DNA from: Psychromonas sp. MME1
Lineage (GTDB): Bacteria > Pseudomonadota > Gammaproteobacteria > Enterobacterales > Psychromonadaceae
Reading direction: 5' to 3'
Assembly (NCBI RefSeq): GCF_041080865.1
Contig: NZ_CP160906.1
Location: 2,666,001 to 2,730,000 of the forward strand
Length of the DNA stretch: 64,000 nt
In this document: positions 1-64,000 of the stretch, one piece after another
How the letters are laid out: the number at the start of each line of letters is the position of its first letter
Numbering within the stretch: position 1 is the stretch's first letter
The notes under the pieces: model-generated
What the model saw: the letters and a program-made list of their open reading frames with translations, nothing else
What the model was told of the DNA's origin: nothing
The model's database searches: none
Position numbers and translations under genes: made by a program

Positions 1-1
1 A

Positions 2-886
2 CCCAAATGGTTTGTCGATACAAAAGATGCTTGGGTAATCGTCCCTTTAAATACACATGAAGGGCTAATTGGCTTTGCAGTATTATGTAAGGAGACGATA
101 AATTCATCCTTAACTTGGGAAGATTTAGACATATTAAAATTAACTGGGCGACAAATTGCGAGTTATATTAGCAACCATCAAGCATCAGAAAAATTAATTC
201 AAAATCAGCAATTTGATCTGTTTAACAAAATAACCGCTTTTGCCGTTCACGATATAAAAAACCTTATTGCACAGCAGAGTTTAATGATTAAAAATGCAGA
301 GAAGTTCAAGTCTCACCCTGATTTTCTTAACGATGTCATATTAACAATCTCCAACTCAGTTGAAAAAATGGATCAGCTATTGGTAAAACTACAGGGTAAC
401 CCACATGGAAAACTAGAGTCTGTCAATGTCAACGAACTCTTACAAAATGCCATTGACATGAATGCATCTCATCTCCCCATACCAGCACTAGCTATAGATG
501 GGCCAAATGCCTTTGTCATGGCAGATAAGGATAAGTTACAAATGGCACTCTACCATTTGATTAAAAATGCTCAAGACGCCACTCCGGATGATGGGCGCAT
601 TACGATAAAATTGAGCAGTGAAAGCCAGGCACTATGGTTAGAAGTCAAGGATAGCGGTTGCGGCATGGACAAAACCTTTATTAAAGAGCAATTATTCAAA
701 CCCTTTTCTAGTACTAAACAAGATCAAGGAATGGGAATCGGCGCATATCAGATTCGAGAACTGATCCACTCATTGCAAGGAGAGGTTTTTGTTGATAGTG
801 TTGTGGGGAAAGGCACAAAATTCACAATTTATTTACCCTTAAATGGCGCTGAAAAAAAAACAGATGAACTACACTTACAAAAATAA
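2..886 (+). CDS. prsK: PrsK-type sensor histidine kinase, C-terminal part (5' end outside window)
   Basis: The frame is open from base 2, so the gene enters from the left and only about 294 C-terminal residues are visible. They hold a GAF-like stretch, an H-box (AVHDIKNL) before the first in-frame ATG at 284, an N-box (HLIKNAQDA), a G1 box (DSGCGMD) and a G2 box (GMGIGAYQI), so an HATPase_c domain is clear. PrsK kinases phosphorylate the sigma-54 activator PrsR in exosortase/PEP-CTERM systems. The prsK assignment rests on the downstream PEP-CTERM-type export, chain-length, PrsR and PrsT genes. The kinase domain is certain and the symbol is inferred from context. It ends 47 bp before the export lipoprotein gene and is probably co-transcribed with it. 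Confidence 0.85.
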   Translation, partial: PKWFVDTKDAWVIVPLNTHEGLIGFAVLCKETINSSLTWEDLDILKLTGRQIASYISNHQASEKLIQNQQFDLFNKITAFAVHDIKNLIAQQSLMIKNAEKFKSHPDFLNDVILTISNSVEKMDQLLVKLQGNPHGKLESVNVNELLQNAIDMNASHLPIPALAIDGPNAFVMADKDKLQMALYHLIKNAQDATPDDGRITIKLSSESQALWLEVKDSGCGMDKTFIKEQLFKPFSSTKQDQGMGIGAYQIRELIHSLQGEVFVDSVVGKGTKFTIYLPLNGAEKKTDELHLQK

Positions 887-933
887 CTAGCCAGTAAATG
901 GCTCAAATTAATGGAATTAATTGAGAGGATAAT

Positions 934-1545
934 ATGGAAAAAATATTACTGTTAATGCTAAGCCTTTGTTTAATAACAAGCTGTTCCACATCATTAGAAG
1001 CCCCTAAAGAAAATACAATAGAAGCTGACATTGAAACAGTAGAATACCGAATCGGGGTGGCAGATCAACTATATGTTAATGTGTGGCAGAATCCAGACTT
1101 GTCATTAAGCGTACCAGTTCGACCCGATGGCCGTATTTCAGTTCCCCTTGTTGGTGACGAAAAAGCCGTGGGTCTCTCCGCAGAAGAGTTAGCCGCACAG
1201 TTAAAAACAAAACTTAATAAGTTCATCCGCAACCCAGAAGTTACGGTCATTGTCACCTCCCCCGTAAGCGCTGAATTTTTGTCGCGAGTACGTATTACAG
1301 GGGCCGTTCAAGCACCACTTTCAATTCCATACAGACAAGGTATGACCGTGCTTGATCTGTTATTACAAGCGGGTAGCTTAACCCCCTTTGCGAACGGAGA
1401 TAAAGCCGTTTTATATCGCAAAACTAAGGGGGGTACAAAACGCTACGCAATACAACTCAACAGCATAATCAAAAATGGTGATATAACCACCAACTACGAG
1501 CTACGCCCTTCAGATATTATTATTGTCCCAGAGAGTGTTTTTTAA
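934..1545 (+). CDS. Wza-like polysaccharide export lipoprotein, PEP-CTERM-associated
   Basis: This 203-residue protein starts with a lipoprotein signal (lipobox ITSC near residue 17). It then has a polysaccharide export domain (YRIGVADQLYVNVWQNPDL, then VRPDGRISVPLVGD) and a SLBB-like segment (VRITGAVQAPLSIPYRQGMTVLDLLLQAGSL, abridged view: GAVQAPLSIPYRQGMTVL). It matches the short outer-membrane export proteins found beside exosortase genes and should form the outer-membrane exit for an exopolysaccharide. It is shorter than E. coli Wza (about 380 residues), as is usual for this subfamily. An upstream GAGAGGA motif supports the ATG at 934. The stop lies 2 bp before the chain-length determinant gene, implying translational coupling. 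Confidence 0.85.
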   Translation: MEKILLLMLSLCLITSCSTSLEAPKENTIEADIETVEYRIGVADQLYVNVWQNPDLSLSVPVRPDGRISVPLVGDEKAVGLSAEELAAQLKTKLNKFIRNPEVTVIVTSPVSAEFLSRVRITGAVQAPLSIPYRQGMTVLDLLLQAGSLTPFANGDKAVLYRKTKGGTKRYAIQLNSIIKNGDITTNYELRPSDIIIVPESVF

Positions 1546-1547
1546 AA

Positions 1548-3113
1548 ATGGAAATTAATGAAATATTCAAATATATAGCGGTACTGTGGCGAGAAATATC
1601 CCTTCGTAAATTTAAAGCGATATTTCTCATTACCTTAATAAGCTTTGCCATCCTCGCTGCAGGTATATTTAAACCCTCAGAGTATAATAGTGAAGTCACT
1701 ATTTTCGCTGATACGCAAAATGTCATCAAACCGTTGCTGGGTAAGCAAACATCGGTCACGAACGTAAAACAGAATAGAACCGATCAAGTTCGCGACGTTA
1801 TATACTCCCCCAGACAATTAAATAAAGTCATAGACCGAGTGTATGGCAAAAGCATTTACCCAACAGCAGCAAGTCGTGAAAAAAAACTGACCGAATTAAG
1901 ACAAAAATTACAAGTTGAAGGCATGTCAGGTAATTATATTAAAATTTCCTATTCTGATAATAATGCCGATATGACCTTTAGATTACTTAACGAAGTGGTT
2001 TTATTATTCGTTGAGGACAGCGCAAACACTAAGCGAGATGAAAGTCGCAGCGCCTATAACTTTATAGAACAGCAAGTAGCAAGTTACAAAGAGCAATTAT
2101 TACTGGCAGAAGAAAAATTAAAAACGTTCAAATCAACCCATTTAGATGGCACAGAGGCGGAAGTTGAGGCTCGCATCTCTGATTTACGTAATGAGATTGA
2201 ACATTTAAAAATTGAAGAAATGGAAAGTCTTACACGAATATCTTCCTTACAAAAGCAGTTGCGCTCGCAGGATAAGTTTTCTGCAAATGACTATGAAGCA
2301 TCTCTGTATCACGCTCGACTAAAAGAGCGCCAACAATATCTAAATAATTTACTGCTCACCTATAAAGACGATTACCCTGAAGTGCTCGAGGTACGTTATC
2401 AAATAAGTGACATCAAAAAAAATATCAATGACTTACAAAACAGAGAAACAACCACCACCAATGGAAATAACGAATTCAACCCTCTGTATCAAGAACTTAG
2501 CAGTAAACTTGCAACGGCTCAAGTGGCTCACAATACCATTCAAAACCGACTTTCAGCCTTTAAGAAATTACTCGATGAGGCCTATGAGCGACGCAAACGA
2601 ATTGCTAACAATCAAGCCGAATTGGCTGAGTTAAATAGGGATAACACGGTTATCAAAGCGTTATATGAAGATATGCTTGCCAATAAAGAGAAGGCCCGCC
2701 TATCAATGGTGCTCGATATCGAAGGACAAGGTGTTAACTATAAAATTCAAGAGCCAGCAAGCTACCCAACAGTGCCTTCGGGACCAAGGTTTCTACACTT
2801 TGTGGCTGCGGGTCCTTTCATCGGCATTTTATTTCTGATTGCAATATTTATAGCAAAAATATTATTGGATAATAAAATTCGTTTTGCTTCTCAACTTGCT
2901 GTTTTTACAAACACTCCTCTTCTGGTTACGATTAAGCACAGCCTGAACCACTCGGAAAGAAAAAAGAAGCGCATTAATAATATCGCTTTATTCATTTATA
3001 TGCTTTTTGCAATGACATTTTATATAACGATTGCTGTAGCACATAAATATGATGTACCAATCAGGGAGCTATTTACGCCATTATATAGCCAATTAATGGA
3101 GATGATTAAATGA
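1548..3113 (+). CDS. Wzz-type polysaccharide chain-length determinant, PEP-CTERM locus type
   Basis: The 521-residue inner-membrane protein has an N-terminal transmembrane segment (about residues 24-42), a long periplasmic region rich in coiled coil (about 170-390), and a C-terminal transmembrane hairpin beginning near the PxxP-like segment EPASYPTVPSGP (about 402-413). A further hydrophobic segment lies near residues 475-495. This is the GNVR/Wzz architecture that sets exopolysaccharide chain length and partners with a cytoplasmic Walker-type kinase. No kinase domain is fused here; it is the next gene, which overlaps this stop codon by 4 bp (ATGA). That coupling fits the subfamily found in exosortase loci. 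Confidence 0.87.
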   Translation: MEINEIFKYIAVLWREISLRKFKAIFLITLISFAILAAGIFKPSEYNSEVTIFADTQNVIKPLLGKQTSVTNVKQNRTDQVRDVIYSPRQLNKVIDRVYGKSIYPTAASREKKLTELRQKLQVEGMSGNYIKISYSDNNADMTFRLLNEVVLLFVEDSANTKRDESRSAYNFIEQQVASYKEQLLLAEEKLKTFKSTHLDGTEAEVEARISDLRNEIEHLKIEEMESLTRISSLQKQLRSQDKFSANDYEASLYHARLKERQQYLNNLLLTYKDDYPEVLEVRYQISDIKKNINDLQNRETTTTNGNNEFNPLYQELSSKLATAQVAHNTIQNRLSAFKKLLDEAYERRKRIANNQAELAELNRDNTVIKALYEDMLANKEKARLSMVLDIEGQGVNYKIQEPASYPTVPSGPRFLHFVAAGPFIGILFLIAIFIAKILLDNKIRFASQLAVFTNTPLLVTIKHSLNHSERKKKRINNIALFIYMLFAMTFYITIAVAHKYDVPIRELFTPLYSQLMEMIK

Positions 3114-3871
3114 CAGTTAAAAATTCAAATTTACAGTTCTCTGATGTAAATGAACCCCCCATTACAGCAATTGCTATGAAAAACGATAGCCGTAAACAAA
3201 TTCGTAATATGAATGATGAATGGCTATTAACACCAACGGAACTTGATGAACTTAAAATTATTTATCCTGGCTGCCAAGATGATAAATCAATCAATGATTA
3301 TCGAGAGTTGCGCACTAAGCTATTAAAAATATCAAATAACGAAAATTTTGTCTGCATGGTATCGGGTATTAACAAAGGTGCAGGCACTACCCATATTGCC
3401 GTTAATTTAGCGGCAAGTATCGCTCTGGATCACAGTAAAACAGCGTTAATCATTGATTGCAACAGCTACTCACCAGCACTGAATGATTATTTAAAAGAAA
3501 CACCAGAACTCGGTTTATCCAATTTTCTCGAAGAAGAAACTGATGAAATAGAAGATATTATCTACCCATCTGGGATCAGACGCATCAGGATCATACCAGC
3601 GGGTGTAAGAACTGAACATGCGGCAGAAAATTTTTCATCGGAGAAGATGGAGCAATTTATTGCCATGGCGAAAAAACGCTATCCAGACCGCTACATTATC
3701 CTAGACACCCCCCCAATTGGGCACTATGCGGAGAGTCAAATATTAGCCTCCATCTGTGATATGGCGATTCTAGTGGTGGGCTATGGTCAAGTAAGCACAT
3801 CTCAAGTGCAAATGGGTATCGACTTAATTAGTAGTGATAAACTGGCAGGCATTATTCTTAACAATAAGTGA
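3110..3871 (+). CDS. CpsD/Wzc-like BY-kinase homologue with altered Walker A
   Basis: The 253-residue cytoplasmic protein has the fold signature of bacterial tyrosine autokinases and Mrp/MinD ATPases: a P-loop region (SGINKGAGTTHIAVNLA, about residues 85-101), a Walker A' segment (ALIIDCN) and Walker B (YIILDTPP). It should partner with the upstream chain-length determinant, whose stop it overlaps by ATGA. The invariant Walker A lysine is replaced: the motif reads GINKGAGTT rather than GxxxxGK(S/T), although the deviant-type lysine NKG is kept. There is no tyrosine cluster at the C-terminus, which ends KLAGIILNNK. Family membership is clear; kinase activity is not. Confidence 0.8.
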   Translation: MTVKNSNLQFSDVNEPPITAIAMKNDSRKQIRNMNDEWLLTPTELDELKIIYPGCQDDKSINDYRELRTKLLKISNNENFVCMVSGINKGAGTTHIAVNLAASIALDHSKTALIIDCNSYSPALNDYLKETPELGLSNFLEEETDEIEDIIYPSGIRRIRIIPAGVRTEHAAENFSSEKMEQFIAMAKKRYPDRYIILDTPPIGHYAESQILASICDMAILVVGYGQVSTSQVQMGIDLISSDKLAGIILNNK

Positions 3872-3879
3872 TAGTATTT

Positions 3880-5169
3880 ATGAATATTAATAAAGTATCT
3901 GTTAAAACTCGTCCTATTCTATTCGGGTATCTACTTCTGAGCCAAGCAACCGTGTACGCAGTTGAGGATGGGGATAGTAGAAGCAAGTTCATAGAGATGG
4001 GAGCAGGGTATCGGTATAGCACAAATATTTACAAGACATCAGCTAATGAAAAGAACAGTTCTACGCCAACTGCAGATATTGCCGTAGGCTATGAACAACA
4101 ACAAAATAATAATGAAATTGCACTAAATTATTATGCCGAATACGCTAATGAAAGTGCCAATCGATTAAAAAACAATAGTTATTGGACGGGAAGTGCCCAT
4201 ATTAAGCAGCGGCTATTTAGTGATAATTTACAGTTTAACCTAACTCACACTCGGCAACGCTATATCGTTAATCAAAGTGAGCCTAATCTTGATAGTAACC
4301 AAGATGAGCGAGATTTTCTTAATGTCGGATTACAATGGTTTATTCGCTATTCTCAACGAAGTTCAATCATCCTAGGTGCCTCCCATAGTGAAACCTGGTT
4401 CAATGGCGGTAACACAAGTGACAGCAACAGCAATAAAGGACAAGTAAGCTGGCAATATTTGCTTGCAGATCAGTCCAAACTCGAATTAAGCTACTCTGCA
4501 AGCAAAAATAAGTTTGATGATTTCGATAACAGCTATAACGAACATAATGCCGATGTTCGCTTAACACGCGAGTATGTTTTAGGTGTTTATTCATTAAATG
4601 CAGGTAAAACATGGGTTGATGGCTCACAACAAAATTACAATGGCGCGCACTATGGTTTTACTATAAATGCACTTTTAAGGGGTCACCTATTATCATTAAT
4701 AACAGCGAGGGAGTTAACTAATTCATCCGTACAAGCCGGGGAAGATGATGAATTAGACTTCTCCCAAAACCAACTATTTTGGCGTACCCGTGCAGCACTT
4801 GTAGATAAATATGCAATGTTTGACGACAAGCTAATCAGTAATATCCGTCTATATTTCGACCATGATAATGAGGTTGCAACGATAAATTCAGGAGACACAA
4901 AAGATAAAAACCGCTATGGCGCAAAAGGACAATTAACATGGGTAATGACTGAAAAACTCAGTTCGAGTCTACTCGCAGATCACAACCAATCAGATTTATC
5001 GGAAGGTGGTAAGAGAAAATTTACCCAGTTTGAAGTATCCAGCAAATATAATATAACTGACTCATTATACGTACAATTTTCTGCATCTCATGAAGAACAA
5101 GGAAAAACACCTAAGTACGATGGTTATAACGAAGAAATTTTTGCAACCCGAATCGCAGTAAGATACTAA
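3880..5169 (+). CDS. Outer-membrane beta-barrel protein, PEP-CTERM system-associated
   Basis: About 429 residues. A signal peptide (cleavage likely after ...ATVYA) is followed by repeated alternating hydrophobic/aromatic strands, with a terminal strand ending in FATRIAVRY, a typical outer-membrane barrel end. It resembles the uncharacterised barrels found in exosortase/exopolysaccharide loci. A possible role is polysaccharide secretion or anchoring in the outer membrane. A GTG at 3868 overlaps the kinase stop codon, but the ATG at 3880 is preferred because it gives a cleaner signal peptide. The exact role of the family is unknown. Confidence 0.72.
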   Translation: MNINKVSVKTRPILFGYLLLSQATVYAVEDGDSRSKFIEMGAGYRYSTNIYKTSANEKNSSTPTADIAVGYEQQQNNNEIALNYYAEYANESANRLKNNSYWTGSAHIKQRLFSDNLQFNLTHTRQRYIVNQSEPNLDSNQDERDFLNVGLQWFIRYSQRSSIILGASHSETWFNGGNTSDSNSNKGQVSWQYLLADQSKLELSYSASKNKFDDFDNSYNEHNADVRLTREYVLGVYSLNAGKTWVDGSQQNYNGAHYGFTINALLRGHLLSLITARELTNSSVQAGEDDELDFSQNQLFWRTRAALVDKYAMFDDKLISNIRLYFDHDNEVATINSGDTKDKNRYGAKGQLTWVMTEKLSSSLLADHNQSDLSEGGKRKFTQFEVSSKYNITDSLYVQFSASHEEQGKTPKYDGYNEEIFATRIAVRY

Positions 5170-5195
5170 TATAAAAATAATATAAGGGAATAATT

Positions 5196-6551
5196 TTGCA
5201 CAAAAACAATGCTCAAACATTATTAATTGTAGAGGATGATATTGGGCTGCAAACGCAATTAAAGTGGCATTTTTCTGACTATAATGTCGTTGTCGCTGCT
5301 AATTTAGAAGATGCGATTGTCGCCATTCGCTTGCATGAACCCCAAGTAATGGTTCAGGATTTAGGCCTGCCACCTGATCCCGATGGCGTCTCTGAAGGCT
5401 TTGCCCTCTTGCAACAAGCGTTGCAAATAAACCCATACATGAAGTTAATTGTTATGACAGGTAACGATTGTAATGATCACGCCCTTAAAGCCGTTAGCCT
5501 TGGTGCCTATGATTTCTACAGCAAACCCGTCAACCCTGCAACGTTAGAACTCATTGTACAAAGGGCTTTCCATATGCATCAACTCGAGTCTAAAAATAGA
5601 GCCTTTCAACTATGTCAAAGTAGTAACCTTGAAGGCCTAATTACAGGCGACGATAGAATGCTTAAAGTATGCAAATTAATTGAAAAAGTTGCCCCGACCA
5701 ATGCAGCCTGCTTGTTACTTGGAGAAAGTGGTACGGGTAAAGAAGTATTAGCAAAATCACTCCATACATTAAGTCCCCGCACTGAAAAACCATTTGTCGC
5801 CATCAATTGTGCAGCATTACCTGAGAACCTATTTGAAAGTGAGTTATTTGGTTATGAAAAAGGCGCATTTACTGGTGCGGTAAAAAGTACCGCAGGTAAG
5901 TTTGAACTCGCTGATGGAGGTACCGTATTTCTTGATGAAATAGGTGAAATGCCATTGCAACTACAGGCAAAATTGCTGCGTTTCCTACAAGAAAAGGTAA
6001 TCGAGCGTGTTGGTGGTCGTAAATTGATTTATTTGGATACACGTATTGTTTGCGCAACCAATAGAAATTTAGAAGAGATGATGGCCAGTGGTGACTTTCG
6101 TGAAGATCTCTACTATCGAATTGCCGAGATACAAATAGACATCCCTCCTCTAAGGGAAAGAAGCAGCGATAAGGTATTGTTAGCTCGCTATCTATTGAAA
6201 AAATATGCACAAAAGGAAAACCTTAAAATTATCGGCTTTACAGAGGAAGCCATTAGTGCAATTGAAGAATACTCTTGGCCTGGAAACATACGTGAACTGA
6301 GTAATAAAGTCACTCGGGCTGCGATTATGTGCGAACAAAAATATATTAATGCGGAAGATTTAGGCTTAAAAGCGGTTGATAGCTCTCCCCTAAACTTAAA
6401 AGTGGTAAGGGACAGTGCTGAAATACATGCCTTAAAAACCACCCTTAGTGCAACGGGAAACAATGTCTCAGCAGCAGCTAAGTTACTCGGCATCACGCGT
6501 CCGACATTATATGATTTGATAAAAAAACATAATATCAATGTAAATGACTAA
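5196..6551 (+). CDS. prsR: PrsR, sigma-54-dependent response regulator
   Basis: The 451-residue regulator has a receiver domain (about 5-125) with the predicted phospho-acceptor Asp55 in MVQDLGLP and Lys110. A sigma-54 AAA+ domain follows (Walker A GESGTGKE at 176-183, GAFTGA loop at 223-228, Walker B FLDEIGEMP), then a Fis-type helix-turn-helix (NNVSAAAKLLGITRPTLYDL). The intact GAFTGA loop means it can contact sigma-54. The start is TTG, supported by an AAGGGA ribosome site about 8 nt upstream and the lack of a better ATG. Its place between the polysaccharide genes and prsT identifies it as PrsR. Candidate targets are the two PEP-CTERM genes carrying -24/-12 elements at 9524 and 60436. Confidence 0.9.
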   Translation: MHKNNAQTLLIVEDDIGLQTQLKWHFSDYNVVVAANLEDAIVAIRLHEPQVMVQDLGLPPDPDGVSEGFALLQQALQINPYMKLIVMTGNDCNDHALKAVSLGAYDFYSKPVNPATLELIVQRAFHMHQLESKNRAFQLCQSSNLEGLITGDDRMLKVCKLIEKVAPTNAACLLLGESGTGKEVLAKSLHTLSPRTEKPFVAINCAALPENLFESELFGYEKGAFTGAVKSTAGKFELADGGTVFLDEIGEMPLQLQAKLLRFLQEKVIERVGGRKLIYLDTRIVCATNRNLEEMMASGDFREDLYYRIAEIQIDIPPLRERSSDKVLLARYLLKKYAQKENLKIIGFTEEAISAIEEYSWPGNIRELSNKVTRAAIMCEQKYINAEDLGLKAVDSSPLNLKVVRDSAEIHALKTTLSATGNNVSAAAKLLGITRPTLYDLIKKHNINVND

Positions 6552-6592
6552 CTCACTCTATTCATCGCTAATTAAACTGGAAATCTATAAAA

Positions 6593-9232
6593 ATGAAAAT
6601 GACATGGATAAAGATTAAGGCAATAAAAACCTTGGCAATAGTTGCTTTTAGCTGTGTAGGGCTAGTCGCCTGCGGTGAACCAGAAGAAGCGCAAAAAAAC
6701 ACGAATCCAGATGCTTATATCAAACAGGGTCAGGCCTATTTAGCGATGCACCAATATAAAGCGGCATTTAGTGCTGCTAATGATGCAATCAAAATAAGCC
6801 CAGATAAACTTGAAAGTTATCTCATATTGGCTGAAATACATCAACAATCAGGACGGCCGCAAGAGAGTATAAAATCGCTCGAAAAATTTACTGGTGTAAA
6901 AAATGCTGAATATTATTTTGCATTGATAGATGCCTATCAACAATCTCAAAAATTATTATCAGCACAGCATCTCATTGAACAACAGCAGCAAATATTGTCA
7001 ACTCAAGCGCAACGCCTACAATTCGTTGAGGCAGAGCAATTGCTCTACAGCAACCAGTTCAGCGAAGCACAAGATGCATTTACAACCTTACTTAACAACC
7101 CTGAATACAAAATACCAAGCATGTTAGCACTAGCCAAAATTGAAGCATTTTCTAACAATATTACAGCGAGTAATAAATGGCTTGATGAAATAATAGAATT
7201 AGATGTAAAAAATACCGATGCCTTGTATCTAAAAAGTATGCTGTATATTAAAGTCGGCGACCTCAACAATGCTGAAAAATACCTTTCCGATACTTTAACA
7301 ACACTGCCTTCTTCCGATATTTTCACTAATCAAAGAATTCAGATAATTCAGAATTTATCAGCGGTATTAACACAGCAAGGAAGAAGCGCTGAAGCGATGG
7401 TATACTCGCGCATTTTATCAGATGAATTTCCAGGTGCAGAATCTCTTTCCATGCAATACAACAGAGCACTTGAATTATTTGAAAAACAAGATTTTCTAGC
7501 CGCAAAAAAAATATTAGAAGAAATTCAAAGCAGTCATCCTGCCCATAAACAAGCCTCTACATTATTAAGTTTAATTTTATATAGTGAAGGAGATCTAAAA
7601 CGTGCCGAAGAGTTACTCAGTGAAGTCGTTGATCCTGAAACCTCTTCAGAAAAACTTACCGAGCTCCTCGTCACAACACAACTACAGCAAAACAAGTCTG
7701 CAGCGGTACTAAATCTACTTGATAACACCCCAGAAGAAAATAGAAATAGCGACATGTGGGTGCTTTACGGTAGTGCTGCAATCCAAGAACGAGATTTCAC
7801 GAAAGCATTGACGGCTTTAAAAAAAGCCCAAGAACTTGATGCTAAGTCAATAAATGTCGCTCTCTATGAAAACTATTACTACAACAATTTAGCAGAGCCC
7901 CAATCCGAAAAAGGGCTACAAGCAATAAGCAGCGCTTTATCAATTCATCCTGAAGCCGTTAAATTACAAATTGCATATATCAAACAACTGTTAAAGCTCG
8001 ATAAAAAAGCTGAAGCTGATAACTATGTTACCGACCTAACCCAAAAATATAGTAGCAATAGCCAAACCCAATTAGTTGTTGCACATTACTATCTAGCAGA
8101 GCAAAAACTTGATCAAGCAAAAGAAGTTTTAGAAAAAATATTGCTCTTCGAAGAAGATAATCTACAAGCACTCTATGGCATAGCGCGGGTAAATGAACTG
8201 CAGCAATACTGGCAAATTAATTTAACAAATTATAAAAAAATAATTGGTTATTACCCCCTTGAAATAAATGCTTATCATGATCTAGTTATTACTTTACTTC
8301 GCTTACAAAAGGATCCACTACAAGCCAAAGCGTATCTTCCTGACAATTATCAACCTAATTTACTCGCATTAGCATTAGCTTATTTAACGTTACAACAAAA
8401 TAAACTGGAACTGGCGAAGCACTATGCGCTGGAGGCTGAAAATGGTTTACCAAATAAGTATCAAGTTAACTTAGCCTCCTTAACATTACAAATAAAATTA
8501 ATTGAAGCTCAAACGGCATTTACCACCGGTGATTACCCAACAGCCAGGAAAATGGTCATCGAGGCTTTGGTACAAAATCCCAAAGATATTCGTCTATTAA
8601 GCCTTTTAACCTATACTGAAATTCAATCTAAAGAGTACAACGAAGCTAAGAAAATTATTGACCAAATAGCAACTTTATTACCCAATGCCCCCTTATCTAC
8701 GTTACTTGCATCTGAGCTACAAGTCGCACAGGGAAACTCAGAGAAAGCCACTGAGCTATTGCAAACCTATTGGCAAAAGCACAAAGATGATCAAGTTGCA
8801 GATAAGATATATCAACAATTACGACTTAAAAATCCAGCAACAGCAGAATTATTCCTAGATGAGTGGTTGGATGATTCACCTGATAGCATTATGGCATTAC
8901 GTTACAAAGCGCTACAATTGCAAATGCACAACAAAACCACACAAGCACTTGTTTTTTATGAGAAAGTATTATCAAAAACAACAAATGACATTACTAGCCT
9001 TAATAACGCAGCCTGGTTATATTTTGAACAAAACGACCCCAAAGCACTCTCACTTGCAGAAAAGGCATATAAACTTGCTCCAAATAATGGCGCTATTTTG
9101 GATACATATGGCTGGATTTTATTTAATACCAAGGACAAGGCCTCGGGTAAAAAACTGATAGAGCAAGCATCAAAATTGTTACCCGATGATGTAAGCATTA
9201 AAGAACATTTAAGCGCGATTAATCAAGAATAG
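6593..9232 (+). CDS. prsT: PrsT, TPR-repeat lipoprotein of the PEP-CTERM system
   Basis: An 879-residue lipoprotein: signal peptide with lipobox LVAC (about residue 26), then TPR-like helical repeats over almost the whole length (for example AYIKQGQAYLAMHQYKAA near 40 and the clear pair SLNNAAWLYFEQNDPKAL and YGWILFNTKDKASG near 800-850). Length and architecture match the PrsT family that accompanies PrsK/PrsR in exosortase loci. TPR lipoproteins in secretion loci usually scaffold export machinery. It begins 41 bp after prsR and is followed by a strong terminator, so it closes the operon. M1 and M3 are both possible starts. Confidence 0.85.
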   Translation: MKMTWIKIKAIKTLAIVAFSCVGLVACGEPEEAQKNTNPDAYIKQGQAYLAMHQYKAAFSAANDAIKISPDKLESYLILAEIHQQSGRPQESIKSLEKFTGVKNAEYYFALIDAYQQSQKLLSAQHLIEQQQQILSTQAQRLQFVEAEQLLYSNQFSEAQDAFTTLLNNPEYKIPSMLALAKIEAFSNNITASNKWLDEIIELDVKNTDALYLKSMLYIKVGDLNNAEKYLSDTLTTLPSSDIFTNQRIQIIQNLSAVLTQQGRSAEAMVYSRILSDEFPGAESLSMQYNRALELFEKQDFLAAKKILEEIQSSHPAHKQASTLLSLILYSEGDLKRAEELLSEVVDPETSSEKLTELLVTTQLQQNKSAAVLNLLDNTPEENRNSDMWVLYGSAAIQERDFTKALTALKKAQELDAKSINVALYENYYYNNLAEPQSEKGLQAISSALSIHPEAVKLQIAYIKQLLKLDKKAEADNYVTDLTQKYSSNSQTQLVVAHYYLAEQKLDQAKEVLEKILLFEEDNLQALYGIARVNELQQYWQINLTNYKKIIGYYPLEINAYHDLVITLLRLQKDPLQAKAYLPDNYQPNLLALALAYLTLQQNKLELAKHYALEAENGLPNKYQVNLASLTLQIKLIEAQTAFTTGDYPTARKMVIEALVQNPKDIRLLSLLTYTEIQSKEYNEAKKIIDQIATLLPNAPLSTLLASELQVAQGNSEKATELLQTYWQKHKDDQVADKIYQQLRLKNPATAELFLDEWLDDSPDSIMALRYKALQLQMHNKTTQALVFYEKVLSKTTNDITSLNNAAWLYFEQNDPKALSLAEKAYKLAPNNGAILDTYGWILFNTKDKASGKKLIEQASKLLPDDVSIKEHLSAINQE

Positions 9233-9250
9233 CTTATATCTATAGAGCAT

Positions 9251-9290
9251 AGCACTGTAATGGCTACAAATAACATTACAGTGCTTTTTT
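9251..9290 (+). terminator. Rho-independent terminator after prsT
   Basis: A perfect 12-bp stem (AGCACTGTAATG / CATTACAGTGCT) with an 11-nt loop is followed directly by TTTTTT. It closes the prsK-prsT transcription unit and separates it from the PEP-CTERM gene. Confidence 0.93.
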
Positions 9291-9522
9291 ATAAAAGCAA
9301 AAAGTCACTTAAACCACACGAGGATTAGACTATACGTCATATTAATCCATTCAATTTTACATAATAGAAATTCCCCTCCAAAACGCAATCATCAAAAAGC
9401 CTTTTATACAAAATCTTATAATGATAGGAATTTATATAAAATGTCGAAAAAATATACATGTCGCAATGTGTTCAACATTACAATTCATTATAAGCAACTG
9501 ATAAATAAAAATATAAAAGAAA

Positions 9523-9539
9523 TGGCCTGCTATATGCTT
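9523..9539 (+). promoter_or_regulatory. Predicted sigma-54 (-24/-12) promoter of PEP-CTERM gene
   Basis: The sequence TGGCCTGCTATATGCTT has the required GG (9524-9525), N10, GC (9536-9537) spacing. It lies 70 bp upstream of the PEP-CTERM start and downstream of the gene for the sigma-54 activator PrsR. The -24 box TGGCC and -12 box TGC fit the consensus. The rest of the 9291-9606 gap is AT-rich DNA in which no gene is visible. Confidence 0.65.
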
Positions 9540-9606
9540 AACTCAAATAGGCAACCACAACAATATATTCGAGTTAGCCTTTAAACCACTACATAAGGAG
9601 AATAAG

Positions 9607-10122
9607 ATGAAAAAATTTCTTTCACTATTATCTATTGCGTTAGTTCTTTTATTTACTGCGAGTAGCGCTTCAGCAATGCTTATTCAAGGTGAGATAAGTT
9701 TTACAGGTAATGCAACAACGACTGCTGCTGGAGGGGTAGTTACCTCTGTCGACTTCGGCACTTTTAATGTCGATGTAATAAAAGGCAACTTTATACCTTA
9801 CGTTAGTACAGGGGCTGTTGCAACATTCACAGACCTCGCAACTGTCGCCGCTACAAATAGCTTATGGACAGCAGGAGGCTTTACTTTCGATCTTAACAAC
9901 GTGCTTTACAACTCTGTTGACTATGGCGCAGCCGTTATTGCAGGAACAGGATTTATTTCAGGCAATGGCTATGACTCAACCGCTTTCAAATGGTTATTTA
10001 CGAGTCAAGTTGGTGAATCAAAAACTTTCTCTGCGACAGTAGTTCCTGCTCCAGCAGGTGCAGCATTACTTGGTTTAGCTATCTTGGGATTTGGTTTAAC
10101 TCGTCGCAATAAAAGAGCATAA
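9607..10122 (+). CDS. PEP-CTERM-type sorted surface protein (VPAPA variant)
   Basis: This 171-residue protein has an N-terminal signal peptide (cleavage near SASA-M), a beta-rich low-complexity body, and a C-terminal sorting signal: VVPAPAGAALLGLAILGFGL followed by TRRNKRA. That tail has the exosortase-substrate layout of a Pro-containing motif, a hydrophobic helix and a basic end. The motif is PAP rather than canonical PEP. The mature protein is probably cut by an exosortase (not in the window) and released with exopolysaccharide. AAGGAG precedes the ATG at the right distance. It follows the Prs operon behind a terminator, with its own predicted sigma-54 promoter. Confidence 0.85.
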   Translation: MKKFLSLLSIALVLLFTASSASAMLIQGEISFTGNATTTAAGGVVTSVDFGTFNVDVIKGNFIPYVSTGAVATFTDLATVAATNSLWTAGGFTFDLNNVLYNSVDYGAAVIAGTGFISGNGYDSTAFKWLFTSQVGESKTFSATVVPAPAGAALLGLAILGFGLTRRNKRA

Positions 10123-10170
10123 GGTAACAAAGAATAACAAAATAAAGCGCTACGCTGCTAAATTTTCAGA

Positions 10171-10204
10171 CCCATAAATATATTGCTTATTTATGGGTTT
10201 TTTA
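10171..10204 (+). terminator. Rho-independent terminator after PEP-CTERM gene
   Basis: The stem CCCATAAATA / TATTTATGGG with a short loop is followed by TTTTTT. It lies about 50 bp downstream of the PEP-CTERM stop codon. Confidence 0.9.
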
Positions 10205-10315
10205 TTCTACATAAAATCTACAACTCATAGATCACGCACATAAAATTAGCCTCTTACTCAGCAACATGAATTACGTTATGATGATATTGCCTCCTTCTTG
10301 AAATGGACTATATGA

Positions 10316-11347
10316 ATGGAAAATAAGAAAACGAAGTTCTTGCTCAGTTTAGATTATGAGCTTTTTTTCGGTAATAAAAGTGGTAGTGTAGAAAACTGCA
10401 TGATTAAGCCAACTGAGCAATTATTAACACTGTTGGATAACTATAACTACAAAGTAAGCCTATTTGTTGATGCGGGTTTTTTACTTAAATTGAAACAGTA
10501 TGCAACTGACTTCCCTCAGCTAGCCCTACAATATTCCTCAATAAAAAAACAGCTTCTTGCACTTTCTGCAAATGGTCACGATATACAACTTCACATTCAC
10601 CCACATTGGCAAGATAGCATCTATGATGGAACAGGATGGATTATTAATACACAACGCTATCGCTTACACGATTTTAGCCCATTAGAGGTGAATGAGATAG
10701 TACAAAACTATAAACAAGAGCTTGAATCCTGTACTGAACAAGAGATATTTGCCTTTAGAGCAGGCGGTTGGTGTTTACAGCCATTTGCACAGATTAAGCA
10801 AGCATTGCAAGCTAATCAAATTTGGCTAGATAGCACCGTTTTTAACCAAGGTCATTCCGATGATCCGACACGTTGGTTCAATTTTAAAAATGCGCCTAAA
10901 CAAGCTTACTGGCATTTCAGTGATGATCCAGTACACCCTAATAAGGATGGTTATTTTACAGAAATCCCCATTAGCGCAACGAAAACATCTCCCTTATTTT
11001 TTTGGAAGTTAGCATTACGTAAGAAATTATCTCGTGGTATTTTTGACAGCTTTGGTGATGGGCAAGCAATGATTGCCAATCGCAGTTATTATATTGAACG
11101 TTTAACTAAAACAACCTATGGGCCAGTGATGGTTGATGGTTCAAAGGCAGGGCAATTAGAGAAGGCATATCAGGACCATCTAAAATCAGCGGATCATGAC
11201 AACATTTTTAATGTCATGGGACATCCAAAAAGTTTATGCCCCTACTCGTTGGTCAAATTAAAACACTTTATAGAAAAACATCATAATGAAATGAGATCTA
11301 TTACCTATCAGGACCTTAAGCATTTAAAGCGTAATATAGTCAAATAA
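10316..11347 (+). CDS. Polysaccharide deacetylase family protein (WalW-like)
   Basis: A 343-residue predicted cytosolic protein with no signal peptide. The N-terminal LSLDYELFFG carries the catalytic/metal Asp of NodB-type deacetylases. HDIQLHIHPHW supplies metal-binding histidines, and FAFRAGGWCLQP resembles the R-x-P-loop motif. Such enzymes remove acyl groups from polysaccharide or glycan precursors. Placed after the PEP-CTERM gene, it may modify the same exopolysaccharide, though it has its own upstream region and may be independent. The substrate cannot be read from sequence. Confidence 0.72.
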   Translation: MENKKTKFLLSLDYELFFGNKSGSVENCMIKPTEQLLTLLDNYNYKVSLFVDAGFLLKLKQYATDFPQLALQYSSIKKQLLALSANGHDIQLHIHPHWQDSIYDGTGWIINTQRYRLHDFSPLEVNEIVQNYKQELESCTEQEIFAFRAGGWCLQPFAQIKQALQANQIWLDSTVFNQGHSDDPTRWFNFKNAPKQAYWHFSDDPVHPNKDGYFTEIPISATKTSPLFFWKLALRKKLSRGIFDSFGDGQAMIANRSYYIERLTKTTYGPVMVDGSKAGQLEKAYQDHLKSADHDNIFNVMGHPKSLCPYSLVKLKHFIEKHHNEMRSITYQDLKHLKRNIVK

Positions 11348-11352
11348 GACAG

Positions 11353-11385
11353 CCCCCTGAATATAGGTTTACCATGTTCAGGGGG
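11353..11385. other. GC-rich hairpin between convergent genes
   Basis: CCCCCTGAA and TTCAGGGGG form a 9-bp stem around a 15-nt loop between the deacetylase (+) and pyrE (-). There is no clear U-tract on either side, so it may be a weak bidirectional terminator or a transcript-end stabiliser. Confidence 0.45.
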
Positions 11386-11421
11386 AGAAAACACACAGTC
11401 AGCAAAGATAATTGCGTATCG

Positions 11422-12063
11422 TTAAATTCCGTATGCTAAGCGATAGGCTTTAACTGACTCAAGGTGCTCATGCATATCTGGTTGCGCTTCTAAATAGGTA
11501 ATGAGGTCTGATAACTGCACGATAGATATCACCGTTGCACCATAATCACGTTCAACTTCTTGAATAGCCGATAATTCAGCCTTACCTTTTTCTTGACGAT
11601 CCAACGCAATTAACACGCCAGCTAGCTGTGCATGGTGAGCTTGGATAATATCCATCGATTCACGAATGGCTGTGCCCGCGGTAATAACATCATCTACCAG
11701 CATGATTTTACCTTGCAACTCAGAGCCAACTAAACTCCCCCCTTCACCATGTGTTTTAGCTTCCTTACGGTTAAAACAATATGGTATATCTAAATCATAA
11801 CCATCCGCTAATGCAACTGCCGTGGTTGTTGCAATTGGAATACCTTTGTAGGCTGGCCCAAAAAGGAGGTCGTAATCAATTCCAGAATCCATTAATGCTG
11901 CCGCGTAAAATCGCCCTAAGCGGGCCAAATCTCGCCCAGTATTAAATAATCCCGCATTAAAAAAGTAGGGGCTTATACGACCAGATTTTAGGGTAAATTG
12001 ACCAAATTTAAGCACCTCTTTTTCAAGTGCAAATTCAATAAACTCTTTCTGATAATCTTTCAT
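11422..12063 (-). CDS. pyrE: Orotate phosphoribosyltransferase
   Basis: A 213-residue enzyme of de novo pyrimidine synthesis that converts orotate and PRPP to OMP. The PRPP-binding motif [13 protein letters not shown] is intact. The N-terminus ([18 protein letters not shown]) and overall length match E. coli PyrE (213 residues). It starts 4 bp after the rph stop, so rph-pyrE form an operon as in other gammaproteobacteria. The short gap leaves no room for the rph-pyrE attenuator known in E. coli. Confidence 0.97.
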
Positions 12064-12067
12064 ATTA

Positions 12068-12787
12068 CTACTCCGCGCTTAATGCTTTTTTCTGCTCGTT
12101 AATTAATTTATTAATGCCACCTTCCGCAAGGCTCAACATCGCTAATAACTCCTGATGGCTAAAGGCGCCATTTTCAGCGGTACCTTGAATCTCAATCATA
12201 CCACCGCTATCGGTCATCACGACATTCATATCTGTTTCTGCATTGGAATCTTCAGCATAATCTAAATCACAGACAGCTGTTCCTTGGTAAATACCCACTG
12301 ACACAGCTGCAATCATCTGTTTTAAAGGGCTTTTTTTCAGTTTACCCGCAGCCACCATCCAATTTAATGCATCGACCAGTGCAACACATGCCCCAGTGAT
12401 AGAAGCTGTGCGCGTGCCACCATCGGCCTGTATAACATCACAATCAACAGTGATCATGTTTTCACCCAGTGCATTTAAATCAACAGCGGCCCGTAATGAA
12501 CGAGCAATGAGGCGTTGAATTTCTAAAGTACGCCCACCTTGCTTTCCTTTTGCCGCTTCACGCATATTGCGAGTATGTGTCGCACGGGGCAGCATTGCAT
12601 ATTCGGCAGTTACCCATCCTTTACCCTTTCCCTTTAAAAATGGCGGGACAGAATCACTGACACTGGCATTACATAATACTTTTGTATTGCCAACCTCAAT
12701 TAACACTGAGCCTTCGGCATAATCGGTATAATTACGGGTAATTTTAATATCACGGTTTTGCTCTGGAGTTCGGTTGCTAGGACGCAT
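12068..12787 (-). CDS. rph: Ribonuclease PH
   Basis: A 239-residue phosphorolytic 3'-5' exoribonuclease that trims tRNA 3' ends. RNase PH signatures are present: [10 protein letters not shown] at the N-terminus, [19 protein letters not shown], and the phosphate/active-site segment [18 protein letters not shown]. The length equals the family norm, with no sign of the C-terminal frameshift known in E. coli K-12. It is the first gene of the rph-pyrE operon. Confidence 0.97.
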
Positions 12788-12871
12788 AAATCAATCAGCC
12801 TTATTAAAAAAAGAAGGCGCATTATATACCGATTCGCCTTCAAGATGCGAATTCAGTGAAATGCGCCAACT

Positions 12872-12884
12872 TATACCAATCGGA
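12872..12884. repeat. Solo copy of a dispersed TATACCAATCGGA repeat end
   Basis: TATACCAATCGGA matches the terminal repeats of the MITE-like element at 17304-17465. Only one end is visible in this 146-bp gap between rph and the protease gene, so it may be a decayed copy. Confidence 0.5.
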
Positions 12885-12933
12885 ATAAAGAGTGCCGATA
12901 TGCGAGGCATTGATTACAGTAACAACTTGCTCT

Positions 12934-15840
12934 TTATTTATCTCGATTAGCTACCCGCTTTGGTAAATTATCGACATCTGTAATTTTCACTTCATTAGGC
13001 AACGACAAGAATGGAAGCTCTTTATATTTCGTTCCCTGTACTTGTACGATAATTTGCTGACTGTTCTTACCCTGCAAAAATACTTTTTGATAAAATTCCT
13101 GCACGGCTTGCAAAGAGATACTCTGCAGAGTTTTAATATAAAGTGGTTTATGATTAACATCCGCTTTGATACTCAACCATTCATTCATTAAATAATCAAA
13201 CTCTGCGGCAATATTATTCGGTTTTGCTAAATAATTAGCGACATGAGCTTGCTTAATTGTATTAAATTTTTCTGTACTTATTTCATTTAATTGCTGAGAA
13301 AATTTATTTAAAAAGGCATCAAAACGGTCATAGAGCTGCGCATTACTTAGCACCGGCGTTTGTGTGAATAAGCCGAAGGCAACGCTATCATTAACCGGAA
13401 AAGAAGCACTAAAGGGTGAATAGGTTAACTGTTCTTGAGTGCGAATTTGGTCATAAAATGCAGGACGCAATAATTGGTTTAATAACTCTGCGGTTGCTAA
13501 GGATGCATCGTCCTGGAAATCGGTGAGATAAATAGAAGCAAGCGCATCATCTTCCATGGGCGAAGTAAGCGTATAATTTAAGGGGCCTTGCACAAGATTC
13601 GCCTGTAAACGGTCAATCACATAGAATGGTACAGATTGAATCTTGACCAGTTGCTCTATGTCATGGAATAACGCAAGTACTTGCTTACTACTCAGGTTCC
13701 CTAACGCAAGTAAGCGCACGCTTGAAGTGCTAAATAATTGCTTAATGAAGAGCGACATATCATCCACAGTTATCACTGCTAGTGCATTTTTTAATGTTTC
13801 ATCGGACCATGTCGGTTGACGTACAACATCACGAAATCCTGCCATCGCCAAATCCATTGCTTTAGATTTACTCTTATTATTAAGTCGGCGCTCCATCTCT
13901 TGTTTCGCCTGAGTAAGTGATTGCTCACTAAACTCTGACTTTTTAATCTCTTGCAAGACAGTTAATAGCAACTTATCCTGCTTATCACTATAACCACTGG
14001 TATTGATGACCATTCCATTACTATTATTAATAGAAAAATTTAAGCCAGCTTCCTGTGTAATAAAGTTCAATTCCGCAAAATTTTTATTCAATAAATTAAG
14101 TAGTAAGCTCATCATCACACGATTATTTGCGCTTTGATCGGCAATATCATTATTAAGCTGCAACTTTAAAATAGCTTTAGGCTCATCCAAATACTGACTT
14201 TGCTGATACCACAACGAAGCGCCGGGTTTATTAATCAACTGCTGTGCAACCTCAGTCTGCTCATTATTAACAAGTGATAAATTTTCAGGTAACCACAAGT
14301 TACTACTTGGTAATTTTAAATGAATATTTTTTGCATCCGCTAGCCAAGCTTGTTGAGTTTCAACCGATACCTGTTGCAGTGCATATTTTCCTTGATAATG
14401 AGGGATTTGAAGCTCCCCTTTTACACTCGGGCTTACTTCAAAAATGCGGCTATTCTGTGGGGTCAAATAGGTTAATAGTTGGGTAATAAATTCACTATTA
14501 AAGGCATCAAGTCGATAGGGGAAGAACAAAATATCTTTATATGGGTAAATCTGCATGTTCGCCGATAACGCCATGACATAATCAAAGCCTGAGTATTTAT
14601 TTAAAAATTGAAAACGTGTACTTAAACTTTGCTGCTGTTGTTCATACTGTAAGCTATTTATCCCCTTATTTTTAATCAGGTCAATAAATGCAAATAATGT
14701 CGCCATGATTTTATCTTGCTGCTCAACACCTTTACCGGTGAGTTTAAACTGCATACTCAGTTGTGAGTATTGCTCACTATATGTACTATAGAATCCCGAC
14801 ATCACCGACTCAACTAAAGCCTGCTTTTGCAAGGTATCTGACAACCCTCCTTGATGGTCAGAGCCTAACAAACGACTAATATACCCACCCGGTTGATACA
14901 TATATTCATCTTTGACGCTCGGTAATAAAAAATTCACCTGCAGCATTTTAATATCGGCAGTGGGCTTCATAGAAACTTTAATCGCCAACTGCTCCTTTGT
15001 TAACAAAGGGGTCGCAATAACAGGTTTGCTAACCTTTTTGTTAGGTATTTGCGTCAAATATAAACTGGCAACCTGCTCCAACTGTTTTATCGTCCTGGGG
15101 CCAGTGATAGCAACCTTCATTAAATTAGCGGAATAGTAACGGTTAAAAAAACGGACCAATTCATCCTGTAATTTACTATTGGATTTGTCCACTAACGTGG
15201 TTAAATCGCCCGTGCTAAAACGTGCCATTGGATGGTCAGGATTAAGTGTAAAACGCTGCAAAGCATAAAGCTTACGCATATCATTATCAAAATAGGTTTT
15301 GTGCTCTGCATTCACGGTATGGCGTTCTTTATCGGCATATTTCTCATCGAGTAAAGGCGCTCTCATCACATCGCCTAATCTATCAAGCGCCTCACCTAAA
15401 TAGTCATCATTCACTTCAAAGCCATATACCGTGCTATCTTGTGACGTATAAGCATTCGTATAACCACCGTGCTGATTCATAAATTCGCTATATTCATTAA
15501 TCGTAGGGTAACGTTCTGAGCCAAGGAATAGCATATGCTCTAAATAATGCGCTAAACCTAACTGCAATTCTGGATTATGCATACTACCAACGGGCACAGA
15601 TAAAGAAGCGGAGCTGTTCTCTAAATCAGGATCAGAAACGAGCAAAACCTCAAGGTCATTGCTTAAACGAATGACTTTATATTCACGCGTATCATTGGGG
15701 CTTTTTATAATATGGTTATCTAACGGGGTAAATGAAGGCATCGCTAACTCAGTGTTTGGGGTGGCATTTGCCAATGGGATAAATGAAACAAGGCACAGCA
15801 AAGAGGCTGTGAGCAGATATATCGAGCTAATACGCGGCAT
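12934..15840 (-). CDS. ptrA: Pitrilysin-type M16 zinc metalloprotease, periplasmic
   Basis: About 968 residues from the preferred ATG at 15840, giving a signal peptide that ends near ANA-TPN. An upstream in-frame extension to 15918 lacks a sensible signal and is rejected. The inverted zinc motif HxxEH is intact (HYLEH at about 98-102, in GLAHYLEHMLFLGS), with the distal glutamate in the VNAEHKTY region. Length and domain order (active M16 domain, then inactive halves) match protease III of E. coli (962 residues), which degrades periplasmic peptides. It is followed by neither recB nor recD, unlike E. coli, so the symbol reflects homology only. Confidence 0.85.
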   Translation of the reverse strand: MPRISSIYLLTASLLCLVSFIPLANATPNTELAMPSFTPLDNHIIKSPNDTREYKVIRLSNDLEVLLVSDPDLENSSASLSVPVGSMHNPELQLGLAHYLEHMLFLGSERYPTINEYSEFMNQHGGYTNAYTSQDSTVYGFEVNDDYLGEALDRLGDVMRAPLLDEKYADKERHTVNAEHKTYFDNDMRKLYALQRFTLNPDHPMARFSTGDLTTLVDKSNSKLQDELVRFFNRYYSANLMKVAITGPRTIKQLEQVASLYLTQIPNKKVSKPVIATPLLTKEQLAIKVSMKPTADIKMLQVNFLLPSVKDEYMYQPGGYISRLLGSDHQGGLSDTLQKQALVESVMSGFYSTYSEQYSQLSMQFKLTGKGVEQQDKIMATLFAFIDLIKNKGINSLQYEQQQQSLSTRFQFLNKYSGFDYVMALSANMQIYPYKDILFFPYRLDAFNSEFITQLLTYLTPQNSRIFEVSPSVKGELQIPHYQGKYALQQVSVETQQAWLADAKNIHLKLPSSNLWLPENLSLVNNEQTEVAQQLINKPGASLWYQQSQYLDEPKAILKLQLNNDIADQSANNRVMMSLLLNLLNKNFAELNFITQEAGLNFSINNSNGMVINTSGYSDKQDKLLLTVLQEIKKSEFSEQSLTQAKQEMERRLNNKSKSKAMDLAMAGFRDVVRQPTWSDETLKNALAVITVDDMSLFIKQLFSTSSVRLLALGNLSSKQVLALFHDIEQLVKIQSVPFYVIDRLQANLVQGPLNYTLTSPMEDDALASIYLTDFQDDASLATAELLNQLLRPAFYDQIRTQEQLTYSPFSASFPVNDSVAFGLFTQTPVLSNAQLYDRFDAFLNKFSQQLNEISTEKFNTIKQAHVANYLAKPNNIAAEFDYLMNEWLSIKADVNHKPLYIKTLQSISLQAVQEFYQKVFLQGKNSQQIIVQVQGTKYKELPFLSLPNEVKITDVDNLPKRVANRDK

Positions 15841-15929
15841 TATTTTTATCTCAAGTGATGTGAATATATATGACAAGCTAATGTGCGATAAGTTTAACAA
15901 AAAAATAAATAATACCAATGACTATGGAA

Positions 15930-16367
15930 TTAAAGTTGCAGCCAAAATGTCATCGGGCCATCATTGCAAGATGATACTTGCATATCTGCGGCAAACTCTC
16001 CCGTTTCAACATGGCTTCCTAATAGGCGGCATTGTTCAATAAAGAGTAGATATAGCCTTAATGCTTCATCGGGTTCAGCAGCATGACTAAAGCCAGGACG
16101 ATTTCCCTTACGTGTGTCCGCAGCTAAAGTAAATTGTGATACCACTAATAGATCCCCTCCCGCTTGCTGAACATTCAAATTACTTTTACCCTCTTGATCG
16201 GCAAAAATACGTTGCGCTAAGACCCGCTCTGCCAAACGTCTACATTTTTTATCGTCATCGCCCTTCTCAACGGCTAAATAAACGAGTAAACCATTTTTTA
16301 TTTCGCCAACAGTACTATTAGCAACTTCAACTTTAGCTTGAGTCACCCGTTGTAAAAGTACAATCAT
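15930..16367 (-). CDS. dtd: D-aminoacyl-tRNA deacylase
   Basis: A 145-residue enzyme that hydrolyses D-aminoacyl-tRNAs. Family motifs are present: [12 protein letters not shown] at the N-terminus, the catalytic [17 protein letters not shown] region, and a C-terminal NDGPMTFWL, a minor variant of the usual GPVT/GPMT cross-subunit motif. The start overlaps the yihY stop by 4 bp, as in the yihY-dtd pair of related bacteria. Confidence 0.95.
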
Positions 16368-17233
16368 CCATTATCCTTTGAAAACCTATCCGTTTGATGC
16401 AAAAACTCTTCTAAAGTTGCCGTTACTTCTGCCCCAATTAAAATAATTAACCAGACAAAGTAAATCCAAACAAACAGAATAGGGATAACCGCTAATGCAC
16501 CATAGATTAACTGCTGCGTTGGGAAGTGGGTAATATACAAACTAAAAAGATCCGTTGCCAAATGAAATAATAACGAAGTTAAAAAACCACCAATTAAGGC
16601 ATAACGAAACCGCACCCGTTGATGGGGAACCAAAGTATACACGCCTGCGAAAGCGAGCCAGGCAAAAATAAAGGGCATGAAACTTAAAATTTTCTGACCA
16701 ATGGATAGATACCCCTCTTCTTGGAAAATAGTAAAAAGGTAAGAACTAAGTGCAATGCTACCACCAATGATAATCGGACCTAGACTCAGAATGGTCCAAT
16801 AGATAGTGAAAGCCTGTACATAGGAACGTTTATTATTACAGCGCCAAATCCGATTTATCGTTTGGTCAATGGTTGAGATCAATAACAGTGCAATGACGAT
16901 TAACGAAGCGATGCCCATCATGCTCATTTTTTTGGTATTTTCGATAAAACCACCCATATGATCCTTAATTGCAGCCCCGGATGTCGGAACAAAATTGTTA
17001 TAAATAAGGTCTTCAATGATGGTATGTAATTTTGCAAACATCGGAAAAGCAGAAAGCATATAAAAGATCACAGCAAGAAAAGGCACTAATGAAAGCAGTG
17101 TCACATAGGCAAGATGCCCTGCTGGTACTTTAATATTATCTTGTTGGCAACGATGCCATAAAAAAACAAGATAGGCGTAGCTGCTTTTACTTTTGTTAAT
17201 TAACGCTTCTTTATCAAATTGCACGATAACCAT
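16364..17233 (-). CDS. yihY: YihY/BrkB family inner-membrane protein
   Basis: The 289-residue protein has about six hydrophobic segments and the UPF0761 signature near [18 protein letters not shown]. It was once annotated as RNase BN (rbn), but that activity belongs to another protein, so only the name YihY is safe. Function is unknown. It is the first gene of a two-gene unit with dtd (4-bp overlap). Confidence 0.9.
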
Positions 17234-17303
17234 CCTTGGGTTTCAATATCTAACTATTTTATAACTATACTCGCTACCAATGTAAATGCAAAAATCGATC
17301 ATA

Positions 17304-17465
17304 ATACCAATCGGATTAAGTATGTGATCTAAATTTTGTGCAGGAAAAATGGCTTAATTTGAGGCGTAAGTTGACGTAAATGGTTTCTCCCTTTACGAAA
17401 CTTACAACAAAAAAGTAAGTTATTTTAACCAGCAAAATAGAGCAGCTATTTACTCCGATTGGTAT
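17304..17465. repeat. MITE-like element with 12-bp terminal inverted repeats
   Basis: ATACCAATCGGA at 17304-17315 is exactly inverted as TCCGATTGGTAT at 17454-17465, bounding 162 bp with no gene. The same end occurs alone at 12872, and a related palindrome lies at 19424-19486. A small non-autonomous transposable element or an extragenic palindromic repeat family is likely. No transposase is nearby. Confidence 0.6.
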
Positions 17466-17516
17466 AAGCTTTGTCCTAGGAGAGCGTGTGATAATCGGGG
17501 GTAGCAACGAACAACC

Positions 17517-17546
17517 AAAAAAAAAGGCCTTACCTAAGTAAGACCT
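17517..17546 (-). terminator. Rho-independent terminator of bipA
   Basis: On the minus strand a 9-bp stem (AGGTCTTAC / GTAAGGCCT, one G-U pair) with loop TTAG is followed by nine T residues. It lies just beyond the bipA stop codon. Confidence 0.93.
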
Positions 17547-17569
17547 CAATTAATCAGTAAGTTAACTAA

Positions 17570-19393
17570 TTAACCTTTAGCTGGACGAGCCGCACGTTTA
17601 CGTTCATTTTCAGTAAGAAGTTTCTTACGAATACGAATGCTTTTTGGCGTCACTTCCACTAACTCATCGACATCAATAAACTCAAGCGCCTGCTCAAGTG
17701 TTAATATTATTGCAGGTGATAAAGTTTGCGCTTCATCTGTACCCGATGCACGTACGTTAGTTAGCTGTTTACCACGGATACAGTTAACTGTTAAATCGTT
17801 AGCACGGTTATGAATACCAATAATTTGACCTTCATAAACCTCTGTACCATGTCCTAGGAATAGGCGGCCACGATCCTGTAAGAAGAACAGAGAATAAGTA
17901 ACAGCTTTACCCGTTTGATTACAAACTAATACACCATTTTGACGCTGGCCAATTGTACCGCCTTTGTGTGGGCCGTAATGGTCAAAGCTATGGTATAAAA
18001 GACCAGAGCCTGAAGTTAATGTCATAAACTCAGTTTGGAAACCAATTAAACCACGGCTTGGGATCATAAAGTCTAAACGAACACGTCCTTTGCCATCTGG
18101 TGTCATATTCGTTAGTTCCGCTTTACGAATACCTAACTGTTCCATAACACTGCCTTGATGTTGCTCTTCACAGTCAATTGTCAATGTTTCCATTGGCTCT
18201 TGTCTCTGTCCATCAACAACACGCTCAATAACCTCAGGGCGAGATACGGCTAACTCATAACCTTCACGACGCATATTTTCAATGAGGATACCTAAATGCA
18301 ATTCACCACGACCAGAAACTTTAAATTTATCTGGATCTTCCGTCTCTTCTACTTTAAGCGCAACGTTGTGTACCAATTCTTTATTTAAACGATCCAAGAT
18401 ATTACGTGATGTAACGTATTTACCTTCTTTACCACAGAATGGAGAATTGTTTACTTGGAAAGTCATGGTAACGGTTGGTTCATCAACGCTTAATGGCGGC
18501 ATCGCTTCCACATTATTTTGTGCACAGACCGTATCAGAGATTTTTAATTCACCTAAGCCACTGATAGCAATAATATCACCAGCCTGCGCAAGCTCTACAT
18601 CATGGCGCTCTAGACCTAAATAACCTAATACTTGACCCACTTTACCATTACGTTTTTTACCATCTGCACCAATAACGGTAACAGGTTGGTTAACTTTCAC
18701 ATTACCACGGGTAATACGACCAACACCGATAACACCAACATAGGAGTTGTAGTCAAGCTGAGAGATCTGCATCTGGAAGTCACCATCACGATCTGCCGCA
18801 GGTGGTGCTACATTATCGACGATAGTTTGGAATAAATCTTCCATGCTATCTTTTTGTACATCTAACTCATCACTCGCCCAACCGTTCAATGCGGATGCGT
18901 AAATAACTTTAAAATCTAATTGCTCATCAGTTGCACCCAAATTATCAAACAGATCAAATACTTGATCCATTACCCACTCAGGACGAGCACCTGGGCGATC
19001 AACTTTATTAATAACAACGATAGGCTTGAGGCCATAGGCAAATGCTTTTTGTGTTACAAAACGGGTTTGCGGCATTGGACCATCAACGGCATCAACAATA
19101 AGACATACACTGTCTACCATTGACATGATACGTTCAACTTCACCACCGAAGTCAGCATGCCCAGGAGTATCTACGATATTGATATGGTAATCATTCCACA
19201 CAATCGCTGTGTTTTTAGCAAGAATTGTAATACCACGCTCTTTTTCAAGATCGTTAGAGTCCATTATGCGTTCTTCAGAACCGCCACGTAAATCTAGTGT
19301 GCCAGACTGCTGTAAAAGTTTATCAACTAGGGTTGTTTTACCGTGGTCAACGTGAGCAATAATGGCAATATTTCTTAATTTTTCTAACGACAT
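17570..19393 (-). CDS. bipA: Ribosome-associated GTPase BipA/TypA
   Basis: From the ATG at 19393 the protein is 607 residues, the length of E. coli BipA. Its start, [20 protein letters not shown], aligns with that protein. A GAGG ribosome site lies 6 nt upstream; a TTG four codons earlier is rejected. The G1 motif AHVDHGKT, switch region [20 protein letters not shown] and NKVD are intact, followed by EF-G-like domains and the BipA-specific C-terminus. It acts in 50S assembly and in cold and stress adaptation. It sits divergent from glnA, as in E. coli. Confidence 0.97.
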
Positions 19394-19423
19394 GATGCGC
19401 CTCAAAAGTAACTATTAATAAAA

Positions 19424-19486
19424 ATACCAATTAAGTGAATTAAGTCATGATGAATCTATTACAGACTAAATTCATTTAATTGGTAT
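19424..19486. repeat. 63-bp palindromic repeat related to the ATACCAAT family
   Basis: ATACCAATTAAGTGAATT (19424-19441) is inverted at 19469-19486 with one mismatch, separated by 27 bp. It shares the ATACCAAT terminus of the 17304-17465 element. It lies in the bipA-glnA divergent region, upstream of the NtrC sites. Confidence 0.65.
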
Positions 19487-19623
19487 AAACGCGCACATTG
19501 TAACCATAATTTAAAAAATAGAAAGTTTTAAGTCCGTCACAATTCATATATCCGCCCTAATACTTGCCTTTAATAATGCTTTAATCATATTTACTTACCC
19601 ATTTATACTTACAGCAACAACAA

Positions 19624-19661
19624 AGCACCAAAATGATCCACAAAAGCACCTTGTTGGTGCA
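19624..19661 (+). promoter_or_regulatory. Predicted NtrC (GlnG) binding sites upstream of glnA
   Basis: AGCACCTTGTTGGTGCA at 19645-19661 matches the NtrC palindrome TGCACCA-N3-TGGTGCA in 15 of the 17 positions when N counts as a match. A weaker copy begins AGCACCA at 19624, giving centre spacing of 21 bp, two helical turns. They lie about 90-130 bp upstream of the predicted start point, the distance expected for an enhancer. Confidence 0.75.
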
Positions 19662-19723
19662 AAGATTAATGCGTTTTTCATTTACTACAGGTAAAGGTCT
19701 TGAAATTATAGCATTATATTTTT

Positions 19724-19741
19724 TTGGTATAATTTTAGCTT
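19724..19741 (+). promoter_or_regulatory. Predicted sigma-54 promoter of glnA
   Basis: TTGGTATAATTTTAGCTT has GG at 19726-19727 and GC at 19738-19739 with exactly 10 bases between. It lies 67 bp before the glnA ATG and downstream of the NtrC sites, the arrangement of the nitrogen-regulated glnAp2 promoter. Confidence 0.7.
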
Positions 19742-19808
19742 TGTTGGAGTTCTAAATTATTTTTGTTATGGTTACCCTTCATTTTGATGTTAATTAGAGG
19801 TTCTAAAC

Positions 19809-21225
19809 ATGTCTGTAAAAACTGTGCAAGATGTTCTTAATTTAATCGAAGAGCAAGAAGTAAAATTCGTTGATTTACGTTTTACCGATACACGAGGTAA
19901 AGAGCAACACGTTTCGATTCCACATCACCAAGTTGACGAGGACTTTTTCGAAGATGGAAAAATGTTCGATGGCTCTTCAATTGCAGGTTGGAAAGGCATT
20001 CAAAATTCTGACATGGTATTAATGCCAGCGCCAGAAACAGCCGTACTTGACCCCTTTACAGATGATGTAACACTTAATATTCGTTGTGATGTATTAGAGC
20101 CTAAAACCATGCTCGGTTACGACCGTGATCCACGCTCTGTGGCAAAACGTGCAGAAGCTTACATGCGTTCAACGGGTATTGCTGATACGGTTTTATTTGG
20201 TCCTGAGCCTGAATTTTTTCTATTTGATGACGTTAAATACGGTAACTCTATGCAAGGCGCATTCTTCTCTATTGATGCAAAAGAAGCTGCATGGAATTCA
20301 GGAATCCTACGATGAAGGCAACACGGGTCACCGCCCTGGTGTTAAAGGAGGTTACTTCCCGGTCGCACCTGTCGATTCAGCGCAAAATATTCGTAGTGCA
20401 ATGTGCTTAATCATGGAAGAAATGGGGCTAGTTGTTGAGGCTCATCACCATGAAGTAGCAACGGCAGGCCAAAATGAAATTGCCTGTCGCTTTAATACAA
20501 TGGTTGAAAAAGCCGACGAAATTCAAATTTATAAATATGTTGTGCATAACGTCGCTCATGCATACGGTCAAACCGCAACATTCATGCCTAAACCGATTAT
20601 TGGCGATAACGGCTCAGGCTGCCACTGTCACCAATCTTTAGGTAAAGACGGTGTTAACTTATTCTCGGGTGACCAATACGCAGGCCTATCGGAATTAGCA
20701 CTTTACTATATTGGCGGTATTATCAAGCACGCTAAAGCCCTTAATGCATTTACCAATGCATCAACTAATTCTTACAAACGTTTAGTGCCACATTTTGAAG
20801 CCCCTGTCATGCTCGCATATTCTGCAGGTAATCGCAGTGCATCAATTCGTATTCCAATTGTACCTAGCGCTCGTGCTGCACGTGTTGAAGTGCGCTTTCC
20901 AGATCCAACAATGAATCCATACCTTGGTTTTGCTGCAATGTTAATGGCGGGTCTTGATGGCATTAAAAACAAAATCCACCCAGGAGAATCATTAGATAAA
21001 GATCTCTATGATCTTCCTAAAGAAGAGGCTGATGCGATTCCACAAGTAGCTGTTTCTTTTGAAGAAGCACTTGCAGCTTTGGATGCGGATCGCGAGTTCT
21101 TAACCGCTGGCGGCGTGTTCTCAGATGAGGCTATTGATGCTTACATCGCACTTAAAACAGCAGAGTGTGAGTCTGTTTCTCGTGCCACACACCCGAAAGA
21201 ATTTGAACTATACTACAGCGTATAA
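19809..21225 (+). pseudogene. glnA: Type I glutamine synthetase, interrupted by a frameshift
   Basis: The first frame (19809-20315) encodes residues through AAWNSG and then runs into a stop. The rest continues in another frame from about 20305 ([16 protein letters not shown]) to 21225, ending FELYYSV exactly like other GlnA proteins. Together they give a full-length enzyme of about 469 residues, including the adenylylation tyrosine in DLYDLPK. Alignment to remembered E. coli and Vibrio GlnA fits a 2-bp loss near 20304, or a 1-bp gain with one residue missing. Regulatory sequences upstream are intact, so this could be a recent mutation or a sequence error. If real, ammonia assimilation would depend on the type III enzyme next door. 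Confidence 0.88.
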
Positions 21226-21254
21226 TTTAATTAATATCACATTGCATTAACTTT

Positions 21255-21282
21255 AAAAAGGGGCTTCATAGCCCCTTTTTTA
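21255..21282 (+). terminator. Rho-independent terminator after glnA
   Basis: AAAAAGGGGCT and AGCCCCTTTTT form an 11-bp stem with a TCAT loop and U-tract, about 30 bp past the glnA stop. Confidence 0.93.
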
Positions 21283-21406
21283 TTACCTGCAAAACCCCTC
21301 ATTGACAATAATTTATAGCATGGATAGTATTCACTCCCACCAGCAAAAACATCAATATATTATAAAAAAAGTCACGCACTAGCGTAAACAACCAGAAGAC
21401 AGCAGG

Positions 21407-21424
21407 TTGGTATAATTATTGCTT
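21407..21424 (+). promoter_or_regulatory. Predicted sigma-54 promoter of the type III glutamine synthetase gene
   Basis: TTGGTATAATTATTGCTT has GG at 21409-21410 and GC at 21421-21422 (N10) and a full TTGC -12 box. It lies 85 bp upstream of the start. It resembles the glnA promoter at 19724 closely. I see no clear NtrC palindrome in the preceding 120 bp. Confidence 0.65.
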
Positions 21425-21508
21425 AATTACCAGCAGATTTTACATTTAACCTTTATAAATAACTAAGCTGAAAACAAACAGCCTTTTTACATAAGCAAGG
21501 AGCCCCAC

Positions 21509-23683
21509 ATGAGTGGAAACCAAGTCCGCCTACAAGCAATTGAACAAATTACTAATCGTGCACCAAAAGAGGTCGCTCAGCCTCAAGCATTAAACAAAAT
21601 TTGGGCTGAAGATGTATTCAACTTCCAAAAAATGGAACAAGCACTTTCTAAAAATGCGTTTAAAGCCATTAAAAAAACAGCACAAACAGGTGCAGTATTA
21701 GACTCAGCAACGGCTGATGTTGTTGCAGCAGCTATGAAAGAGTGGGCTCTGAGCAAAGGCGTTAAATTCTTTTCTCATATTTTCTACCCAATGACGAACA
21801 TCACAGCTGAAAAACATGATGGCTTTATTGTTACAAATTCCGATGGCGGCGCTATCTCTGAATTTACAGGTAGCTTATTGATTAAGGGCGAACCTGACGG
21901 CTCTTCTTTCCCGAACGGAAGCTTACGTATGACTAACGCTGCGCGTGGTTATACGGCATGGGATCCAACAAGCCCTGCATACATTATGCATACTGCTAAT
22001 GGTTCTACATTAATGATCCCAAGTGTATTTATGTCTTGGACAGGCGAAGCATTGGATAAAAAAATCCCACTTCTACGCTCTATCTCTGCAGTAAATAAAG
22101 CAGGACAAAAAGTACTGACGTTAATGGGTGAAAAAGATATCGCACCTTTAAACTCAAGCTGTGGAGCAGAACAAGAGTACTTCTTAGTTGATGAAAACTT
22201 TGCAAATGCTCGCCCTGACCTATTATTAGCTGGCCGTACACTATTTGGTGCGCCACCTGCAAAAGGTCAAGAATTTGATGATCACTACTTTGGTGCAATC
22301 CCAGAGCGTGTACAAGTCTTCATGCAAGACTTCGAAGACACTCTTTATAAATTAGGTATTCCAGCTAAAACTCACCATAACGAAGTTGCACCTGGTCAAT
22401 TTGAAATTGCACCTTATTATGAAGCGGCTAACGTTGCAGCTGATCATCAACAATTAATGATGACAGTGATGAAAAGCACGGCTAAAAAACATGGTTTCCT
22501 ATGCTTATTGCATGAAAAACCATTCGCAGGTGTTAATGGCTCTGGTAAACATGTTAACTGGTCTATCGGTAACGCAACACAAGGTAACCTACTAGATCCA
22601 GGCAGTACTCCACATAGTAACCTTAACTTCTTACTATTCTGTGGTGCTGTTATTCGTGGTGTACACAAATATGGTCCATTATTACGTGCAGTAATCGCAT
22701 CAGCTTCAAACGATCACCGTTTAGGTGCAAACGAAGCGCCACCAGCAATCATGTCTGTTTATTTAGGCGACCAATTGGAAAATGTCTTTAAAGACATTAA
22801 AGAAGGTAAACTATCTTCTTCAAGCACGGGTGGTTTAATGGATCTTGGTTTATCACAAATCCTACAATTCCAACGTGATCCAGGTGACCGTAACCGTACT
22901 TCACCATTTGCATTTACAGGTAACCGCTTTGAATTCCGTGCTGTGGGTTCATCACAATCTGTATCGGGTCCATTAGTTGCAATGAATACAATGCTTGCTG
23001 ATTCATTAAACTGGATAGCGGAAAAATTAGAAGCAACACTAGCAACTTCTGCTGATCAAACAACTGCGGTTATCTCTGTATTAAAAGAGTTGATGGAACT
23101 TCACGGCAATGTTGTCTTTGGCGGTGACGGATATTCAGCAGAGTGGCATGAAATGGCAGTTTCTGAGCGTGGTTTGAAAAATCTACGTAACTCAGCAGAT
23201 GCTTTACCTGAATTTAAAGCTGACTACATTGTTGAACTATTCAAGAGAACAGGCGTATTGTCTGAAATTGAATTAGCAAGCCGTTTTGAAGTTTATGCGG
23301 AACAATACGTACAATCAATTGCTGTTGAAGCGAATTTGGTTGTTGATATTGCAACAACCAAGATTTACCCAGCAGCTGTTAACTACTTATCTGAACTTGC
23401 TCTAACATCTTCTTCAATGCAAGATTTAGGGATTGAATTAGATACGTCATTAGCAGCAAGTATTGCTACAGAAGCAAATGCGATGATGTCAGCGGTTGCT
23501 AAATTAAAAGCAGCTAAGGCAACTCATGATTTTGCTTCAACAGAGGAACATTTACGTTTCTGTGCTGATGATATTCGTGACTTAATGAATACTGTTCGTG
23601 CACATGCAGATACGCTAGAAACCTTAGTGGCTGATGAATTATGGCCTCTACCTAAGTATGCTGAAATGTTATTTATTAAATAA
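21509..23683 (+). CDS. glnN: Type III glutamine synthetase (GlnN)
   Basis: The 724-residue protein is much longer than GlnA and matches the GSIII family: an N-terminal extension, then the catalytic segments SSCGAEQEYFLVD, KTHHNEVAPGQFEIAP, GVNGSGKHVNWSIG and RTSPFAFTGNRFEFRAVGSSQS (abridged: SPFAFTGNRFEFRAVG). It synthesises glutamine from glutamate, ammonia and ATP. GSIII enzymes are hexamer stacks not known to be adenylylated. It lies directly after the frameshifted glnA with its own predicted sigma-54 promoter, so it is probably induced under nitrogen limitation and could replace GlnA. AAGGAG precedes the ATG. Confidence 0.93.
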   Translation: MSGNQVRLQAIEQITNRAPKEVAQPQALNKIWAEDVFNFQKMEQALSKNAFKAIKKTAQTGAVLDSATADVVAAAMKEWALSKGVKFFSHIFYPMTNITAEKHDGFIVTNSDGGAISEFTGSLLIKGEPDGSSFPNGSLRMTNAARGYTAWDPTSPAYIMHTANGSTLMIPSVFMSWTGEALDKKIPLLRSISAVNKAGQKVLTLMGEKDIAPLNSSCGAEQEYFLVDENFANARPDLLLAGRTLFGAPPAKGQEFDDHYFGAIPERVQVFMQDFEDTLYKLGIPAKTHHNEVAPGQFEIAPYYEAANVAADHQQLMMTVMKSTAKKHGFLCLLHEKPFAGVNGSGKHVNWSIGNATQGNLLDPGSTPHSNLNFLLFCGAVIRGVHKYGPLLRAVIASASNDHRLGANEAPPAIMSVYLGDQLENVFKDIKEGKLSSSSTGGLMDLGLSQILQFQRDPGDRNRTSPFAFTGNRFEFRAVGSSQSVSGPLVAMNTMLADSLNWIAEKLEATLATSADQTTAVISVLKELMELHGNVVFGGDGYSAEWHEMAVSERGLKNLRNSADALPEFKADYIVELFKRTGVLSEIELASRFEVYAEQYVQSIAVEANLVVDIATTKIYPAAVNYLSELALTSSSMQDLGIELDTSLAASIATEANAMMSAVAKLKAAKATHDFASTEEHLRFCADDIRDLMNTVRAHADTLETLVADELWPLPKYAEMLFIK

Positions 23684-23692
23684 CCGTATCAT

Positions 23693-23724
23693 GCAAGAAG
23701 TGGATAATTAAATCCACTTCTTGC
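23693..23724 (+). terminator. Hairpin terminator after glnN
   Basis: A perfect 13-bp stem (GCAAGAAGTGGAT / ATCCACTTCTTGC) with a 6-nt loop lies 10 bp past the stop. The following tract TGTTTATATAA is only moderately U-rich. Confidence 0.7.
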
Positions 23725-23749
23725 TGTTTATATAACTCATGAATAAAAA

Positions 23750-23793
23750 GCATTTTTAATGCTAATGGTAAAACTCGTTAGCATTAAAAATGC
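23750..23793. repeat. Perfect 16-bp inverted repeat
   Basis: GCATTTTTAATGCTAA (23750-23765) is exactly repeated in inverse at 23778-23793 around a 12-bp spacer. No U-tract follows, so it is not an obvious terminator. The rest of the 23684-23965 gap is AT-rich with no gene. Confidence 0.7.
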
Positions 23794-23965
23794 AATTTCA
23801 TAAAATATAATAACTTATATCTCTATATCCCTAAATAAGTCATATTATTAATATTGGCAATTGATTCACAATTTGCAAAAGCTTCTATTTATAAACAAGG
23901 GTTTTTATTGCCTTAATTGATATCATGATCCACAATTGAAGCAATAAATTCAAAGGGTTATTATT

Positions 23966-24514
23966 ATGAAAAATGTATTATTTTGTTTATCTTTAGTGAC
24001 GATTCTATGCACACCTATGCAAGCTGTTAGTGAGATGAAAATTTACCATTGGATTGATAAAGAGGGTAATAGCCACTTTTCAGATACTGCGGATCCGAAT
24101 ACTGAAGAGGTTCAACTTAAAGAGCAAAATGTATTTGTAGAAGAGTTTAGTGCTCCTCCCGCTAGCCCAACACAGGATATGCTAACGGACGAAGCTGTTA
24201 TTGAATATGTAGCTACGATTGTGTCACCTACAGATGATCAAGCAATACGTAGCAATGAAGGCACTATTAATATTCAAGTATCCACGACGCCTGAAAAAGA
24301 AAACAGTCAAAAATTACAGCTTTATTTAGATGGTGTAGCACTAGGCCAACCGCAAATATCACCAACGATTAGCGCACAAAATATTGATAGGGGCACACAT
24401 CAATTAGAGGTTCACTTAATTGATGAAAATGACAAATTGTTAGCTAAAACACAAGTTGTTACCGTACATTTACAACGCGTACACATAAATAGAGCAGTGG
24501 CAATCCCCAAATAA
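23966..24514 (+). CDS. DUF4124 domain periplasmic protein
   Basis: A 182-residue exported protein with a signal peptide (residues 1 to about 20), a DUF4124 motif (MKIYHWIDKEGNSHFSDT) and a C-terminal Ig-like beta domain (about 85-175). Function unknown. It lies 56 bp upstream of glnL, a placement I recall from several marine gammaproteobacteria, but nothing in it suggests a part in nitrogen sensing. A GGGTTATT stretch precedes the ATG. Confidence 0.75.
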   Translation: MKNVLFCLSLVTILCTPMQAVSEMKIYHWIDKEGNSHFSDTADPNTEEVQLKEQNVFVEEFSAPPASPTQDMLTDEAVIEYVATIVSPTDDQAIRSNEGTINIQVSTTPEKENSQKLQLYLDGVALGQPQISPTISAQNIDRGTHQLEVHLIDENDKLLAKTQVVTVHLQRVHINRAVAIPK

Positions 24515-24570
24515 TATGGCGAGTATCTGCTTCTTTATCGTGTAATTTTTAAAAGTAATGAGATACTTCT

Positions 24571-25647
24571 ATGCTAAACAAGCAAATACAAACATCACCG
24601 CTGGCATTAGCATTACTTGAAGAAGCAAACACCGCCTTTATTGTCATTAATAACGATTTAAAGCTAATTTATGTTAATCCGGCTAGCGAATTATTGCTAT
24701 CACAAAGCAAACAGCGACTTTACCAGCAAAATTTACAGCAGCTAGCGCGCCAATTTCACTTCAACCCGATTAAGATAAAAAGGCTACTTAAAAATAGAAA
24801 TTCGTTCACAGAAAATGAAGTCGCTTTATTAGTTGATGGTCACCCGCTATTGATAGCGCTCAGTGCCACCTACTTAAATTTTGATGGTCAAGATAACGTT
24901 ATTCTTGAAATGCGCTGCATTGAGCAGCAACTTAAAATTAGCCAAGTACATTATCAAGAGCATCAACAAAAAGCAGCCCAAGATTTAGTACGCGGCCTAG
25001 CCCATGAAATAAAGAATCCTTTAGGGGGATTACGAGGGGCTGCACAGCTTCTTGAAGGTGAGCTGCATAATCCTGAATTAAAAGAGTTTACACAAATAAT
25101 AATTGAGCAGGCAGACCGCTTAAGTTCGTTAGTTAATCGCTTGTTAGGTCCACAACAAATTGGACTTCGCGCCACGGATAACATTCACTCAGTACTTGAA
25201 AAAGTGCGTAAATTAGTCTGCTTAAACTTACCCGATTTTATTACCATAAAAGTCGATTATGATCCAAGCATTCCCGATTTTGAAATGCAATCCGATCAAT
25301 TACAGCAAGCATTCTTAAATATTATCCAAAATGCCGTGCAGGCCTTTGATTATAAAACAGAAAATGTAGGAAAAATAACGCTACGCACACGCACTGCACA
25401 TCAAGTCACGATTAATGGATTACAACACCGATTAACGACGGAGATAAGAATTATCGATAATGGTGTAGGTATCCCCGACAATTTGAAAGATACCTTATTC
25501 TATCCCATGGTAACAGGCCGTAAAGATGGTACGGGGTTAGGGCTATCTATCGCTCAAGAGTTAATTAAACAACATAATGGTCGAATTGAATGCCATAGCA
25601 TTCCCGGACATACTGAATTTTTAATCTATTTACCAATGACTATTTAA
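24571..25647 (+). CDS. glnL: Nitrogen regulation sensor kinase NtrB/GlnL
   Basis: The 358-residue cytosolic kinase has an N-terminal PAS domain (about 10-115), an H-box with His145 (RGLAHEIKNPLGGLRG), an N-box (NIIQNAVQA) and G-boxes (DNGVGIP, GTGLGLS). No membrane segment. In complex with PII it phosphorylates or dephosphorylates NtrC according to nitrogen status. It lies 43 bp upstream of glnG and matches E. coli GlnL (349 residues) in length. It has been separated from glnA by glnN and the DUF4124 gene. Confidence 0.96.
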   Translation: MLNKQIQTSPLALALLEEANTAFIVINNDLKLIYVNPASELLLSQSKQRLYQQNLQQLARQFHFNPIKIKRLLKNRNSFTENEVALLVDGHPLLIALSATYLNFDGQDNVILEMRCIEQQLKISQVHYQEHQQKAAQDLVRGLAHEIKNPLGGLRGAAQLLEGELHNPELKEFTQIIIEQADRLSSLVNRLLGPQQIGLRATDNIHSVLEKVRKLVCLNLPDFITIKVDYDPSIPDFEMQSDQLQQAFLNIIQNAVQAFDYKTENVGKITLRTRTAHQVTINGLQHRLTTEIRIIDNGVGIPDNLKDTLFYPMVTGRKDGTGLGLSIAQELIKQHNGRIECHSIPGHTEFLIYLPMTI

Positions 25648-25690
25648 AATAATAACAATAAAAACAGTTAGCCATAAATAAGGAAATAAT

Positions 25691-27094
25691 ATGAGTGTGA
25701 AAGCTTGGATTGTTGATGATGACCACGCCATCCGCTGGGTGTTAGAGCGCACATTAAAAGCTGAAAAAATTGATCATGCCAGTTTTCCAGATGGAGAATG
25801 TCTATGGAAACAGTTACAGATAGAGCAGCCTGACGTAATTATTTCTGATGTCCGTATGCCGGGTATTGATGGCCTATCATTAATGGAACGTATCCACGAA
25901 CGCTTCCCACTAATACCAATTATAATCATGACTGCTCATAGTGACCTAGATAGCGCTGTTAATGCCTATCAAAGTGGCGCCTTTGAATACCTACCCAAAC
26001 CCTTTGATATTCATGAAGCAACGGCATTAATTCAACGTGCTATTAACCATAGTTTAGAGCTAAAACAAAAGAAAAAAGCGCCAGAAAGTGCCGTTTCTAT
26101 GCCAGAAATTATTGGAGAAGCGCCGGCAATGCAAGAGGTTTTTCGGGTGATTGGTCGTTTATCACGCTCAAGTATGAGTGTCTTAATCAACGGTCAGTCT
26201 GGTACAGGTAAAGAACTAGTCGCTCAAGCCCTACACAAACATAGCCCACGTAAAGATAATACCTTCATCGCGCTTAATATGGCCGCGATCCCACGCGAAT
26301 TAATTGAAGCGGAGCTCTTTGGCCATGAAAAAGGCGCTTTTACCGGAGCAGCTAATAATCGCCAAGGGCGATTTGAACAGGCCAATGGAGGAACCCTATT
26401 CTTAGATGAAATAGGTGATATGCCACTCGATGTTCAAACTCGTTTATTACGTGTACTTGCTGATGGCCAGTTCTACCGTGTTGGCGGCCACCAAGCGATT
26501 AAAGTTGATGTACGGATCATTGCCGCGACTCATCAAAATCTAGAGAGTAAAGTAAAAAGTGGTGATTTCCGCGAAGATCTATTTCACCGTCTCAATGTTA
26601 TTCGCATCCAAATTCCAGCACTAAAAGAACGTCGCGAAGACATCTGCCTGTTAGCGCAGCACTTTTTACGAGAGATAGCAGCCGAACTCAAAGTGGAGAG
26701 CAAGCAACTTACCGATGAAACTAAGGCTTATCTCAGCCAACTACCCTGGCCTGGCAATGTTCGTCAACTAGAAAATATTTGTCGTTGGCTAACCGTGATG
26801 GCGAGTGGTCAAGAGGTTCATATTTCCGATTTACCACCTGAACTAACGGCACAAGAAGCACAATATACTGAAAATAATGCCCCCCTTTGGGAGCAACATT
26901 TACAGCAATGGACATTATCAGAGTTTAAAAAAGGTGAAGATAACGTACTAGCAAAGGCAATGCCTGAATTTGAACAAATAATGTTAAAAACTGCCCTATC
27001 ATTTACGCAAGGTAAAAAACAAGAAGCAGCCAAACTATTAGGCTGGGGAAGAAATACATTAACACGCAAACTCAAAGAGTTTGATATGTCATAA
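25691..27094 (+). CDS. glnG: Nitrogen regulator NtrC/GlnG, sigma-54 activator
   Basis: A 467-residue regulator with a receiver domain (phospho-Asp53 in IISDVRMPG), an AAA+ domain ([14 protein letters not shown] in [21 protein letters not shown]) and a Fis-like helix-turn-helix ([20 protein letters not shown]). Phosphorylated NtrC activates sigma-54 promoters from upstream enhancers. The palindrome at 19645 and the -24/-12 elements upstream of glnA and glnN are its likely local targets. AAGGAAA lies upstream of the ATG. The gene ends convergent with the AsmA-like gene, 5 bp apart. Confidence 0.97.
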
Positions 27095-27099
27095 GTAAG

Positions 27100-28374
27100 T
27101 CACTCTATTTTATTCCCGCTTTTATGCGGGAATATCATTTGAAATGCTTCGATTATCGTATCCTCCCATTGTAAATAAGCAAATTTTACACTGACATTAC
27201 CCTGTTGCTCACTTTCATGCCAGAATTTTATCAGCTGATTATTTTCCACAAACTGCAGATCATCAATCTGCACTCTGCCTTTTTTAAGTTGTAAAGGTAA
27301 CGCTGCATCGGCGCTACTGATATCTATATTATCTAAATGAGCGTACTTGATGAAGAAGCTAGAGATGGGTAGCACCGTTTTCTCCTCACTGCTCGTGATG
27401 CTTTTTGATGGCGTTAGGCGCTGTGGAATATGTATCTGCATATCTTTCATCTCTAACGATGATAAAGTAACATTTTGCACGGCAATAAGCGCATTAGATA
27501 ACGGATTAAAAGCAAAGGTTGCCTCGCCCTGTAATTGTAATTCACCGGTAAAGATGCGTGCGAATAAGCGCTGTAAAATGAGCTTACTATTCTCTAACTG
27601 TAAGCTTAACTGCGCATCATCAACAACATCGGAAAATTCAGGGGTAATAACACTAATTTGACGAACAGCTAACATTAACTGCGCCTGTAGCGCTATCAAA
27701 TCGAAATTAGTGTGCAAAGTAAAATCGTTAAGTCGCACAAAGCGGTCGTTTTGTAACTGCCAGTTAGCCTCTTTTAGTGCGGCTTGCCAATTTCCTTGCA
27801 TCCCTGAATAAATAAATTGATTGTTACTAATAAGCGTTAAATGCTCACTACTTAAATCTAGTTGCTGTAATTGTAGATTGGTATCTTGGTAATGTATCTG
27901 TACATTAGCATCCACTATTGCTACTTTATCGATGGTCAAACTATTCCAAGGTAACAATGACTCGCGCCGAGGCGTTTGCTTTATTGGCTGTTGTGGGGCG
28001 TGATTAAGCTCGCTTAAGTTGCGTTCATCCCACCAAACATGCAAGCCCTGTAGTTCCACTGAGGCAATCTCTAAATGGCGATGTCGAAGATCCAATTGAC
28101 GGCTTTTTATCTCTAATCGATCAAATGTTAATAGCGGTTGATCCTGATAACCAATGGCAACTGCAGAAAGCGTTAGCTGCGGGTTAAGCCAATCAGCCAT
28201 TGTGATTTCTTCAACGCTAACTTGATATCCCGTCCGCTTTTCAATCTGCGTGGTTAGCCATGCGGAATAATCATTAATATCAAATAAGGCAATAAAGATC
28301 ACCATCGCAGCGCTTAATAAAAGCAACATAAGCATGCATAAGCGCTTTATCAATAGTGCCTTAAGCGTGAACAT
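27100..28374 (-). CDS. AsmA-like membrane-anchored protein
   Basis: About 424 residues from the ATG at 28374; a TTG at 28392 is an alternative. A single N-terminal membrane segment (RLCMLMLLLLSAAMVIFIAL) is followed by a periplasmic beta-rich region with the AsmA start (YSAWLTTQIEKRTGYQVSVEEI). AsmA-like proteins take part in envelope lipid transport, but this one is not identifiable further. The start lies inside the recG 3' end (14-bp overlap), so translation is coupled. The 3' end contains the hairpin ATTCCCGC/GCGGGAAT (27112-27133), which may also help end glnG transcripts. Confidence 0.65.
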   Translation of the reverse strand: MFTLKALLIKRLCMLMLLLLSAAMVIFIALFDINDYSAWLTTQIEKRTGYQVSVEEITMADWLNPQLTLSAVAIGYQDQPLLTFDRLEIKSRQLDLRHRHLEIASVELQGLHVWWDERNLSELNHAPQQPIKQTPRRESLLPWNSLTIDKVAIVDANVQIHYQDTNLQLQQLDLSSEHLTLISNNQFIYSGMQGNWQAALKEANWQLQNDRFVRLNDFTLHTNFDLIALQAQLMLAVRQISVITPEFSDVVDDAQLSLQLENSKLILQRLFARIFTGELQLQGEATFAFNPLSNALIAVQNVTLSSLEMKDMQIHIPQRLTPSKSITSSEEKTVLPISSFFIKYAHLDNIDISSADAALPLQLKKGRVQIDDLQFVENNQLIKFWHESEQQGNVSVKFAYLQWEDTIIEAFQMIFPHKSGNKIE

Positions 28375-30433
28375 ATTGATCTTTATCTGCAAGCCAACGC
28401 TGCGTTAATGCAGGTATCAGCGCGGGATAAGCGGTGATGATTTGTTCAGCTAGCCGCTGAGACTGTGCAATTAGATGCTGATCCCTGATTAAATCAGCAA
28501 TTTTAAAAGCAGCAACACCCGTTTGTTTTGTACCTAACACTTCACCGGGGCCGCGGATCAGTAAATCTTGCTCTGCAATATAAAAGCCATCGTTACTTTC
28601 TCGCAGAATCTGTAAACGCTTTTGTGAGGTTTTAGAGAGCGGATTTTTGTACAACAATACACAATGACTGGCCGTGTCCCCACGTCCAACCCGACCGCGT
28701 AATTGGTGCAATTGGGCTAACCCTAAACGCTCCGGATTCTCAATAATCATCAAACTCGCATTAGGGACATCCACACCAACTTCAATGACTGTCGTCGCAA
28801 CCAAAAGATCTAACTCTCCCGCCTTAAAAAAATCCATCACATACTGCTTTTCCGCTGCTTTCATGCGACCGTGCACCAAACCGATACGCAAGTCGGGTAA
28901 TGCCAATTGCAGGCTATTAGCCGTATCTTCCGCCGCCTGACATTGCAATGCCTCCGACTCTTCAATTAAGGTGCAGACCCAGTAAGCTTGCCGTTCTGAT
29001 TTTTTACAGGATTGGTAAACTCGTTGAATGATATCGTCACGGCGAGTATCAGGCAAAACAACCGTTTGAATAGCGGTACGACCGGGTGGTAACTCATCAA
29101 TCACGGAAACCGTTAAATCAGCATAGGCGGTCATAGCTAAGGTTCTTGGAATGGGGGTGGCGGTCATGGTTAACTGATGTGGTGATAAGTCATCGCTACG
29201 CCCTTTCTCACGTAACGCTAACCGTTGATCTACCCCAAAGCGGTGTTGCTCATCGACAATAATCAAAGCCAAATTATTAAACTCAACGCCATCTTGGAAC
29301 AACGCATGAGTTCCTATCACCATTTTAGCTAATCCTAGGGTAATATTTTCTAATTGATTACGTCTCTCTTTTACCTTCATTTTACCACAGAGCATACCGA
29401 CAGAAACATCCAATGGGGCAAACCATTTCTGGAAATTAATAAAATGCTGCTCCGCAAGTAATTCAGTCGGCGCCATTAAAGCGACTTGATAACCCGCTTC
29501 GATAACCGCCAGTGCGGCACTAGCTGCGACTAATGTTTTCCCCGACCCCACATCGCCCTGAACCAAACGCATCATTGGCACCCCCTGCTGCAAGTCAGTT
29601 GCAATCTCTTGACTTACTCGGCGTTGTGCATCAGTTAAAGCGAAGGGTAAACTATCGAGTAATCGCCGTGGTAAGTCACCTTCGCTTGCAATGCTTACGG
29701 CACGATGACGCTGCATATCAACGCGCATGGTTAACATACTTAACTGCTGCGCCAATAACTCTTCGATAATTAAACGCTGCTGTGCGGGATGTGTTTTTGT
29801 CTCTAGCTCTTCAATGCTGGCATCGGGAGGTGGGCGGTGAATATAAAAAAGCGCATCACGTAAACTAATGGGGTGCATTAAAAGGTGCGTAGGCAATAAT
29901 TCATCTATATCATTTTGCTCTAAAAAAGCTAAGGCCTGTGCAGATAAATTACGCAGGCTATTTTGCTTGAGCCCCTCCGTTGTTGGGTAAACAGGGGTTA
30001 GATTCTCTTCAACTAATGTGTTTTTCAAACTTTTAACAAAGCTGTAATCAGGATGAGTAACCTCGATCCCTTGATAACCGAAACGAAACTCACCAAAGCA
30101 ACGGACTTTACTACCGACCTTAAAGCTGTTCTTTTGTGCGGCGTTAAAGTGAAAAAAATTCAACGTCACCGAGCCACTCTGATCCGCAATTTTACATTTT
30201 AAAATCGACCGCTTTCCATTCTGTACGTTACAACTTAACACCGTCCCAAGCACAGTTACTTGCATACCATCTTGCAAATCGGCCATGGCATAAACACGGG
30301 TTCGATCTTGATAATGTAAGGGCAAATGGAAAAGAAGATCGGCAACATGATAAAGTGAAAGCTTGGCAAGTTTCTCCGCAACTTTGACCCCAACACCTTG
30401 CAGCGCCGTTAATGGAATTTTATCTAATTTCAT
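28361..30433 (-). CDS. recG: ATP-dependent DNA helicase RecG
   Basis: The 690-residue protein has the N-terminal wedge/OB domain (about 60-160), Walker A GDVGSGKT, a DEAD-box variant DEQH in IIVDEQHRFG, and helicase motifs TATPIPRTLAMT and RGRVGRGD. It remodels stalled replication forks and Holliday junctions. Length is close to E. coli RecG (693). It is the last but one gene in a trmH/DUF2868/GTPase/recG/AsmA-like minus-strand run. Confidence 0.97.
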   Translation of the reverse strand: MKLDKIPLTALQGVGVKVAEKLAKLSLYHVADLLFHLPLHYQDRTRVYAMADLQDGMQVTVLGTVLSCNVQNGKRSILKCKIADQSGSVTLNFFHFNAAQKNSFKVGSKVRCFGEFRFGYQGIEVTHPDYSFVKSLKNTLVEENLTPVYPTTEGLKQNSLRNLSAQALAFLEQNDIDELLPTHLLMHPISLRDALFYIHRPPPDASIEELETKTHPAQQRLIIEELLAQQLSMLTMRVDMQRHRAVSIASEGDLPRRLLDSLPFALTDAQRRVSQEIATDLQQGVPMMRLVQGDVGSGKTLVAASAALAVIEAGYQVALMAPTELLAEQHFINFQKWFAPLDVSVGMLCGKMKVKERRNQLENITLGLAKMVIGTHALFQDGVEFNNLALIIVDEQHRFGVDQRLALREKGRSDDLSPHQLTMTATPIPRTLAMTAYADLTVSVIDELPPGRTAIQTVVLPDTRRDDIIQRVYQSCKKSERQAYWVCTLIEESEALQCQAAEDTANSLQLALPDLRIGLVHGRMKAAEKQYVMDFFKAGELDLLVATTVIEVGVDVPNASLMIIENPERLGLAQLHQLRGRVGRGDTASHCVLLYKNPLSKTSQKRLQILRESNDGFYIAEQDLLIRGPGEVLGTKQTGVAAFKIADLIRDQHLIAQSQRLAEQIITAYPALIPALTQRWLADKDQYVHA

Positions 30434-30458
30434 TTATCTCCTTAAGTGCACTGCTAGA

Positions 30459-31835
30459 CTAATGATGCATCGCTGCTGCTAACGTGTCGATAAACTGTAT
30501 TCGTTTACTCTCTTTATTGTCTACGACACGACCATTTAGTGATGACCAATCAGGATGACTCCGCGCTCGTCGCAACCATTTATGCCAATGTTGAGGTAAC
30601 TCAAGCTTTTCTTTGCCTATCTCTAAATCTATTTTATCAAAGCTAGCATGCCCCCTTTGTTGCAAAATCTGTAGCAATTTATTTTGTCGCAACCACAAAA
30701 CCTGTAATGTGACATCATCAAGACAAATATAACGAGAGCCAGTGACTTTCGCATATATTTCATCATAGTAACGTTGCTTCACACTCCATAGTGCGCCAGC
30801 AACCCCTCCGGTTATCGCGGCCGCACCAAGCGACATGCCAGCAGTCATTAAATCAATCGCGACACCTGCACCAACCCCTTTAGCAATATTGCCAGTGATA
30901 TTAATGCCAAGCTCCTGTAAATTATCAGCGGAAAAAAGATCCAAGTGCCAACCATCCTGTGCAACGGGGAGCTGACTCTCCTTCACATCTTCTTGACGAA
31001 ACTGGTACAGGGTTAATAACTCAGCAACACACTTATTCTCTGCTTTGCGTATCCTTCGCTGCAGTTCTTCACTGCATTTCTGTAATGCTTGCTCGCTATT
31101 ATCGACCTGATAACGCAGGGCGGCACACTCAACAAATAATTTAGCAACAATTTGTGTCGCCAACTCAAAAGTGTCTGCCCATTGCTGTTGGCGCTGTAAT
31201 ATTAATTGATTTAATAGCCCCTCTTGATCCGGTAAAAGTGTTTGCATTTTTTGATAAATTTTCATTTCATCTGAAAAATCAAAATGAACATTATCAAAGC
31301 TCACATAGGCATGAAAATTTAAACGCGCAAGTTGTTGCTTCCACAACGCCAAATGTTCACCACCTTGCCGCGTGAAATTAAGCACAGGAATCACCGGTTT
31401 GGCTGCATAACTTAAAATTTGCAATTCATCTCGATATTTCCCTAGAATAGGCTCTCGCAGGTCGATGACGTAAAAAATAAGGTCGATATCTAAGAGTGCA
31501 CGTAACACCTTTGCCTCTTGATCTAGTTCGGGGTAACTCGGCAAATGGTCAAGGAAATAACGCAATCGTTCAACCCCATCAACGGAGTGTTCAGGGAAAA
31601 ACTGACTCAAAATATGAAAAAGACGGATAGAATCTTCTAATCCCGGTGTATCGAATAACGCGAGGCGATTCTCCTCGCCAATATTCACCGCGCTACCTTC
31701 AACATGGCGGGTCGTTCCCGCTTGGTCGGCAACCTCACCAAATTCGCTATCACGTAATAGAGTCCGTATTAACGAGGTTTTTCCCGCGTTAGCATGGCCA
31801 ACAACGGCCACTGACAGTTGACCTATAGCCATCAT
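30459..31835 (-). CDS. GTPase with DUF3482 domain
   Basis: A 458-residue protein with an N-terminal Era-like GTPase domain: G1 GHANAGKTSL, G3 DTPG (in LALFDTPGLED), and a G4-like NFTRQGG. A DUF3482 region follows, with a glycine-rich hydrophobic segment (GVGAGVAIDLMTAGMSLGAAAITGG, abridged: AGMSLGAAAITGG) that could insert in a membrane. Function unknown. The start overlaps the DUF2868 stop by 4 bp, so the two proteins are made together and may form a complex. M1 and M2 are both possible. Confidence 0.82.
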   Translation of the reverse strand: MMAIGQLSVAVVGHANAGKTSLIRTLLRDSEFGEVADQAGTTRHVEGSAVNIGEENRLALFDTPGLEDSIRLFHILSQFFPEHSVDGVERLRYFLDHLPSYPELDQEAKVLRALLDIDLIFYVIDLREPILGKYRDELQILSYAAKPVIPVLNFTRQGGEHLALWKQQLARLNFHAYVSFDNVHFDFSDEMKIYQKMQTLLPDQEGLLNQLILQRQQQWADTFELATQIVAKLFVECAALRYQVDNSEQALQKCSEELQRRIRKAENKCVAELLTLYQFRQEDVKESQLPVAQDGWHLDLFSADNLQELGINITGNIAKGVGAGVAIDLMTAGMSLGAAAITGGVAGALWSVKQRYYDEIYAKVTGSRYICLDDVTLQVLWLRQNKLLQILQQRGHASFDKIDLEIGKEKLELPQHWHKWLRRARSHPDWSSLNGRVVDNKESKRIQFIDTLAAAMHH

Positions 31836-33325
31836 GCACCCTCATTATTACAAGTGAACTGGATAACATTATCCAAACAAAGATTAGCTTGTGCAGCTGC
31901 ACTATACCAATCACTTCGACGTTTTTCTTTATTCTCCTGAGGCTGCTTATTTTCATCGATTAGCAGCAAATATAACGATCCTTCCATTGACCGTTTTAAG
32001 GTAGATAATAGACGCAATAGGCCTCGATCGGGTAAACGTAACAAACTAACATAAACGACAAGATGCATATGCTGGAGGGTCGCAATATTGGCTAACATAG
32101 CTTGCTGGGAATCAAAGTCACAAACGTTTTGCAGGCAGGGTAATTGTTCAGGGCAATATTCACGAACATGTTGCTCACAAATGGCCAATTGCGATTCAGA
32201 TAACTCCAATGCTACGGGGTAAAAAGTCGCAGGTAAAGCGGCCGTAGAGATGTGCGCATCAACGGGAGTATATGAACGATTGAGATGCCTATCAGGGTCG
32301 CTAATACCTAAAGATGTCACATTGGGCTTTAATACTTGCCTTAACTTTACATAGTAGGCAAGGCTAAAGTCTAATGTGAAGTTATTTTTATTCACCTTGG
32401 ATAACAAGGACATTAACCCCCACAGAAAGAGGCGAGGTAGCATGCCGTAAATAATAAAACTACTAATTAATAAAGTTGACCACGCTAAACGGCTCGCCTG
32501 TTCATCGGCCAATACATTTAACGCACCTAAATGGCTTTCTTGAATCTGTGCGATATTGGGTACTAACACCCCCAATTGCCCAGGAAGATAGGCGAGCAGT
32601 TCTGTTAACCACTGTAGATTAGCTACCGACAATATGCTGCTTTGCCAGATAAAATCAACTTGATGTGTCGCAAGCATAGCAACCAACATGAGCGTTGCAC
32701 CGAGAAAATAGCTAAACCATAATCGATGGGTTAAAGCGGAGAGTTGGTAGCGACCTAATTTATCAGTAAAAAAGACGGCAAAATAACATTTAAAGAGCGT
32801 CCAAAAATGCACATCCTGTGATGCATTCCGATTAAAACGCTGTTCAATTTTCCTACATATATACATACAACTACGGAGCAGCCAGCCTTGAGTTAACTCC
32901 TTAGATTGAAAAAAAAAGAGCAACCAAAGCAGTAAACTAATCATATTAGGAATAAAAAAAAGAGTAAAAACCCAGAAAAAATTGATTTGAGAGTCGGCAA
33001 CAGTAAAGAAAAACTGCTTTACACTAAGCCCTCCAATGATCAATACAATCAGTGATAATACTCTGAATAAATTCATTGTTAATCGCTGAAAATGAACAAA
33101 ATGAGCCGAGATATGTAACGTACTATCTAGTTTTTGAGCTCGCTCTAATAGCAATAATTCAAAGGTTTTATCTTTACTAGTACTGACTGTAGTGGTTAAA
33201 ACAGGCAACTCACCCTCAATTGAACGCACCCCTTCAGCTAATAGTCTCTGCTTAAATAAATCCAATGAATGCTCCTTAGAGACGGTTAATCCATTTATAA
33301 AAGAGTAGTAGATAGAAACACTCAA
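31832..33325 (-). CDS. DUF2868 multi-pass membrane protein
   Basis: The 497-residue protein has four or five hydrophobic segments: two in the N-terminal third (about 85-140), then about 200-220 and 285-315. A soluble C-terminal domain follows. It matches the DUF2868 family, which is repeatedly found next to DUF3482 GTPases. No function is established. It lies between trmH and the GTPase gene on the same strand and may share their transcript. Confidence 0.75.
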   Translation of the reverse strand: MSVSIYYSFINGLTVSKEHSLDLFKQRLLAEGVRSIEGELPVLTTTVSTSKDKTFELLLLERAQKLDSTLHISAHFVHFQRLTMNLFRVLSLIVLIIGGLSVKQFFFTVADSQINFFWVFTLFFIPNMISLLLWLLFFFQSKELTQGWLLRSCMYICRKIEQRFNRNASQDVHFWTLFKCYFAVFFTDKLGRYQLSALTHRLWFSYFLGATLMLVAMLATHQVDFIWQSSILSVANLQWLTELLAYLPGQLGVLVPNIAQIQESHLGALNVLADEQASRLAWSTLLISSFIIYGMLPRLFLWGLMSLLSKVNKNNFTLDFSLAYYVKLRQVLKPNVTSLGISDPDRHLNRSYTPVDAHISTAALPATFYPVALELSESQLAICEQHVREYCPEQLPCLQNVCDFDSQQAMLANIATLQHMHLVVYVSLLRLPDRGLLRLLSTLKRSMEGSLYLLLIDENKQPQENKEKRRSDWYSAAAQANLCLDNVIQFTCNNEGA

Positions 33326-33354
33326 ACAACATTTTCCTATCTACTCATTGCAGT

Positions 33355-34053
33355 TTACTTAGCAAGGGGCTTAGTTGAACGAATCGCTGACCACCACGCA
33401 TCATCGGCATCAATTTGCCCATTTTCATCTAATGGTGGGTAAGGTAAATTTTTCTCTTTACATAAATTAGTGAAAATAGGATGCCCCCCTTCAAACAAGA
33501 TACGGTCAACTTCCTCATTCGGCAGTCTACATCCACCGTTATACATGCCAGCAATTTCACGTTGACGCTGTGCTTCATATAAAATCAGTGCGGAGGCAAC
33601 GGATACATTAAGAGACTGACACATCCCAACCATCGGTATAATGACATCTTGATCAGCCAACGCTAGCGCTTCCGCACTAATACCATGCTTTTCTTGCCCC
33701 ATCAGGATGGCCGTGGGTTTGCTATAATCCACTTCACGAAAATCAATCGCAGTATCAGATAAATTAGTTGCAATAATCTGCATGCCTTGAGCACGTAAAG
33801 TCGCGATGGCTTCTTCAATTGAATCATGGGAATGTACATTAACCCAATTTTGACTACCCGTGGCACTTTTACCAGAAAGACGCATGGATCTATTTTCCCA
33901 CGTTGCATGAACATCACTAACGCCAACCGCATCCGCTGTACGCACGATAGCAGATAAATTATGAGGTTTATGCACTTGTTCTAAACATATCGTCAGTTCA
34001 GGTTGGCGACGGTTGAGCATTTGGGTAATACGAGCAAAACGTTCTGGTGACAT
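33355..34053 (-). CDS. trmH: tRNA (guanosine-18-2'-O)-methyltransferase TrmH
   Basis: From the ATG at 34053 the protein is 232 residues and starts MSPERFARITQMLNRRQPEL, aligning with E. coli TrmH; a 26-residue upstream extension is rejected. SPOUT motifs are present: EQVHKPHNLSAIVRTADAVG near the N-terminus, AILMGQEKHGIS and VPMVGMCQSLNVSVASALIL (abridged: MCQSLNVSVASALI), which form the knotted SAM site. It methylates G18 in the tRNA D-loop. The trmH-recG linkage is as in enterics, with two extra genes inserted. Confidence 0.95.
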   Translation of the reverse strand: MSPERFARITQMLNRRQPELTICLEQVHKPHNLSAIVRTADAVGVSDVHATWENRSMRLSGKSATGSQNWVNVHSHDSIEEAIATLRAQGMQIIATNLSDTAIDFREVDYSKPTAILMGQEKHGISAEALALADQDVIIPMVGMCQSLNVSVASALILYEAQRQREIAGMYNGGCRLPNEEVDRILFEGGHPIFTNLCKEKNLPYPPLDENGQIDADDAWWSAIRSTKPLAK

Positions 34054-34311
34054 AATCATTCTCAAAATCAGGTAAAGAGTAAAATGTGCATTATACATTA
34101 ATAATGCACGACAAAAAGAGACTGAAAACAAAGGATGGTTATCTATTTAAAAGCAGTAGAGAGTCGATAAGAGAACAATATAGGTAATTGATATTCACTT
34201 TTCTCGTATAACAGCGCAAAACTGGTTATCGTGCTATTGCCTAGACAAAAAGTGAAGTGTCAATATTCCGGCAAGTAGCTTGCCGGAATGAATGGTTAAT
34301 CTTTAAATGAT

Positions 34312-34905
34312 CTAATCACGCAGTGGAATATAATTTTTACGAGCATAATCCGGGCGTGCCGCTTTTAATATTGCCGCTTCCTCTTCGGTTAACTTCCCCG
34401 TTGGCAAACAAAGCACTTTGTAAGTTAATAATGGTCGTGCATCGATAGAGATAGAGAGCTTTATTACACGCCCACTGCCCTTTACCTCCTGCGCAGGAAA
34501 TGCAGGCACCAACACACCAGAATGCAGAAGGTTACTCACTGCGGGCTCATTCATTGGTAAAGATAAAACATTTTTTTGTTGAATGACAAATTCACGTAAC
34601 AGTGCTTTCTCTTCAAAATCCAAATTCTGAATCATCTTATTACGGGTGAAAACCAGTTTTCGTTCCGCCAACACCGTACAAAAATGAGTAAATATGAAGA
34701 GGACTAAACGCGTTAATAAATAAGATCCGGCTAAAAGCGCCAAAATCCACGCATACGGGGTAAAGAAGTTTGACCACTGGTCAGTACCGGATATCTTTAA
34801 TATCGATGCAGGCGCAATAATCAGCGTCGCACAAACCAAACACAACCAGGCCATTGTCAGCGTAATGCCTTTTTGATCTTTTATACGTTGAATAAACTGT
34901 ACCAT
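34312..34905 (-). CDS. SieB-like superinfection-exclusion family membrane protein (tentative)
   Basis: A 197-residue protein with two N-terminal transmembrane helices (about 15-35 and 50-72) and a soluble C-terminal domain. The layout recalls the super-infection exclusion B family, which is common on marine gammaproteobacterial chromosomes without prophages. No phage gene is nearby, so any exclusion role is doubtful. It may simply be a membrane protein of unknown function. Confidence 0.5.
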   Translation of the reverse strand: MVQFIQRIKDQKGITLTMAWLCLVCATLIIAPASILKISGTDQWSNFFTPYAWILALLAGSYLLTRLVLFIFTHFCTVLAERKLVFTRNKMIQNLDFEEKALLREFVIQQKNVLSLPMNEPAVSNLLHSGVLVPAFPAQEVKGSGRVIKLSISIDARPLLTYKVLCLPTGKLTEEEAAILKAARPDYARKNYIPLRD

Positions 34906-35001
34906 TATTTACCTCCCTGCCAAATTATTGTTATACAAGGCAATAAAGCAATTAATGTGCCAAAAGAAAGGTCACCCTTATCGTGTTGTTTTAAATGTAA
35001 T

Positions 35002-35023
35002 AAAAAAGGAGCCGAAGCTCCTT
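35002..35023 (-). terminator. Rho-independent terminator of the Ig-like lipoprotein gene
   Basis: On the minus strand AAGGAGC / GCTCCTT forms a 7-bp stem with a TTCG tetraloop followed by six T residues in TCCTTTTTTA. It lies 22 bp after the stop codon. Confidence 0.92.
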
Positions 35024-35044
35024 GATGACTAAGGTGCTAACTGT

Positions 35045-36487
35045 TTAGCCTGCATCAATAACATTTGCTTGGCAAACAAACTCTTCACCATTCTTTGGTG
35101 TGACTATTTTGACGGTCAGCAAGCCATTAGTCTGACCATTCGCTTCATCTTCATTGGCTAAAATTAATGTTTTTACCCAAGGCTCGATGCTATTGCTCGA
35201 CTTAGTAAATGAAGTTGTGCCCTCTATTTTGCCGTTAGCTGTTTCAATAGAGATAGTCGTATCTGTCGGTGGTGTATTCCCATTTTCATCTTGTACGATA
35301 AACTGTAGTGGGATACTTTGCACAGCAGTTAAATCAATATTACCATTTGTTAAATCGACATCGTTAGCATAAATATTACATCTAACTGAATCCGAAGCCA
35401 TAGCTAAAGTGGCATTCATACGCACATGTACTAGTGATTGATTACAGTTTCCTGCTGTTTGTTCCGCATCAGAACATAGCGCACCAGTAAATAAGCCATC
35501 TGCTTCCGTATATATCTGATCATCAACGATTGTATCTGTTTCTAGGGCAATAAACTCTTCATCTGAAGCTGCATCATAAACGCCATTATTATTATAATCA
35601 AAAAAGACTTCAGGTAAGTCAGTTTGGTTATTGAAAATAGGGGTATCAACAACAGTAAATATGTCGCCATTAGAGAACCAACCATCATTGTCCTTATCAA
35701 CAAAACTTTCTTCACCTAATGCCCAAGCTGTGATAGTAATGCGACCATCTGCAGGACGTGGATTAGAAGAAATCCATTGCATTGAACAGGTACCTTGTAA
35801 TGTTTCACAGTAACCAACTGGCGAAGTAGTATTTTGAATTTTACCGCCTTCTGTATGGAAATATACAACGGTTCCATCAGGCACCGTATTATTGAAATGG
35901 TCAGAGAGAATAACAGTAACATCAACAGTCTCTCCATTATGATTCCAAGCTGAGGGAGCGAAATCAGATAAACCAAGCGTAAAACTATTCTGATCTGGTA
36001 ACCCTGTTGAAATTGAAATAGCATCGGATTGAACAGAGATCGAAGTATTAGAATCGAGCGTCACTTTTACCTTAGATAAGCCACTCACTTTTCCTGAGCT
36101 AACAGTCGTCCTAACGTAACCATCGCTATCGGTTGTACCACTCAATGGATTAATGGAACCACCTGAAGGCAAATCGGCAGTGAATGTAACATCTTCAGAG
36201 TCTACGGGGGCACCATTCTTATCAAGCAACTGGAAGGTTACAATTGACGCTTCAGCACGCCCTGCACCACCAGTACCCTGGATAGCAATAAAAGATTGAG
36301 ATGAGCTAGTATAGGTAAAATAGGAAGGTACGCCAGCGACCTCTTCAACGGGTTCAGTGGGTACAGGATCAGTTGGATCGGTAGGGTCAGTCGGATCGGT
36401 TGGCGTACTTTCGCCTTCAAGGCTTCCCCCACAGGCTGTCAAAAAAAACGCCGTGAATACAACTGCAAACAGTTTATGCCATTGCAT
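35045..36487 (-). CDS. Ig-like domain lipoprotein with TDP-repeat linker
   Basis: A 480-residue lipoprotein: lipobox LTAC-G (about 16-20), a short linker with four TDP tripeptides (about 29-40), then at least two bacterial Ig-like (invasin/Big-type) beta domains. The first runs around 70-160 (VTFQLLDKNGAPVDSEDVTF), the second around 180-270 (VTVILSDHFNNTVPDGTVVY). The C-terminal third has a further domain with paired cysteines. Probably exposed at the outer membrane and possibly adhesive, but no ligand can be inferred. Confidence 0.75.
   Translation of the reverse strand: MQWHKLFAVVFTAFFLTACGGSLEGESTPTDPTDPTDPTDPVPTEPVEEVAGVPSYFTYTSSSQSFIAIQGTGGAGRAEASIVTFQLLDKNGAPVDSEDVTFTADLPSGGSINPLSGTTDSDGYVRTTVSSGKVSGLSKVKVTLDSNTSISVQSDAISISTGLPDQNSFTLGLSDFAPSAWNHNGETVDVTVILSDHFNNTVPDGTVVYFHTEGGKIQNTTSPVGYCETLQGTCSMQWISSNPRPADGRITITAWALGEESFVDKDNDGWFSNGDIFTVVDTPIFNNQTDLPEVFFDYNNNGVYDAASDEEFIALETDTIVDDQIYTEADGLFTGALCSDAEQTAGNCNQSLVHVRMNATLAMASDSVRCNIYANDVDLTNGNIDLTAVQSIPLQFIVQDENGNTPPTDTTISIETANGKIEGTTSFTKSSNSIEPWVKTLILANEDEANGQTNGLLTVKIVTPKNGEEFVCQANVIDAG
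36365..36402. repeat. 9-bp tandem repeat encoding TDP tripeptides
   Basis: Four imperfect copies of GGATCGGT(A/T/C)-type 9-mers lie in the lipoprotein linker. The unit length is a multiple of three, so copy changes keep the reading frame. Confidence 0.7.
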
Positions 36488-36631
36488 AATTAATTCCTTT
36501 TATGAGTGTAAATTTCCAATTTTGGTAATTATAAAGCAATAATTTTTTACTGCGGTACTTTATTGCTGATTATCTGATACAGTTCAACAATATATAGGAT
36601 ATTACGAAGATTAACAAATAAGGTTTTGATC

Positions 36632-37537
36632 ATGAATTTTAGAGATTTAGAATACTTAATTGCGCTAGAGGAATTAAAACATTTTCGCAAAGCTGCAGAA
36701 AAATGCTTTGTTAGCCAACCAACACTAAGTGGTCAAATTAGAAAACTAGAGGATGAGTTAAATGTACAGCTGATGGAACGTTCATCACGTAAGGTTATTT
36801 TCACGCAAGCTGGACTGGATATTGTTGCACAAGCTAAAAATATCATTATCAGTGCAAAATCCTTAAAGGAGATAGCCAAAAGTCATAATCATCCAATGCA
36901 AGGCACACTACGAATAGGTCTAATACCGACCGTTGCACCCTATCTATTACCTCTTATTATTCCTGTAATGAAACAGAGTTTCCCTGATTTAGAGCTTTAC
37001 CTCTATGAAAAACAAACGCACATGTTACTTAAGGAGTTAGAAGAGGGAGAATTAGATTGTTTAATCTTAGCCCTACTCCCTGATATGCAATCTTTTCAGC
37101 AATACCCTCTTTATGATGAACCATTAGAATTAGCGCTATCTGAAAGACATGCGTGGGCGAATCAAAATAGCATTGACCTACAAAAACTACGCGGTGAACA
37201 CGTCCTAATGCTAGAAGATGGCCATTGTTTGAGGGATCAATCCCTTGGATTTTGTTTTACTGCTGGCGCTATTGAAGATAATAGTTTCCAAGCAACAAGC
37301 TTAGAAACACTGCGTCACATGGTGAGTGCTGACAATGGATTAACACTCATTCCACAGCTAGCGATACCAACCAATCGACATCAAGATGGTATTAAATATA
37401 TCCCGTTTAACAATCCACAGCCCTTTAGAAATATTGCCTTACTGTCGCGTAAAAATAGTGTCCGTAATATCTGTTTTGAACAACTAGCAAAACTCATTAA
37501 CGATACGGTAGCGTTAAAACTAGCGCAATATTGCTAG
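36632..37537 (+). CDS. oxyR: Hydrogen-peroxide-sensing regulator OxyR
   Basis: From the ATG at 36632 (MNFRDLEYL, aligning with E. coli OxyR) the protein is 301 residues; the TTG at 36626 adds only two residues and is rejected. It has a LysR helix-turn-helix (about 18-40, AAEKCFVSQPTLSGQI) and the redox pair Cys199 (EDGHCLRDQ) and Cys208 (LGFCF), at the same numbers as in E. coli. Oxidation to a disulfide turns on peroxide-defence genes. It is alone in its transcription unit, convergent with rplQ. Confidence 0.93.
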   Translation: MNFRDLEYLIALEELKHFRKAAEKCFVSQPTLSGQIRKLEDELNVQLMERSSRKVIFTQAGLDIVAQAKNIIISAKSLKEIAKSHNHPMQGTLRIGLIPTVAPYLLPLIIPVMKQSFPDLELYLYEKQTHMLLKELEEGELDCLILALLPDMQSFQQYPLYDEPLELALSERHAWANQNSIDLQKLRGEHVLMLEDGHCLRDQSLGFCFTAGAIEDNSFQATSLETLRHMVSADNGLTLIPQLAIPTNRHQDGIKYIPFNNPQPFRNIALLSRKNSVRNICFEQLAKLINDTVALKLAQYC

Positions 37538-37557
37538 TATCAATATTTATTAGATAC

Positions 37558-37586
37558 AAAAAAGCCGAACAAAAGTTCGGCTTTTT
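37558..37586. terminator. Bidirectional terminator between oxyR and rplQ
   Basis: AAAAAAGCCGAAC-AAAA-GTTCGGCTTTTT has a strong stem with T-runs in both directions. It can end oxyR (+) and the alpha operon (-). Confidence 0.93.
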
Positions 37587-37605
37587 CTTATAACATCAAA
37601 AGAAA

Positions 37606-37983
37606 TTATTCTTCTTCTGCTACAACTGGGCAATCTACCAATTCGATGTATGCCATTGGAGCATTATCACCAGCACGGAAGCCACATTTAATGATACGAG
37701 TGTAACCACCAGGGCGAGACTCGTAACGTGGACCCAATTCGTTAAACAATTTAGCTACAACCGCGTTATCACGGGTGCGAGCAAAAGCTAAACGACGGTT
37801 AGCAACGCTATCCGTTTTAGCCAATGTAATTAAAGGCTCAACTACACGACGAAGTTCTTTTGCTTTTGGTAAAGTAGTCTTGATTATTTCATGACTAACA
37901 ATAGAACTTGCCATATTGCGAAACATAGCCTGACGGTGGCTGCTGTTTCGGTTAAGTTGACGTCCGCTATGACGATGACGCAT
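37606..37983 (-). CDS. rplQ: 50S ribosomal protein L17
   Basis: A 125-residue L17, typical length for gammaproteobacteria (127 in E. coli). The N-terminus [20 protein letters not shown] and the C-terminal [13 protein letters not shown] are diagnostic. L17 lies at the exit of the peptide tunnel. Last gene of the alpha operon, 39 bp after rpoA, followed by the bidirectional terminator. Confidence 0.98.
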
Positions 37984-38022
37984 AACCTAATCCTTATTAT
38001 TCGTTATTCGGATGACGACTGA

Positions 38023-39009
38023 TTAATCTTCAATAATACTTGCAGGTGGCCAATTTTCTAGGCGCATACCTAGAGATAGTCCACGAGATGCAAGCACATC
38101 TTTGATTTCAGTAAGAGACTTCTTGCCTAAGTTAGGCGTTTTGAGAAGTTCAACTTCTGTTCTTTGTACCAGATCACCGATATAGTGAATCGTTTCTGCT
38201 TTCAAACAGTTAGCAGAACGAACAGTTAATTCTAAGTCATCTACTGGGCGCAAAAGAATTGGATCAAACTCAGGTTTTTCTTCTTTTTCAACCGGCTCAC
38301 TTACATCACGTAAATCAACAAACGCGTCTAATTGCTCAGCTAAAATTGTAGCTGCGCGACGAATTGCTTCTTCTGGATCAAGTGTTCCATCTGTTTCCAT
38401 ATCGATGACAAGTTTGTCTAAATCGGTACGTTGTTCAACACGAGCAGATTCAACACTGTAAGCAATACGCTCAACAGGGCTAAATGTCGCGTCAACCAAT
38501 AGACGACCAATAGGACGCTCATCTTCTTCAGTATGGATACGTGCTGAAGCGGGAACATAACCGCGACCTGCTTCAATTTTGATACGCATGCTTATTTCAG
38601 CATTGCCTGTCAAATTACAGATCACATGTTCTGGGTTGACTATCTCTACATCACCATCATGGATGATGTCGCCTGCCGTAACAGGACCCGCCCCAGATTT
38701 AGTTAAACTAACTAGAACTTCATTTTTACCTTGAAGCTTCACAGCTAGACCTTTAAGGTTAAGAAGAATCTCAAGGATATCTTCTTGCACGCCTTCTTTT
38801 GTGCTGTACTCATGTTGTACACCATCAATTTCGACTTCTGTTACCGCCGTTCCCGGCATAGATGATAACAAGATACGACGAAGTGCATTACCTAAAGTAT
38901 GACCAAAACCGCGCTCTAACGGCTCTAAGGTCACTTTTGCTCTAGTTGCGCTGACTTGCTCGATATCAACTAATCTTGGTTTTAGAAAATCAATTACAGA
39001 ACCCTGCAT
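38023..39009 (-). CDS. rpoA: RNA polymerase alpha subunit
   Basis: A 328-residue alpha subunit (329 in E. coli). The N-terminal assembly domain is seen in [20 protein letters not shown]; the C-terminal domain, which contacts UP elements and activators, in [18 protein letters not shown] and [20 protein letters not shown]. Starts 25 bp after rpsD within the alpha operon. No anomalies. Confidence 0.98.
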
Positions 39010-39034
39010 TTGTGTCCTCTCTTAGCAGTTAACT

Positions 39035-39655
39035 TTACTTAGAGTAAAGCTCGATGATTAACTGTTCGTTAATCTCAGCAGATAAATCTGAACGTTCAGG
39101 TAGACGAGTAAACACGCCTTCCATCTTCGTTGTATCAACAGCTACCCATGAAGGCACTTCACGTTGACCAGCGATTTCAAGTGCAGCGCCAATACGTGCT
39201 TGCTTTTTAGCTTTTTCACGAATTGCAATTACATCACTTGCTTTAACGTTGTAAGAAGGAATATTTACAACTTTACCGTTAACTAAGATAGCTTTGTGGC
39301 TAACTAGTTGACGTGCTTCAGCGCGAGTAGCACCAAAACCCATGCGGTATACAACATTGTCTAAACGTCCTTCAAGAAGTTGAAGAAGGTTTTCACCAGT
39401 GTTGCCCTGTAAACGAGCCGCTTCTTTGTAGTAATTACGGAATTGCTTTTCAAGAACACCGTACATACGACGAACTTTTTGCTTTTCACGTAGTTGTAAA
39501 CCGTAATCAGATAGACGTGGTTTACGTGCACCGTGTACACCCGGTGCATTATCAATTTTACACTTAGATTCAATCGCGCGGACACCTGATTTTAAGAATA
39601 AATCAGTTCCTTCACGACGGCTAAGCTTAAGCTTAGGACCTAAATATCTTGCCAT
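39035..39655 (-). CDS. rpsD: 30S ribosomal protein S4
   Basis: A 206-residue S4, same length as E. coli. It nucleates 30S assembly on 16S rRNA and represses the alpha operon by binding the leader upstream of rpsM. The S4 RNA-binding domain is seen in [20 protein letters not shown]. Residues 9-12 lack cysteines, so it is the zinc-free type. Confidence 0.98.
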
Positions 39656-39688
39656 TGTTCTTTCTCCAGTTACCTAAGATCGTCGTAA

Positions 39689-40078
39689 TTAAACGCGACG
39701 TTTCTTCGGTGGACGACAACCATTGTGTGGGATTGGTGTAACATCAGTAATGTTAGTTACACGGAAACCCGCCGCGTTTAGAGCGCGAATCGAAGATTCA
39801 CGACCTGGTCCTGGTCCATTTACAAAAACTTCAACGTTTTTAAGACCGTACTCTTTTGCTGCTTCAGCAGCACGCTCAGCAGCAACCTGTGCAGCGAACG
39901 GAGTAGATTTACGAGAACCACGGAAACCAGAACCACCTGCAGTTGCCCAAGAAAGAGCATTACCTTGACGGTCTGTAATAGTTACGATTGTGTTGTTGAA
40001 AGAAGCATGGATGTGAGCCATACCATCAGCAACTTGCTTTTTAACGCGCTTACGAGCACGAGTTGGAGTCTTAGCCAT
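39689..40078 (-). CDS. rpsK: 30S ribosomal protein S11
   Basis: A 129-residue S11, as in E. coli. [19 protein letters not shown] and the C-terminal [15 protein letters not shown] are characteristic. It sits on the 30S platform near the mRNA exit. The gene starts 12 bp after the rpsM stop in the alpha operon. Confidence 0.98.
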
Positions 40079-40090
40079 TATCTCTTACCC

Positions 40091-40447
40091 TTATTTACGA
40101 ATTGCTTTACGCGGACCTTTACGAGTACGAGCATTCGTTTTAGAACGCTGTCCACGTACAGGCAAGCTGCGACGGTGACGAAGACCACGATAACAACCAA
40201 GGTCCATTAGACGCTTGATGCTCATAGATACTTCACGACGTAAATCACCTTCAACAGTGAAATTTGCTACTTCAGTACGAAGAGCTTCGATTTGTGTTTC
40301 ATCCAGATCTTTAAGCTTTGTTGATTCAGCAATACCAGCCGCTGCACAAATTGTGCGCGACGTAGTTTTACCAATACCAAAGATAGCAGTTAATGCGATA
40401 ACTGCATGCTTGTGATCAGGAACGTTAATGCCAGCGATACGGGCCAC
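40091..40447 (-). CDS. rpsM: 30S ribosomal protein S13
   Basis: The start is the GTG at 40447, giving [14 protein letters not shown] (read as Met) and 118 residues as in E. coli. AAGGAG lies 7 nt upstream. A longer in-frame extension covers the S4 leader and is not coding. S13 contacts the 50S subunit and the P-site tRNA. The GTG start, as in E. coli, is part of the S4-controlled translation initiation site. Confidence 0.97.
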
Positions 40448-40518
40448 TATGCACTCCTTATAAGTTAACGATTCATTTGCGAAAAGCCCGGTAGGATACT
40501 CTACAAATGAGAATTTAT
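40448..40518 (-). promoter_or_regulatory. Alpha-operon leader (S4 repressor target)
   Basis: The minus-strand sequence before rpsM includes GAGTATCCTACCGGGCTTTT and ends AAGGAGTGCATAGTGGCC. This closely resembles the E. coli alpha leader (GGGTATCCTGAAAACGGGCTTTT ... AGGAGTGCATAGTGGCCC, recalled from the literature). S4 should bind this pseudoknot and trap the ribosome at the GTG start. Confidence 0.75.
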
Positions 40519-40556
40519 CAAACAAAACAAAGCTTAGATAACAAAGTTATCTAAGC
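40519..40556 (-). terminator. Terminator between rpmJ and the alpha operon
   Basis: On the minus strand an 11-bp perfect stem (GCTTAGATAAC / GTTATCTAAGC, loop TTT) is followed by TTTGTTTTGTTT. It sits between rpmJ and the S4 leader and separates spc from alpha transcripts at least partly. Confidence 0.8.
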
Positions 40557-40579
40557 CATTGATATCCAAAATCAATCTT

Positions 40580-40693
40580 TTAGCCTTGGCGTTGTTTATG
40601 CTTTGGCTCTACACAGATAACACGCACCACACCGTGACGCTTGATAACTTTGCAGTTACGACAGATTGCTTTAACGGATGCACGAACTTTCAT
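40580..40693 (-). CDS. rpmJ: 50S ribosomal protein L36
   Basis: A 37-codon gene, [18 protein letters not shown]..., ending KHKQRQG. The zinc-ribbon ligands Cys11, Cys14, Cys27 and His32 are all present, so this is the zinc-binding (C+) form. It lies 37 bp after secY and closes the spc operon, as in E. coli. Confidence 0.97.
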
Positions 40694-40730
40694 TGCAACA
40701 CTCCGTAGTTAATATAACTTTTAGATTCGG

Positions 40731-42059
40731 TTACTTGCCGTAATCTTTCAAGTTAGCTTTTTTCAAGACAGAATCATATTGATTAGACATCAAATGAGTC
40801 TGTACCTGTGCCATAAAGTCCATGATAACAACAACAATAATTAATAACGAAGTACCACCGAAGTAGAACTGCGTATTCATTGCTACCATCATAAACTCGG
40901 GAATCAAACAGATAAAGGTAATATATAACGCACCTGCTAATGTCAGGCGAGTCATCACTTTATCAATATAACGTGACGTTTGTTCTCCGGGACGTATACC
41001 TGGAATAAAGGCACCGCTTTTTTTCAAATTATCTGCTGTTTCACGTGGATTAAACGTAAGTGCAGTATAAAAGAAACAAAAGAAGATGATTGCTGCTGCA
41101 TATAACATCATATGCAACGGTTGTCCTGGCTGTAGCGCCAATGAAACATCCGATAACCAGCTTAAACCTTCAGACTGACCAAACCACTGCGCGATTGTAC
41201 CAGGAAATAAGATAACACTCGAGGCAAATATTGCAGGAATTACACCCGCCATATTTAATTTTAATGGCAGATGAGTACTTTGAGCCGCAAAAACTTTACG
41301 CCCTTGTTGACGTTTAGCGTAATTAACAACGATACGTCGTTGACCACGTTCAACAAAAACAACAAATGCCGTTGTCGCAAAAACGATAACGATTAATGCT
41401 AATAGCGCTAAAAGATGAAGTTCACCTTGACGCGCTTGCTCTGCTGTTTGCCCAATTGCTTGAGGCAAACCTGCAACTATACCCACAAAGATAATGATAG
41501 AAATACCATTACCTATACCGCGTTCTGTAATTTGTTCACCTAGCCACATCAAGAACATGGTTCCTGTTACTAGACTTACAACAGCCGTAATATAAAAACT
41601 AAGACCTGGATTTTCAACCAGACCTGGCATCATACTCGGCAAACCAGTCGCAATACCAATTGCTTGGAATGTACCTAAAACTAAAGTACCGTAACGCGTG
41701 TATTGATTTATCTTACGTCGACCAGACTCACCCTCTTTTTTTAGCTCAGCTAAAGGAGGATGAACAACGGTCAACAATTGGATAATAATCGATGCCGAAA
41801 TATACGGCATAATACCCAACGCAAAGATAGATGCACGCGAAAGTGCACCACCAGAGAACATGTTAAACATTTCAATGATGGTACCCTTCTGCTGCTCAAA
41901 TAGATTAGCTAGTACAGCGGCGTCAATACCAGGAATGGGAACAAAAGAGCCTGCACGGAACACTAAAATAGCCCCTAAAACAAACAATAGTCGTGTTTTA
42001 AGTTCACTTAAGTTACTGCCCTGTACCGCTTTAGGATCTAATCCTGGTTTCTTAGCCAT
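40731..42059 (-). CDS. secY: Protein translocase subunit SecY
   Basis: The 442-residue channel protein has ten predicted transmembrane segments and the usual landmarks: [15 protein letters not shown] in TM2, [11 protein letters not shown] in the following loop, and the C-terminal loops that contact SecA. Length equals E. coli SecY (443). It forms the SecYEG pore. Six bp after rplO in the spc operon. Confidence 0.98.
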
Positions 42060-42065
42060 TATCTA

Positions 42066-42500
42066 TTATTCCTTGATTGTTCCGCCCGCAGCTTCAATAG
42101 CAGCACGAGCACCTTTCGTTACACGAAGGCCTTCAACTGTTACTGAGCGAGAGATTTCACCAGACAAAACTACTTTTGCAAACTTAACTGTGTTTACAAG
42201 TAGTCCGGCCTGTTTCAACGTATCAATAGTTACTACATCACCTTCTACTTTAGCGATTTCGTTCAAACGAACTTCTGCGCTAACTAGAGATTTACGTGAA
42301 GTAAAACCAAATTTTGGTAAACGTTGTTTTAAAGGCATTTGACCGCCTTCAAAACCTGGACGTACTTTACCGCCTGAACGAGACTTTTGACCTTTGTGAC
42401 CACGGCCACCAGTTTTGCCTAATCCAGAACCGATACCACGGCCTACACGTTTAGCAACAGGCTTCGAACCTGCTGCTGGAGATAGAGTATTTAGTTTCAT
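42066..42500 (-). CDS. rplO: 50S ribosomal protein L15
   Basis: A 144-residue L15, as in E. coli, with the glycine-rich N-terminus [20 protein letters not shown] that penetrates 23S rRNA. It starts 2 bp after rpmD, indicating coupled translation. Confidence 0.98.
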
Positions 42501-42502
42501 AA

Positions 42503-42685
42503 TTACCCCTCAACCTTAACCATGTAGTAAACTTTATTAACCATACCACGTACTGCAGGAGTATCTTCTAACTCTACAGTATGACCGATACGACGCAGGC
42601 CAAGACCTGTTAACGTTGCACGGTGTTTTGGTAAACGGCCAATTGCACTTTTGGTTTGGGTTATTTTAATCGTTTTAGTAGCCAT
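42503..42685 (-). CDS. rpmD: 50S ribosomal protein L30
   Basis: A 60-residue L30 (59 in E. coli), with [20 protein letters not shown] and the conserved [12 protein letters not shown]. It binds 5S/23S rRNA contacts in the large subunit. Six bp after rpsE. Confidence 0.98.
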
Positions 42686-42691
42686 GCTTAA

Positions 42692-43192
42692 TTACCCCAG
42701 AATATCAGTAACGTTTAGACCACGCTTAGCTGCAATTTGCTCTGGAGAATTCATATTCTCTAGTGCATCAAGCGTAGCGCGAACAACGTTAATTGGGTTA
42801 GTTGAGCCGTAAGCTTTAGCTAGTACGTTATGTACGCCAACAACTTCTAATACGGCACGCATTGCACCACCTGCGATGATACCAGTACCTTCAGATGCTG
42901 GTTGCATGTACACCTTAGAACCAGAATGACGGCCCTTAATAGGATGTTGCAGAGTGTTACCTTTTAATTGGATTTCGCTGATATTGCGACGTGCTTTTTC
43001 CATAGCTTTTTGAATAGCTGCAGGAACTTCACGTGCTTTACCGTAGCCAAAACCAACACGACCACTACCATCACCAACTACTGTTAGTGCTGTAAAGCTA
43101 AAGATGCGACCACCTTTAACTACTTTTGAAACTCGGTTTACTGCGATTAGCTTTTCGTTCAGATCACCGGTTTGAGATTCTACTTTTGCCAT
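42692..43192 (-). CDS. rpsE: 30S ribosomal protein S5
   Basis: The third of three consecutive ATGs (43198, 43195, 43192) best matches the family start ([14 protein letters not shown]), giving 166 residues. AAGGG lies 8 nt before it. Landmarks: [19 protein letters not shown] and [16 protein letters not shown]5 acts in decoding fidelity and mRNA unwinding. Confidence 0.97.
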
Positions 43193-43203
43193 CATCATTA
43201 CCC

Positions 43204-43554
43204 TTAGAACTGAAGACCAGCTTCACGAGCTGCTTCAGCTAGTGCTGCTACGCGGCCGTGGTATTGGAAACCGCTACGGTCGAAAGAAATTTTGCTAATT
43301 CCTTTTTCGATCGCGCGTTCTGCTACTAATTTACCAATTAGTTGAGCAGCTTCTTTATTACCACCGTTGCTAACTTGTGCACGCACTTCTTTTTCTAATG
43401 TAGAAGCGCTTGCTACGACTTGTGCGTCTGCTGTAATTACCTGCGCGTAAGTATGGCGAGGTGTACGGTTGATCACAAGACGAGTGGCACCAAGATCTTG
43501 TAATTTCTTACGTGTGCGAGTAGCACGACGAAGACGAGATGCTTTCTTATCCAT
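43204..43554 (-). CDS. rplR: 50S ribosomal protein L18
   Basis: A 116-residue L18 (117 in E. coli). The C-terminal [26 protein letters not shown] is diagnostic (abridged: [15 protein letters not shown]). It binds 5S rRNA with L5 and L25. Nine bp after rplF. Confidence 0.98.
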
Positions 43555-43563
43555 AGTCTTACC

Positions 43564-44097
43564 TTACTTTTTCTTCGCTTCTTTACGACGCACATTTTCG
43601 TTAGCGTAACGAACACCTTTACCTTTATAAGGCTCTGGTGGACGGAATGCACGAATCTCTGCAGCTATTTGACCCACTTGTTGTTTGTCAACACCTTCAA
43701 TAGTTAGTTCTGTTTGGCTAGGAGCCGCTGCAGAAATACCTTTTGGTAATGTATAAACAACAGGATGAGAAAAACCTAATGTTAGGTTGATATCTTGGCC
43801 GTTAACTTGAGTACGGTAACCAACACCTTGAAGAAGAAGAGTCTTCTTAAAGCCTTCTGATACACCGATAATCATGTTATTAACATTTGCACGTGCAGTA
43901 CCTGCTTGTGCCCATGCACCTTGAACACCTTCAACAGGTCCAAAGGATACAACGCCATCTTCAAGTTTAACTACCACAGCATCATGAAGAGTACGAACTA
44001 ATTCGCCTTTACCACCTTTTACAGTGATCTCTTGACCGTTTACTTTAACTTCTACGCCAGCAGGAACAGTAATCGGTGCCTTAGCTATACGAGACAT
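43564..44097 (-). CDS. rplF: 50S ribosomal protein L6
   Basis: A 177-residue L6, as in E. coli, with two repeated beta/alpha domains and the C-terminal [16 protein letters not shown]. It lies near the GTPase-associated centre. Ten bp after rpsH. Confidence 0.98.
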
Positions 44098-44107
44098 AGA
44101 TTACTCC

Positions 44108-44500
44108 TTAAGATACGTAACAGATGATTTCACCACCGATACACGCTTTACGCGCTGCACGGTCAGTCATAACACCTTGAGAAGTTGAAACAATCGCGAT
44201 ACCTAAACCAGCCATAACCTTAGGAAGATCGTTCGCACCTTTATAGATACGTAGACCTGGACGGCTAACTCGTTTTAAAGTATCGATAACTTTTTTGCCT
44301 TCGAAGTATTTTAACGTAACTTCTAATTCAGGCTTTGTGTCACCAGCAACAACGTAATCAGTAATATAACCTTCAGCTTTTAACACAGCTGCAATAGCAA
44401 CTTTTTGTTTAGAAGAAGGCATCTTTACAGATACTTTGTTTGCTGCTTGACCGTTACGAATACGCGTAAGCATATCCGAAATAGGATCTTGCATGCTCAT
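44108..44500 (-). CDS. rpsH: 30S ribosomal protein S8
   Basis: A 130-residue S8, as in E. coli, with [19 protein letters not shown] and the RNA-binding C-terminus [20 protein letters not shown]. In E. coli S8 represses the spc operon by binding near rplE; I did not identify that site here. Confidence 0.98.
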
Positions 44501-44526
44501 AACTATTTACTCCGTGATTTAATTGA

Positions 44527-44832
44527 TTACCAGCTAGCTTTTTTCAAGCCAGGGATTTCTCCGCGCATCATATGCTCACGAACCTTAATACGGCTCATGC
44601 CAAATTTACGAAGATAACCATGTGGACGACCAGTTACGTTACAACGATTACGTTTACGTACTGGACTTGAATCACGAGGTAGCGTTTGAAGCTGTAACAC
44701 TGCACTCCAACGATCTTCGTCAGATGTGTTTACATTACTAATAGTAGCTTTTAAAGCCGCACGTTTTTCTGCGAATTTACAAACTAGCTTCGCACGTTTT
44801 ACTTCACGCGCTTTCATTGATTGTTTAGCCAT
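44527..44832 (-). CDS. rpsN: 30S ribosomal protein S14
   Basis: A 101-residue S14 of the long, zinc-free type: no CxxC pairs, and the core [20 protein letters not shown] is present. It is 10 bp after rplE. A zinc-dependent paralogue, if present, is outside the window. Confidence 0.98.
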
Positions 44833-44842
44833 AACCTACACC

Positions 44843-45382
44843 TTACTTACGGAATGGGAAGTTAAAGGCAGTCAGCAATGCACGCCCTTCTTCGTCAGTC
44901 TTAGCTGATGTTGTAATTGTGATATCTAAACCACGTACTTTATCAACTTTATCGTAATCGATTTCAGGGAAAATGATTTGCTCACGTACACCCATACTGT
45001 AGTTACCACGACCATCAAATGACTTAGCATTTAGGCCACGGAAATCTCGTACACGAGGAATAGCGATTGTTACCAAACGCTCAAAAAATTCCCACATACG
45101 AACACCACGTAGAGTGACTTTACAACCAATCGGGTAGCCTTCACGAATTTTGAAGCCAGCCACAGAGCGGCGCGCTTTAGTGATAACAGGCTTTTGACCT
45201 GAGATAGCAGCCATATCAACAGCAGCATTCTCAAGCACTTTTTTATCAGCCAGTGCTTCACCAACACCCATATTAAGGGTGATTTTCTCTATTCGAGGGA
45301 CTTGCATGACAGACGTATAGCCGAATTGCTTTTGCAAATCAGACACCACGTTGTCTTTATAGAAATCATGCAGTTTCGCCAT
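44843..45382 (-). CDS. rplE: 50S ribosomal protein L5
   Basis: A 179-residue L5, as in E. coli, with [16 protein letters not shown] and the 5S-rRNA/P-tRNA loop region [20 protein letters not shown]. Twelve bp after rplX. In E. coli its start region holds the S8 operator. Confidence 0.98.
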
Positions 45383-45394
45383 CGTAAACTCCAG

Positions 45395-45709
45395 TTACTT
45401 CACAAGTTCATTATTAGATTTGAAAAAACGTACTTTCTTTCCGTCTTCATCTCTAAATCCAACACGATCCGCTTTACCCGTTGTAGGGTTAAGGATCGCA
45501 ACATTTGATATTTGTATCGGTGCTTCTTGTTCAATAATACCACCAGTTACACCCGCTTGCGGGTTTGGCTTTTGGTGTTTCTTGACCGTATTTACACCTT
45601 CAATAATTACTTTACCGTTAGTTAAAACTTTAGAAATTTTTCCAGTTTTACCTTTATCTTTACCGGTAATAACAATTACTTCATCGTCACGTTTAATTTT
45701 TGCTGCCAT
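45395..45709 (-). CDS. rplX: 50S ribosomal protein L24
   Basis: A 104-residue L24 with the N-terminal KOW motif ([18 protein letters not shown]), as in E. coli. It is an assembly initiator protein of the large subunit. Nine bp after rplN. Confidence 0.98.
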
Positions 45710-45718
45710 ATCGGTTCC

Positions 45719-46087
45719 TTACAGTACTTCCGGCGCCAGTGAAACAATCTTCATAAAATTGTCATTACGAAGTTCACGAGTTACAGGGCCAAAGATACGT
45801 GTACCGATAGGTTGGTTATTTGCATTCAGCATAACCGCAGCATTGCGGTCAAAACGAATTACAGAACCATCGGGACGACGTACACCTTTTCTGGTACGCA
45901 CAACCACAGCTGAATGAACATCACCTTTTTTAACTTTACCGCGAGGAATTGCTTCCTTCACAGATACTTTGATGATGTCACCGATTGCTGCATAACGGCG
46001 ATGCGAGCCACCAAGGACCTTAATACACATTACGCGTCGGGCGCCTGAATTATCGGCGACATCCAGCACACTTTGCATTTGGATCAT
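45719..46087 (-). CDS. rplN: 50S ribosomal protein L14
   Basis: A 122-residue L14 (123 in E. coli), with [20 protein letters not shown] and the conserved [12 protein letters not shown]. It is the first gene of the spc operon, 158 bp after rpsQ and behind an intrinsic terminator. The gap contains an extended -10 element that could be the spc promoter. Confidence 0.98.
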
Positions 46088-46153
46088 TACAGTGCTCCGC
46101 TATTTTACTATTAAATACTCTCTAAGGAGTTGTGTTCCCTTTATTCAGGGAGC

Positions 46154-46167
46154 GGCATCATACCACC
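46154..46167 (-). promoter_or_regulatory. Candidate spc-operon promoter (extended -10)
   Basis: On the minus strand TGGTATGAT (-10 TATGAT at 46157-46162) lies about 70 bp before rplN and downstream of the S10 terminator. The -35 region is poor, which an extended -10 element can tolerate. Weakly supported. Confidence 0.35.
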
Positions 46168-46189
46168 AACTTTCAAAGAAAGATAGTCT

Positions 46190-46219
46190 AAAAAAACGGC
46201 ATCCGAAAAGGACGCCGTT
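46190..46219 (-). terminator. Intrinsic terminator separating S10 and spc operons
   Basis: On the minus strand a 10-bp stem (AACGGCGTCC / GGATGCCGTT, one G-U) with loop TTTTC is followed by further T residues. It lies 26 bp after the rpsQ stop and 102 bp before rplN. Confidence 0.92.
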
Positions 46220-46245
46220 TATACACGTGTAAACGAGGCTTAAAA

Positions 46246-46497
46246 TTAAGCTTTGCTTACGATTTCTACCAATGTCCAAGACTTAGTCTTAGATAGTGGA
46301 CGGCATTCGCTGATTAAAACAACGTCACCTTCACCACATTGATTTGTTTCATCATGCGCATGTAACTTAGTCGTGCGTTTAATGAATTTTCCGTATAACG
46401 GGTGCTTCACTTTACGTTCGATAGCAACAACGATAGATTTATCCATCTTTGCACTGATTACTTTCGCTTGAAGAGTACGAGTTGTAGATTCGCTCAT
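46246..46497 (-). CDS. rpsQ: 30S ribosomal protein S17
   Basis: An 83-residue S17 (84 in E. coli), with [20 protein letters not shown] and [17 protein letters not shown]. Primary 16S-binding protein. Last gene of the S10 operon; its start codon overlaps the rpmC stop by 1 bp. Confidence 0.98.
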
Positions 46498-46688
46498 TAC
46501 GCACCTGCCTTCTGATTTAATACTGTCTTAACACGGGCGATGTTACGACGCACTTCTTTGATTGAGTGCGGCTTTTCTAACTGACCAGTGTTTAACTGCA
46601 TACGTAATTCAAATTGAGTACGTAATAAGTTAAGAAGTTCAGCATTAAGCTCTTCAACACTTTTTTCTTTTAGTTCGTTAGCTTTCAT
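46497..46688 (-). CDS. rpmC: 50S ribosomal protein L29
   Basis: A 63-residue L29, as in E. coli, with [19 protein letters not shown] and [12 protein letters not shown]. It lies by the tunnel exit. It overlaps both neighbours by 1 bp, so rplP-rpmC-rpsQ are translationally coupled. Confidence 0.98.
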
Positions 46689-47098
46689 TACATCACCTTA
46701 CGAGTTACGAAAGTTGTTGCCACAGGCAGTTTAGCAGCTGCTAGAGCAAATGCTTCACGAGCCAATGATTCTGGAACACCTTCCATTTCATAAAGAACTT
46801 TACCTGGTTGAGTTTGAGCAACCCAATATTCCACGTTACCTTTACCTTTACCTTGACGAACTTCTAACGGTTTGCCAGTAATCGGTTTATCAGGAAACAC
46901 GCGGATCCAGATTTTACCTTGACGTTTAACATGACGAGTCATTGCACGACGTGCTGCTTCGATTTGACGAGCAGTAATTCGACCACGACCGACAGCTTTT
47001 AATCCAAATTCGCCAAAGCTTACTTCCGCACCTTTCGAAAGACCGCGGTTACGGCCTTTGTGCATTTTACGGAACTTCATACGTTTTGGTTGCATCAT
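46688..47098 (-). CDS. rplP: 50S ribosomal protein L16
   Basis: A 136-residue L16, as in E. coli, with [19 protein letters not shown] and [20 protein letters not shown]. Organises the A-site region of 23S rRNA. Arg81 region [14 protein letters not shown] is conserved. Eleven bp after rpsC. Confidence 0.98.
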
Positions 47099-47109
47099 TA
47101 GCGTATCTC

Positions 47110-47802
47110 CTACTTACCGCGGCTTTTGCGCTTTGGTTTAGATGGCTGTTGTTCTGTTTCTTGTGGCAATAAACCACCTAGAACTTCACCTTTAAAGATC
47201 CAAACCTTAACACCGATGATACCGTAAACAGTCAACGCTTCTGAAGTAGAGTAATCGATATCTGCGCGAAGAGTATGTAGAGGTACACGACCTTCACGAT
47301 ACCACTCAGCACGTGCGATTTCTGCACCACCTAAACGACCACTTACTTGAACTTTAATGCCTTTTGCGCCAAGACGCATAGCATTTTGTACCGCACGCTT
47401 CATAGCACGACGGAACATTACACGACGCTCTAACTGAGAAGAGACTGAGTCTGCTACTAGTTTTGCATCAAGTTCAGGTTTACGAACTTCTGAAATATTG
47501 ATCTGCGCTGGAACACCTGCCATTTTAGCAATTGCTGAGCGTAGTTTTTCAACATCTTCGCCTTTCTTACCAATTACAACACCTGGACGTGCAGTGTGAA
47601 TAGTCACACGAACACTTTTCGCTGGGCGCTCAATTGTAATCTTAGACAAAGAAGCATTTTTTAGCTTTTCAGTTAAGAATTTACGAATTTGAAAATCACT
47701 ATATAAGTTATCTGCAAAATCTTTTGTGCCGGCATACCAGGTAGAGCTAAATGGCTTAGTGATACCTAGGCGAATACCGTTAGGATGAACTTTCTGTCCC
47801 AT
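47110..47802 (-). CDS. rpsC: 30S ribosomal protein S3
   Basis: A 230-residue S3 (233 in E. coli), with [20 protein letters not shown], the KH domain [15 protein letters not shown] and the C-terminal [16 protein letters not shown]. Forms the mRNA entry with S4 and S5. Three bp after rplV. Confidence 0.98.
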
Positions 47803-47805
47803 TGT

Positions 47806-48141
47806 TTAACCCCTGTCTGATACCACTACTGTGATGTGGCAAGAACGCTTCATTATACGATCGGCACGGCCTTTCGCACGAGGCATGATGCGTTTCATTG
47901 TTGGGCCTTCATCAACACAAATTTTTGTGATGTATAGCTCATCAATGTCTGCGCCTTCATTATGCTCAGCGTTTGCGGTTGCAGAATCTACAACTTTTTT
48001 AATCAATACTGCAGCTTTCTTAGGGCTGTATGATAAAAGTTCTAGTGCTTTTTCTACTGATAGACCACGTACTTGATCTGCTACCAAACGCGCTTTCTGA
48101 GCTGAAGAACGAGCAAATAAATGTTTAGCTAAAGCTTCCAT
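47806..48141 (-). CDS. rplV: 50S ribosomal protein L22
   Basis: A 111-residue L22 (110 in E. coli), with [20 protein letters not shown] and the tunnel-lining loop region [18 protein letters not shown]. Mutations in this loop affect macrolide response in other bacteria; nothing unusual is seen here. Eight bp after rpsS. Confidence 0.98.
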
Positions 48142-48149
48142 AAATACCT

Positions 48150-49267
<1,118 letters not shown>

Positions 49268-49278
49268 CTATAATTCCT

Positions 49279-49578
49279 CTACTCAGCGCCAGCGAAATCG
49301 ATGTCTGCACCTTCAGCTAGACTAACGTATGCTTTTTTCCAGTCGCTACGGCGACCCATACGTTGACCAGTACGCTTGGTTTTACCCTTCACGTTTAGTG
49401 TGCGAACACCAGTAACTTCAACTTCAAACAGTTTTTGAACTGCCGCTTTGATTTCTGCTTTAGTCGCAGTACCTGCAACTTTGAATACCATAGTGTTATG
49501 GTTTTCAGCAGATAAAGTTCCCTTTTCAGAGATATGCGGGGCTAGAATAACTTGCAGTAAACGTGCTTCACTGATCAT
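49279..49578 (-). CDS. rplW: 50S ribosomal protein L23
   Basis: A 99-residue L23 (100 in E. coli), with [19 protein letters not shown] and [20 protein letters not shown]. It docks trigger factor and SRP at the tunnel exit. Its start overlaps the rplD stop by 4 bp. Confidence 0.98.
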
Positions 49579-50180
49579 GCTAGGCTCTCCTCAATCTTTT
49601 TCACTGCATCTGCAGTTACTAAAACTTTATCAAATGCGATTAGACTTGCTGGATCAATACCTTGCACATCACGAACATCTACTTTGTAAAGGTTACGTGC
49701 TGCTAAGAATAGATTTTCATCTAATTCTTCGGTAATGATTAGAACATCTTTAAGATCCAGTTCTTTTAACTTCGCTTTCAGCTCTTTTGTTTTTGGAGCT
49801 TCAACTGTGAAGTTTTCTACAACGATTAGACGATCCTGACGAACTAATTCAGACAGAATGCTTCTCACTGCGCCACGGTACATTTTTTTGTTTACTTTTT
49901 GGCTGTGATCCTGAGGACGCGCAGCAAAAGTAACACCACCGCCAACCCAGATTGGGCTACGGATTGTACCTGAACGAGCTCGGCCAGTCCCTTTTTGACG
50001 CCATGGCTTTTTACCACCACCACGAACATCACTACGGGTTTTCTGAGCACGAGTACCTTGACGAGCACCAGCTGCATATGCAACGACCACCTGATGAACT
50101 AGGGCCTCGTTGAATTCACGTCCAAAGGTAGCGTCAGAAACTTCAAGTGCACTTTGTGCATCTTTCAATACCAATTCCAT
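49575..50180 (-). CDS. rplD: 50S ribosomal protein L4
   Basis: A 201-residue L4, as in E. coli, with [20 protein letters not shown] and the extended loop [20 protein letters not shown] that lines the tunnel. In E. coli L4 also represses its own operon by acting on the S10 leader, a candidate for which is seen at 51162-51332. Confidence 0.98.
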
Positions 50181-50194
50181 TACTAAATCCTTGG

Positions 50195-50833
50195 TTATGC
50201 TTTAACAGCAGGTTTAATGAACACATTGCCGTTTTTCGCACCTGGTACTGCACCTTTAATGAGCAGTAAGTTGCGTTCAACGTCTACGCGAACAACTTCA
50301 AGATTCTGAGTCGTAACACGCTCAGCACCCATGTGGCCAGACATTTTTTTGCCTTTAAAAACACGACCCGGTGTTTGACACATACCAATCGAACCATTAG
50401 AACGATGTGATAGTGAATTACCGTGTGTCATATCTTGTGTGTTAAAGTTCCAGCGTTTAACACCGCCTTGGAAACCTTTACCTTTAGACTGACCTGTAAC
50501 ATCTACTTTCGTATTTTCGTTGAAAAGCTCAACACTTAGCTCAGCGCCAACTTTGATATCTGCACCTTCGTTATCAGCAAGAGTAAACTCCCACAGACCA
50601 CGACCAGCTTCTACACCTGCTTTCGCAAAGTGACCAGCTTCTGGTTTGTTTACACGGCTAGCTTTCTTAGTGCCAGCTGTTACTTGAATAGCTTGGTAGC
50701 CATCAGTATCAAGTGTTTTAACTTGAGTAACGCGATTTGGTGTACATTCAAGAACTGTAACTGGGATAGAAACACCATCTTCAGTGAAGATGCGAGTCAT
50801 TCCAACTTTACGACCTACTAGACCGATTGTCAT
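50195..50833 (-). CDS. rplC: 50S ribosomal protein L3
   Basis: A 212-residue L3 (209 in E. coli), with [20 protein letters not shown] and the tip region [18 protein letters not shown] near the peptidyl-transferase centre. The glutamine methylated by PrmB in E. coli lies in this segment. Sixteen bp after rpsJ. Confidence 0.98.
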
Positions 50834-50849
50834 TGTTGTAACTCCTTAT

Positions 50850-51332
<483 letters not shown>

Positions 51333-51338
51333 CGGTGC

Positions 51339-51366
51339 ATAATACAGTAAATGTGAAGCAATGCAA
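51339..51366 (-). promoter_or_regulatory. Predicted sigma-70 promoter of the S10 operon
   Basis: On the minus strand TTGCAT (51361-51366), a 16-bp spacer and TATTAT (51339-51344) form a good promoter. The start would be near 51332, giving a leader of about 170 nt. It fires away from tmcA. Nothing else is obvious in 51367-51515. Confidence 0.65.
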
Positions 51367-51515
51367 GTTTTTCTTAACTTGAAATAGAAAAATTATCGTA
51401 AAGATCTTTTTCGGATCTTATGCCATTACATTTTATCCTTAAGGCGCTTTTTCTCAGTAGTTTGCGCTTGCTACAATGCTATACTTTCCACTCGAATCAA
51501 TAAATAGGATCTCCT

Positions 51516-53531
51516 GTGCACGCGTTAATTTCACTTATCGATCATCTTCAACTACAGGCGCAGGCCAGCAACCATCGGCAAATATTACGCTTACGTGGAA
51601 CAACCAGCTGGTGTTTTCAACAATGTAGCGTATTAATAGAAGATCTTCCGCAGCCCTATTTTTGGATTGGTGATGCACCGACAGGGGTCACAACAACGCC
51701 TTACCAAACAATATTAGGCCAAGAAACCCCCCTTCTCTTTATTAATGCTATTGCTGAATTTGATGCCAATGCTTTTGCAGCTGCGGAAGGCACCTTACGT
51801 GGAGGGGGATTATTGATATTACTTAGCCCACTCACTATCGATGACAGTGATTACTTTTATCATTTTATTGATAAGCAACTACAGCAATATAATTTCATCA
51901 CAATTGCAGAAAATGCACCTATTGCTCAAATTAATAATACCTTCTCTCCTGCCACTTCTTCTTTTTCGATTAACACAAGGGAACAAGAATACGCAGTAAG
52001 GGCTATTGTTAAAACGGTGACGGGACATCGACGCCGTCCACTGGTTTTAACGGCAAATAGAGGAAGAGGAAAATCAGCTGCGCTTGGAATTGCTGCGGCA
52101 ACACTACTCCGTAATGGGATAAAGAAGATTTTAGTTTGTGCACCGAGTAAACGCGCCACATTTACCCTTTTTAAACATGCAAGTTTATTACTGGGCAAGG
52201 AAGCGCATCAATATGCTATTATTAACGGTAACCAATCTATCCAATTTATCGCCCCGGATGCACTGCTAGAAAACAGACCAAATTGCGATCTTTTGATTAT
52301 CGATGAAGCCGCCGCGATCCCTATCCCAATGTTAGAAAGCTTTGTTTGCCACTACGCTCGCATTGTATTCGCTAGCACATTACATGGCTACGAAGGTTCA
52401 GGACGCGGGTTTGCATTACGCTTTCAAAAACGTTTAACGGAAATCGCACCGCAGTGGCGAAAATGTCATCTGAAAACGCCGATTCGTTGGTCTGAAAATG
52501 ATCCCCTTGAACATTTCACTCTAAATAATCTCTGTTTAAGCGATGATGCAACGACTCCGCAGCAATATGATGAAGCGCAACCGGTACAGTTTTATCGCGT
52601 AACAGCAGCAGAGTTAATTGCCGATAAAAATCAATTAACCACTATTTTTTCGCTTTTAATTAATGCACATTATCAAACCAAACCTTCAGACCTCGCAATG
52701 ATGCTTAATGACAATGCCATGCACATTTTCCTCTTTAAACAAAACCAGCAAATTCTCGGTGTCGCATTAGTTAATTCAGAAGGCGGATTTTCACCGCTTT
52801 TAGCAGAACAGGTATGGCAAGGAACACGCAGAGTTCAAGGCAACCTGATTGCCCAATCCTTGACTTTCCATTCCGGCCATCAAGGAGCAGCGCAGCAACA
52901 CTTTGCCAGAATACAACGGATTGCCATTCATCCCACATGCCAACGACAAGGAGTGGGTAAGTTATTTGTAAAATCGTTAACAACTTGGGCCTTGGATAAC
53001 CACTTCGACCATCTTGGAGCCAGTTTTGCGGCAACGGCTTATCTTTTATCCTTTTGGCAACAACTTGGTTTCACTACCTTACGAGTAGGAACAACACAAG
53101 ATAGCAGCAGCGGTGCACATTCACTGATTGTTAATTACCCGCTTTCAAATCAGGGAAAAAAATTACACCGAACCATTCAGGAAAACTTCCAATTACAACT
53201 GCCGCTACAATTAAGTCGTCACCTACAACGTCTTGACCCTGAGTTAGTATCGGCACTATTAGCGGAATTAAATAATCAGCCACAAGACACTACTCAATTA
53301 ATCAGTTATATTGCTGGTAACCGCCCTTTTGAAACCGTTGAATATCAATTGCAACAATTACTGCTAAACAGCAATTTACACCGTTTAGATAAAAAGCAGC
53401 AGTCACTCGCTATACAAAAAATACTGCAAAATAACAGTTGGCATGAAGTCTGCGATAAAAATCAATATACAGGCAAAAAAGAAGCGCAACGCGCATTAAA
53501 AAATGCCATTCAACAGCTCACTCAAAAATAA
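51516..53531 (+). CDS. tmcA: tRNA(Met) cytidine acetyltransferase TmcA
   Basis: The 671-residue enzyme has the same length as E. coli TmcA. It has an N-terminal DUF1726-like domain, a helicase-like domain with Walker A ANRGRGKSAALG (about 182-193) and DEAA box (LLIIDEAAAIP), then a GNAT acetyltransferase domain (RIAIHPTCQRQGVGKLF) that acetylates the wobble C34 of elongator tRNA-Met. The start is GTG, with GGAT upstream; no better ATG is in reach. It is 11 bp from rsuA, so the two RNA-modification genes form an operon. Confidence 0.94.
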   Translation: MHALISLIDHLQLQAQASNHRQILRLRGTTSWCFQQCSVLIEDLPQPYFWIGDAPTGVTTTPYQTILGQETPLLFINAIAEFDANAFAAAEGTLRGGGLLILLSPLTIDDSDYFYHFIDKQLQQYNFITIAENAPIAQINNTFSPATSSFSINTREQEYAVRAIVKTVTGHRRRPLVLTANRGRGKSAALGIAAATLLRNGIKKILVCAPSKRATFTLFKHASLLLGKEAHQYAIINGNQSIQFIAPDALLENRPNCDLLIIDEAAAIPIPMLESFVCHYARIVFASTLHGYEGSGRGFALRFQKRLTEIAPQWRKCHLKTPIRWSENDPLEHFTLNNLCLSDDATTPQQYDEAQPVQFYRVTAAELIADKNQLTTIFSLLINAHYQTKPSDLAMMLNDNAMHIFLFKQNQQILGVALVNSEGGFSPLLAEQVWQGTRRVQGNLIAQSLTFHSGHQGAAQQHFARIQRIAIHPTCQRQGVGKLFVKSLTTWALDNHFDHLGASFAATAYLLSFWQQLGFTTLRVGTTQDSSSGAHSLIVNYPLSNQGKKLHRTIQENFQLQLPLQLSRHLQRLDPELVSALLAELNNQPQDTTQLISYIAGNRPFETVEYQLQQLLLNSNLHRLDKKQQSLAIQKILQNNSWHEVCDKNQYTGKKEAQRALKNAIQQLTQK

Positions 53532-53542
53532 GAAACGATTCG

Positions 53543-54235
53543 ATGCGATTAGATAAATATATATGCCAGTCTACGACACTTACCAGAAGCCAAGCTAAAA
53601 AAATGATTTTGCAAGGGCGAGTGAATAATGGCCAACAAACATTACGTAATAGCGCCTACAAAGTACAAGATGGCGAACTCATTACACTTGATAACAAGGC
53701 CATTACCTTACGGGGCAACCGTTACATTATGCTCAATAAACCGCAGGGTTTTATCTGCTCTACCGTCGATGAACATCTACCAAGTATCTTAAACTTGATC
53801 GATGTCGACCATGCAGAACAACTCTGTATCGCAGGGCGTTTAGATGCCGATACAACCGGTTTGACACTAATCACCGATGATGGGCAGTGGTCACACCTCA
53901 TTACCAGTCCTCGTAAAAAGTGTGCCAAGCGTTATCGCGTTACGATTGAGCAGCCGATCGATGACCATTCCTGCACACTGTTTACACAAGGTATACAGCT
54001 CAAGAGCGAACCCCACCCCTGCTTGCCAGCAAAAGTAATAATTGAATCGGATCTAGAGGTGCTACTAACCATTAGTGAAGGGAAATATCATCAAGTGAAA
54101 CGCATGTTTGCAGCGATCGGCAACCATGTGACTGCATTACATAGAGAACAAATTGGCGATATTCAGTTAGATGCCGAACTGAAACCAGGAGAATGGCGCT
54201 ATTTAAACGAACAAGAAATAAATAGTGTCGGTTAG
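53543..54235 (+). CDS. rsuA: 16S rRNA pseudouridine-516 synthase RsuA
   Basis: A 230-residue enzyme with an N-terminal S4 domain (MRLDKYICQSTTLTRSQAKK) and the pseudouridine-synthase active-site motif AGRLDADTTGL, including the catalytic Asp. LTISEGKYHQVKRMFAAIGNH aligns with E. coli RsuA (abridged: SEGKYHQVKRMFAAIGNH). It makes Psi516 in 16S rRNA. Co-directional with tmcA. A hairpin at 54245-54266 follows. Confidence 0.93.
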   Translation: MRLDKYICQSTTLTRSQAKKMILQGRVNNGQQTLRNSAYKVQDGELITLDNKAITLRGNRYIMLNKPQGFICSTVDEHLPSILNLIDVDHAEQLCIAGRLDADTTGLTLITDDGQWSHLITSPRKKCAKRYRVTIEQPIDDHSCTLFTQGIQLKSEPHPCLPAKVIIESDLEVLLTISEGKYHQVKRMFAAIGNHVTALHREQIGDIQLDAELKPGEWRYLNEQEINSVG

Positions 54236-54244
54236 ATAATAAAC

Positions 54245-54266
54245 AGGCATCAAATGGTTGATGCCT
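54245..54266. terminator. Hairpin between rsuA and the barrel gene
   Basis: AGGCATCA-AATGGT-TGATGCCT forms an 8-bp stem between convergent genes. The flanking T-tract (CTCTTT) is weak, so terminator function is plausible but not strong. Confidence 0.5.
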
Positions 54267-54292
54267 CTCTTTACCACTTAACGACTATTGCA

Positions 54293-55072
54293 TTAGAAAT
54301 GTAACTGTAAACCTGCGTAGGCACCTTTAAACTCAGCATCTGCATAGATGCCACTAAGATCTTCAATATCAAATTTAATATCGCGGTAGCCAAATTGCAC
54401 CGTCGCATCTATCGCAAGTGTTTCAATCATATTCCAGAAAATACCACCTTGAATATCATGCACATGATGATCATCGTAGCCAATCCAGTTTACTTCACCA
54501 TAAACGCCTAATCCAGTAAAGGGTAAGCCAATTTCAGCTGCCACATAACCTAACGGAATAACCCCATTGTAGGACTCTTCTGCGCTCTGTGACAGGCTAT
54601 TGCCCTGATTATCTTCTACTGTACCATCAAGTTTTACCTTAAAATCACCATATTTAGCATTAAGCCCCAGATCAAGGGAGACAATATCGTTATCTAAGAT
54701 TTCGTAATAGAGAATAAAATCGAAATGATCCAATTTTGCATCCACAGAGGCATGTCCGGTGAAGGTATAATCACCAAATTCCAAATTGTTAACATCACTA
54801 TACCCCTTTACATCGAGTTGGTTATAGCGAATTTTAATATTAGGTATTACTGGAATAGGATGCTCTAAAGCGACCCAGAAACTCCCTTTGGTCTTATCAT
54901 CCAGATTAAACGATTGCATTGTGCCATCTTCACCAAATGAACCTGAAGATTCCATATTCCAAATCTGCGCACCGGCATAAAGGCCTGCTATGGTGTCAGC
55001 TTGTACGGCTAATGGGGTGAATAATAGTGGAGAAGAGAGCGCTAAAACGCTAAAGCGAAATGTATTATTCAT
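54293..55072 (-). CDS. Outer-membrane beta-barrel protein (TIGR04219-type)
   Basis: A 259-residue protein with a signal peptide (cleavage after VQA-D) and alternating beta strands ending in the C-terminal strand EFKGAYAGLQLHF, the terminal aromatic typical of outer-membrane barrels. Layout (GLYAGAQIWNMESSG at the start) matches small barrels of the TIGR04219 type. Function unknown. It is divergent from the c-di-GMP-controlled lipoprotein, with a 513-bp spacer. Confidence 0.72.
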   Translation of the reverse strand: MNNTFRFSVLALSSPLLFTPLAVQADTIAGLYAGAQIWNMESSGSFGEDGTMQSFNLDDKTKGSFWVALEHPIPVIPNIKIRYNQLDVKGYSDVNNLEFGDYTFTGHASVDAKLDHFDFILYYEILDNDIVSLDLGLNAKYGDFKVKLDGTVEDNQGNSLSQSAEESYNGVIPLGYVAAEIGLPFTGLGVYGEVNWIGYDDHHVHDIQGGIFWNMIETLAIDATVQFGYRDIKFDIEDLSGIYADAEFKGAYAGLQLHF

Positions 55073-55423
55073 AAATTTATCCTTAAAAGTAGTTAATCCA
55101 TTTAAACAGTGATTATTGTCACCTGATAATGAAATTCGCGCAACTACATTACCATTCTATTACCCTCTAGCTAATAATTAACCCAACGCGTCACTCATTT
55201 CATTTTCGAGTGACCATTAAAATATAATTTATACAGTACATATTTAAACTAAAAAACAACACGTTATATTTAAAAAAAATCAATGTGAACAGAAAACATC
55301 ATGAAACAATCAAAAGCGAACTTGTATTGTACAAAAAAACGACATAAAATCATCGCGTAAATAGAAATTAAAACAAATTCACAAATTTCAACTCAGTTTT
55401 CACTAATATTGTTCGCTAGAAAA

Positions 55424-55500
55424 TAGCAAATTGAGGGAAACCTTAAGACGCAAAACCACCGGCCTGTAGAGTAAGCTCCATGGCAGCGGGGTTACCGAGG
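55424..55500 (+). ncRNA. c-di-GMP-I (GEMM) riboswitch
   Basis: GCAAA, then a hairpin TTGAGG-GAAA-CCTTAA with GNRA tetraloop, then GACGCAAAACCACCGGCC, a second hairpin, and AGCGGGGTTACCG. Order and key bases match the class I c-di-GMP aptamer, including the tetraloop/receptor pair and the conserved GCGGGGTTACC arm. It lies 86 bp upstream of an FN3 lipoprotein gene. The preceding 55073-55423 is AT-rich, with a -10-like TAATAT at 55404 but no clear -35. Confidence 0.88.
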
Positions 55501-55532
55501 CAATGATAGACCCATCATACCTCTACTTTTTT
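55497..55532 (+). terminator. Riboswitch expression-platform terminator
   Basis: GAGG-CA-ATGAT pairs with ATCAT-A-CCTC around loop AGACCC, followed by TACTTTTTT. Its 5' arm overlaps the last bases of the aptamer, so folding of the two could be coupled. Direction of control (on or off with c-di-GMP) cannot be read from sequence alone. Confidence 0.8.
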
Positions 55533-55585
55533 ATACTTAACAATGTTATAGGATGACTGAATTATCATTTTTTGTAGGAGACAAA

Positions 55586-55939
55586 ATGCATAATTCACCC
55601 CTATCATGTAAGCACTTATTATTAATGATCTTATCTTTACTGCTCTTTTCCTGTGTATCATCCGAATCGGACTCCAGTGATCAAATAATTGACCAACCGC
55701 TTGGTGAAAAACTTCAACTTGTTATCTCGTGGTATGATAATTCAGATAATGAATCAGGCTATATCGTCGAACGCCGCCTAGCAGGAGAAGATGCCTATGA
55801 CCAAGCAATCTTCCTTCCTCAAGATAGCGACCGCTATGACGACAAAACGGCGTTCACTGGGCAGACATATTGCTATCAAGTTAGTGCATATAACCAAGCG
55901 GGTAAGTCCGCATCTGATGAAGTTTGCATTGCAATTTAA
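55586..55939 (+). CDS. Small lipoprotein with one fibronectin type III domain
   Basis: A 117-residue lipoprotein from the ATG at 55586, which has GGAG 5 nt upstream; the ATG at 55553 has no spaced ribosome site and is rejected. Lipobox is LFSC (about residue 18), then an FN3 fold (LVISWYDNSDNESGYIVERR, then TYCYQVSAYNQAGKSASDE). Probably anchored on the outer membrane and involved in adhesion or matrix contact. The upstream riboswitch puts it under c-di-GMP control. Confidence 0.82.
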   Translation: MHNSPLSCKHLLLMILSLLLFSCVSSESDSSDQIIDQPLGEKLQLVISWYDNSDNESGYIVERRLAGEDAYDQAIFLPQDSDRYDDKTAFTGQTYCYQVSAYNQAGKSASDEVCIAI

Positions 55940-56015
55940 TCGCTATTAAAAAGTGAAAAGCCGCAGGTAATATTGACTTATTATCATGCGACTTGATTTA
56001 ACTGATGCAGATAGG

Positions 56016-57434
56016 TTAATAGTTGTAACGGATCATCGCGCGGAAATCTTGTGCCGTATCAGCCACCATTCCTCCCATTCCCATCATATTCGCCTCTTGC
56101 ATCGTCATTGGAGCACCACTGTTACCAAAGAATCCATTACTACCGGAGTACTTATAATCAATATAGGTATAACGGAATTGTAAATAGAGCGTTTCACCAA
56201 TAATAGGCAAATTATAATAAGCTTCATAGGCATCACCGCGTGCTGCTATTTTAGAGCCAATTAACGTATCTTCGCCATAGGTAAATGAACGCCAATATTT
56301 AGAGCCGTGATTGAATTCAAAACCGAATCTATCATCAGCTAAAAAACCAGGTATTGTTGCACCAAGCCAATAGGAATAGCCTTTTTCATCCTCCTGTGAC
56401 CCTAACATTCCGTAGTTCCCACCTGCGGATGTACCACCATCGGGTAATGTCTGAGAGGCTGATACCGATGCAAATAAAACCGTATCATCCAAAAAGTCAT
56501 TAATAAATTCACCGACACCATTCACTTGCACAGATAAAGTGAAATTTTGCAGATCACCTAATTGCTCAAAGCCTGTTGGTTGAGGCGCCATAGGATTAGA
56601 ATAATCGTAGCCCATATCAAGCATATTGGTGGCGTAATAGTATTGCGCTTTAATATCATATTGACCATCATTATAGGGAGTAATAATAAAGCCAATCATG
56701 TCTATATTATCCGTCGCTCCCGTATCAGTATAATCATGTCCAGAGACAGAAAATCGTGGCGTACTCGTCGCACTCAAGCCTCGACCAGCACAGATTTTAG
56801 CATCCATACCAGCAACACCCGTTATTTTCTCAAGTTTTGCACTTAAACTTAGGCCATCAAATTCGACATTAATAGAATGTCCAAGTGGCGATTTTGCACT
56901 GTCATAACCTTCTCGAATGTTAGCAAGAAAGCCGTTCGTGGATGGGCGACGACCAATACTCGCCGTCCAAGGTATTTGATCATTACCTAAAAATGAATCA
57001 CCGAGATATAACATATATACCTCCTTCACCTTAAGGCTATTATCATCTAAGTTTTCGTTAGTAACCCAATCAAAATCGCCCATTCCCGGATCGTAGGGGT
57101 CACTATTAAGCCCTGTTTGCCCAAATGCTTTGTTATATGAGAGTAACCCTTTAAAAACAAGGTTATCAAAGGGCTGATACCCCATACCAATCTCTAAGCG
57201 ATTAGCTAAAAGGTCATGATTATGTAGTTTAGAGCCATCGGCCATCTTATAATCAATACTGTCCATCGTAACGCGATAATCAGCACTTAGCTTAAGGTTA
57301 TTTCCACCTACTTTTTTTTGTAATTCACGCACTTGTTCTTTTAAGTCTGCAATATCCTGCGCCTGATCAGCCTGAACTGTTGTTGAAAAGGCAATGAATA
57401 AGGAGGCGGCGATTAGCGATAATTTTTTATTCAT
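56016..57434 (-). CDS. DUF3373 family outer-membrane barrel
   Basis: A 472-residue protein with a signal peptide (VQA-D), a short coiled coil (IADLKEQVRELQKKV, about 28-42) and a beta-rich barrel. Similar to the DUF3373 porin-like proteins that accompany multiheme cytochromes in Shewanella-type bacteria. Possible role: outer-membrane passage for substrates of the octaheme enzyme. It is 86 bp after the small periplasmic protein gene. Confidence 0.72.
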   Translation of the reverse strand: MNKKLSLIAASLFIAFSTTVQADQAQDIADLKEQVRELQKKVGGNNLKLSADYRVTMDSIDYKMADGSKLHNHDLLANRLEIGMGYQPFDNLVFKGLLSYNKAFGQTGLNSDPYDPGMGDFDWVTNENLDDNSLKVKEVYMLYLGDSFLGNDQIPWTASIGRRPSTNGFLANIREGYDSAKSPLGHSINVEFDGLSLSAKLEKITGVAGMDAKICAGRGLSATSTPRFSVSGHDYTDTGATDNIDMIGFIITPYNDGQYDIKAQYYYATNMLDMGYDYSNPMAPQPTGFEQLGDLQNFTLSVQVNGVGEFINDFLDDTVLFASVSASQTLPDGGTSAGGNYGMLGSQEDEKGYSYWLGATIPGFLADDRFGFEFNHGSKYWRSFTYGEDTLIGSKIAARGDAYEAYYNLPIIGETLYLQFRYTYIDYKYSGSNGFFGNSGAPMTMQEANMMGMGGMVADTAQDFRAMIRYNY

Positions 57435-57520
57435 AATGTGTCATCCCTGTCTTATTAAAAATAGAAGGAAACTACCTATTAGTTTTCCATCATGCATTTG
57501 TAGAACTAACTAATTCCGTT

Positions 57521-57847
57521 TTAGTTACAACTAGCAAGCTCCCCACTGTCTGCGGCATACTTCTCGGCAAAATCAGCTAAATCTGGCGCTATTTTCTGAA
57601 ATGTATCACCATTTAAAAACTCGGCAGAATCAGGGAATTTCTTTGTATATTCCTTAATAAAACGTTTGGCATCATTCTTAAACAATCGTTTCCACTCAAC
57701 CTTTAAGTGCTGACTAGCAAACTCCTGCCCATTGATAGCAAAATGGGGACGCAAGTACTTCAAGTAATATTTTTGCCCCTTCGCTGCATCTGCAAACACA
57801 TTAAAAGTTAACATTAGCCCAAGTGTTAACATTATTAATTTCTTCAT
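57521..57847 (-). CDS. Small periplasmic cytochrome-like protein lacking a heme motif
   Basis: A 108-residue exported protein (signal peptide to about FA-DA). The segment GQKYYLKYLRPHFAINGQEFA aligns in character with small class I c-type cytochromes (GxxLYxxxCxxCHxxxG), but the CXXCH motif is absent and only YLRPH remains at that place. It lies between the cytochrome b gene and the barrel gene. Either a family without heme or a degenerate cytochrome. Confidence 0.55.
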   Translation of the reverse strand: MKKLIMLTLGLMLTFNVFADAAKGQKYYLKYLRPHFAINGQEFASQHLKVEWKRLFKNDAKRFIKEYTKKFPDSAEFLNGDTFQKIAPDLADFAEKYAADSGELASCN

Positions 57848-57876
57848 ATCTATCTCCTCAGCTTAATTAAAAATGA

Positions 57877-58488
57877 TTATTCTTCGATTTTTTCTTTACC
57901 GGTGATCATGGCCTTAATATGCGTTGATAACTTCTCTCCAAAGGTGATCATATAAAGATGAATGACTACAAAACTAAGCAAGGCATAGGCATTAAAGGTG
58001 TGTAAAATAGCAATTAAATCGACATGTTCTATGACGCCTGCCGCCCGTAAATCGGGAAAAAAGTAGAAAGCAAAGCCACTAATAACCTGTAACGGCAGCA
58101 GAGCGAATAAAATCGCAATGTAACCTAGACGCTGTAACGGATTAAATTTATCTTCTGGCGTTATATGATGCGGATGTTTTTCTCCCTTAAACACACCATA
58201 TAGATAAAAACGCAATGTCCCTTCCACCCCTTTTAAGGTGGGAAAATATTGCTGCCACTCACCCGTGGTCAAAATCCAGGTGTAGATCAAGACAACGAGC
58301 CCCGTCCAGACAAAACCAATGAGGTTATGTGTCTCAACCGCCGTTCCAAAACCAAATAAAACAAACAATCCATGCATTTCCAATCCTGAGAGCAATAACA
58401 ACACAATCATCAATGCTTGCGCCCAGTGCCAAAATCGCTCAAAACGCTTAAAAAGCACCACAATTTTACTGCCAGACAGATTACTCAT
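57877..58488 (-). CDS. Cytochrome b561/b-type membrane subunit
   Basis: A 203-residue protein with four transmembrane segments and histidines placed for b-heme (FERFWHWAQ near residue 15, ETHNLIGFVW near 54, and HTFNAYALLSFVVIHLYMI near 165-183). Matches the Ni-hydrogenase/formate-dehydrogenase-type cytochrome b family. It probably passes electrons between quinol and the octaheme protein. Start overlaps the octaheme stop by 8 bp. Confidence 0.82.
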   Translation of the reverse strand: MSNLSGSKIVVLFKRFERFWHWAQALMIVLLLLSGLEMHGLFVLFGFGTAVETHNLIGFVWTGLVVLIYTWILTTGEWQQYFPTLKGVEGTLRFYLYGVFKGEKHPHHITPEDKFNPLQRLGYIAILFALLPLQVISGFAFYFFPDLRAAGVIEHVDLIAILHTFNAYALLSFVVIHLYMITFGEKLSTHIKAMITGKEKIEE

Positions 58489-60130
58489 AACCTTCTCCTT
58501 GCTCTTGCTTCACTGACATTTTTTTTCTTCTAATAGCCGCTAGATAACGTAAAGCGCCATGTCCAATTACCCCCAGTAGGCCGCCAATAACAGCGAACAA
58601 AGCAAATAACTCCACCCAGAAATTACTATCTCGACCAATTAAGTAAAAATCATTTAATCCCGCTAAACGACTATCACGAGAATGACAGGAATGGCAATCA
58701 ACCGCCTCTTCTGCAGGTGCAACCATATGTTTAATAGGCCAGAATCCATTGGTTTCAATAAAATCAAAGTGCCCACTAAATTCAACTTCGTTTAATTGAG
58801 CACCTGCGGTTAATGCTTTCTCCCAGTCATACTCAGTCCATAGTGCCCCAGTGCCCTTCTTACCATATAATTTGATCGGCAAAATGCGATTAAACTCGGT
58901 GTCATAGGGTTGCTTACCACGGTGTACTTTAAAGGGCCAAATACGTGCATCGGGATCGTTGTAATTCCCCGTCGGTGGATTAATATCAATTGGTGCACTG
59001 CTAGGATCAATCACCGTTTGTAGGGTTTTCTGGATTAATTCACCTTTATACCAACGGTATTCAGGCGTCACATTACGTCCCCAAGTGAATGTACCCTTTT
59101 TACTCATATAACTATGTGCTTCCACCCCATCAAATACCTTCTCTTCCGTATAGGGTTTACCATCTTTCATCTTCGTTGCCGTAGACCAATCCCAACTCAA
59201 CTTAGTGAGATAAGGACCGCGCGCCATTTCAGGGATATGACAAGAGGTACAAGCAACCTTAGCGGTATGATTATCAATCTCACGGACTTCATGTGGTTTT
59301 TCACCATGGCAGGATTCACAGGCGACATTTTTGCCGTCACGTTCGATACGCCCCATATCTTTTTTATGGTCGATAAAAGCTTTTTTACCGTTATAACGCC
59401 CCGCAATTTCATGGCCACTGGTTTTATGGCAAGTTTGACAACTGAAATTTAGCTTATCAGGGCTCATGTGCACATCAAGGGAGTGGACAGGATCAACTAA
59501 TGACATGTCGGTGTCGCCGTGTTTTACACCATTACCGCCACCACCATTAGCATGACATGCAAGGCAGTTTTCCCGTTTAGGTGCTCCGACACTTTTTGCT
59601 ACGGCTTTAAGGTCGACCGCGGGTTGAAGAAATTCACCGAGCTGCGTCGCTTCATAGTAAGGATGTCCCGACATCGCCGCCGATTTTTTATATGTTCCTG
59701 TACCATCATGACAAACTAGGCAATCAACATTCTCTTCCGCTTCCTGATCAAAATCATCATTACGCCAACCATAGCCCGTATGACATTGTGTACAACTCTC
59801 ATTACCACGTGCAGAAACACAATAGTTATTAAAACCATTTTTGCCCTTACCAACCATTTGCTCATCGACTTTAGCAGCCCATTTCCAATGGAAGGTTTTA
59901 TGCACCTGCTTGGCAGCCTCGGTGTGGCATTCCAAACAAGCTTCAGTAACATCAGGCGCATAATCAAAATCCTGATCAAGGGATTCAAATTTACTGTGGT
60001 CTGCGGTCATCCTTGTGCGATTTAGATCTACCGCAGAAGCATCAGAATCCGTGGCCAACACCGTATTAATCCAACCTAATAGCAATAGTGCGATTATTGC
60101 TGTTGCTTTTCCTTGCATCATAACGCTCAT
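58481..60130 (-). CDS. Octaheme c-type cytochrome, tetrathionate reductase family
   Basis: About 549 residues from the ATG at 60130, with a signal peptide, eight CXXCH motifs (CLECH, CTQCH, CLVCH, CLACH, CQTCH, CESCH, CTSCH, CHSCH) from about residue 65 to 483, and a C-terminal membrane anchor (about 505-530). This fits octaheme tetrathionate reductase of Shewanella type, which reduces tetrathionate and can also reduce nitrite and hydroxylamine in vitro. Together with the downstream cytochrome b and barrel it forms a respiratory operon. Upstream 60131-60435 shows no clear regulator site. Confidence 0.87.
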   Translation of the reverse strand: MSVMMQGKATAIIALLLLGWINTVLATDSDASAVDLNRTRMTADHSKFESLDQDFDYAPDVTEACLECHTEAAKQVHKTFHWKWAAKVDEQMVGKGKNGFNNYCVSARGNESCTQCHTGYGWRNDDFDQEAEENVDCLVCHDGTGTYKKSAAMSGHPYYEATQLGEFLQPAVDLKAVAKSVGAPKRENCLACHANGGGGNGVKHGDTDMSLVDPVHSLDVHMSPDKLNFSCQTCHKTSGHEIAGRYNGKKAFIDHKKDMGRIERDGKNVACESCHGEKPHEVREIDNHTAKVACTSCHIPEMARGPYLTKLSWDWSTATKMKDGKPYTEEKVFDGVEAHSYMSKKGTFTWGRNVTPEYRWYKGELIQKTLQTVIDPSSAPIDINPPTGNYNDPDARIWPFKVHRGKQPYDTEFNRILPIKLYGKKGTGALWTEYDWEKALTAGAQLNEVEFSGHFDFIETNGFWPIKHMVAPAEEAVDCHSCHSRDSRLAGLNDFYLIGRDSNFWVELFALFAVIGGLLGVIGHGALRYLAAIRRKKMSVKQEQGEGYE

Positions 60131-60434
60131 GCTCCTAGCTTCCTGTAGTAACAAAAATACCCCCAATAGGGTATACAGCCATATTGAGTTAATTATGGCA
60201 AAACAACATGAGATAAAACTGTATTAGATCAACCTTTAGTTAATAAAGCTACATTAGATAAAACTAATTCAGAAAATGGTAATTAAGTCACACTAATGAA
60301 GCATAAATTACATTAAGGGCAGGCAGCTAAGAGGTGTCAGCTTTTTTTACAAAAAAAATAAGTTAGGTTGAAAAAAGAGAGTATAGGAAAACAAAATATA
60401 TATAACCATATGAAATTACATACCTATTAATAAC

Positions 60435-60450
60435 TGGCAAGAAAAATGCA
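60435..60450 (+). promoter_or_regulatory. Predicted sigma-54 promoter of second PEP-CTERM gene
   Basis: TGGCAAGAAAAATGCA has GG (60436-60437), N10, GC (60448-60449) and a strong TGGCA -24 box. It lies 61 bp before the ATG, nearly the same distance as for the first PEP-CTERM gene. Confidence 0.72.
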
Positions 60451-60510
60451 AAACTAAGCATGGTAACTCGTTTTATATGCAATCCTAGACAACTTAAGAA
60501 GGAAATAAAA

Positions 60511-61101
60511 ATGATGTTAATTAAATCAATGTTAATCTCCGCTTTAATGCTTGTTTCAACCGCATCTTTTGCAGCGCCAATCACCTTTATGTCAGGTCTC
60601 GATGACGGTTGTGCTAAATGTACACTAAGCAATCAAAATGCTGGAACCTATGTCAACCCGACGGGTACTGATCTTGATGGTGCAAGTTGGATTCAACCCG
60701 ATGATGCTTGGAATGTTATTGGGGATTACCGAGTATGGGAATTAGATTTGAATAAAAATGGCATGGATAATTATATTTCATCGCTATTTGTTTCATATGA
60801 TGATTCATTAATAATTAAGAGCCAAGGAAATGTACTCTTTAACTCTGACGATTATGGCATTGCTTCCCCATGGAAAAAAATTACTGATGTTATTGCTTTA
60901 ACCGGTGAGCTTTTCGTAGCTGGCAATGGCCGCCTAAACTTCTATGTAAATAATATAGGGGGCCCTACTGGCGTTATCTGGAAAGGTACTGCCAATGATG
61001 TAAGCACACAAGAAGTACCTGAGCCTGTAACAATTGCGCTACTTGGTATGGGACTATTTGGATTAGGAATGACTCGCAGACGTAAATCATCTACTAAGTA
61101 A
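60511..61101 (+). CDS. PEP-CTERM sorted surface protein
   Basis: A 196-residue protein from the ATG at 60511 (AAGGAAA upstream; the in-frame ATG at 60460 lies inside the leader and is rejected). Signal peptide ends near SFA-AP. The body is beta-rich. The tail EVPEPVTIALLGMGLFGLGM-TRRRKSS is a canonical PEP-CTERM signal for exosortase cleavage. One CxxC (CAKC) near residue 34. It is about 50 kb from prsK-prsT but carries its own -24/-12 element, so it probably belongs to the same regulon. Confidence 0.9.
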   Translation: MMLIKSMLISALMLVSTASFAAPITFMSGLDDGCAKCTLSNQNAGTYVNPTGTDLDGASWIQPDDAWNVIGDYRVWELDLNKNGMDNYISSLFVSYDDSLIIKSQGNVLFNSDDYGIASPWKKITDVIALTGELFVAGNGRLNFYVNNIGGPTGVIWKGTANDVSTQEVPEPVTIALLGMGLFGLGMTRRRKSSTK

Positions 61102-61129
61102 ATGATTGATAACATACCTTCTATAACCC

Positions 61130-61163
61130 AAAAAACCCAGATAGATTACCTAACTGGGTTTTT
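61130..61163. terminator. Terminator between PEP-CTERM gene and cotH
   Basis: AACCCAG-A-TAG and CTA-A-CTGGGTT form a stem with flanking A5 and T5 tracts. It can stop transcripts in both directions. Confidence 0.85.
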
Positions 61164-61216
61164 CGTTTTCTAATTAATTTTAGCTACATTTTTAATGACG
61201 TTTTAGCTTCGGGTTG

Positions 61217-63018
61217 TTAATGCGCCATGCGTCGTCTGGTCAATAGCAACAGATACAACAACACAACAATCATTACAGAGCTACTTCCACCCGAGGAGGA
61301 TTGTGAAGTTGGTTCCACGCTCGACTCGGAACCATTATCAGGGCTAGGATCTGGCACAGTAACGTTCAATTTATCAATTTCATAGCGACCATCAAGCGCA
61401 TAAAAAGTAATCCGATATTCTCCCTCGCCTTCAGTAAATAGAATATCAGCACCAGTAGCATCGACGATCCCATCGGCATTATCATCACCTAAGTTTTGAC
61501 TCCAATCTGCATTTATATCGAACTTAAAGCGCCCTGCACCAGTGGCGTCACTCTGAGGCCCATTCGTCACGGTAATACGCCAAATATTAGGCTCTACTTG
61601 CTCCATCAAACTGGCAGCCCAATTATTGCTGACGCCACGGTAATAAACCGTTGCATAGATATTTTCAACACTACCCAAGGCTTTCAATACCGCATTACGG
61701 CGAGTCTCATACCAATTTTTACCTGAATCTAGAGTAAATATTCTATAGCGACTTTCATTGCCCCAACTAGCGGGTCTATCATTGATGACTTCATTATCTC
61801 CCGTGTCATTTTCCAACTCATCACGGATCAACTGATGTACATTTTCTATCCATGGCAAGGAGTCCTCCTGACGCATCAGCCCCGACTCTGTGACCAACTC
61901 TTTAAGATAACCTTGATACTCTGCACTATAGCGCTTAATCGCTAAAATTTTCCGTACCAACAATGGCGCATCATTAGCAGAGGCAAACTGCAATGGATCG
62001 CTCTCCCCCACATCTCCGACCAACAATGAGGTTCCTAGGGTATTATCAGTATCATAAGGAACAAAATGCATAACTTCACTTTCATCAATATAAATAAAAA
62101 AGTTATTTCCATTACCCCAGAAACCATCCCAATGTCCAAGCACAGCCTCGCTTGCTAAACCTTTAAGTAAGAGGGGAATATTAATATGCAGAGCAACATA
62201 GTCCTCAAATGCTTGCCCCTCTAAATTGCTAAAGTTCTGTGCTAATTCGACCAATTGCGCATGTGCTTGCGTATATTTACTGCCCTTACTTTTATATTCA
62301 AAACTAGCTTGATCAGAGTCACCTACCCCCCCCCAACTGTCATTGATCCGTGAAAAATGCGCTTTACCCCAAGCTTTATGATTACCTTGCCACAAGAAAC
62401 CACTGTCATTGTCTGGGCCAAAACGTTTATCTAAATATTCTTTACGATTAACGCTTTCATTCATTCGATAAACACCAAAATAAACGCTGGCTCGGTTACC
62501 CACGGTAATATCTAGGCGTGCGTAGGTCGAAGAGTGCGCCGTCCAAACATTAAAATTATGCATAATATGATTAGATAAAGGCTCTGAACATAGCTTTGAT
62601 CATCTTTAAAGCGCTTCAATTTAAGCTTGCTAATGCCACTCAACACTTGATTATCAACAAACTCATCAAAGTCGAGAGTAAAGTTAGCTTGCGCATAATT
62701 GCCATTTTCCTGCTCTGGTAATTCAAAACTGGTGTTACCACTAATCTTGATGCCGATATTATTTAAGGGATACTCGACACCGCCTTTAATAAAGGTCATA
62801 TCGCCACTCACTACCTCACGAACACTACTGGTGGAACTGAGCAACACATGCCATTGATCTTCACTAAAATGCAGTTTTATTGTCGGAAGATCATCAATAT
62901 CAAACCAAAATTGGTGTTCTGGATCTTGCAGATAAGTCGTATCATTAAAAGCTTGGCTAGCTGTTGTCACGAGTAAATAAAGCAACCCGAACATTATTGA
63001 GAGTTTTTTGAATTTCAT
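61217..63018 (-). pseudogene. CotH-kinase-family surface protein with GlyGly-CTERM tail, frameshifted
   Basis: The 5' frame (63018-62512) has a signal peptide and a CotH start (KLHFSEDQWHVLL, GIKISGNTSF). The 3' frame continues SNHIMHNFNVWTAHSSTYARL to 61217. A single missing base near 62580 (CTTTATC, perhaps once CTTTTATC) explains the break. The kinase core GHWDGFWGNGNNFFIYID and VPYDTDNTLG is intact. A starch-binding-like module follows, then a C-terminal SSSGGSSS, hydrophobic helix and TRRRMAH, a GlyGly-CTERM signal for rhombosortase. Total about 600 residues. May be a pseudogene or a sequencing artefact in a T-run. Confidence 0.82.
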
Positions 63019-63329
63019 AGTTTTCCCTTTGCAGTAGCACTATTATCTTTTTATTTTGATGTGCTTTTATACGCTAATCACACAATAAAAACAGTGACAC
63101 TTAAACGATTGATAAATGACCAGAACAAACCAATATCACAATTTAAAAATAAATTAATCTAGAAATGCGAACCATACTTAGCGACAGGCTCATAGCCACG
63201 ACAATGATCGAGATGCAACTTTTAGAACAAGGGCCATGCCCGTTGGTTATACTCGGCAAGCGGTGCTACTGTTGTAAGAAGGCATCTATTTAATTTCAGG
63301 CAACCGTTCTATGATTTATGGAGAAAACC

Positions 63330-64000
63330 ATGCGCAAACTATCCATCGCGACCAAACTACTTTGGATCACCTCTGCACTCTTTCTGATCATTGTCAGCGT
63401 ACTATCCTTTAGCTTATGGTGGTCTTTGAGTAATAAAAATGCAAAATTAGCAGAACAAGTTCAAGGCACCATGCAACAAGAGACTCAACAGCGACTCAAT
63501 GCCAAAGCAGGCGAATATGGCGAGAAAATAGCAGGTTTCATTAACGAAGCTTACCGCATTCCATTTTCCTTTAGCGGGATTATCGAAACGACAGCACAGC
63601 AGCAACCATTAAGCCGAGAAAACATTGAAACAGCAGTGACCGCTATACTACAAAAAAATAGTCAACTCTCATCCATGTATGCCCAGTTTGAAGCCAATGG
63701 TTACGATGGCCTAGACAGCGACTACAGTGGAAGCCATAGCCACAGTGTACCAGATGCAGGTTCCTTAGAAATTTATTACACACGTAATAATGACGGTAGC
63801 GTAGAGCACCATCAAATCACCGATGCTACGTCCAAATATATCGCTACACTTAACGAATTTGGGATACGCGAAGCAGAATGGTATTTATGCGCCAAAGAGA
63901 GCAAAAAGCCTTGCTTAATGGAGCCATACCTCTATGAAATCAGCCCTGGCAATGAGGAATTGATGACTTCATTAACGGTACCTGTGGTGGTGAAAAATAA
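63330..64000 (+). CDS. Methyl-accepting chemotaxis protein, N-terminal part (3' end outside window)
   Basis: The frame is open to the window end, 223 codons. After MRKLSIATKLLW comes a transmembrane segment (about 10-32), then a periplasmic Cache-type sensor region (SGIIETTAQQQPLSREN, YYTRNNDGSVEHHQI, EAEWYLCAKESKKPCLMEPY). This is the start expected for a dCache chemoreceptor; the HAMP and signalling domains would lie beyond the edge. GGAG precedes the ATG. The 63019-63329 gap holds short hairpins (GGCTCATAGCC, GGGCCATGCCC) but no gene. Confidence 0.78.
   Translation, partial: MRKLSIATKLLWITSALFLIIVSVLSFSLWWSLSNKNAKLAEQVQGTMQQETQQRLNAKAGEYGEKIAGFINEAYRIPFSFSGIIETTAQQQPLSRENIETAVTAILQKNSQLSSMYAQFEANGYDGLDSDYSGSHSHSVPDAGSLEIYYTRNNDGSVEHHQITDATSKYIATLNEFGIREAEWYLCAKESKKPCLMEPYLYEISPGNEELMTSLTVPVVVKN

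What the first reader, a model, noticed from the sequence alone, without database searches (positions are those of the whole stretch)
9524..60449. Two distant PEP-CTERM genes share sigma-54 promoter elements, suggesting a PrsK-PrsR regulon
Both sorted-protein genes have a GG-N10-GC element 60-70 bp before the start (9524-9537 and 60436-60449). The window also encodes PrsR with an intact GAFTGA loop. The nearest other sigma-54 activator, NtrC, has no obvious site at either. This links genes 50 kb apart into one surface-protein regulon and predicts that further PEP-CTERM genes elsewhere have the same element.
Basis: partly seen in the sequence, partly recalled or inferred. Interest (0 to 1): 0.72.

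Follow-up and report, generated by a model that had tools for sequence, protein, structure and literature searches.

The report
PrsR-RpoN control of exosortase-sorted surface proteins
Nearly all genes found here for one class of sorted surface proteins carry the same regulator-plus-sigma-54 switch, which was already described in 2006, and its parts turn out to be spaced in whole turns of the DNA helix with what looks like a DNA-bending site (IHF) between them.

Summary
In detail: GG-N10-GC elements lie at 9524-9537 and 60436-60449. Alone they are weak (316 loose matches in the window), but each is half of a two-box promoter with a 17-bp box upstream (9442-9458; 60335-60351). Matrices trained only on other genomes rank these two places first and second in the window. 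prsR, prsK, a prsT-like gene, rpoN and one exosortase are present, and boxes follow PrsR across 369 genomes. The regulon itself is known (Haft 2006; later genetics and DNA-binding work).

Two features I did not find in the papers searched: the box-to-promoter distance comes in about 11-bp steps (42, 53, 64, 75, about 84), and an IHF-like site sits at a fixed place before the GG, in either orientation (two mismatches or fewer: 12 of 13 promoters here, 74 of 100 elsewhere). Likely mechanism: phosphorylated PrsR binds the box, IHF bends the DNA, and PrsR activates RpoN polymerase from one face of the helix. Binding and expression were not tested.

The parts
1..886 (+). 3' part of prsK (sensor kinase); the gene starts before the window
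   Evidence: TIGR02916 491.8 bits over the 300 cut-off, open frame of 737 aa without stops, match G000:C1:2664841-2666838; C-terminal part within the window
5196..6551 (+). prsR, response regulator and sigma-54 activator with receiver, AAA+ (GAFTGA) and Fis-type HTH
   Evidence: TIGR02915 657.5 bits, cut-off 502.6; Pfam Response_reg, Sigma54_activat, HTH_8; GAFTGA read
6593..9232 (+). prsT-like TPR gene
   Evidence: TIGR02917 281.4 bits, below its cut-off of 312.2
9442..9458 (+). PrsR box (Haft motif 1) of gene 1: TGTCGAAAAAATATACA; a partial second copy follows at 9459-9477
9491..9503 (+). IHF-like site TAAGCAACTGATA, 33 bp before the GG, 1 mismatch to YAANNNNTTGATW
9523..9539 (+). sigma-54 -24/-12 element TGGCCTGCTATATGCTT (GG 9524-9525, GC 9536-9537)
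9607..10122 (+). PEP-CTERM-like gene 1 (signal-peptide-like N-terminus; C-terminus VPAPAGAALLGLAILGFGLTRRNKRA)
   Evidence: PF07589 13.8 bits, below cut-off; NF038125 and NF033554 weak tail matches; sequence
60335..60351 (+). PrsR box of gene 2: TGTCAGCTTTTTTTACA
60403..60415 (+). IHF-like site TAACCATATGAAA, 33 bp before the GG, 2 mismatches
60435..60451 (+). sigma-54 element TGGCAAGAAAAATGCAA (GG 60436-60437, GC 60448-60449)
60511..61101 (+). PEP-CTERM gene 2 (signal-peptide-like N-terminus; C-terminus VPEPVTIALLGMGLFGLGMTRRRKSSTK)
   Evidence: PF07589 27 bits and 23 bits, cut-off 20.7; TIGR02595 over cut-off

Best explanation
The two genes belong to the PrsK-PrsR-RpoN regulon of PEP-CTERM surface proteins. 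PrsK senses an unknown signal and phosphorylates PrsR. PrsR binds TGTCRN7TTACA about 100 bp upstream of the start point. IHF binds a site centred about 20 bp before the -24 GG and bends the DNA. PrsR's GAFTGA loops then contact sigma-54 polymerase at -24/-12 and open it. The box must lie on one face of the helix, so its distance changes mostly in whole turns. Shown by sequence: boxes, elements, spacing rule, IHF-like sites, genes, and co-occurrence with PrsR. Inferred: binding, phosphorylation, IHF action and transcription.
For: Out-of-sample matrices rank the two promoters first and second in the window. 13 of 14 PEP-CTERM-like genes have the two-part promoter. Genome-wide patterns: 8 of 8 hits before PEP-CTERM genes with 0 controls, and 8 of 8 with 2 controls when relaxed. 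prsR, prsK, one exosortase, one rpoN, ihfA and ihfB are present. PrsR-positive genomes hold 337 of 435 boxes. Spacing period about 11 bp: n*R^2 66.5 against a null maximum of 11.4. IHF-like site at the shared place with <=1 mismatch: own genome 8 of 13 (shuffled mean 0.21), other genomes 49 of 100 (1.24), against 6 of 1238 sigma-54-like matches without a box. Literature: PMC1569441 (prediction), PMC9850573 (RpoN1-dependent pepA, mapped start), PMC9012009 passages citing Gao 2018 (PrsK/PrsR/RpoN control in Zoogloea), PMC3333781 (DVUA0057, the regulator predicted for PEP-CTERM genes, enriched the five predicted targets in vitro).
Against: No experiment in this organism. One PEP-CTERM gene (L006) lacks the promoter. 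The gene-2 IHF-like site has two mismatches, and L010 has none at the usual place. Two of 13 own gaps (50 and 72) are somewhat off register. Ten of 106 PrsR-positive genomes had no box by the pattern used, and five PrsR-negative genomes had three or more (G126, G197 and G346 are 98-99% complete). In Desulfovibrio two other regulators share a few targets with DVUA0057, and its binding motif was not validated there. In Geobacter ihf mutants a PEP-motif gene (GSU1943) went up, not down (PMC7962754); whether it has a PrsR promoter was not checked. PMC9850573 reports that plasmid prsK or prsK-prsR did not restore floc formation to a prsK mutant.
Confidence: 0.9

Rival explanations
1. The regulon is real but the element between box and promoter is not IHF: it is a site of another protein or an intrinsically bent, A/T-rich stretch that serves the same loop.
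For: Only the one-sided consensus was matched; no binding data. 26 of 100 sites lack a <=2-mismatch match at the shared place. A Geobacter PEP-motif gene rose in ihf mutants.
Against: De novo search without position information returned TAA-N3-ATTGWWW, close to the reversed IHF consensus. Both orientations are enriched, and the first base of the consensus falls at -21 or -20 from the GG in either. It also appears in GC-rich spacers, 5 of 14 at <=1 mismatch against 1 of 958 controls. ihfA and ihfB are present.
Confidence: 0.2
2. Another of the sigma-54 activators of this genome, such as NtrC, drives the two genes.
For: Five strong activators exist among nine PF00158 matches, and NtrC is the other one encoded in the window.
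Against: The best NtrC-like sites at the two genes have 4-5 mismatches, against 1 upstream of glnA. Box numbers follow PrsR across genomes. Sites of the other three activators were not examined.
Confidence: 0.04
3. Chance: GG-N10-GC is common and two hits mean nothing.
For: 316 loose matches in the window.
Against: The two-box score and the genome-wide pattern hits.
Confidence: 0.01

Closest known systems
PEP-CTERM regulatory system PrsK/PrsR/PrsT with motif 1 + motif 2 (Haft et al. 2006, PMC1569441; section 7 and passages read)
   Same: 17-nt upstream motif ending TTTACA, sigma-54 motif 2, spacer mean 62.8, prsK and prsR close together, a prsT-like gene, EPS genes next door, several PEP-CTERM targets spread over the genome
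   Different: Section 7 gives the spacer only as mean 62.8, SD 10.6 and range 32-92, with no helical register; 'IHF', 'integration host' and 'bend' do not occur in the text. Gene 1 here has a VPAPA tail.
RpoN1-dependent pepA of Aquincola tertiaricarbonis (PMC9850573; abstract, section 7 and passages read)
   Same: -24/-12 promoter before a PEP-CTERM gene, with a predicted enhancer upstream
   Different: Start site mapped and rpoN1 dependence shown there; nothing was measured here
IHF-assisted sigma-54 promoters, e.g. orp2 of Desulfovibrio vulgaris (PMC3897727; passages read)
   Same: IHF-like site between activator site and -24/-12; orp2 has activator site at -88, IHF site at -43 and sigma-54 element at -11
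   Different: Different activator and targets; IHF binding proven there, only predicted here

Membership tests
PrsK/PrsR PEP-CTERM regulon (Haft 2006) | sigma-54 -24/-12 motif upstream of PEP-CTERM genes | tested here: met
   13 of 14 genes
PrsK/PrsR PEP-CTERM regulon (Haft 2006) | 17-nt motif 1 ending in TTTACA at a spacing of 32-92 | tested here: met
   13 of 14 genes by pattern or matrix, gaps to GG 50-84; the ending varies, e.g. TATACA at gene 1
PrsK/PrsR PEP-CTERM regulon (Haft 2006) | PrsR and PrsK above family cut-off | tested here: met
   657.5 over 502.6; 491.8 over 300
PrsK/PrsR PEP-CTERM regulon (Haft 2006) | PrsT | tested here: inconclusive
   281.4 bits, below the 312.2 cut-off, but next to prsR
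PrsK/PrsR PEP-CTERM regulon (Haft 2006) | exosortase in the genome | tested here: met
   one EpsH-family match, G000:C1:2657282-2658019
PrsK/PrsR PEP-CTERM regulon (Haft 2006) | both target genes are PEP-CTERM | tested here: inconclusive
   gene 2 over cut-off; gene 1 (VPAPA tail) below cut-off
PrsK/PrsR PEP-CTERM regulon (Haft 2006) | transcription depends on RpoN and PrsR | not testable with these tools
   needs mutants
IHF-assisted sigma-54 promoter | IHF consensus between activator site and promoter | tested here: met
   12 of 13 own promoters at <=2 mismatches, shuffled mean 1.66; 8 of 13 at <=1, shuffled mean 0.21
IHF-assisted sigma-54 promoter | IHF subunits encoded | tested here: met
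   ihfA and ihfB over cut-off
IHF-assisted sigma-54 promoter | IHF binds and is needed | not testable with these tools
   needs gel shift and ihf mutant

The most novel reading that the evidence does not exclude
PEP-CTERM promoters in this bacterial class follow a three-part, helically indexed grammar. The sigma-54 element is fixed, an IHF site is locked about 33 bp before its GG (or 20 bp in the opposite orientation, with the same centre), and the PrsR box stands almost only at whole-turn distances (42, 53, 64, 75, about 84). IHF would then be a required second input to the PEP-CTERM regulon, and the rule would allow new regulon members to be found by spacing.
Probability: 0.75. Interest if true: 0.5.

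Novelty: new member of a known kind. Interest (0 to 1): 0.38.

Why it matters
It confirms in another genome a 20-year-old prediction for how bacteria switch on exosortase-sorted surface proteins. It adds a checkable promoter rule (helical register plus IHF) that may explain the wide spacer range reported in 2006, and it gives concrete bases to mutate.

Tried and rejected
GG-N10-GC alone as evidence: too common. NtrC as activator: no good site at either gene. Extra, non-PEP-CTERM targets in the own genome: none among the hits of the two whole-genome patterns or the own-genome rows; the matrices were not run over the whole genome, so weaker sites elsewhere are not excluded, and three of the 13 promoters (L005, L012, L013) are themselves found only by matrix. 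PEP-CTERM genes were sought with PF07589 alone; other tail variants may exist. A first genome pattern had a wrong gap length (N12 instead of N10) and its nine hits were set aside, three of which overlap true sites. A first script stopped with an error because minus-strand loci are not flipped. Direct alignment of the two window promoters is uninformative.

Limits of the counts. One search counts 435 matches in 164 of 369 genomes (sum) but lists only 150 rows; 121 of those end in TTACA and were kept, together with all 71 rows. One site is in both lists, leaving 191 sites from 79 genomes. The 100 sites fetched were chosen by me from these rows, leaving out rows that looked like chance hits or lay near contig ends; they are not a random sample. 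54 of 100 had a PEP-like C-terminus by a simple rule that misses genes running past the fetched stretch and can pass a wrong frame, so this is not an estimate of regulon purity. The in-phase windows (155 of 191, centres 42, 53, 64, 75, 85, 86 +-2) were set after seeing the peaks; the smoothed-null test does not use them. The one-site-per-genome null used the first listed site of each genome. The PrsR/box table was typed by hand. One near-identical spacer was dropped for (99 of 100 used). The most A/T-rich control class is small (n=23).
Full report
What was claimed and what is there. Both GG-N10-GC elements are present at the stated coordinates. Alone they are poor evidence: the loose pattern occurs 128 times on the + strand and 188 on the - strand of the window, and 11.8% of sampled 75-bp stretches contain one. 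What makes them meaningful is a second element upstream: TGTCGAAAAAATATACA at 9442-9458 and TGTCAGCTTTTTTTACA at 60335-60351.

Out-of-sample test. I built weight matrices for the box and the sigma-54 element from 100 sites of other genomes only. Scanned on both strands of the window (gaps 35-99), the two best places are the two PEP-CTERM genes (35.0 at 60335/60436 and 30.4 at 9442/9524); the third best is 14.3, and five base-shuffled windows peaked at 14.1-19.8.

The own genome (3.59 Mb, one contig) has 14 PF07589 matches, 13 over the cut-off; the fourteenth is window gene 1 at 13.8 bits. Of the 14, 13 have GG-N10-GC upstream. 12 of 14 score 25.8 or more at their own two-box site. A thirteenth (L001) has an exact pattern match, since its row shows its neighbour's site. 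One (L006) has neither. A whole-genome pattern search (box, gap 52-82, element) returned 8 places, all before PEP-CTERM genes, against 0 for the reversed pattern. A relaxed pattern returned 8 places, again all before PEP-CTERM genes, against 2 controls. The 7 own-genome rows (gap 60-90), which include window gene 2, are also all before PEP-CTERM genes. Ten of the 13 promoters are covered by these patterns; the other three are seen by matrix at the gene only, and the matrices were not run over the whole genome.

The machinery. prsR (5196-6551) is over its NCBIfam cut-off and has receiver, AAA+ and Fis-type HTH domains and a GAFTGA loop. prsK has an unbroken frame and crosses the left edge of the window. 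The gene after prsR is prsT-like but below cut-off. EPS export, chain-length and tyrosine-kinase genes of the XrtA type stand between prsK and prsR; the kinase match is below its family cut-off. The genome has one exosortase match, one rpoN match, five strong sigma-54 activators among nine PF00158 matches, and both IHF subunits among four HU/IHF-family genes.

Link to PrsR. In 369 genomes drawn from the class, 106 have PrsR over cut-off. Of these, 96 have at least one box-plus-element (pattern) and 60 have three or more, against 68 and 5 of the 263 without. Ten PrsR genomes had none by this pattern, and five genomes without PrsR had three or more, three of which (G126, G197, G346) are 98-99% complete. 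NtrC is not supported: the best NtrC-like sites at the two genes have 4 and 5 mismatches, while a 1-mismatch site lies before glnA at 19645 (the consensus is recalled).

Spacing rule. Over 191 distinct sites from 79 genomes, the distance from box end to GG piles up at 42, 53, 64 and 75, with a small group at 82-85, and is sparse at 58-61 (5 sites), 67-73 (4) and 79-81 (0) (histogram). Rayleigh power at 11.0 bp is 66.5; in 5000 draws at each of four smoothing widths the null never exceeded 11.4. With one site per genome (n=79) the median is 14.7 (range 8.3-19.9), against a 99.9% null value of 5.6. Own-genome gaps are 53, 64, 63, 64, 53, 64, 84, 53, 72, 65, 63, 50 and 65; two of 13 (72 and 50) are slightly out of register.

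IHF-like element. A motif search without position information in the 100 spacers returned TAA-N3-ATTGWWW, close to the reversed IHF consensus. YAANNNNTTGATW with at most one mismatch occurs in 47 of 99 spacers (shuffled 8.4, SD 2.7); 35 of the 47 matches counted over 100 spacers have their 5' end 31-34 bp before the GG, and 14 of 28 matches in the opposite orientation lie at 20-21 bp. In both orientations the first base of the consensus falls at about -21 or -20 from the GG, that is, the same bend centre; that this base lies near the centre of the IHF bend is recalled. The element keeps its distance to the GG while its commonest distance to the box shifts 20, 31, 42 with the spacer class. At this shared place, own-genome promoters have 8 of 13 with at most one mismatch (shuffled mean 0.21) and 12 of 13 with at most two (1.66); the 100 other-genome sites have 49 (1.24) and 74 (9.56). 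As a further control, 1238 sigma-54-like matches without a box gave 6 (0.5%) at one mismatch or fewer. In the most A/T-rich class (GC below 0.3) it was 2 of 23, against 26 of 46 among box sites. Window gene 1 has one mismatch and gene 2 two, both exactly 33 bp before the GG.

What is known. Haft et al. 2006 (PMC1569441; section 7 read whole, other passages) described motif 1, motif 2 and PrsK/PrsR/PrsT, with the motifs upstream of 99 of 167 proteobacterial PEP-CTERM genes and spacer 62.8 +- 10.6. The text contains no 'IHF', 'integration host' or 'bend'; 'helical' occurs once, in a reference title. Xia et al. 2023 (PMC9850573; abstract, section 7 and passages) mapped an RpoN1-dependent start before pepA. 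Passages of PMC9012009 cite Gao 2018 for PrsK-PrsR-RpoN control in Zoogloea; I did not read Gao 2018. [quoted passage not shown] In the held open-licence library, PEP-CTERM with IHF gave 0 papers. With 'integration host factor' there were 3, of which I looked into one (PMC10599522, passages): there the phrase is only in a reference title; the other two were seen as listings only. The search exosortase + enhancer led to PMC7962754, where the PEP-motif gene GSU1943 rose in ihf mutants (section 22). This counts against a simple activator role, at least in Geobacter. Papers outside this library were not searched.

Verdict. Observation confirmed and interpretation supported, but the regulon is a known kind. 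The possible additions are the helical register and the IHF-like element. Both are statistical results on sequence and need the bench tests listed.

Noticed in passing
window 19809-20315 and 20125-21225 (+): glnA lies in two overlapping frames: positions 3-162 of the family profile in one ORF and 161-469 in the next. Either a frameshift or a sequence error; a second, divergent glutamine-synthetase-like gene follows at 21509-23683.
   Followed up: partly
window 61217-62563 (-): CotH-like gene (PF08757) next to PEP-CTERM gene 2. By eye its C-terminus looks like a GlyGly-CTERM tail (SSGGSSSVMIVVLLYLLLLTRRRMAH), hinting at a second sorting system; NCBIfam gave no match at E 0.01. An ORF at 62512-63018 overlaps it in another frame.
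   Followed up: partly
L005 (G000:C1:612097-615165), about 954-1581 of the locus: This PEP-CTERM gene has its signal peptide and its C-terminus in different reading frames, yet keeps a PrsR box and sigma-54 element in register (gap 53).
   Followed up: partly
L006 (G000:C1:3568108-3571173): The only one of 14 PEP-CTERM-like genes without box or sigma-54 element; its tail is VSEPA.
   Followed up: no
   Followed up: no
window 58481-60139 (-): Multihaem cytochrome (PF11783) divergent from PEP-CTERM gene 2.
   Followed up: no
window 9459-9477: A second, imperfect box-like stretch directly after the gene 1 box (TGTCGCAATGTGTTCAACA); Haft 2006 notes that motif 1 is sometimes repeated.
   Followed up: no
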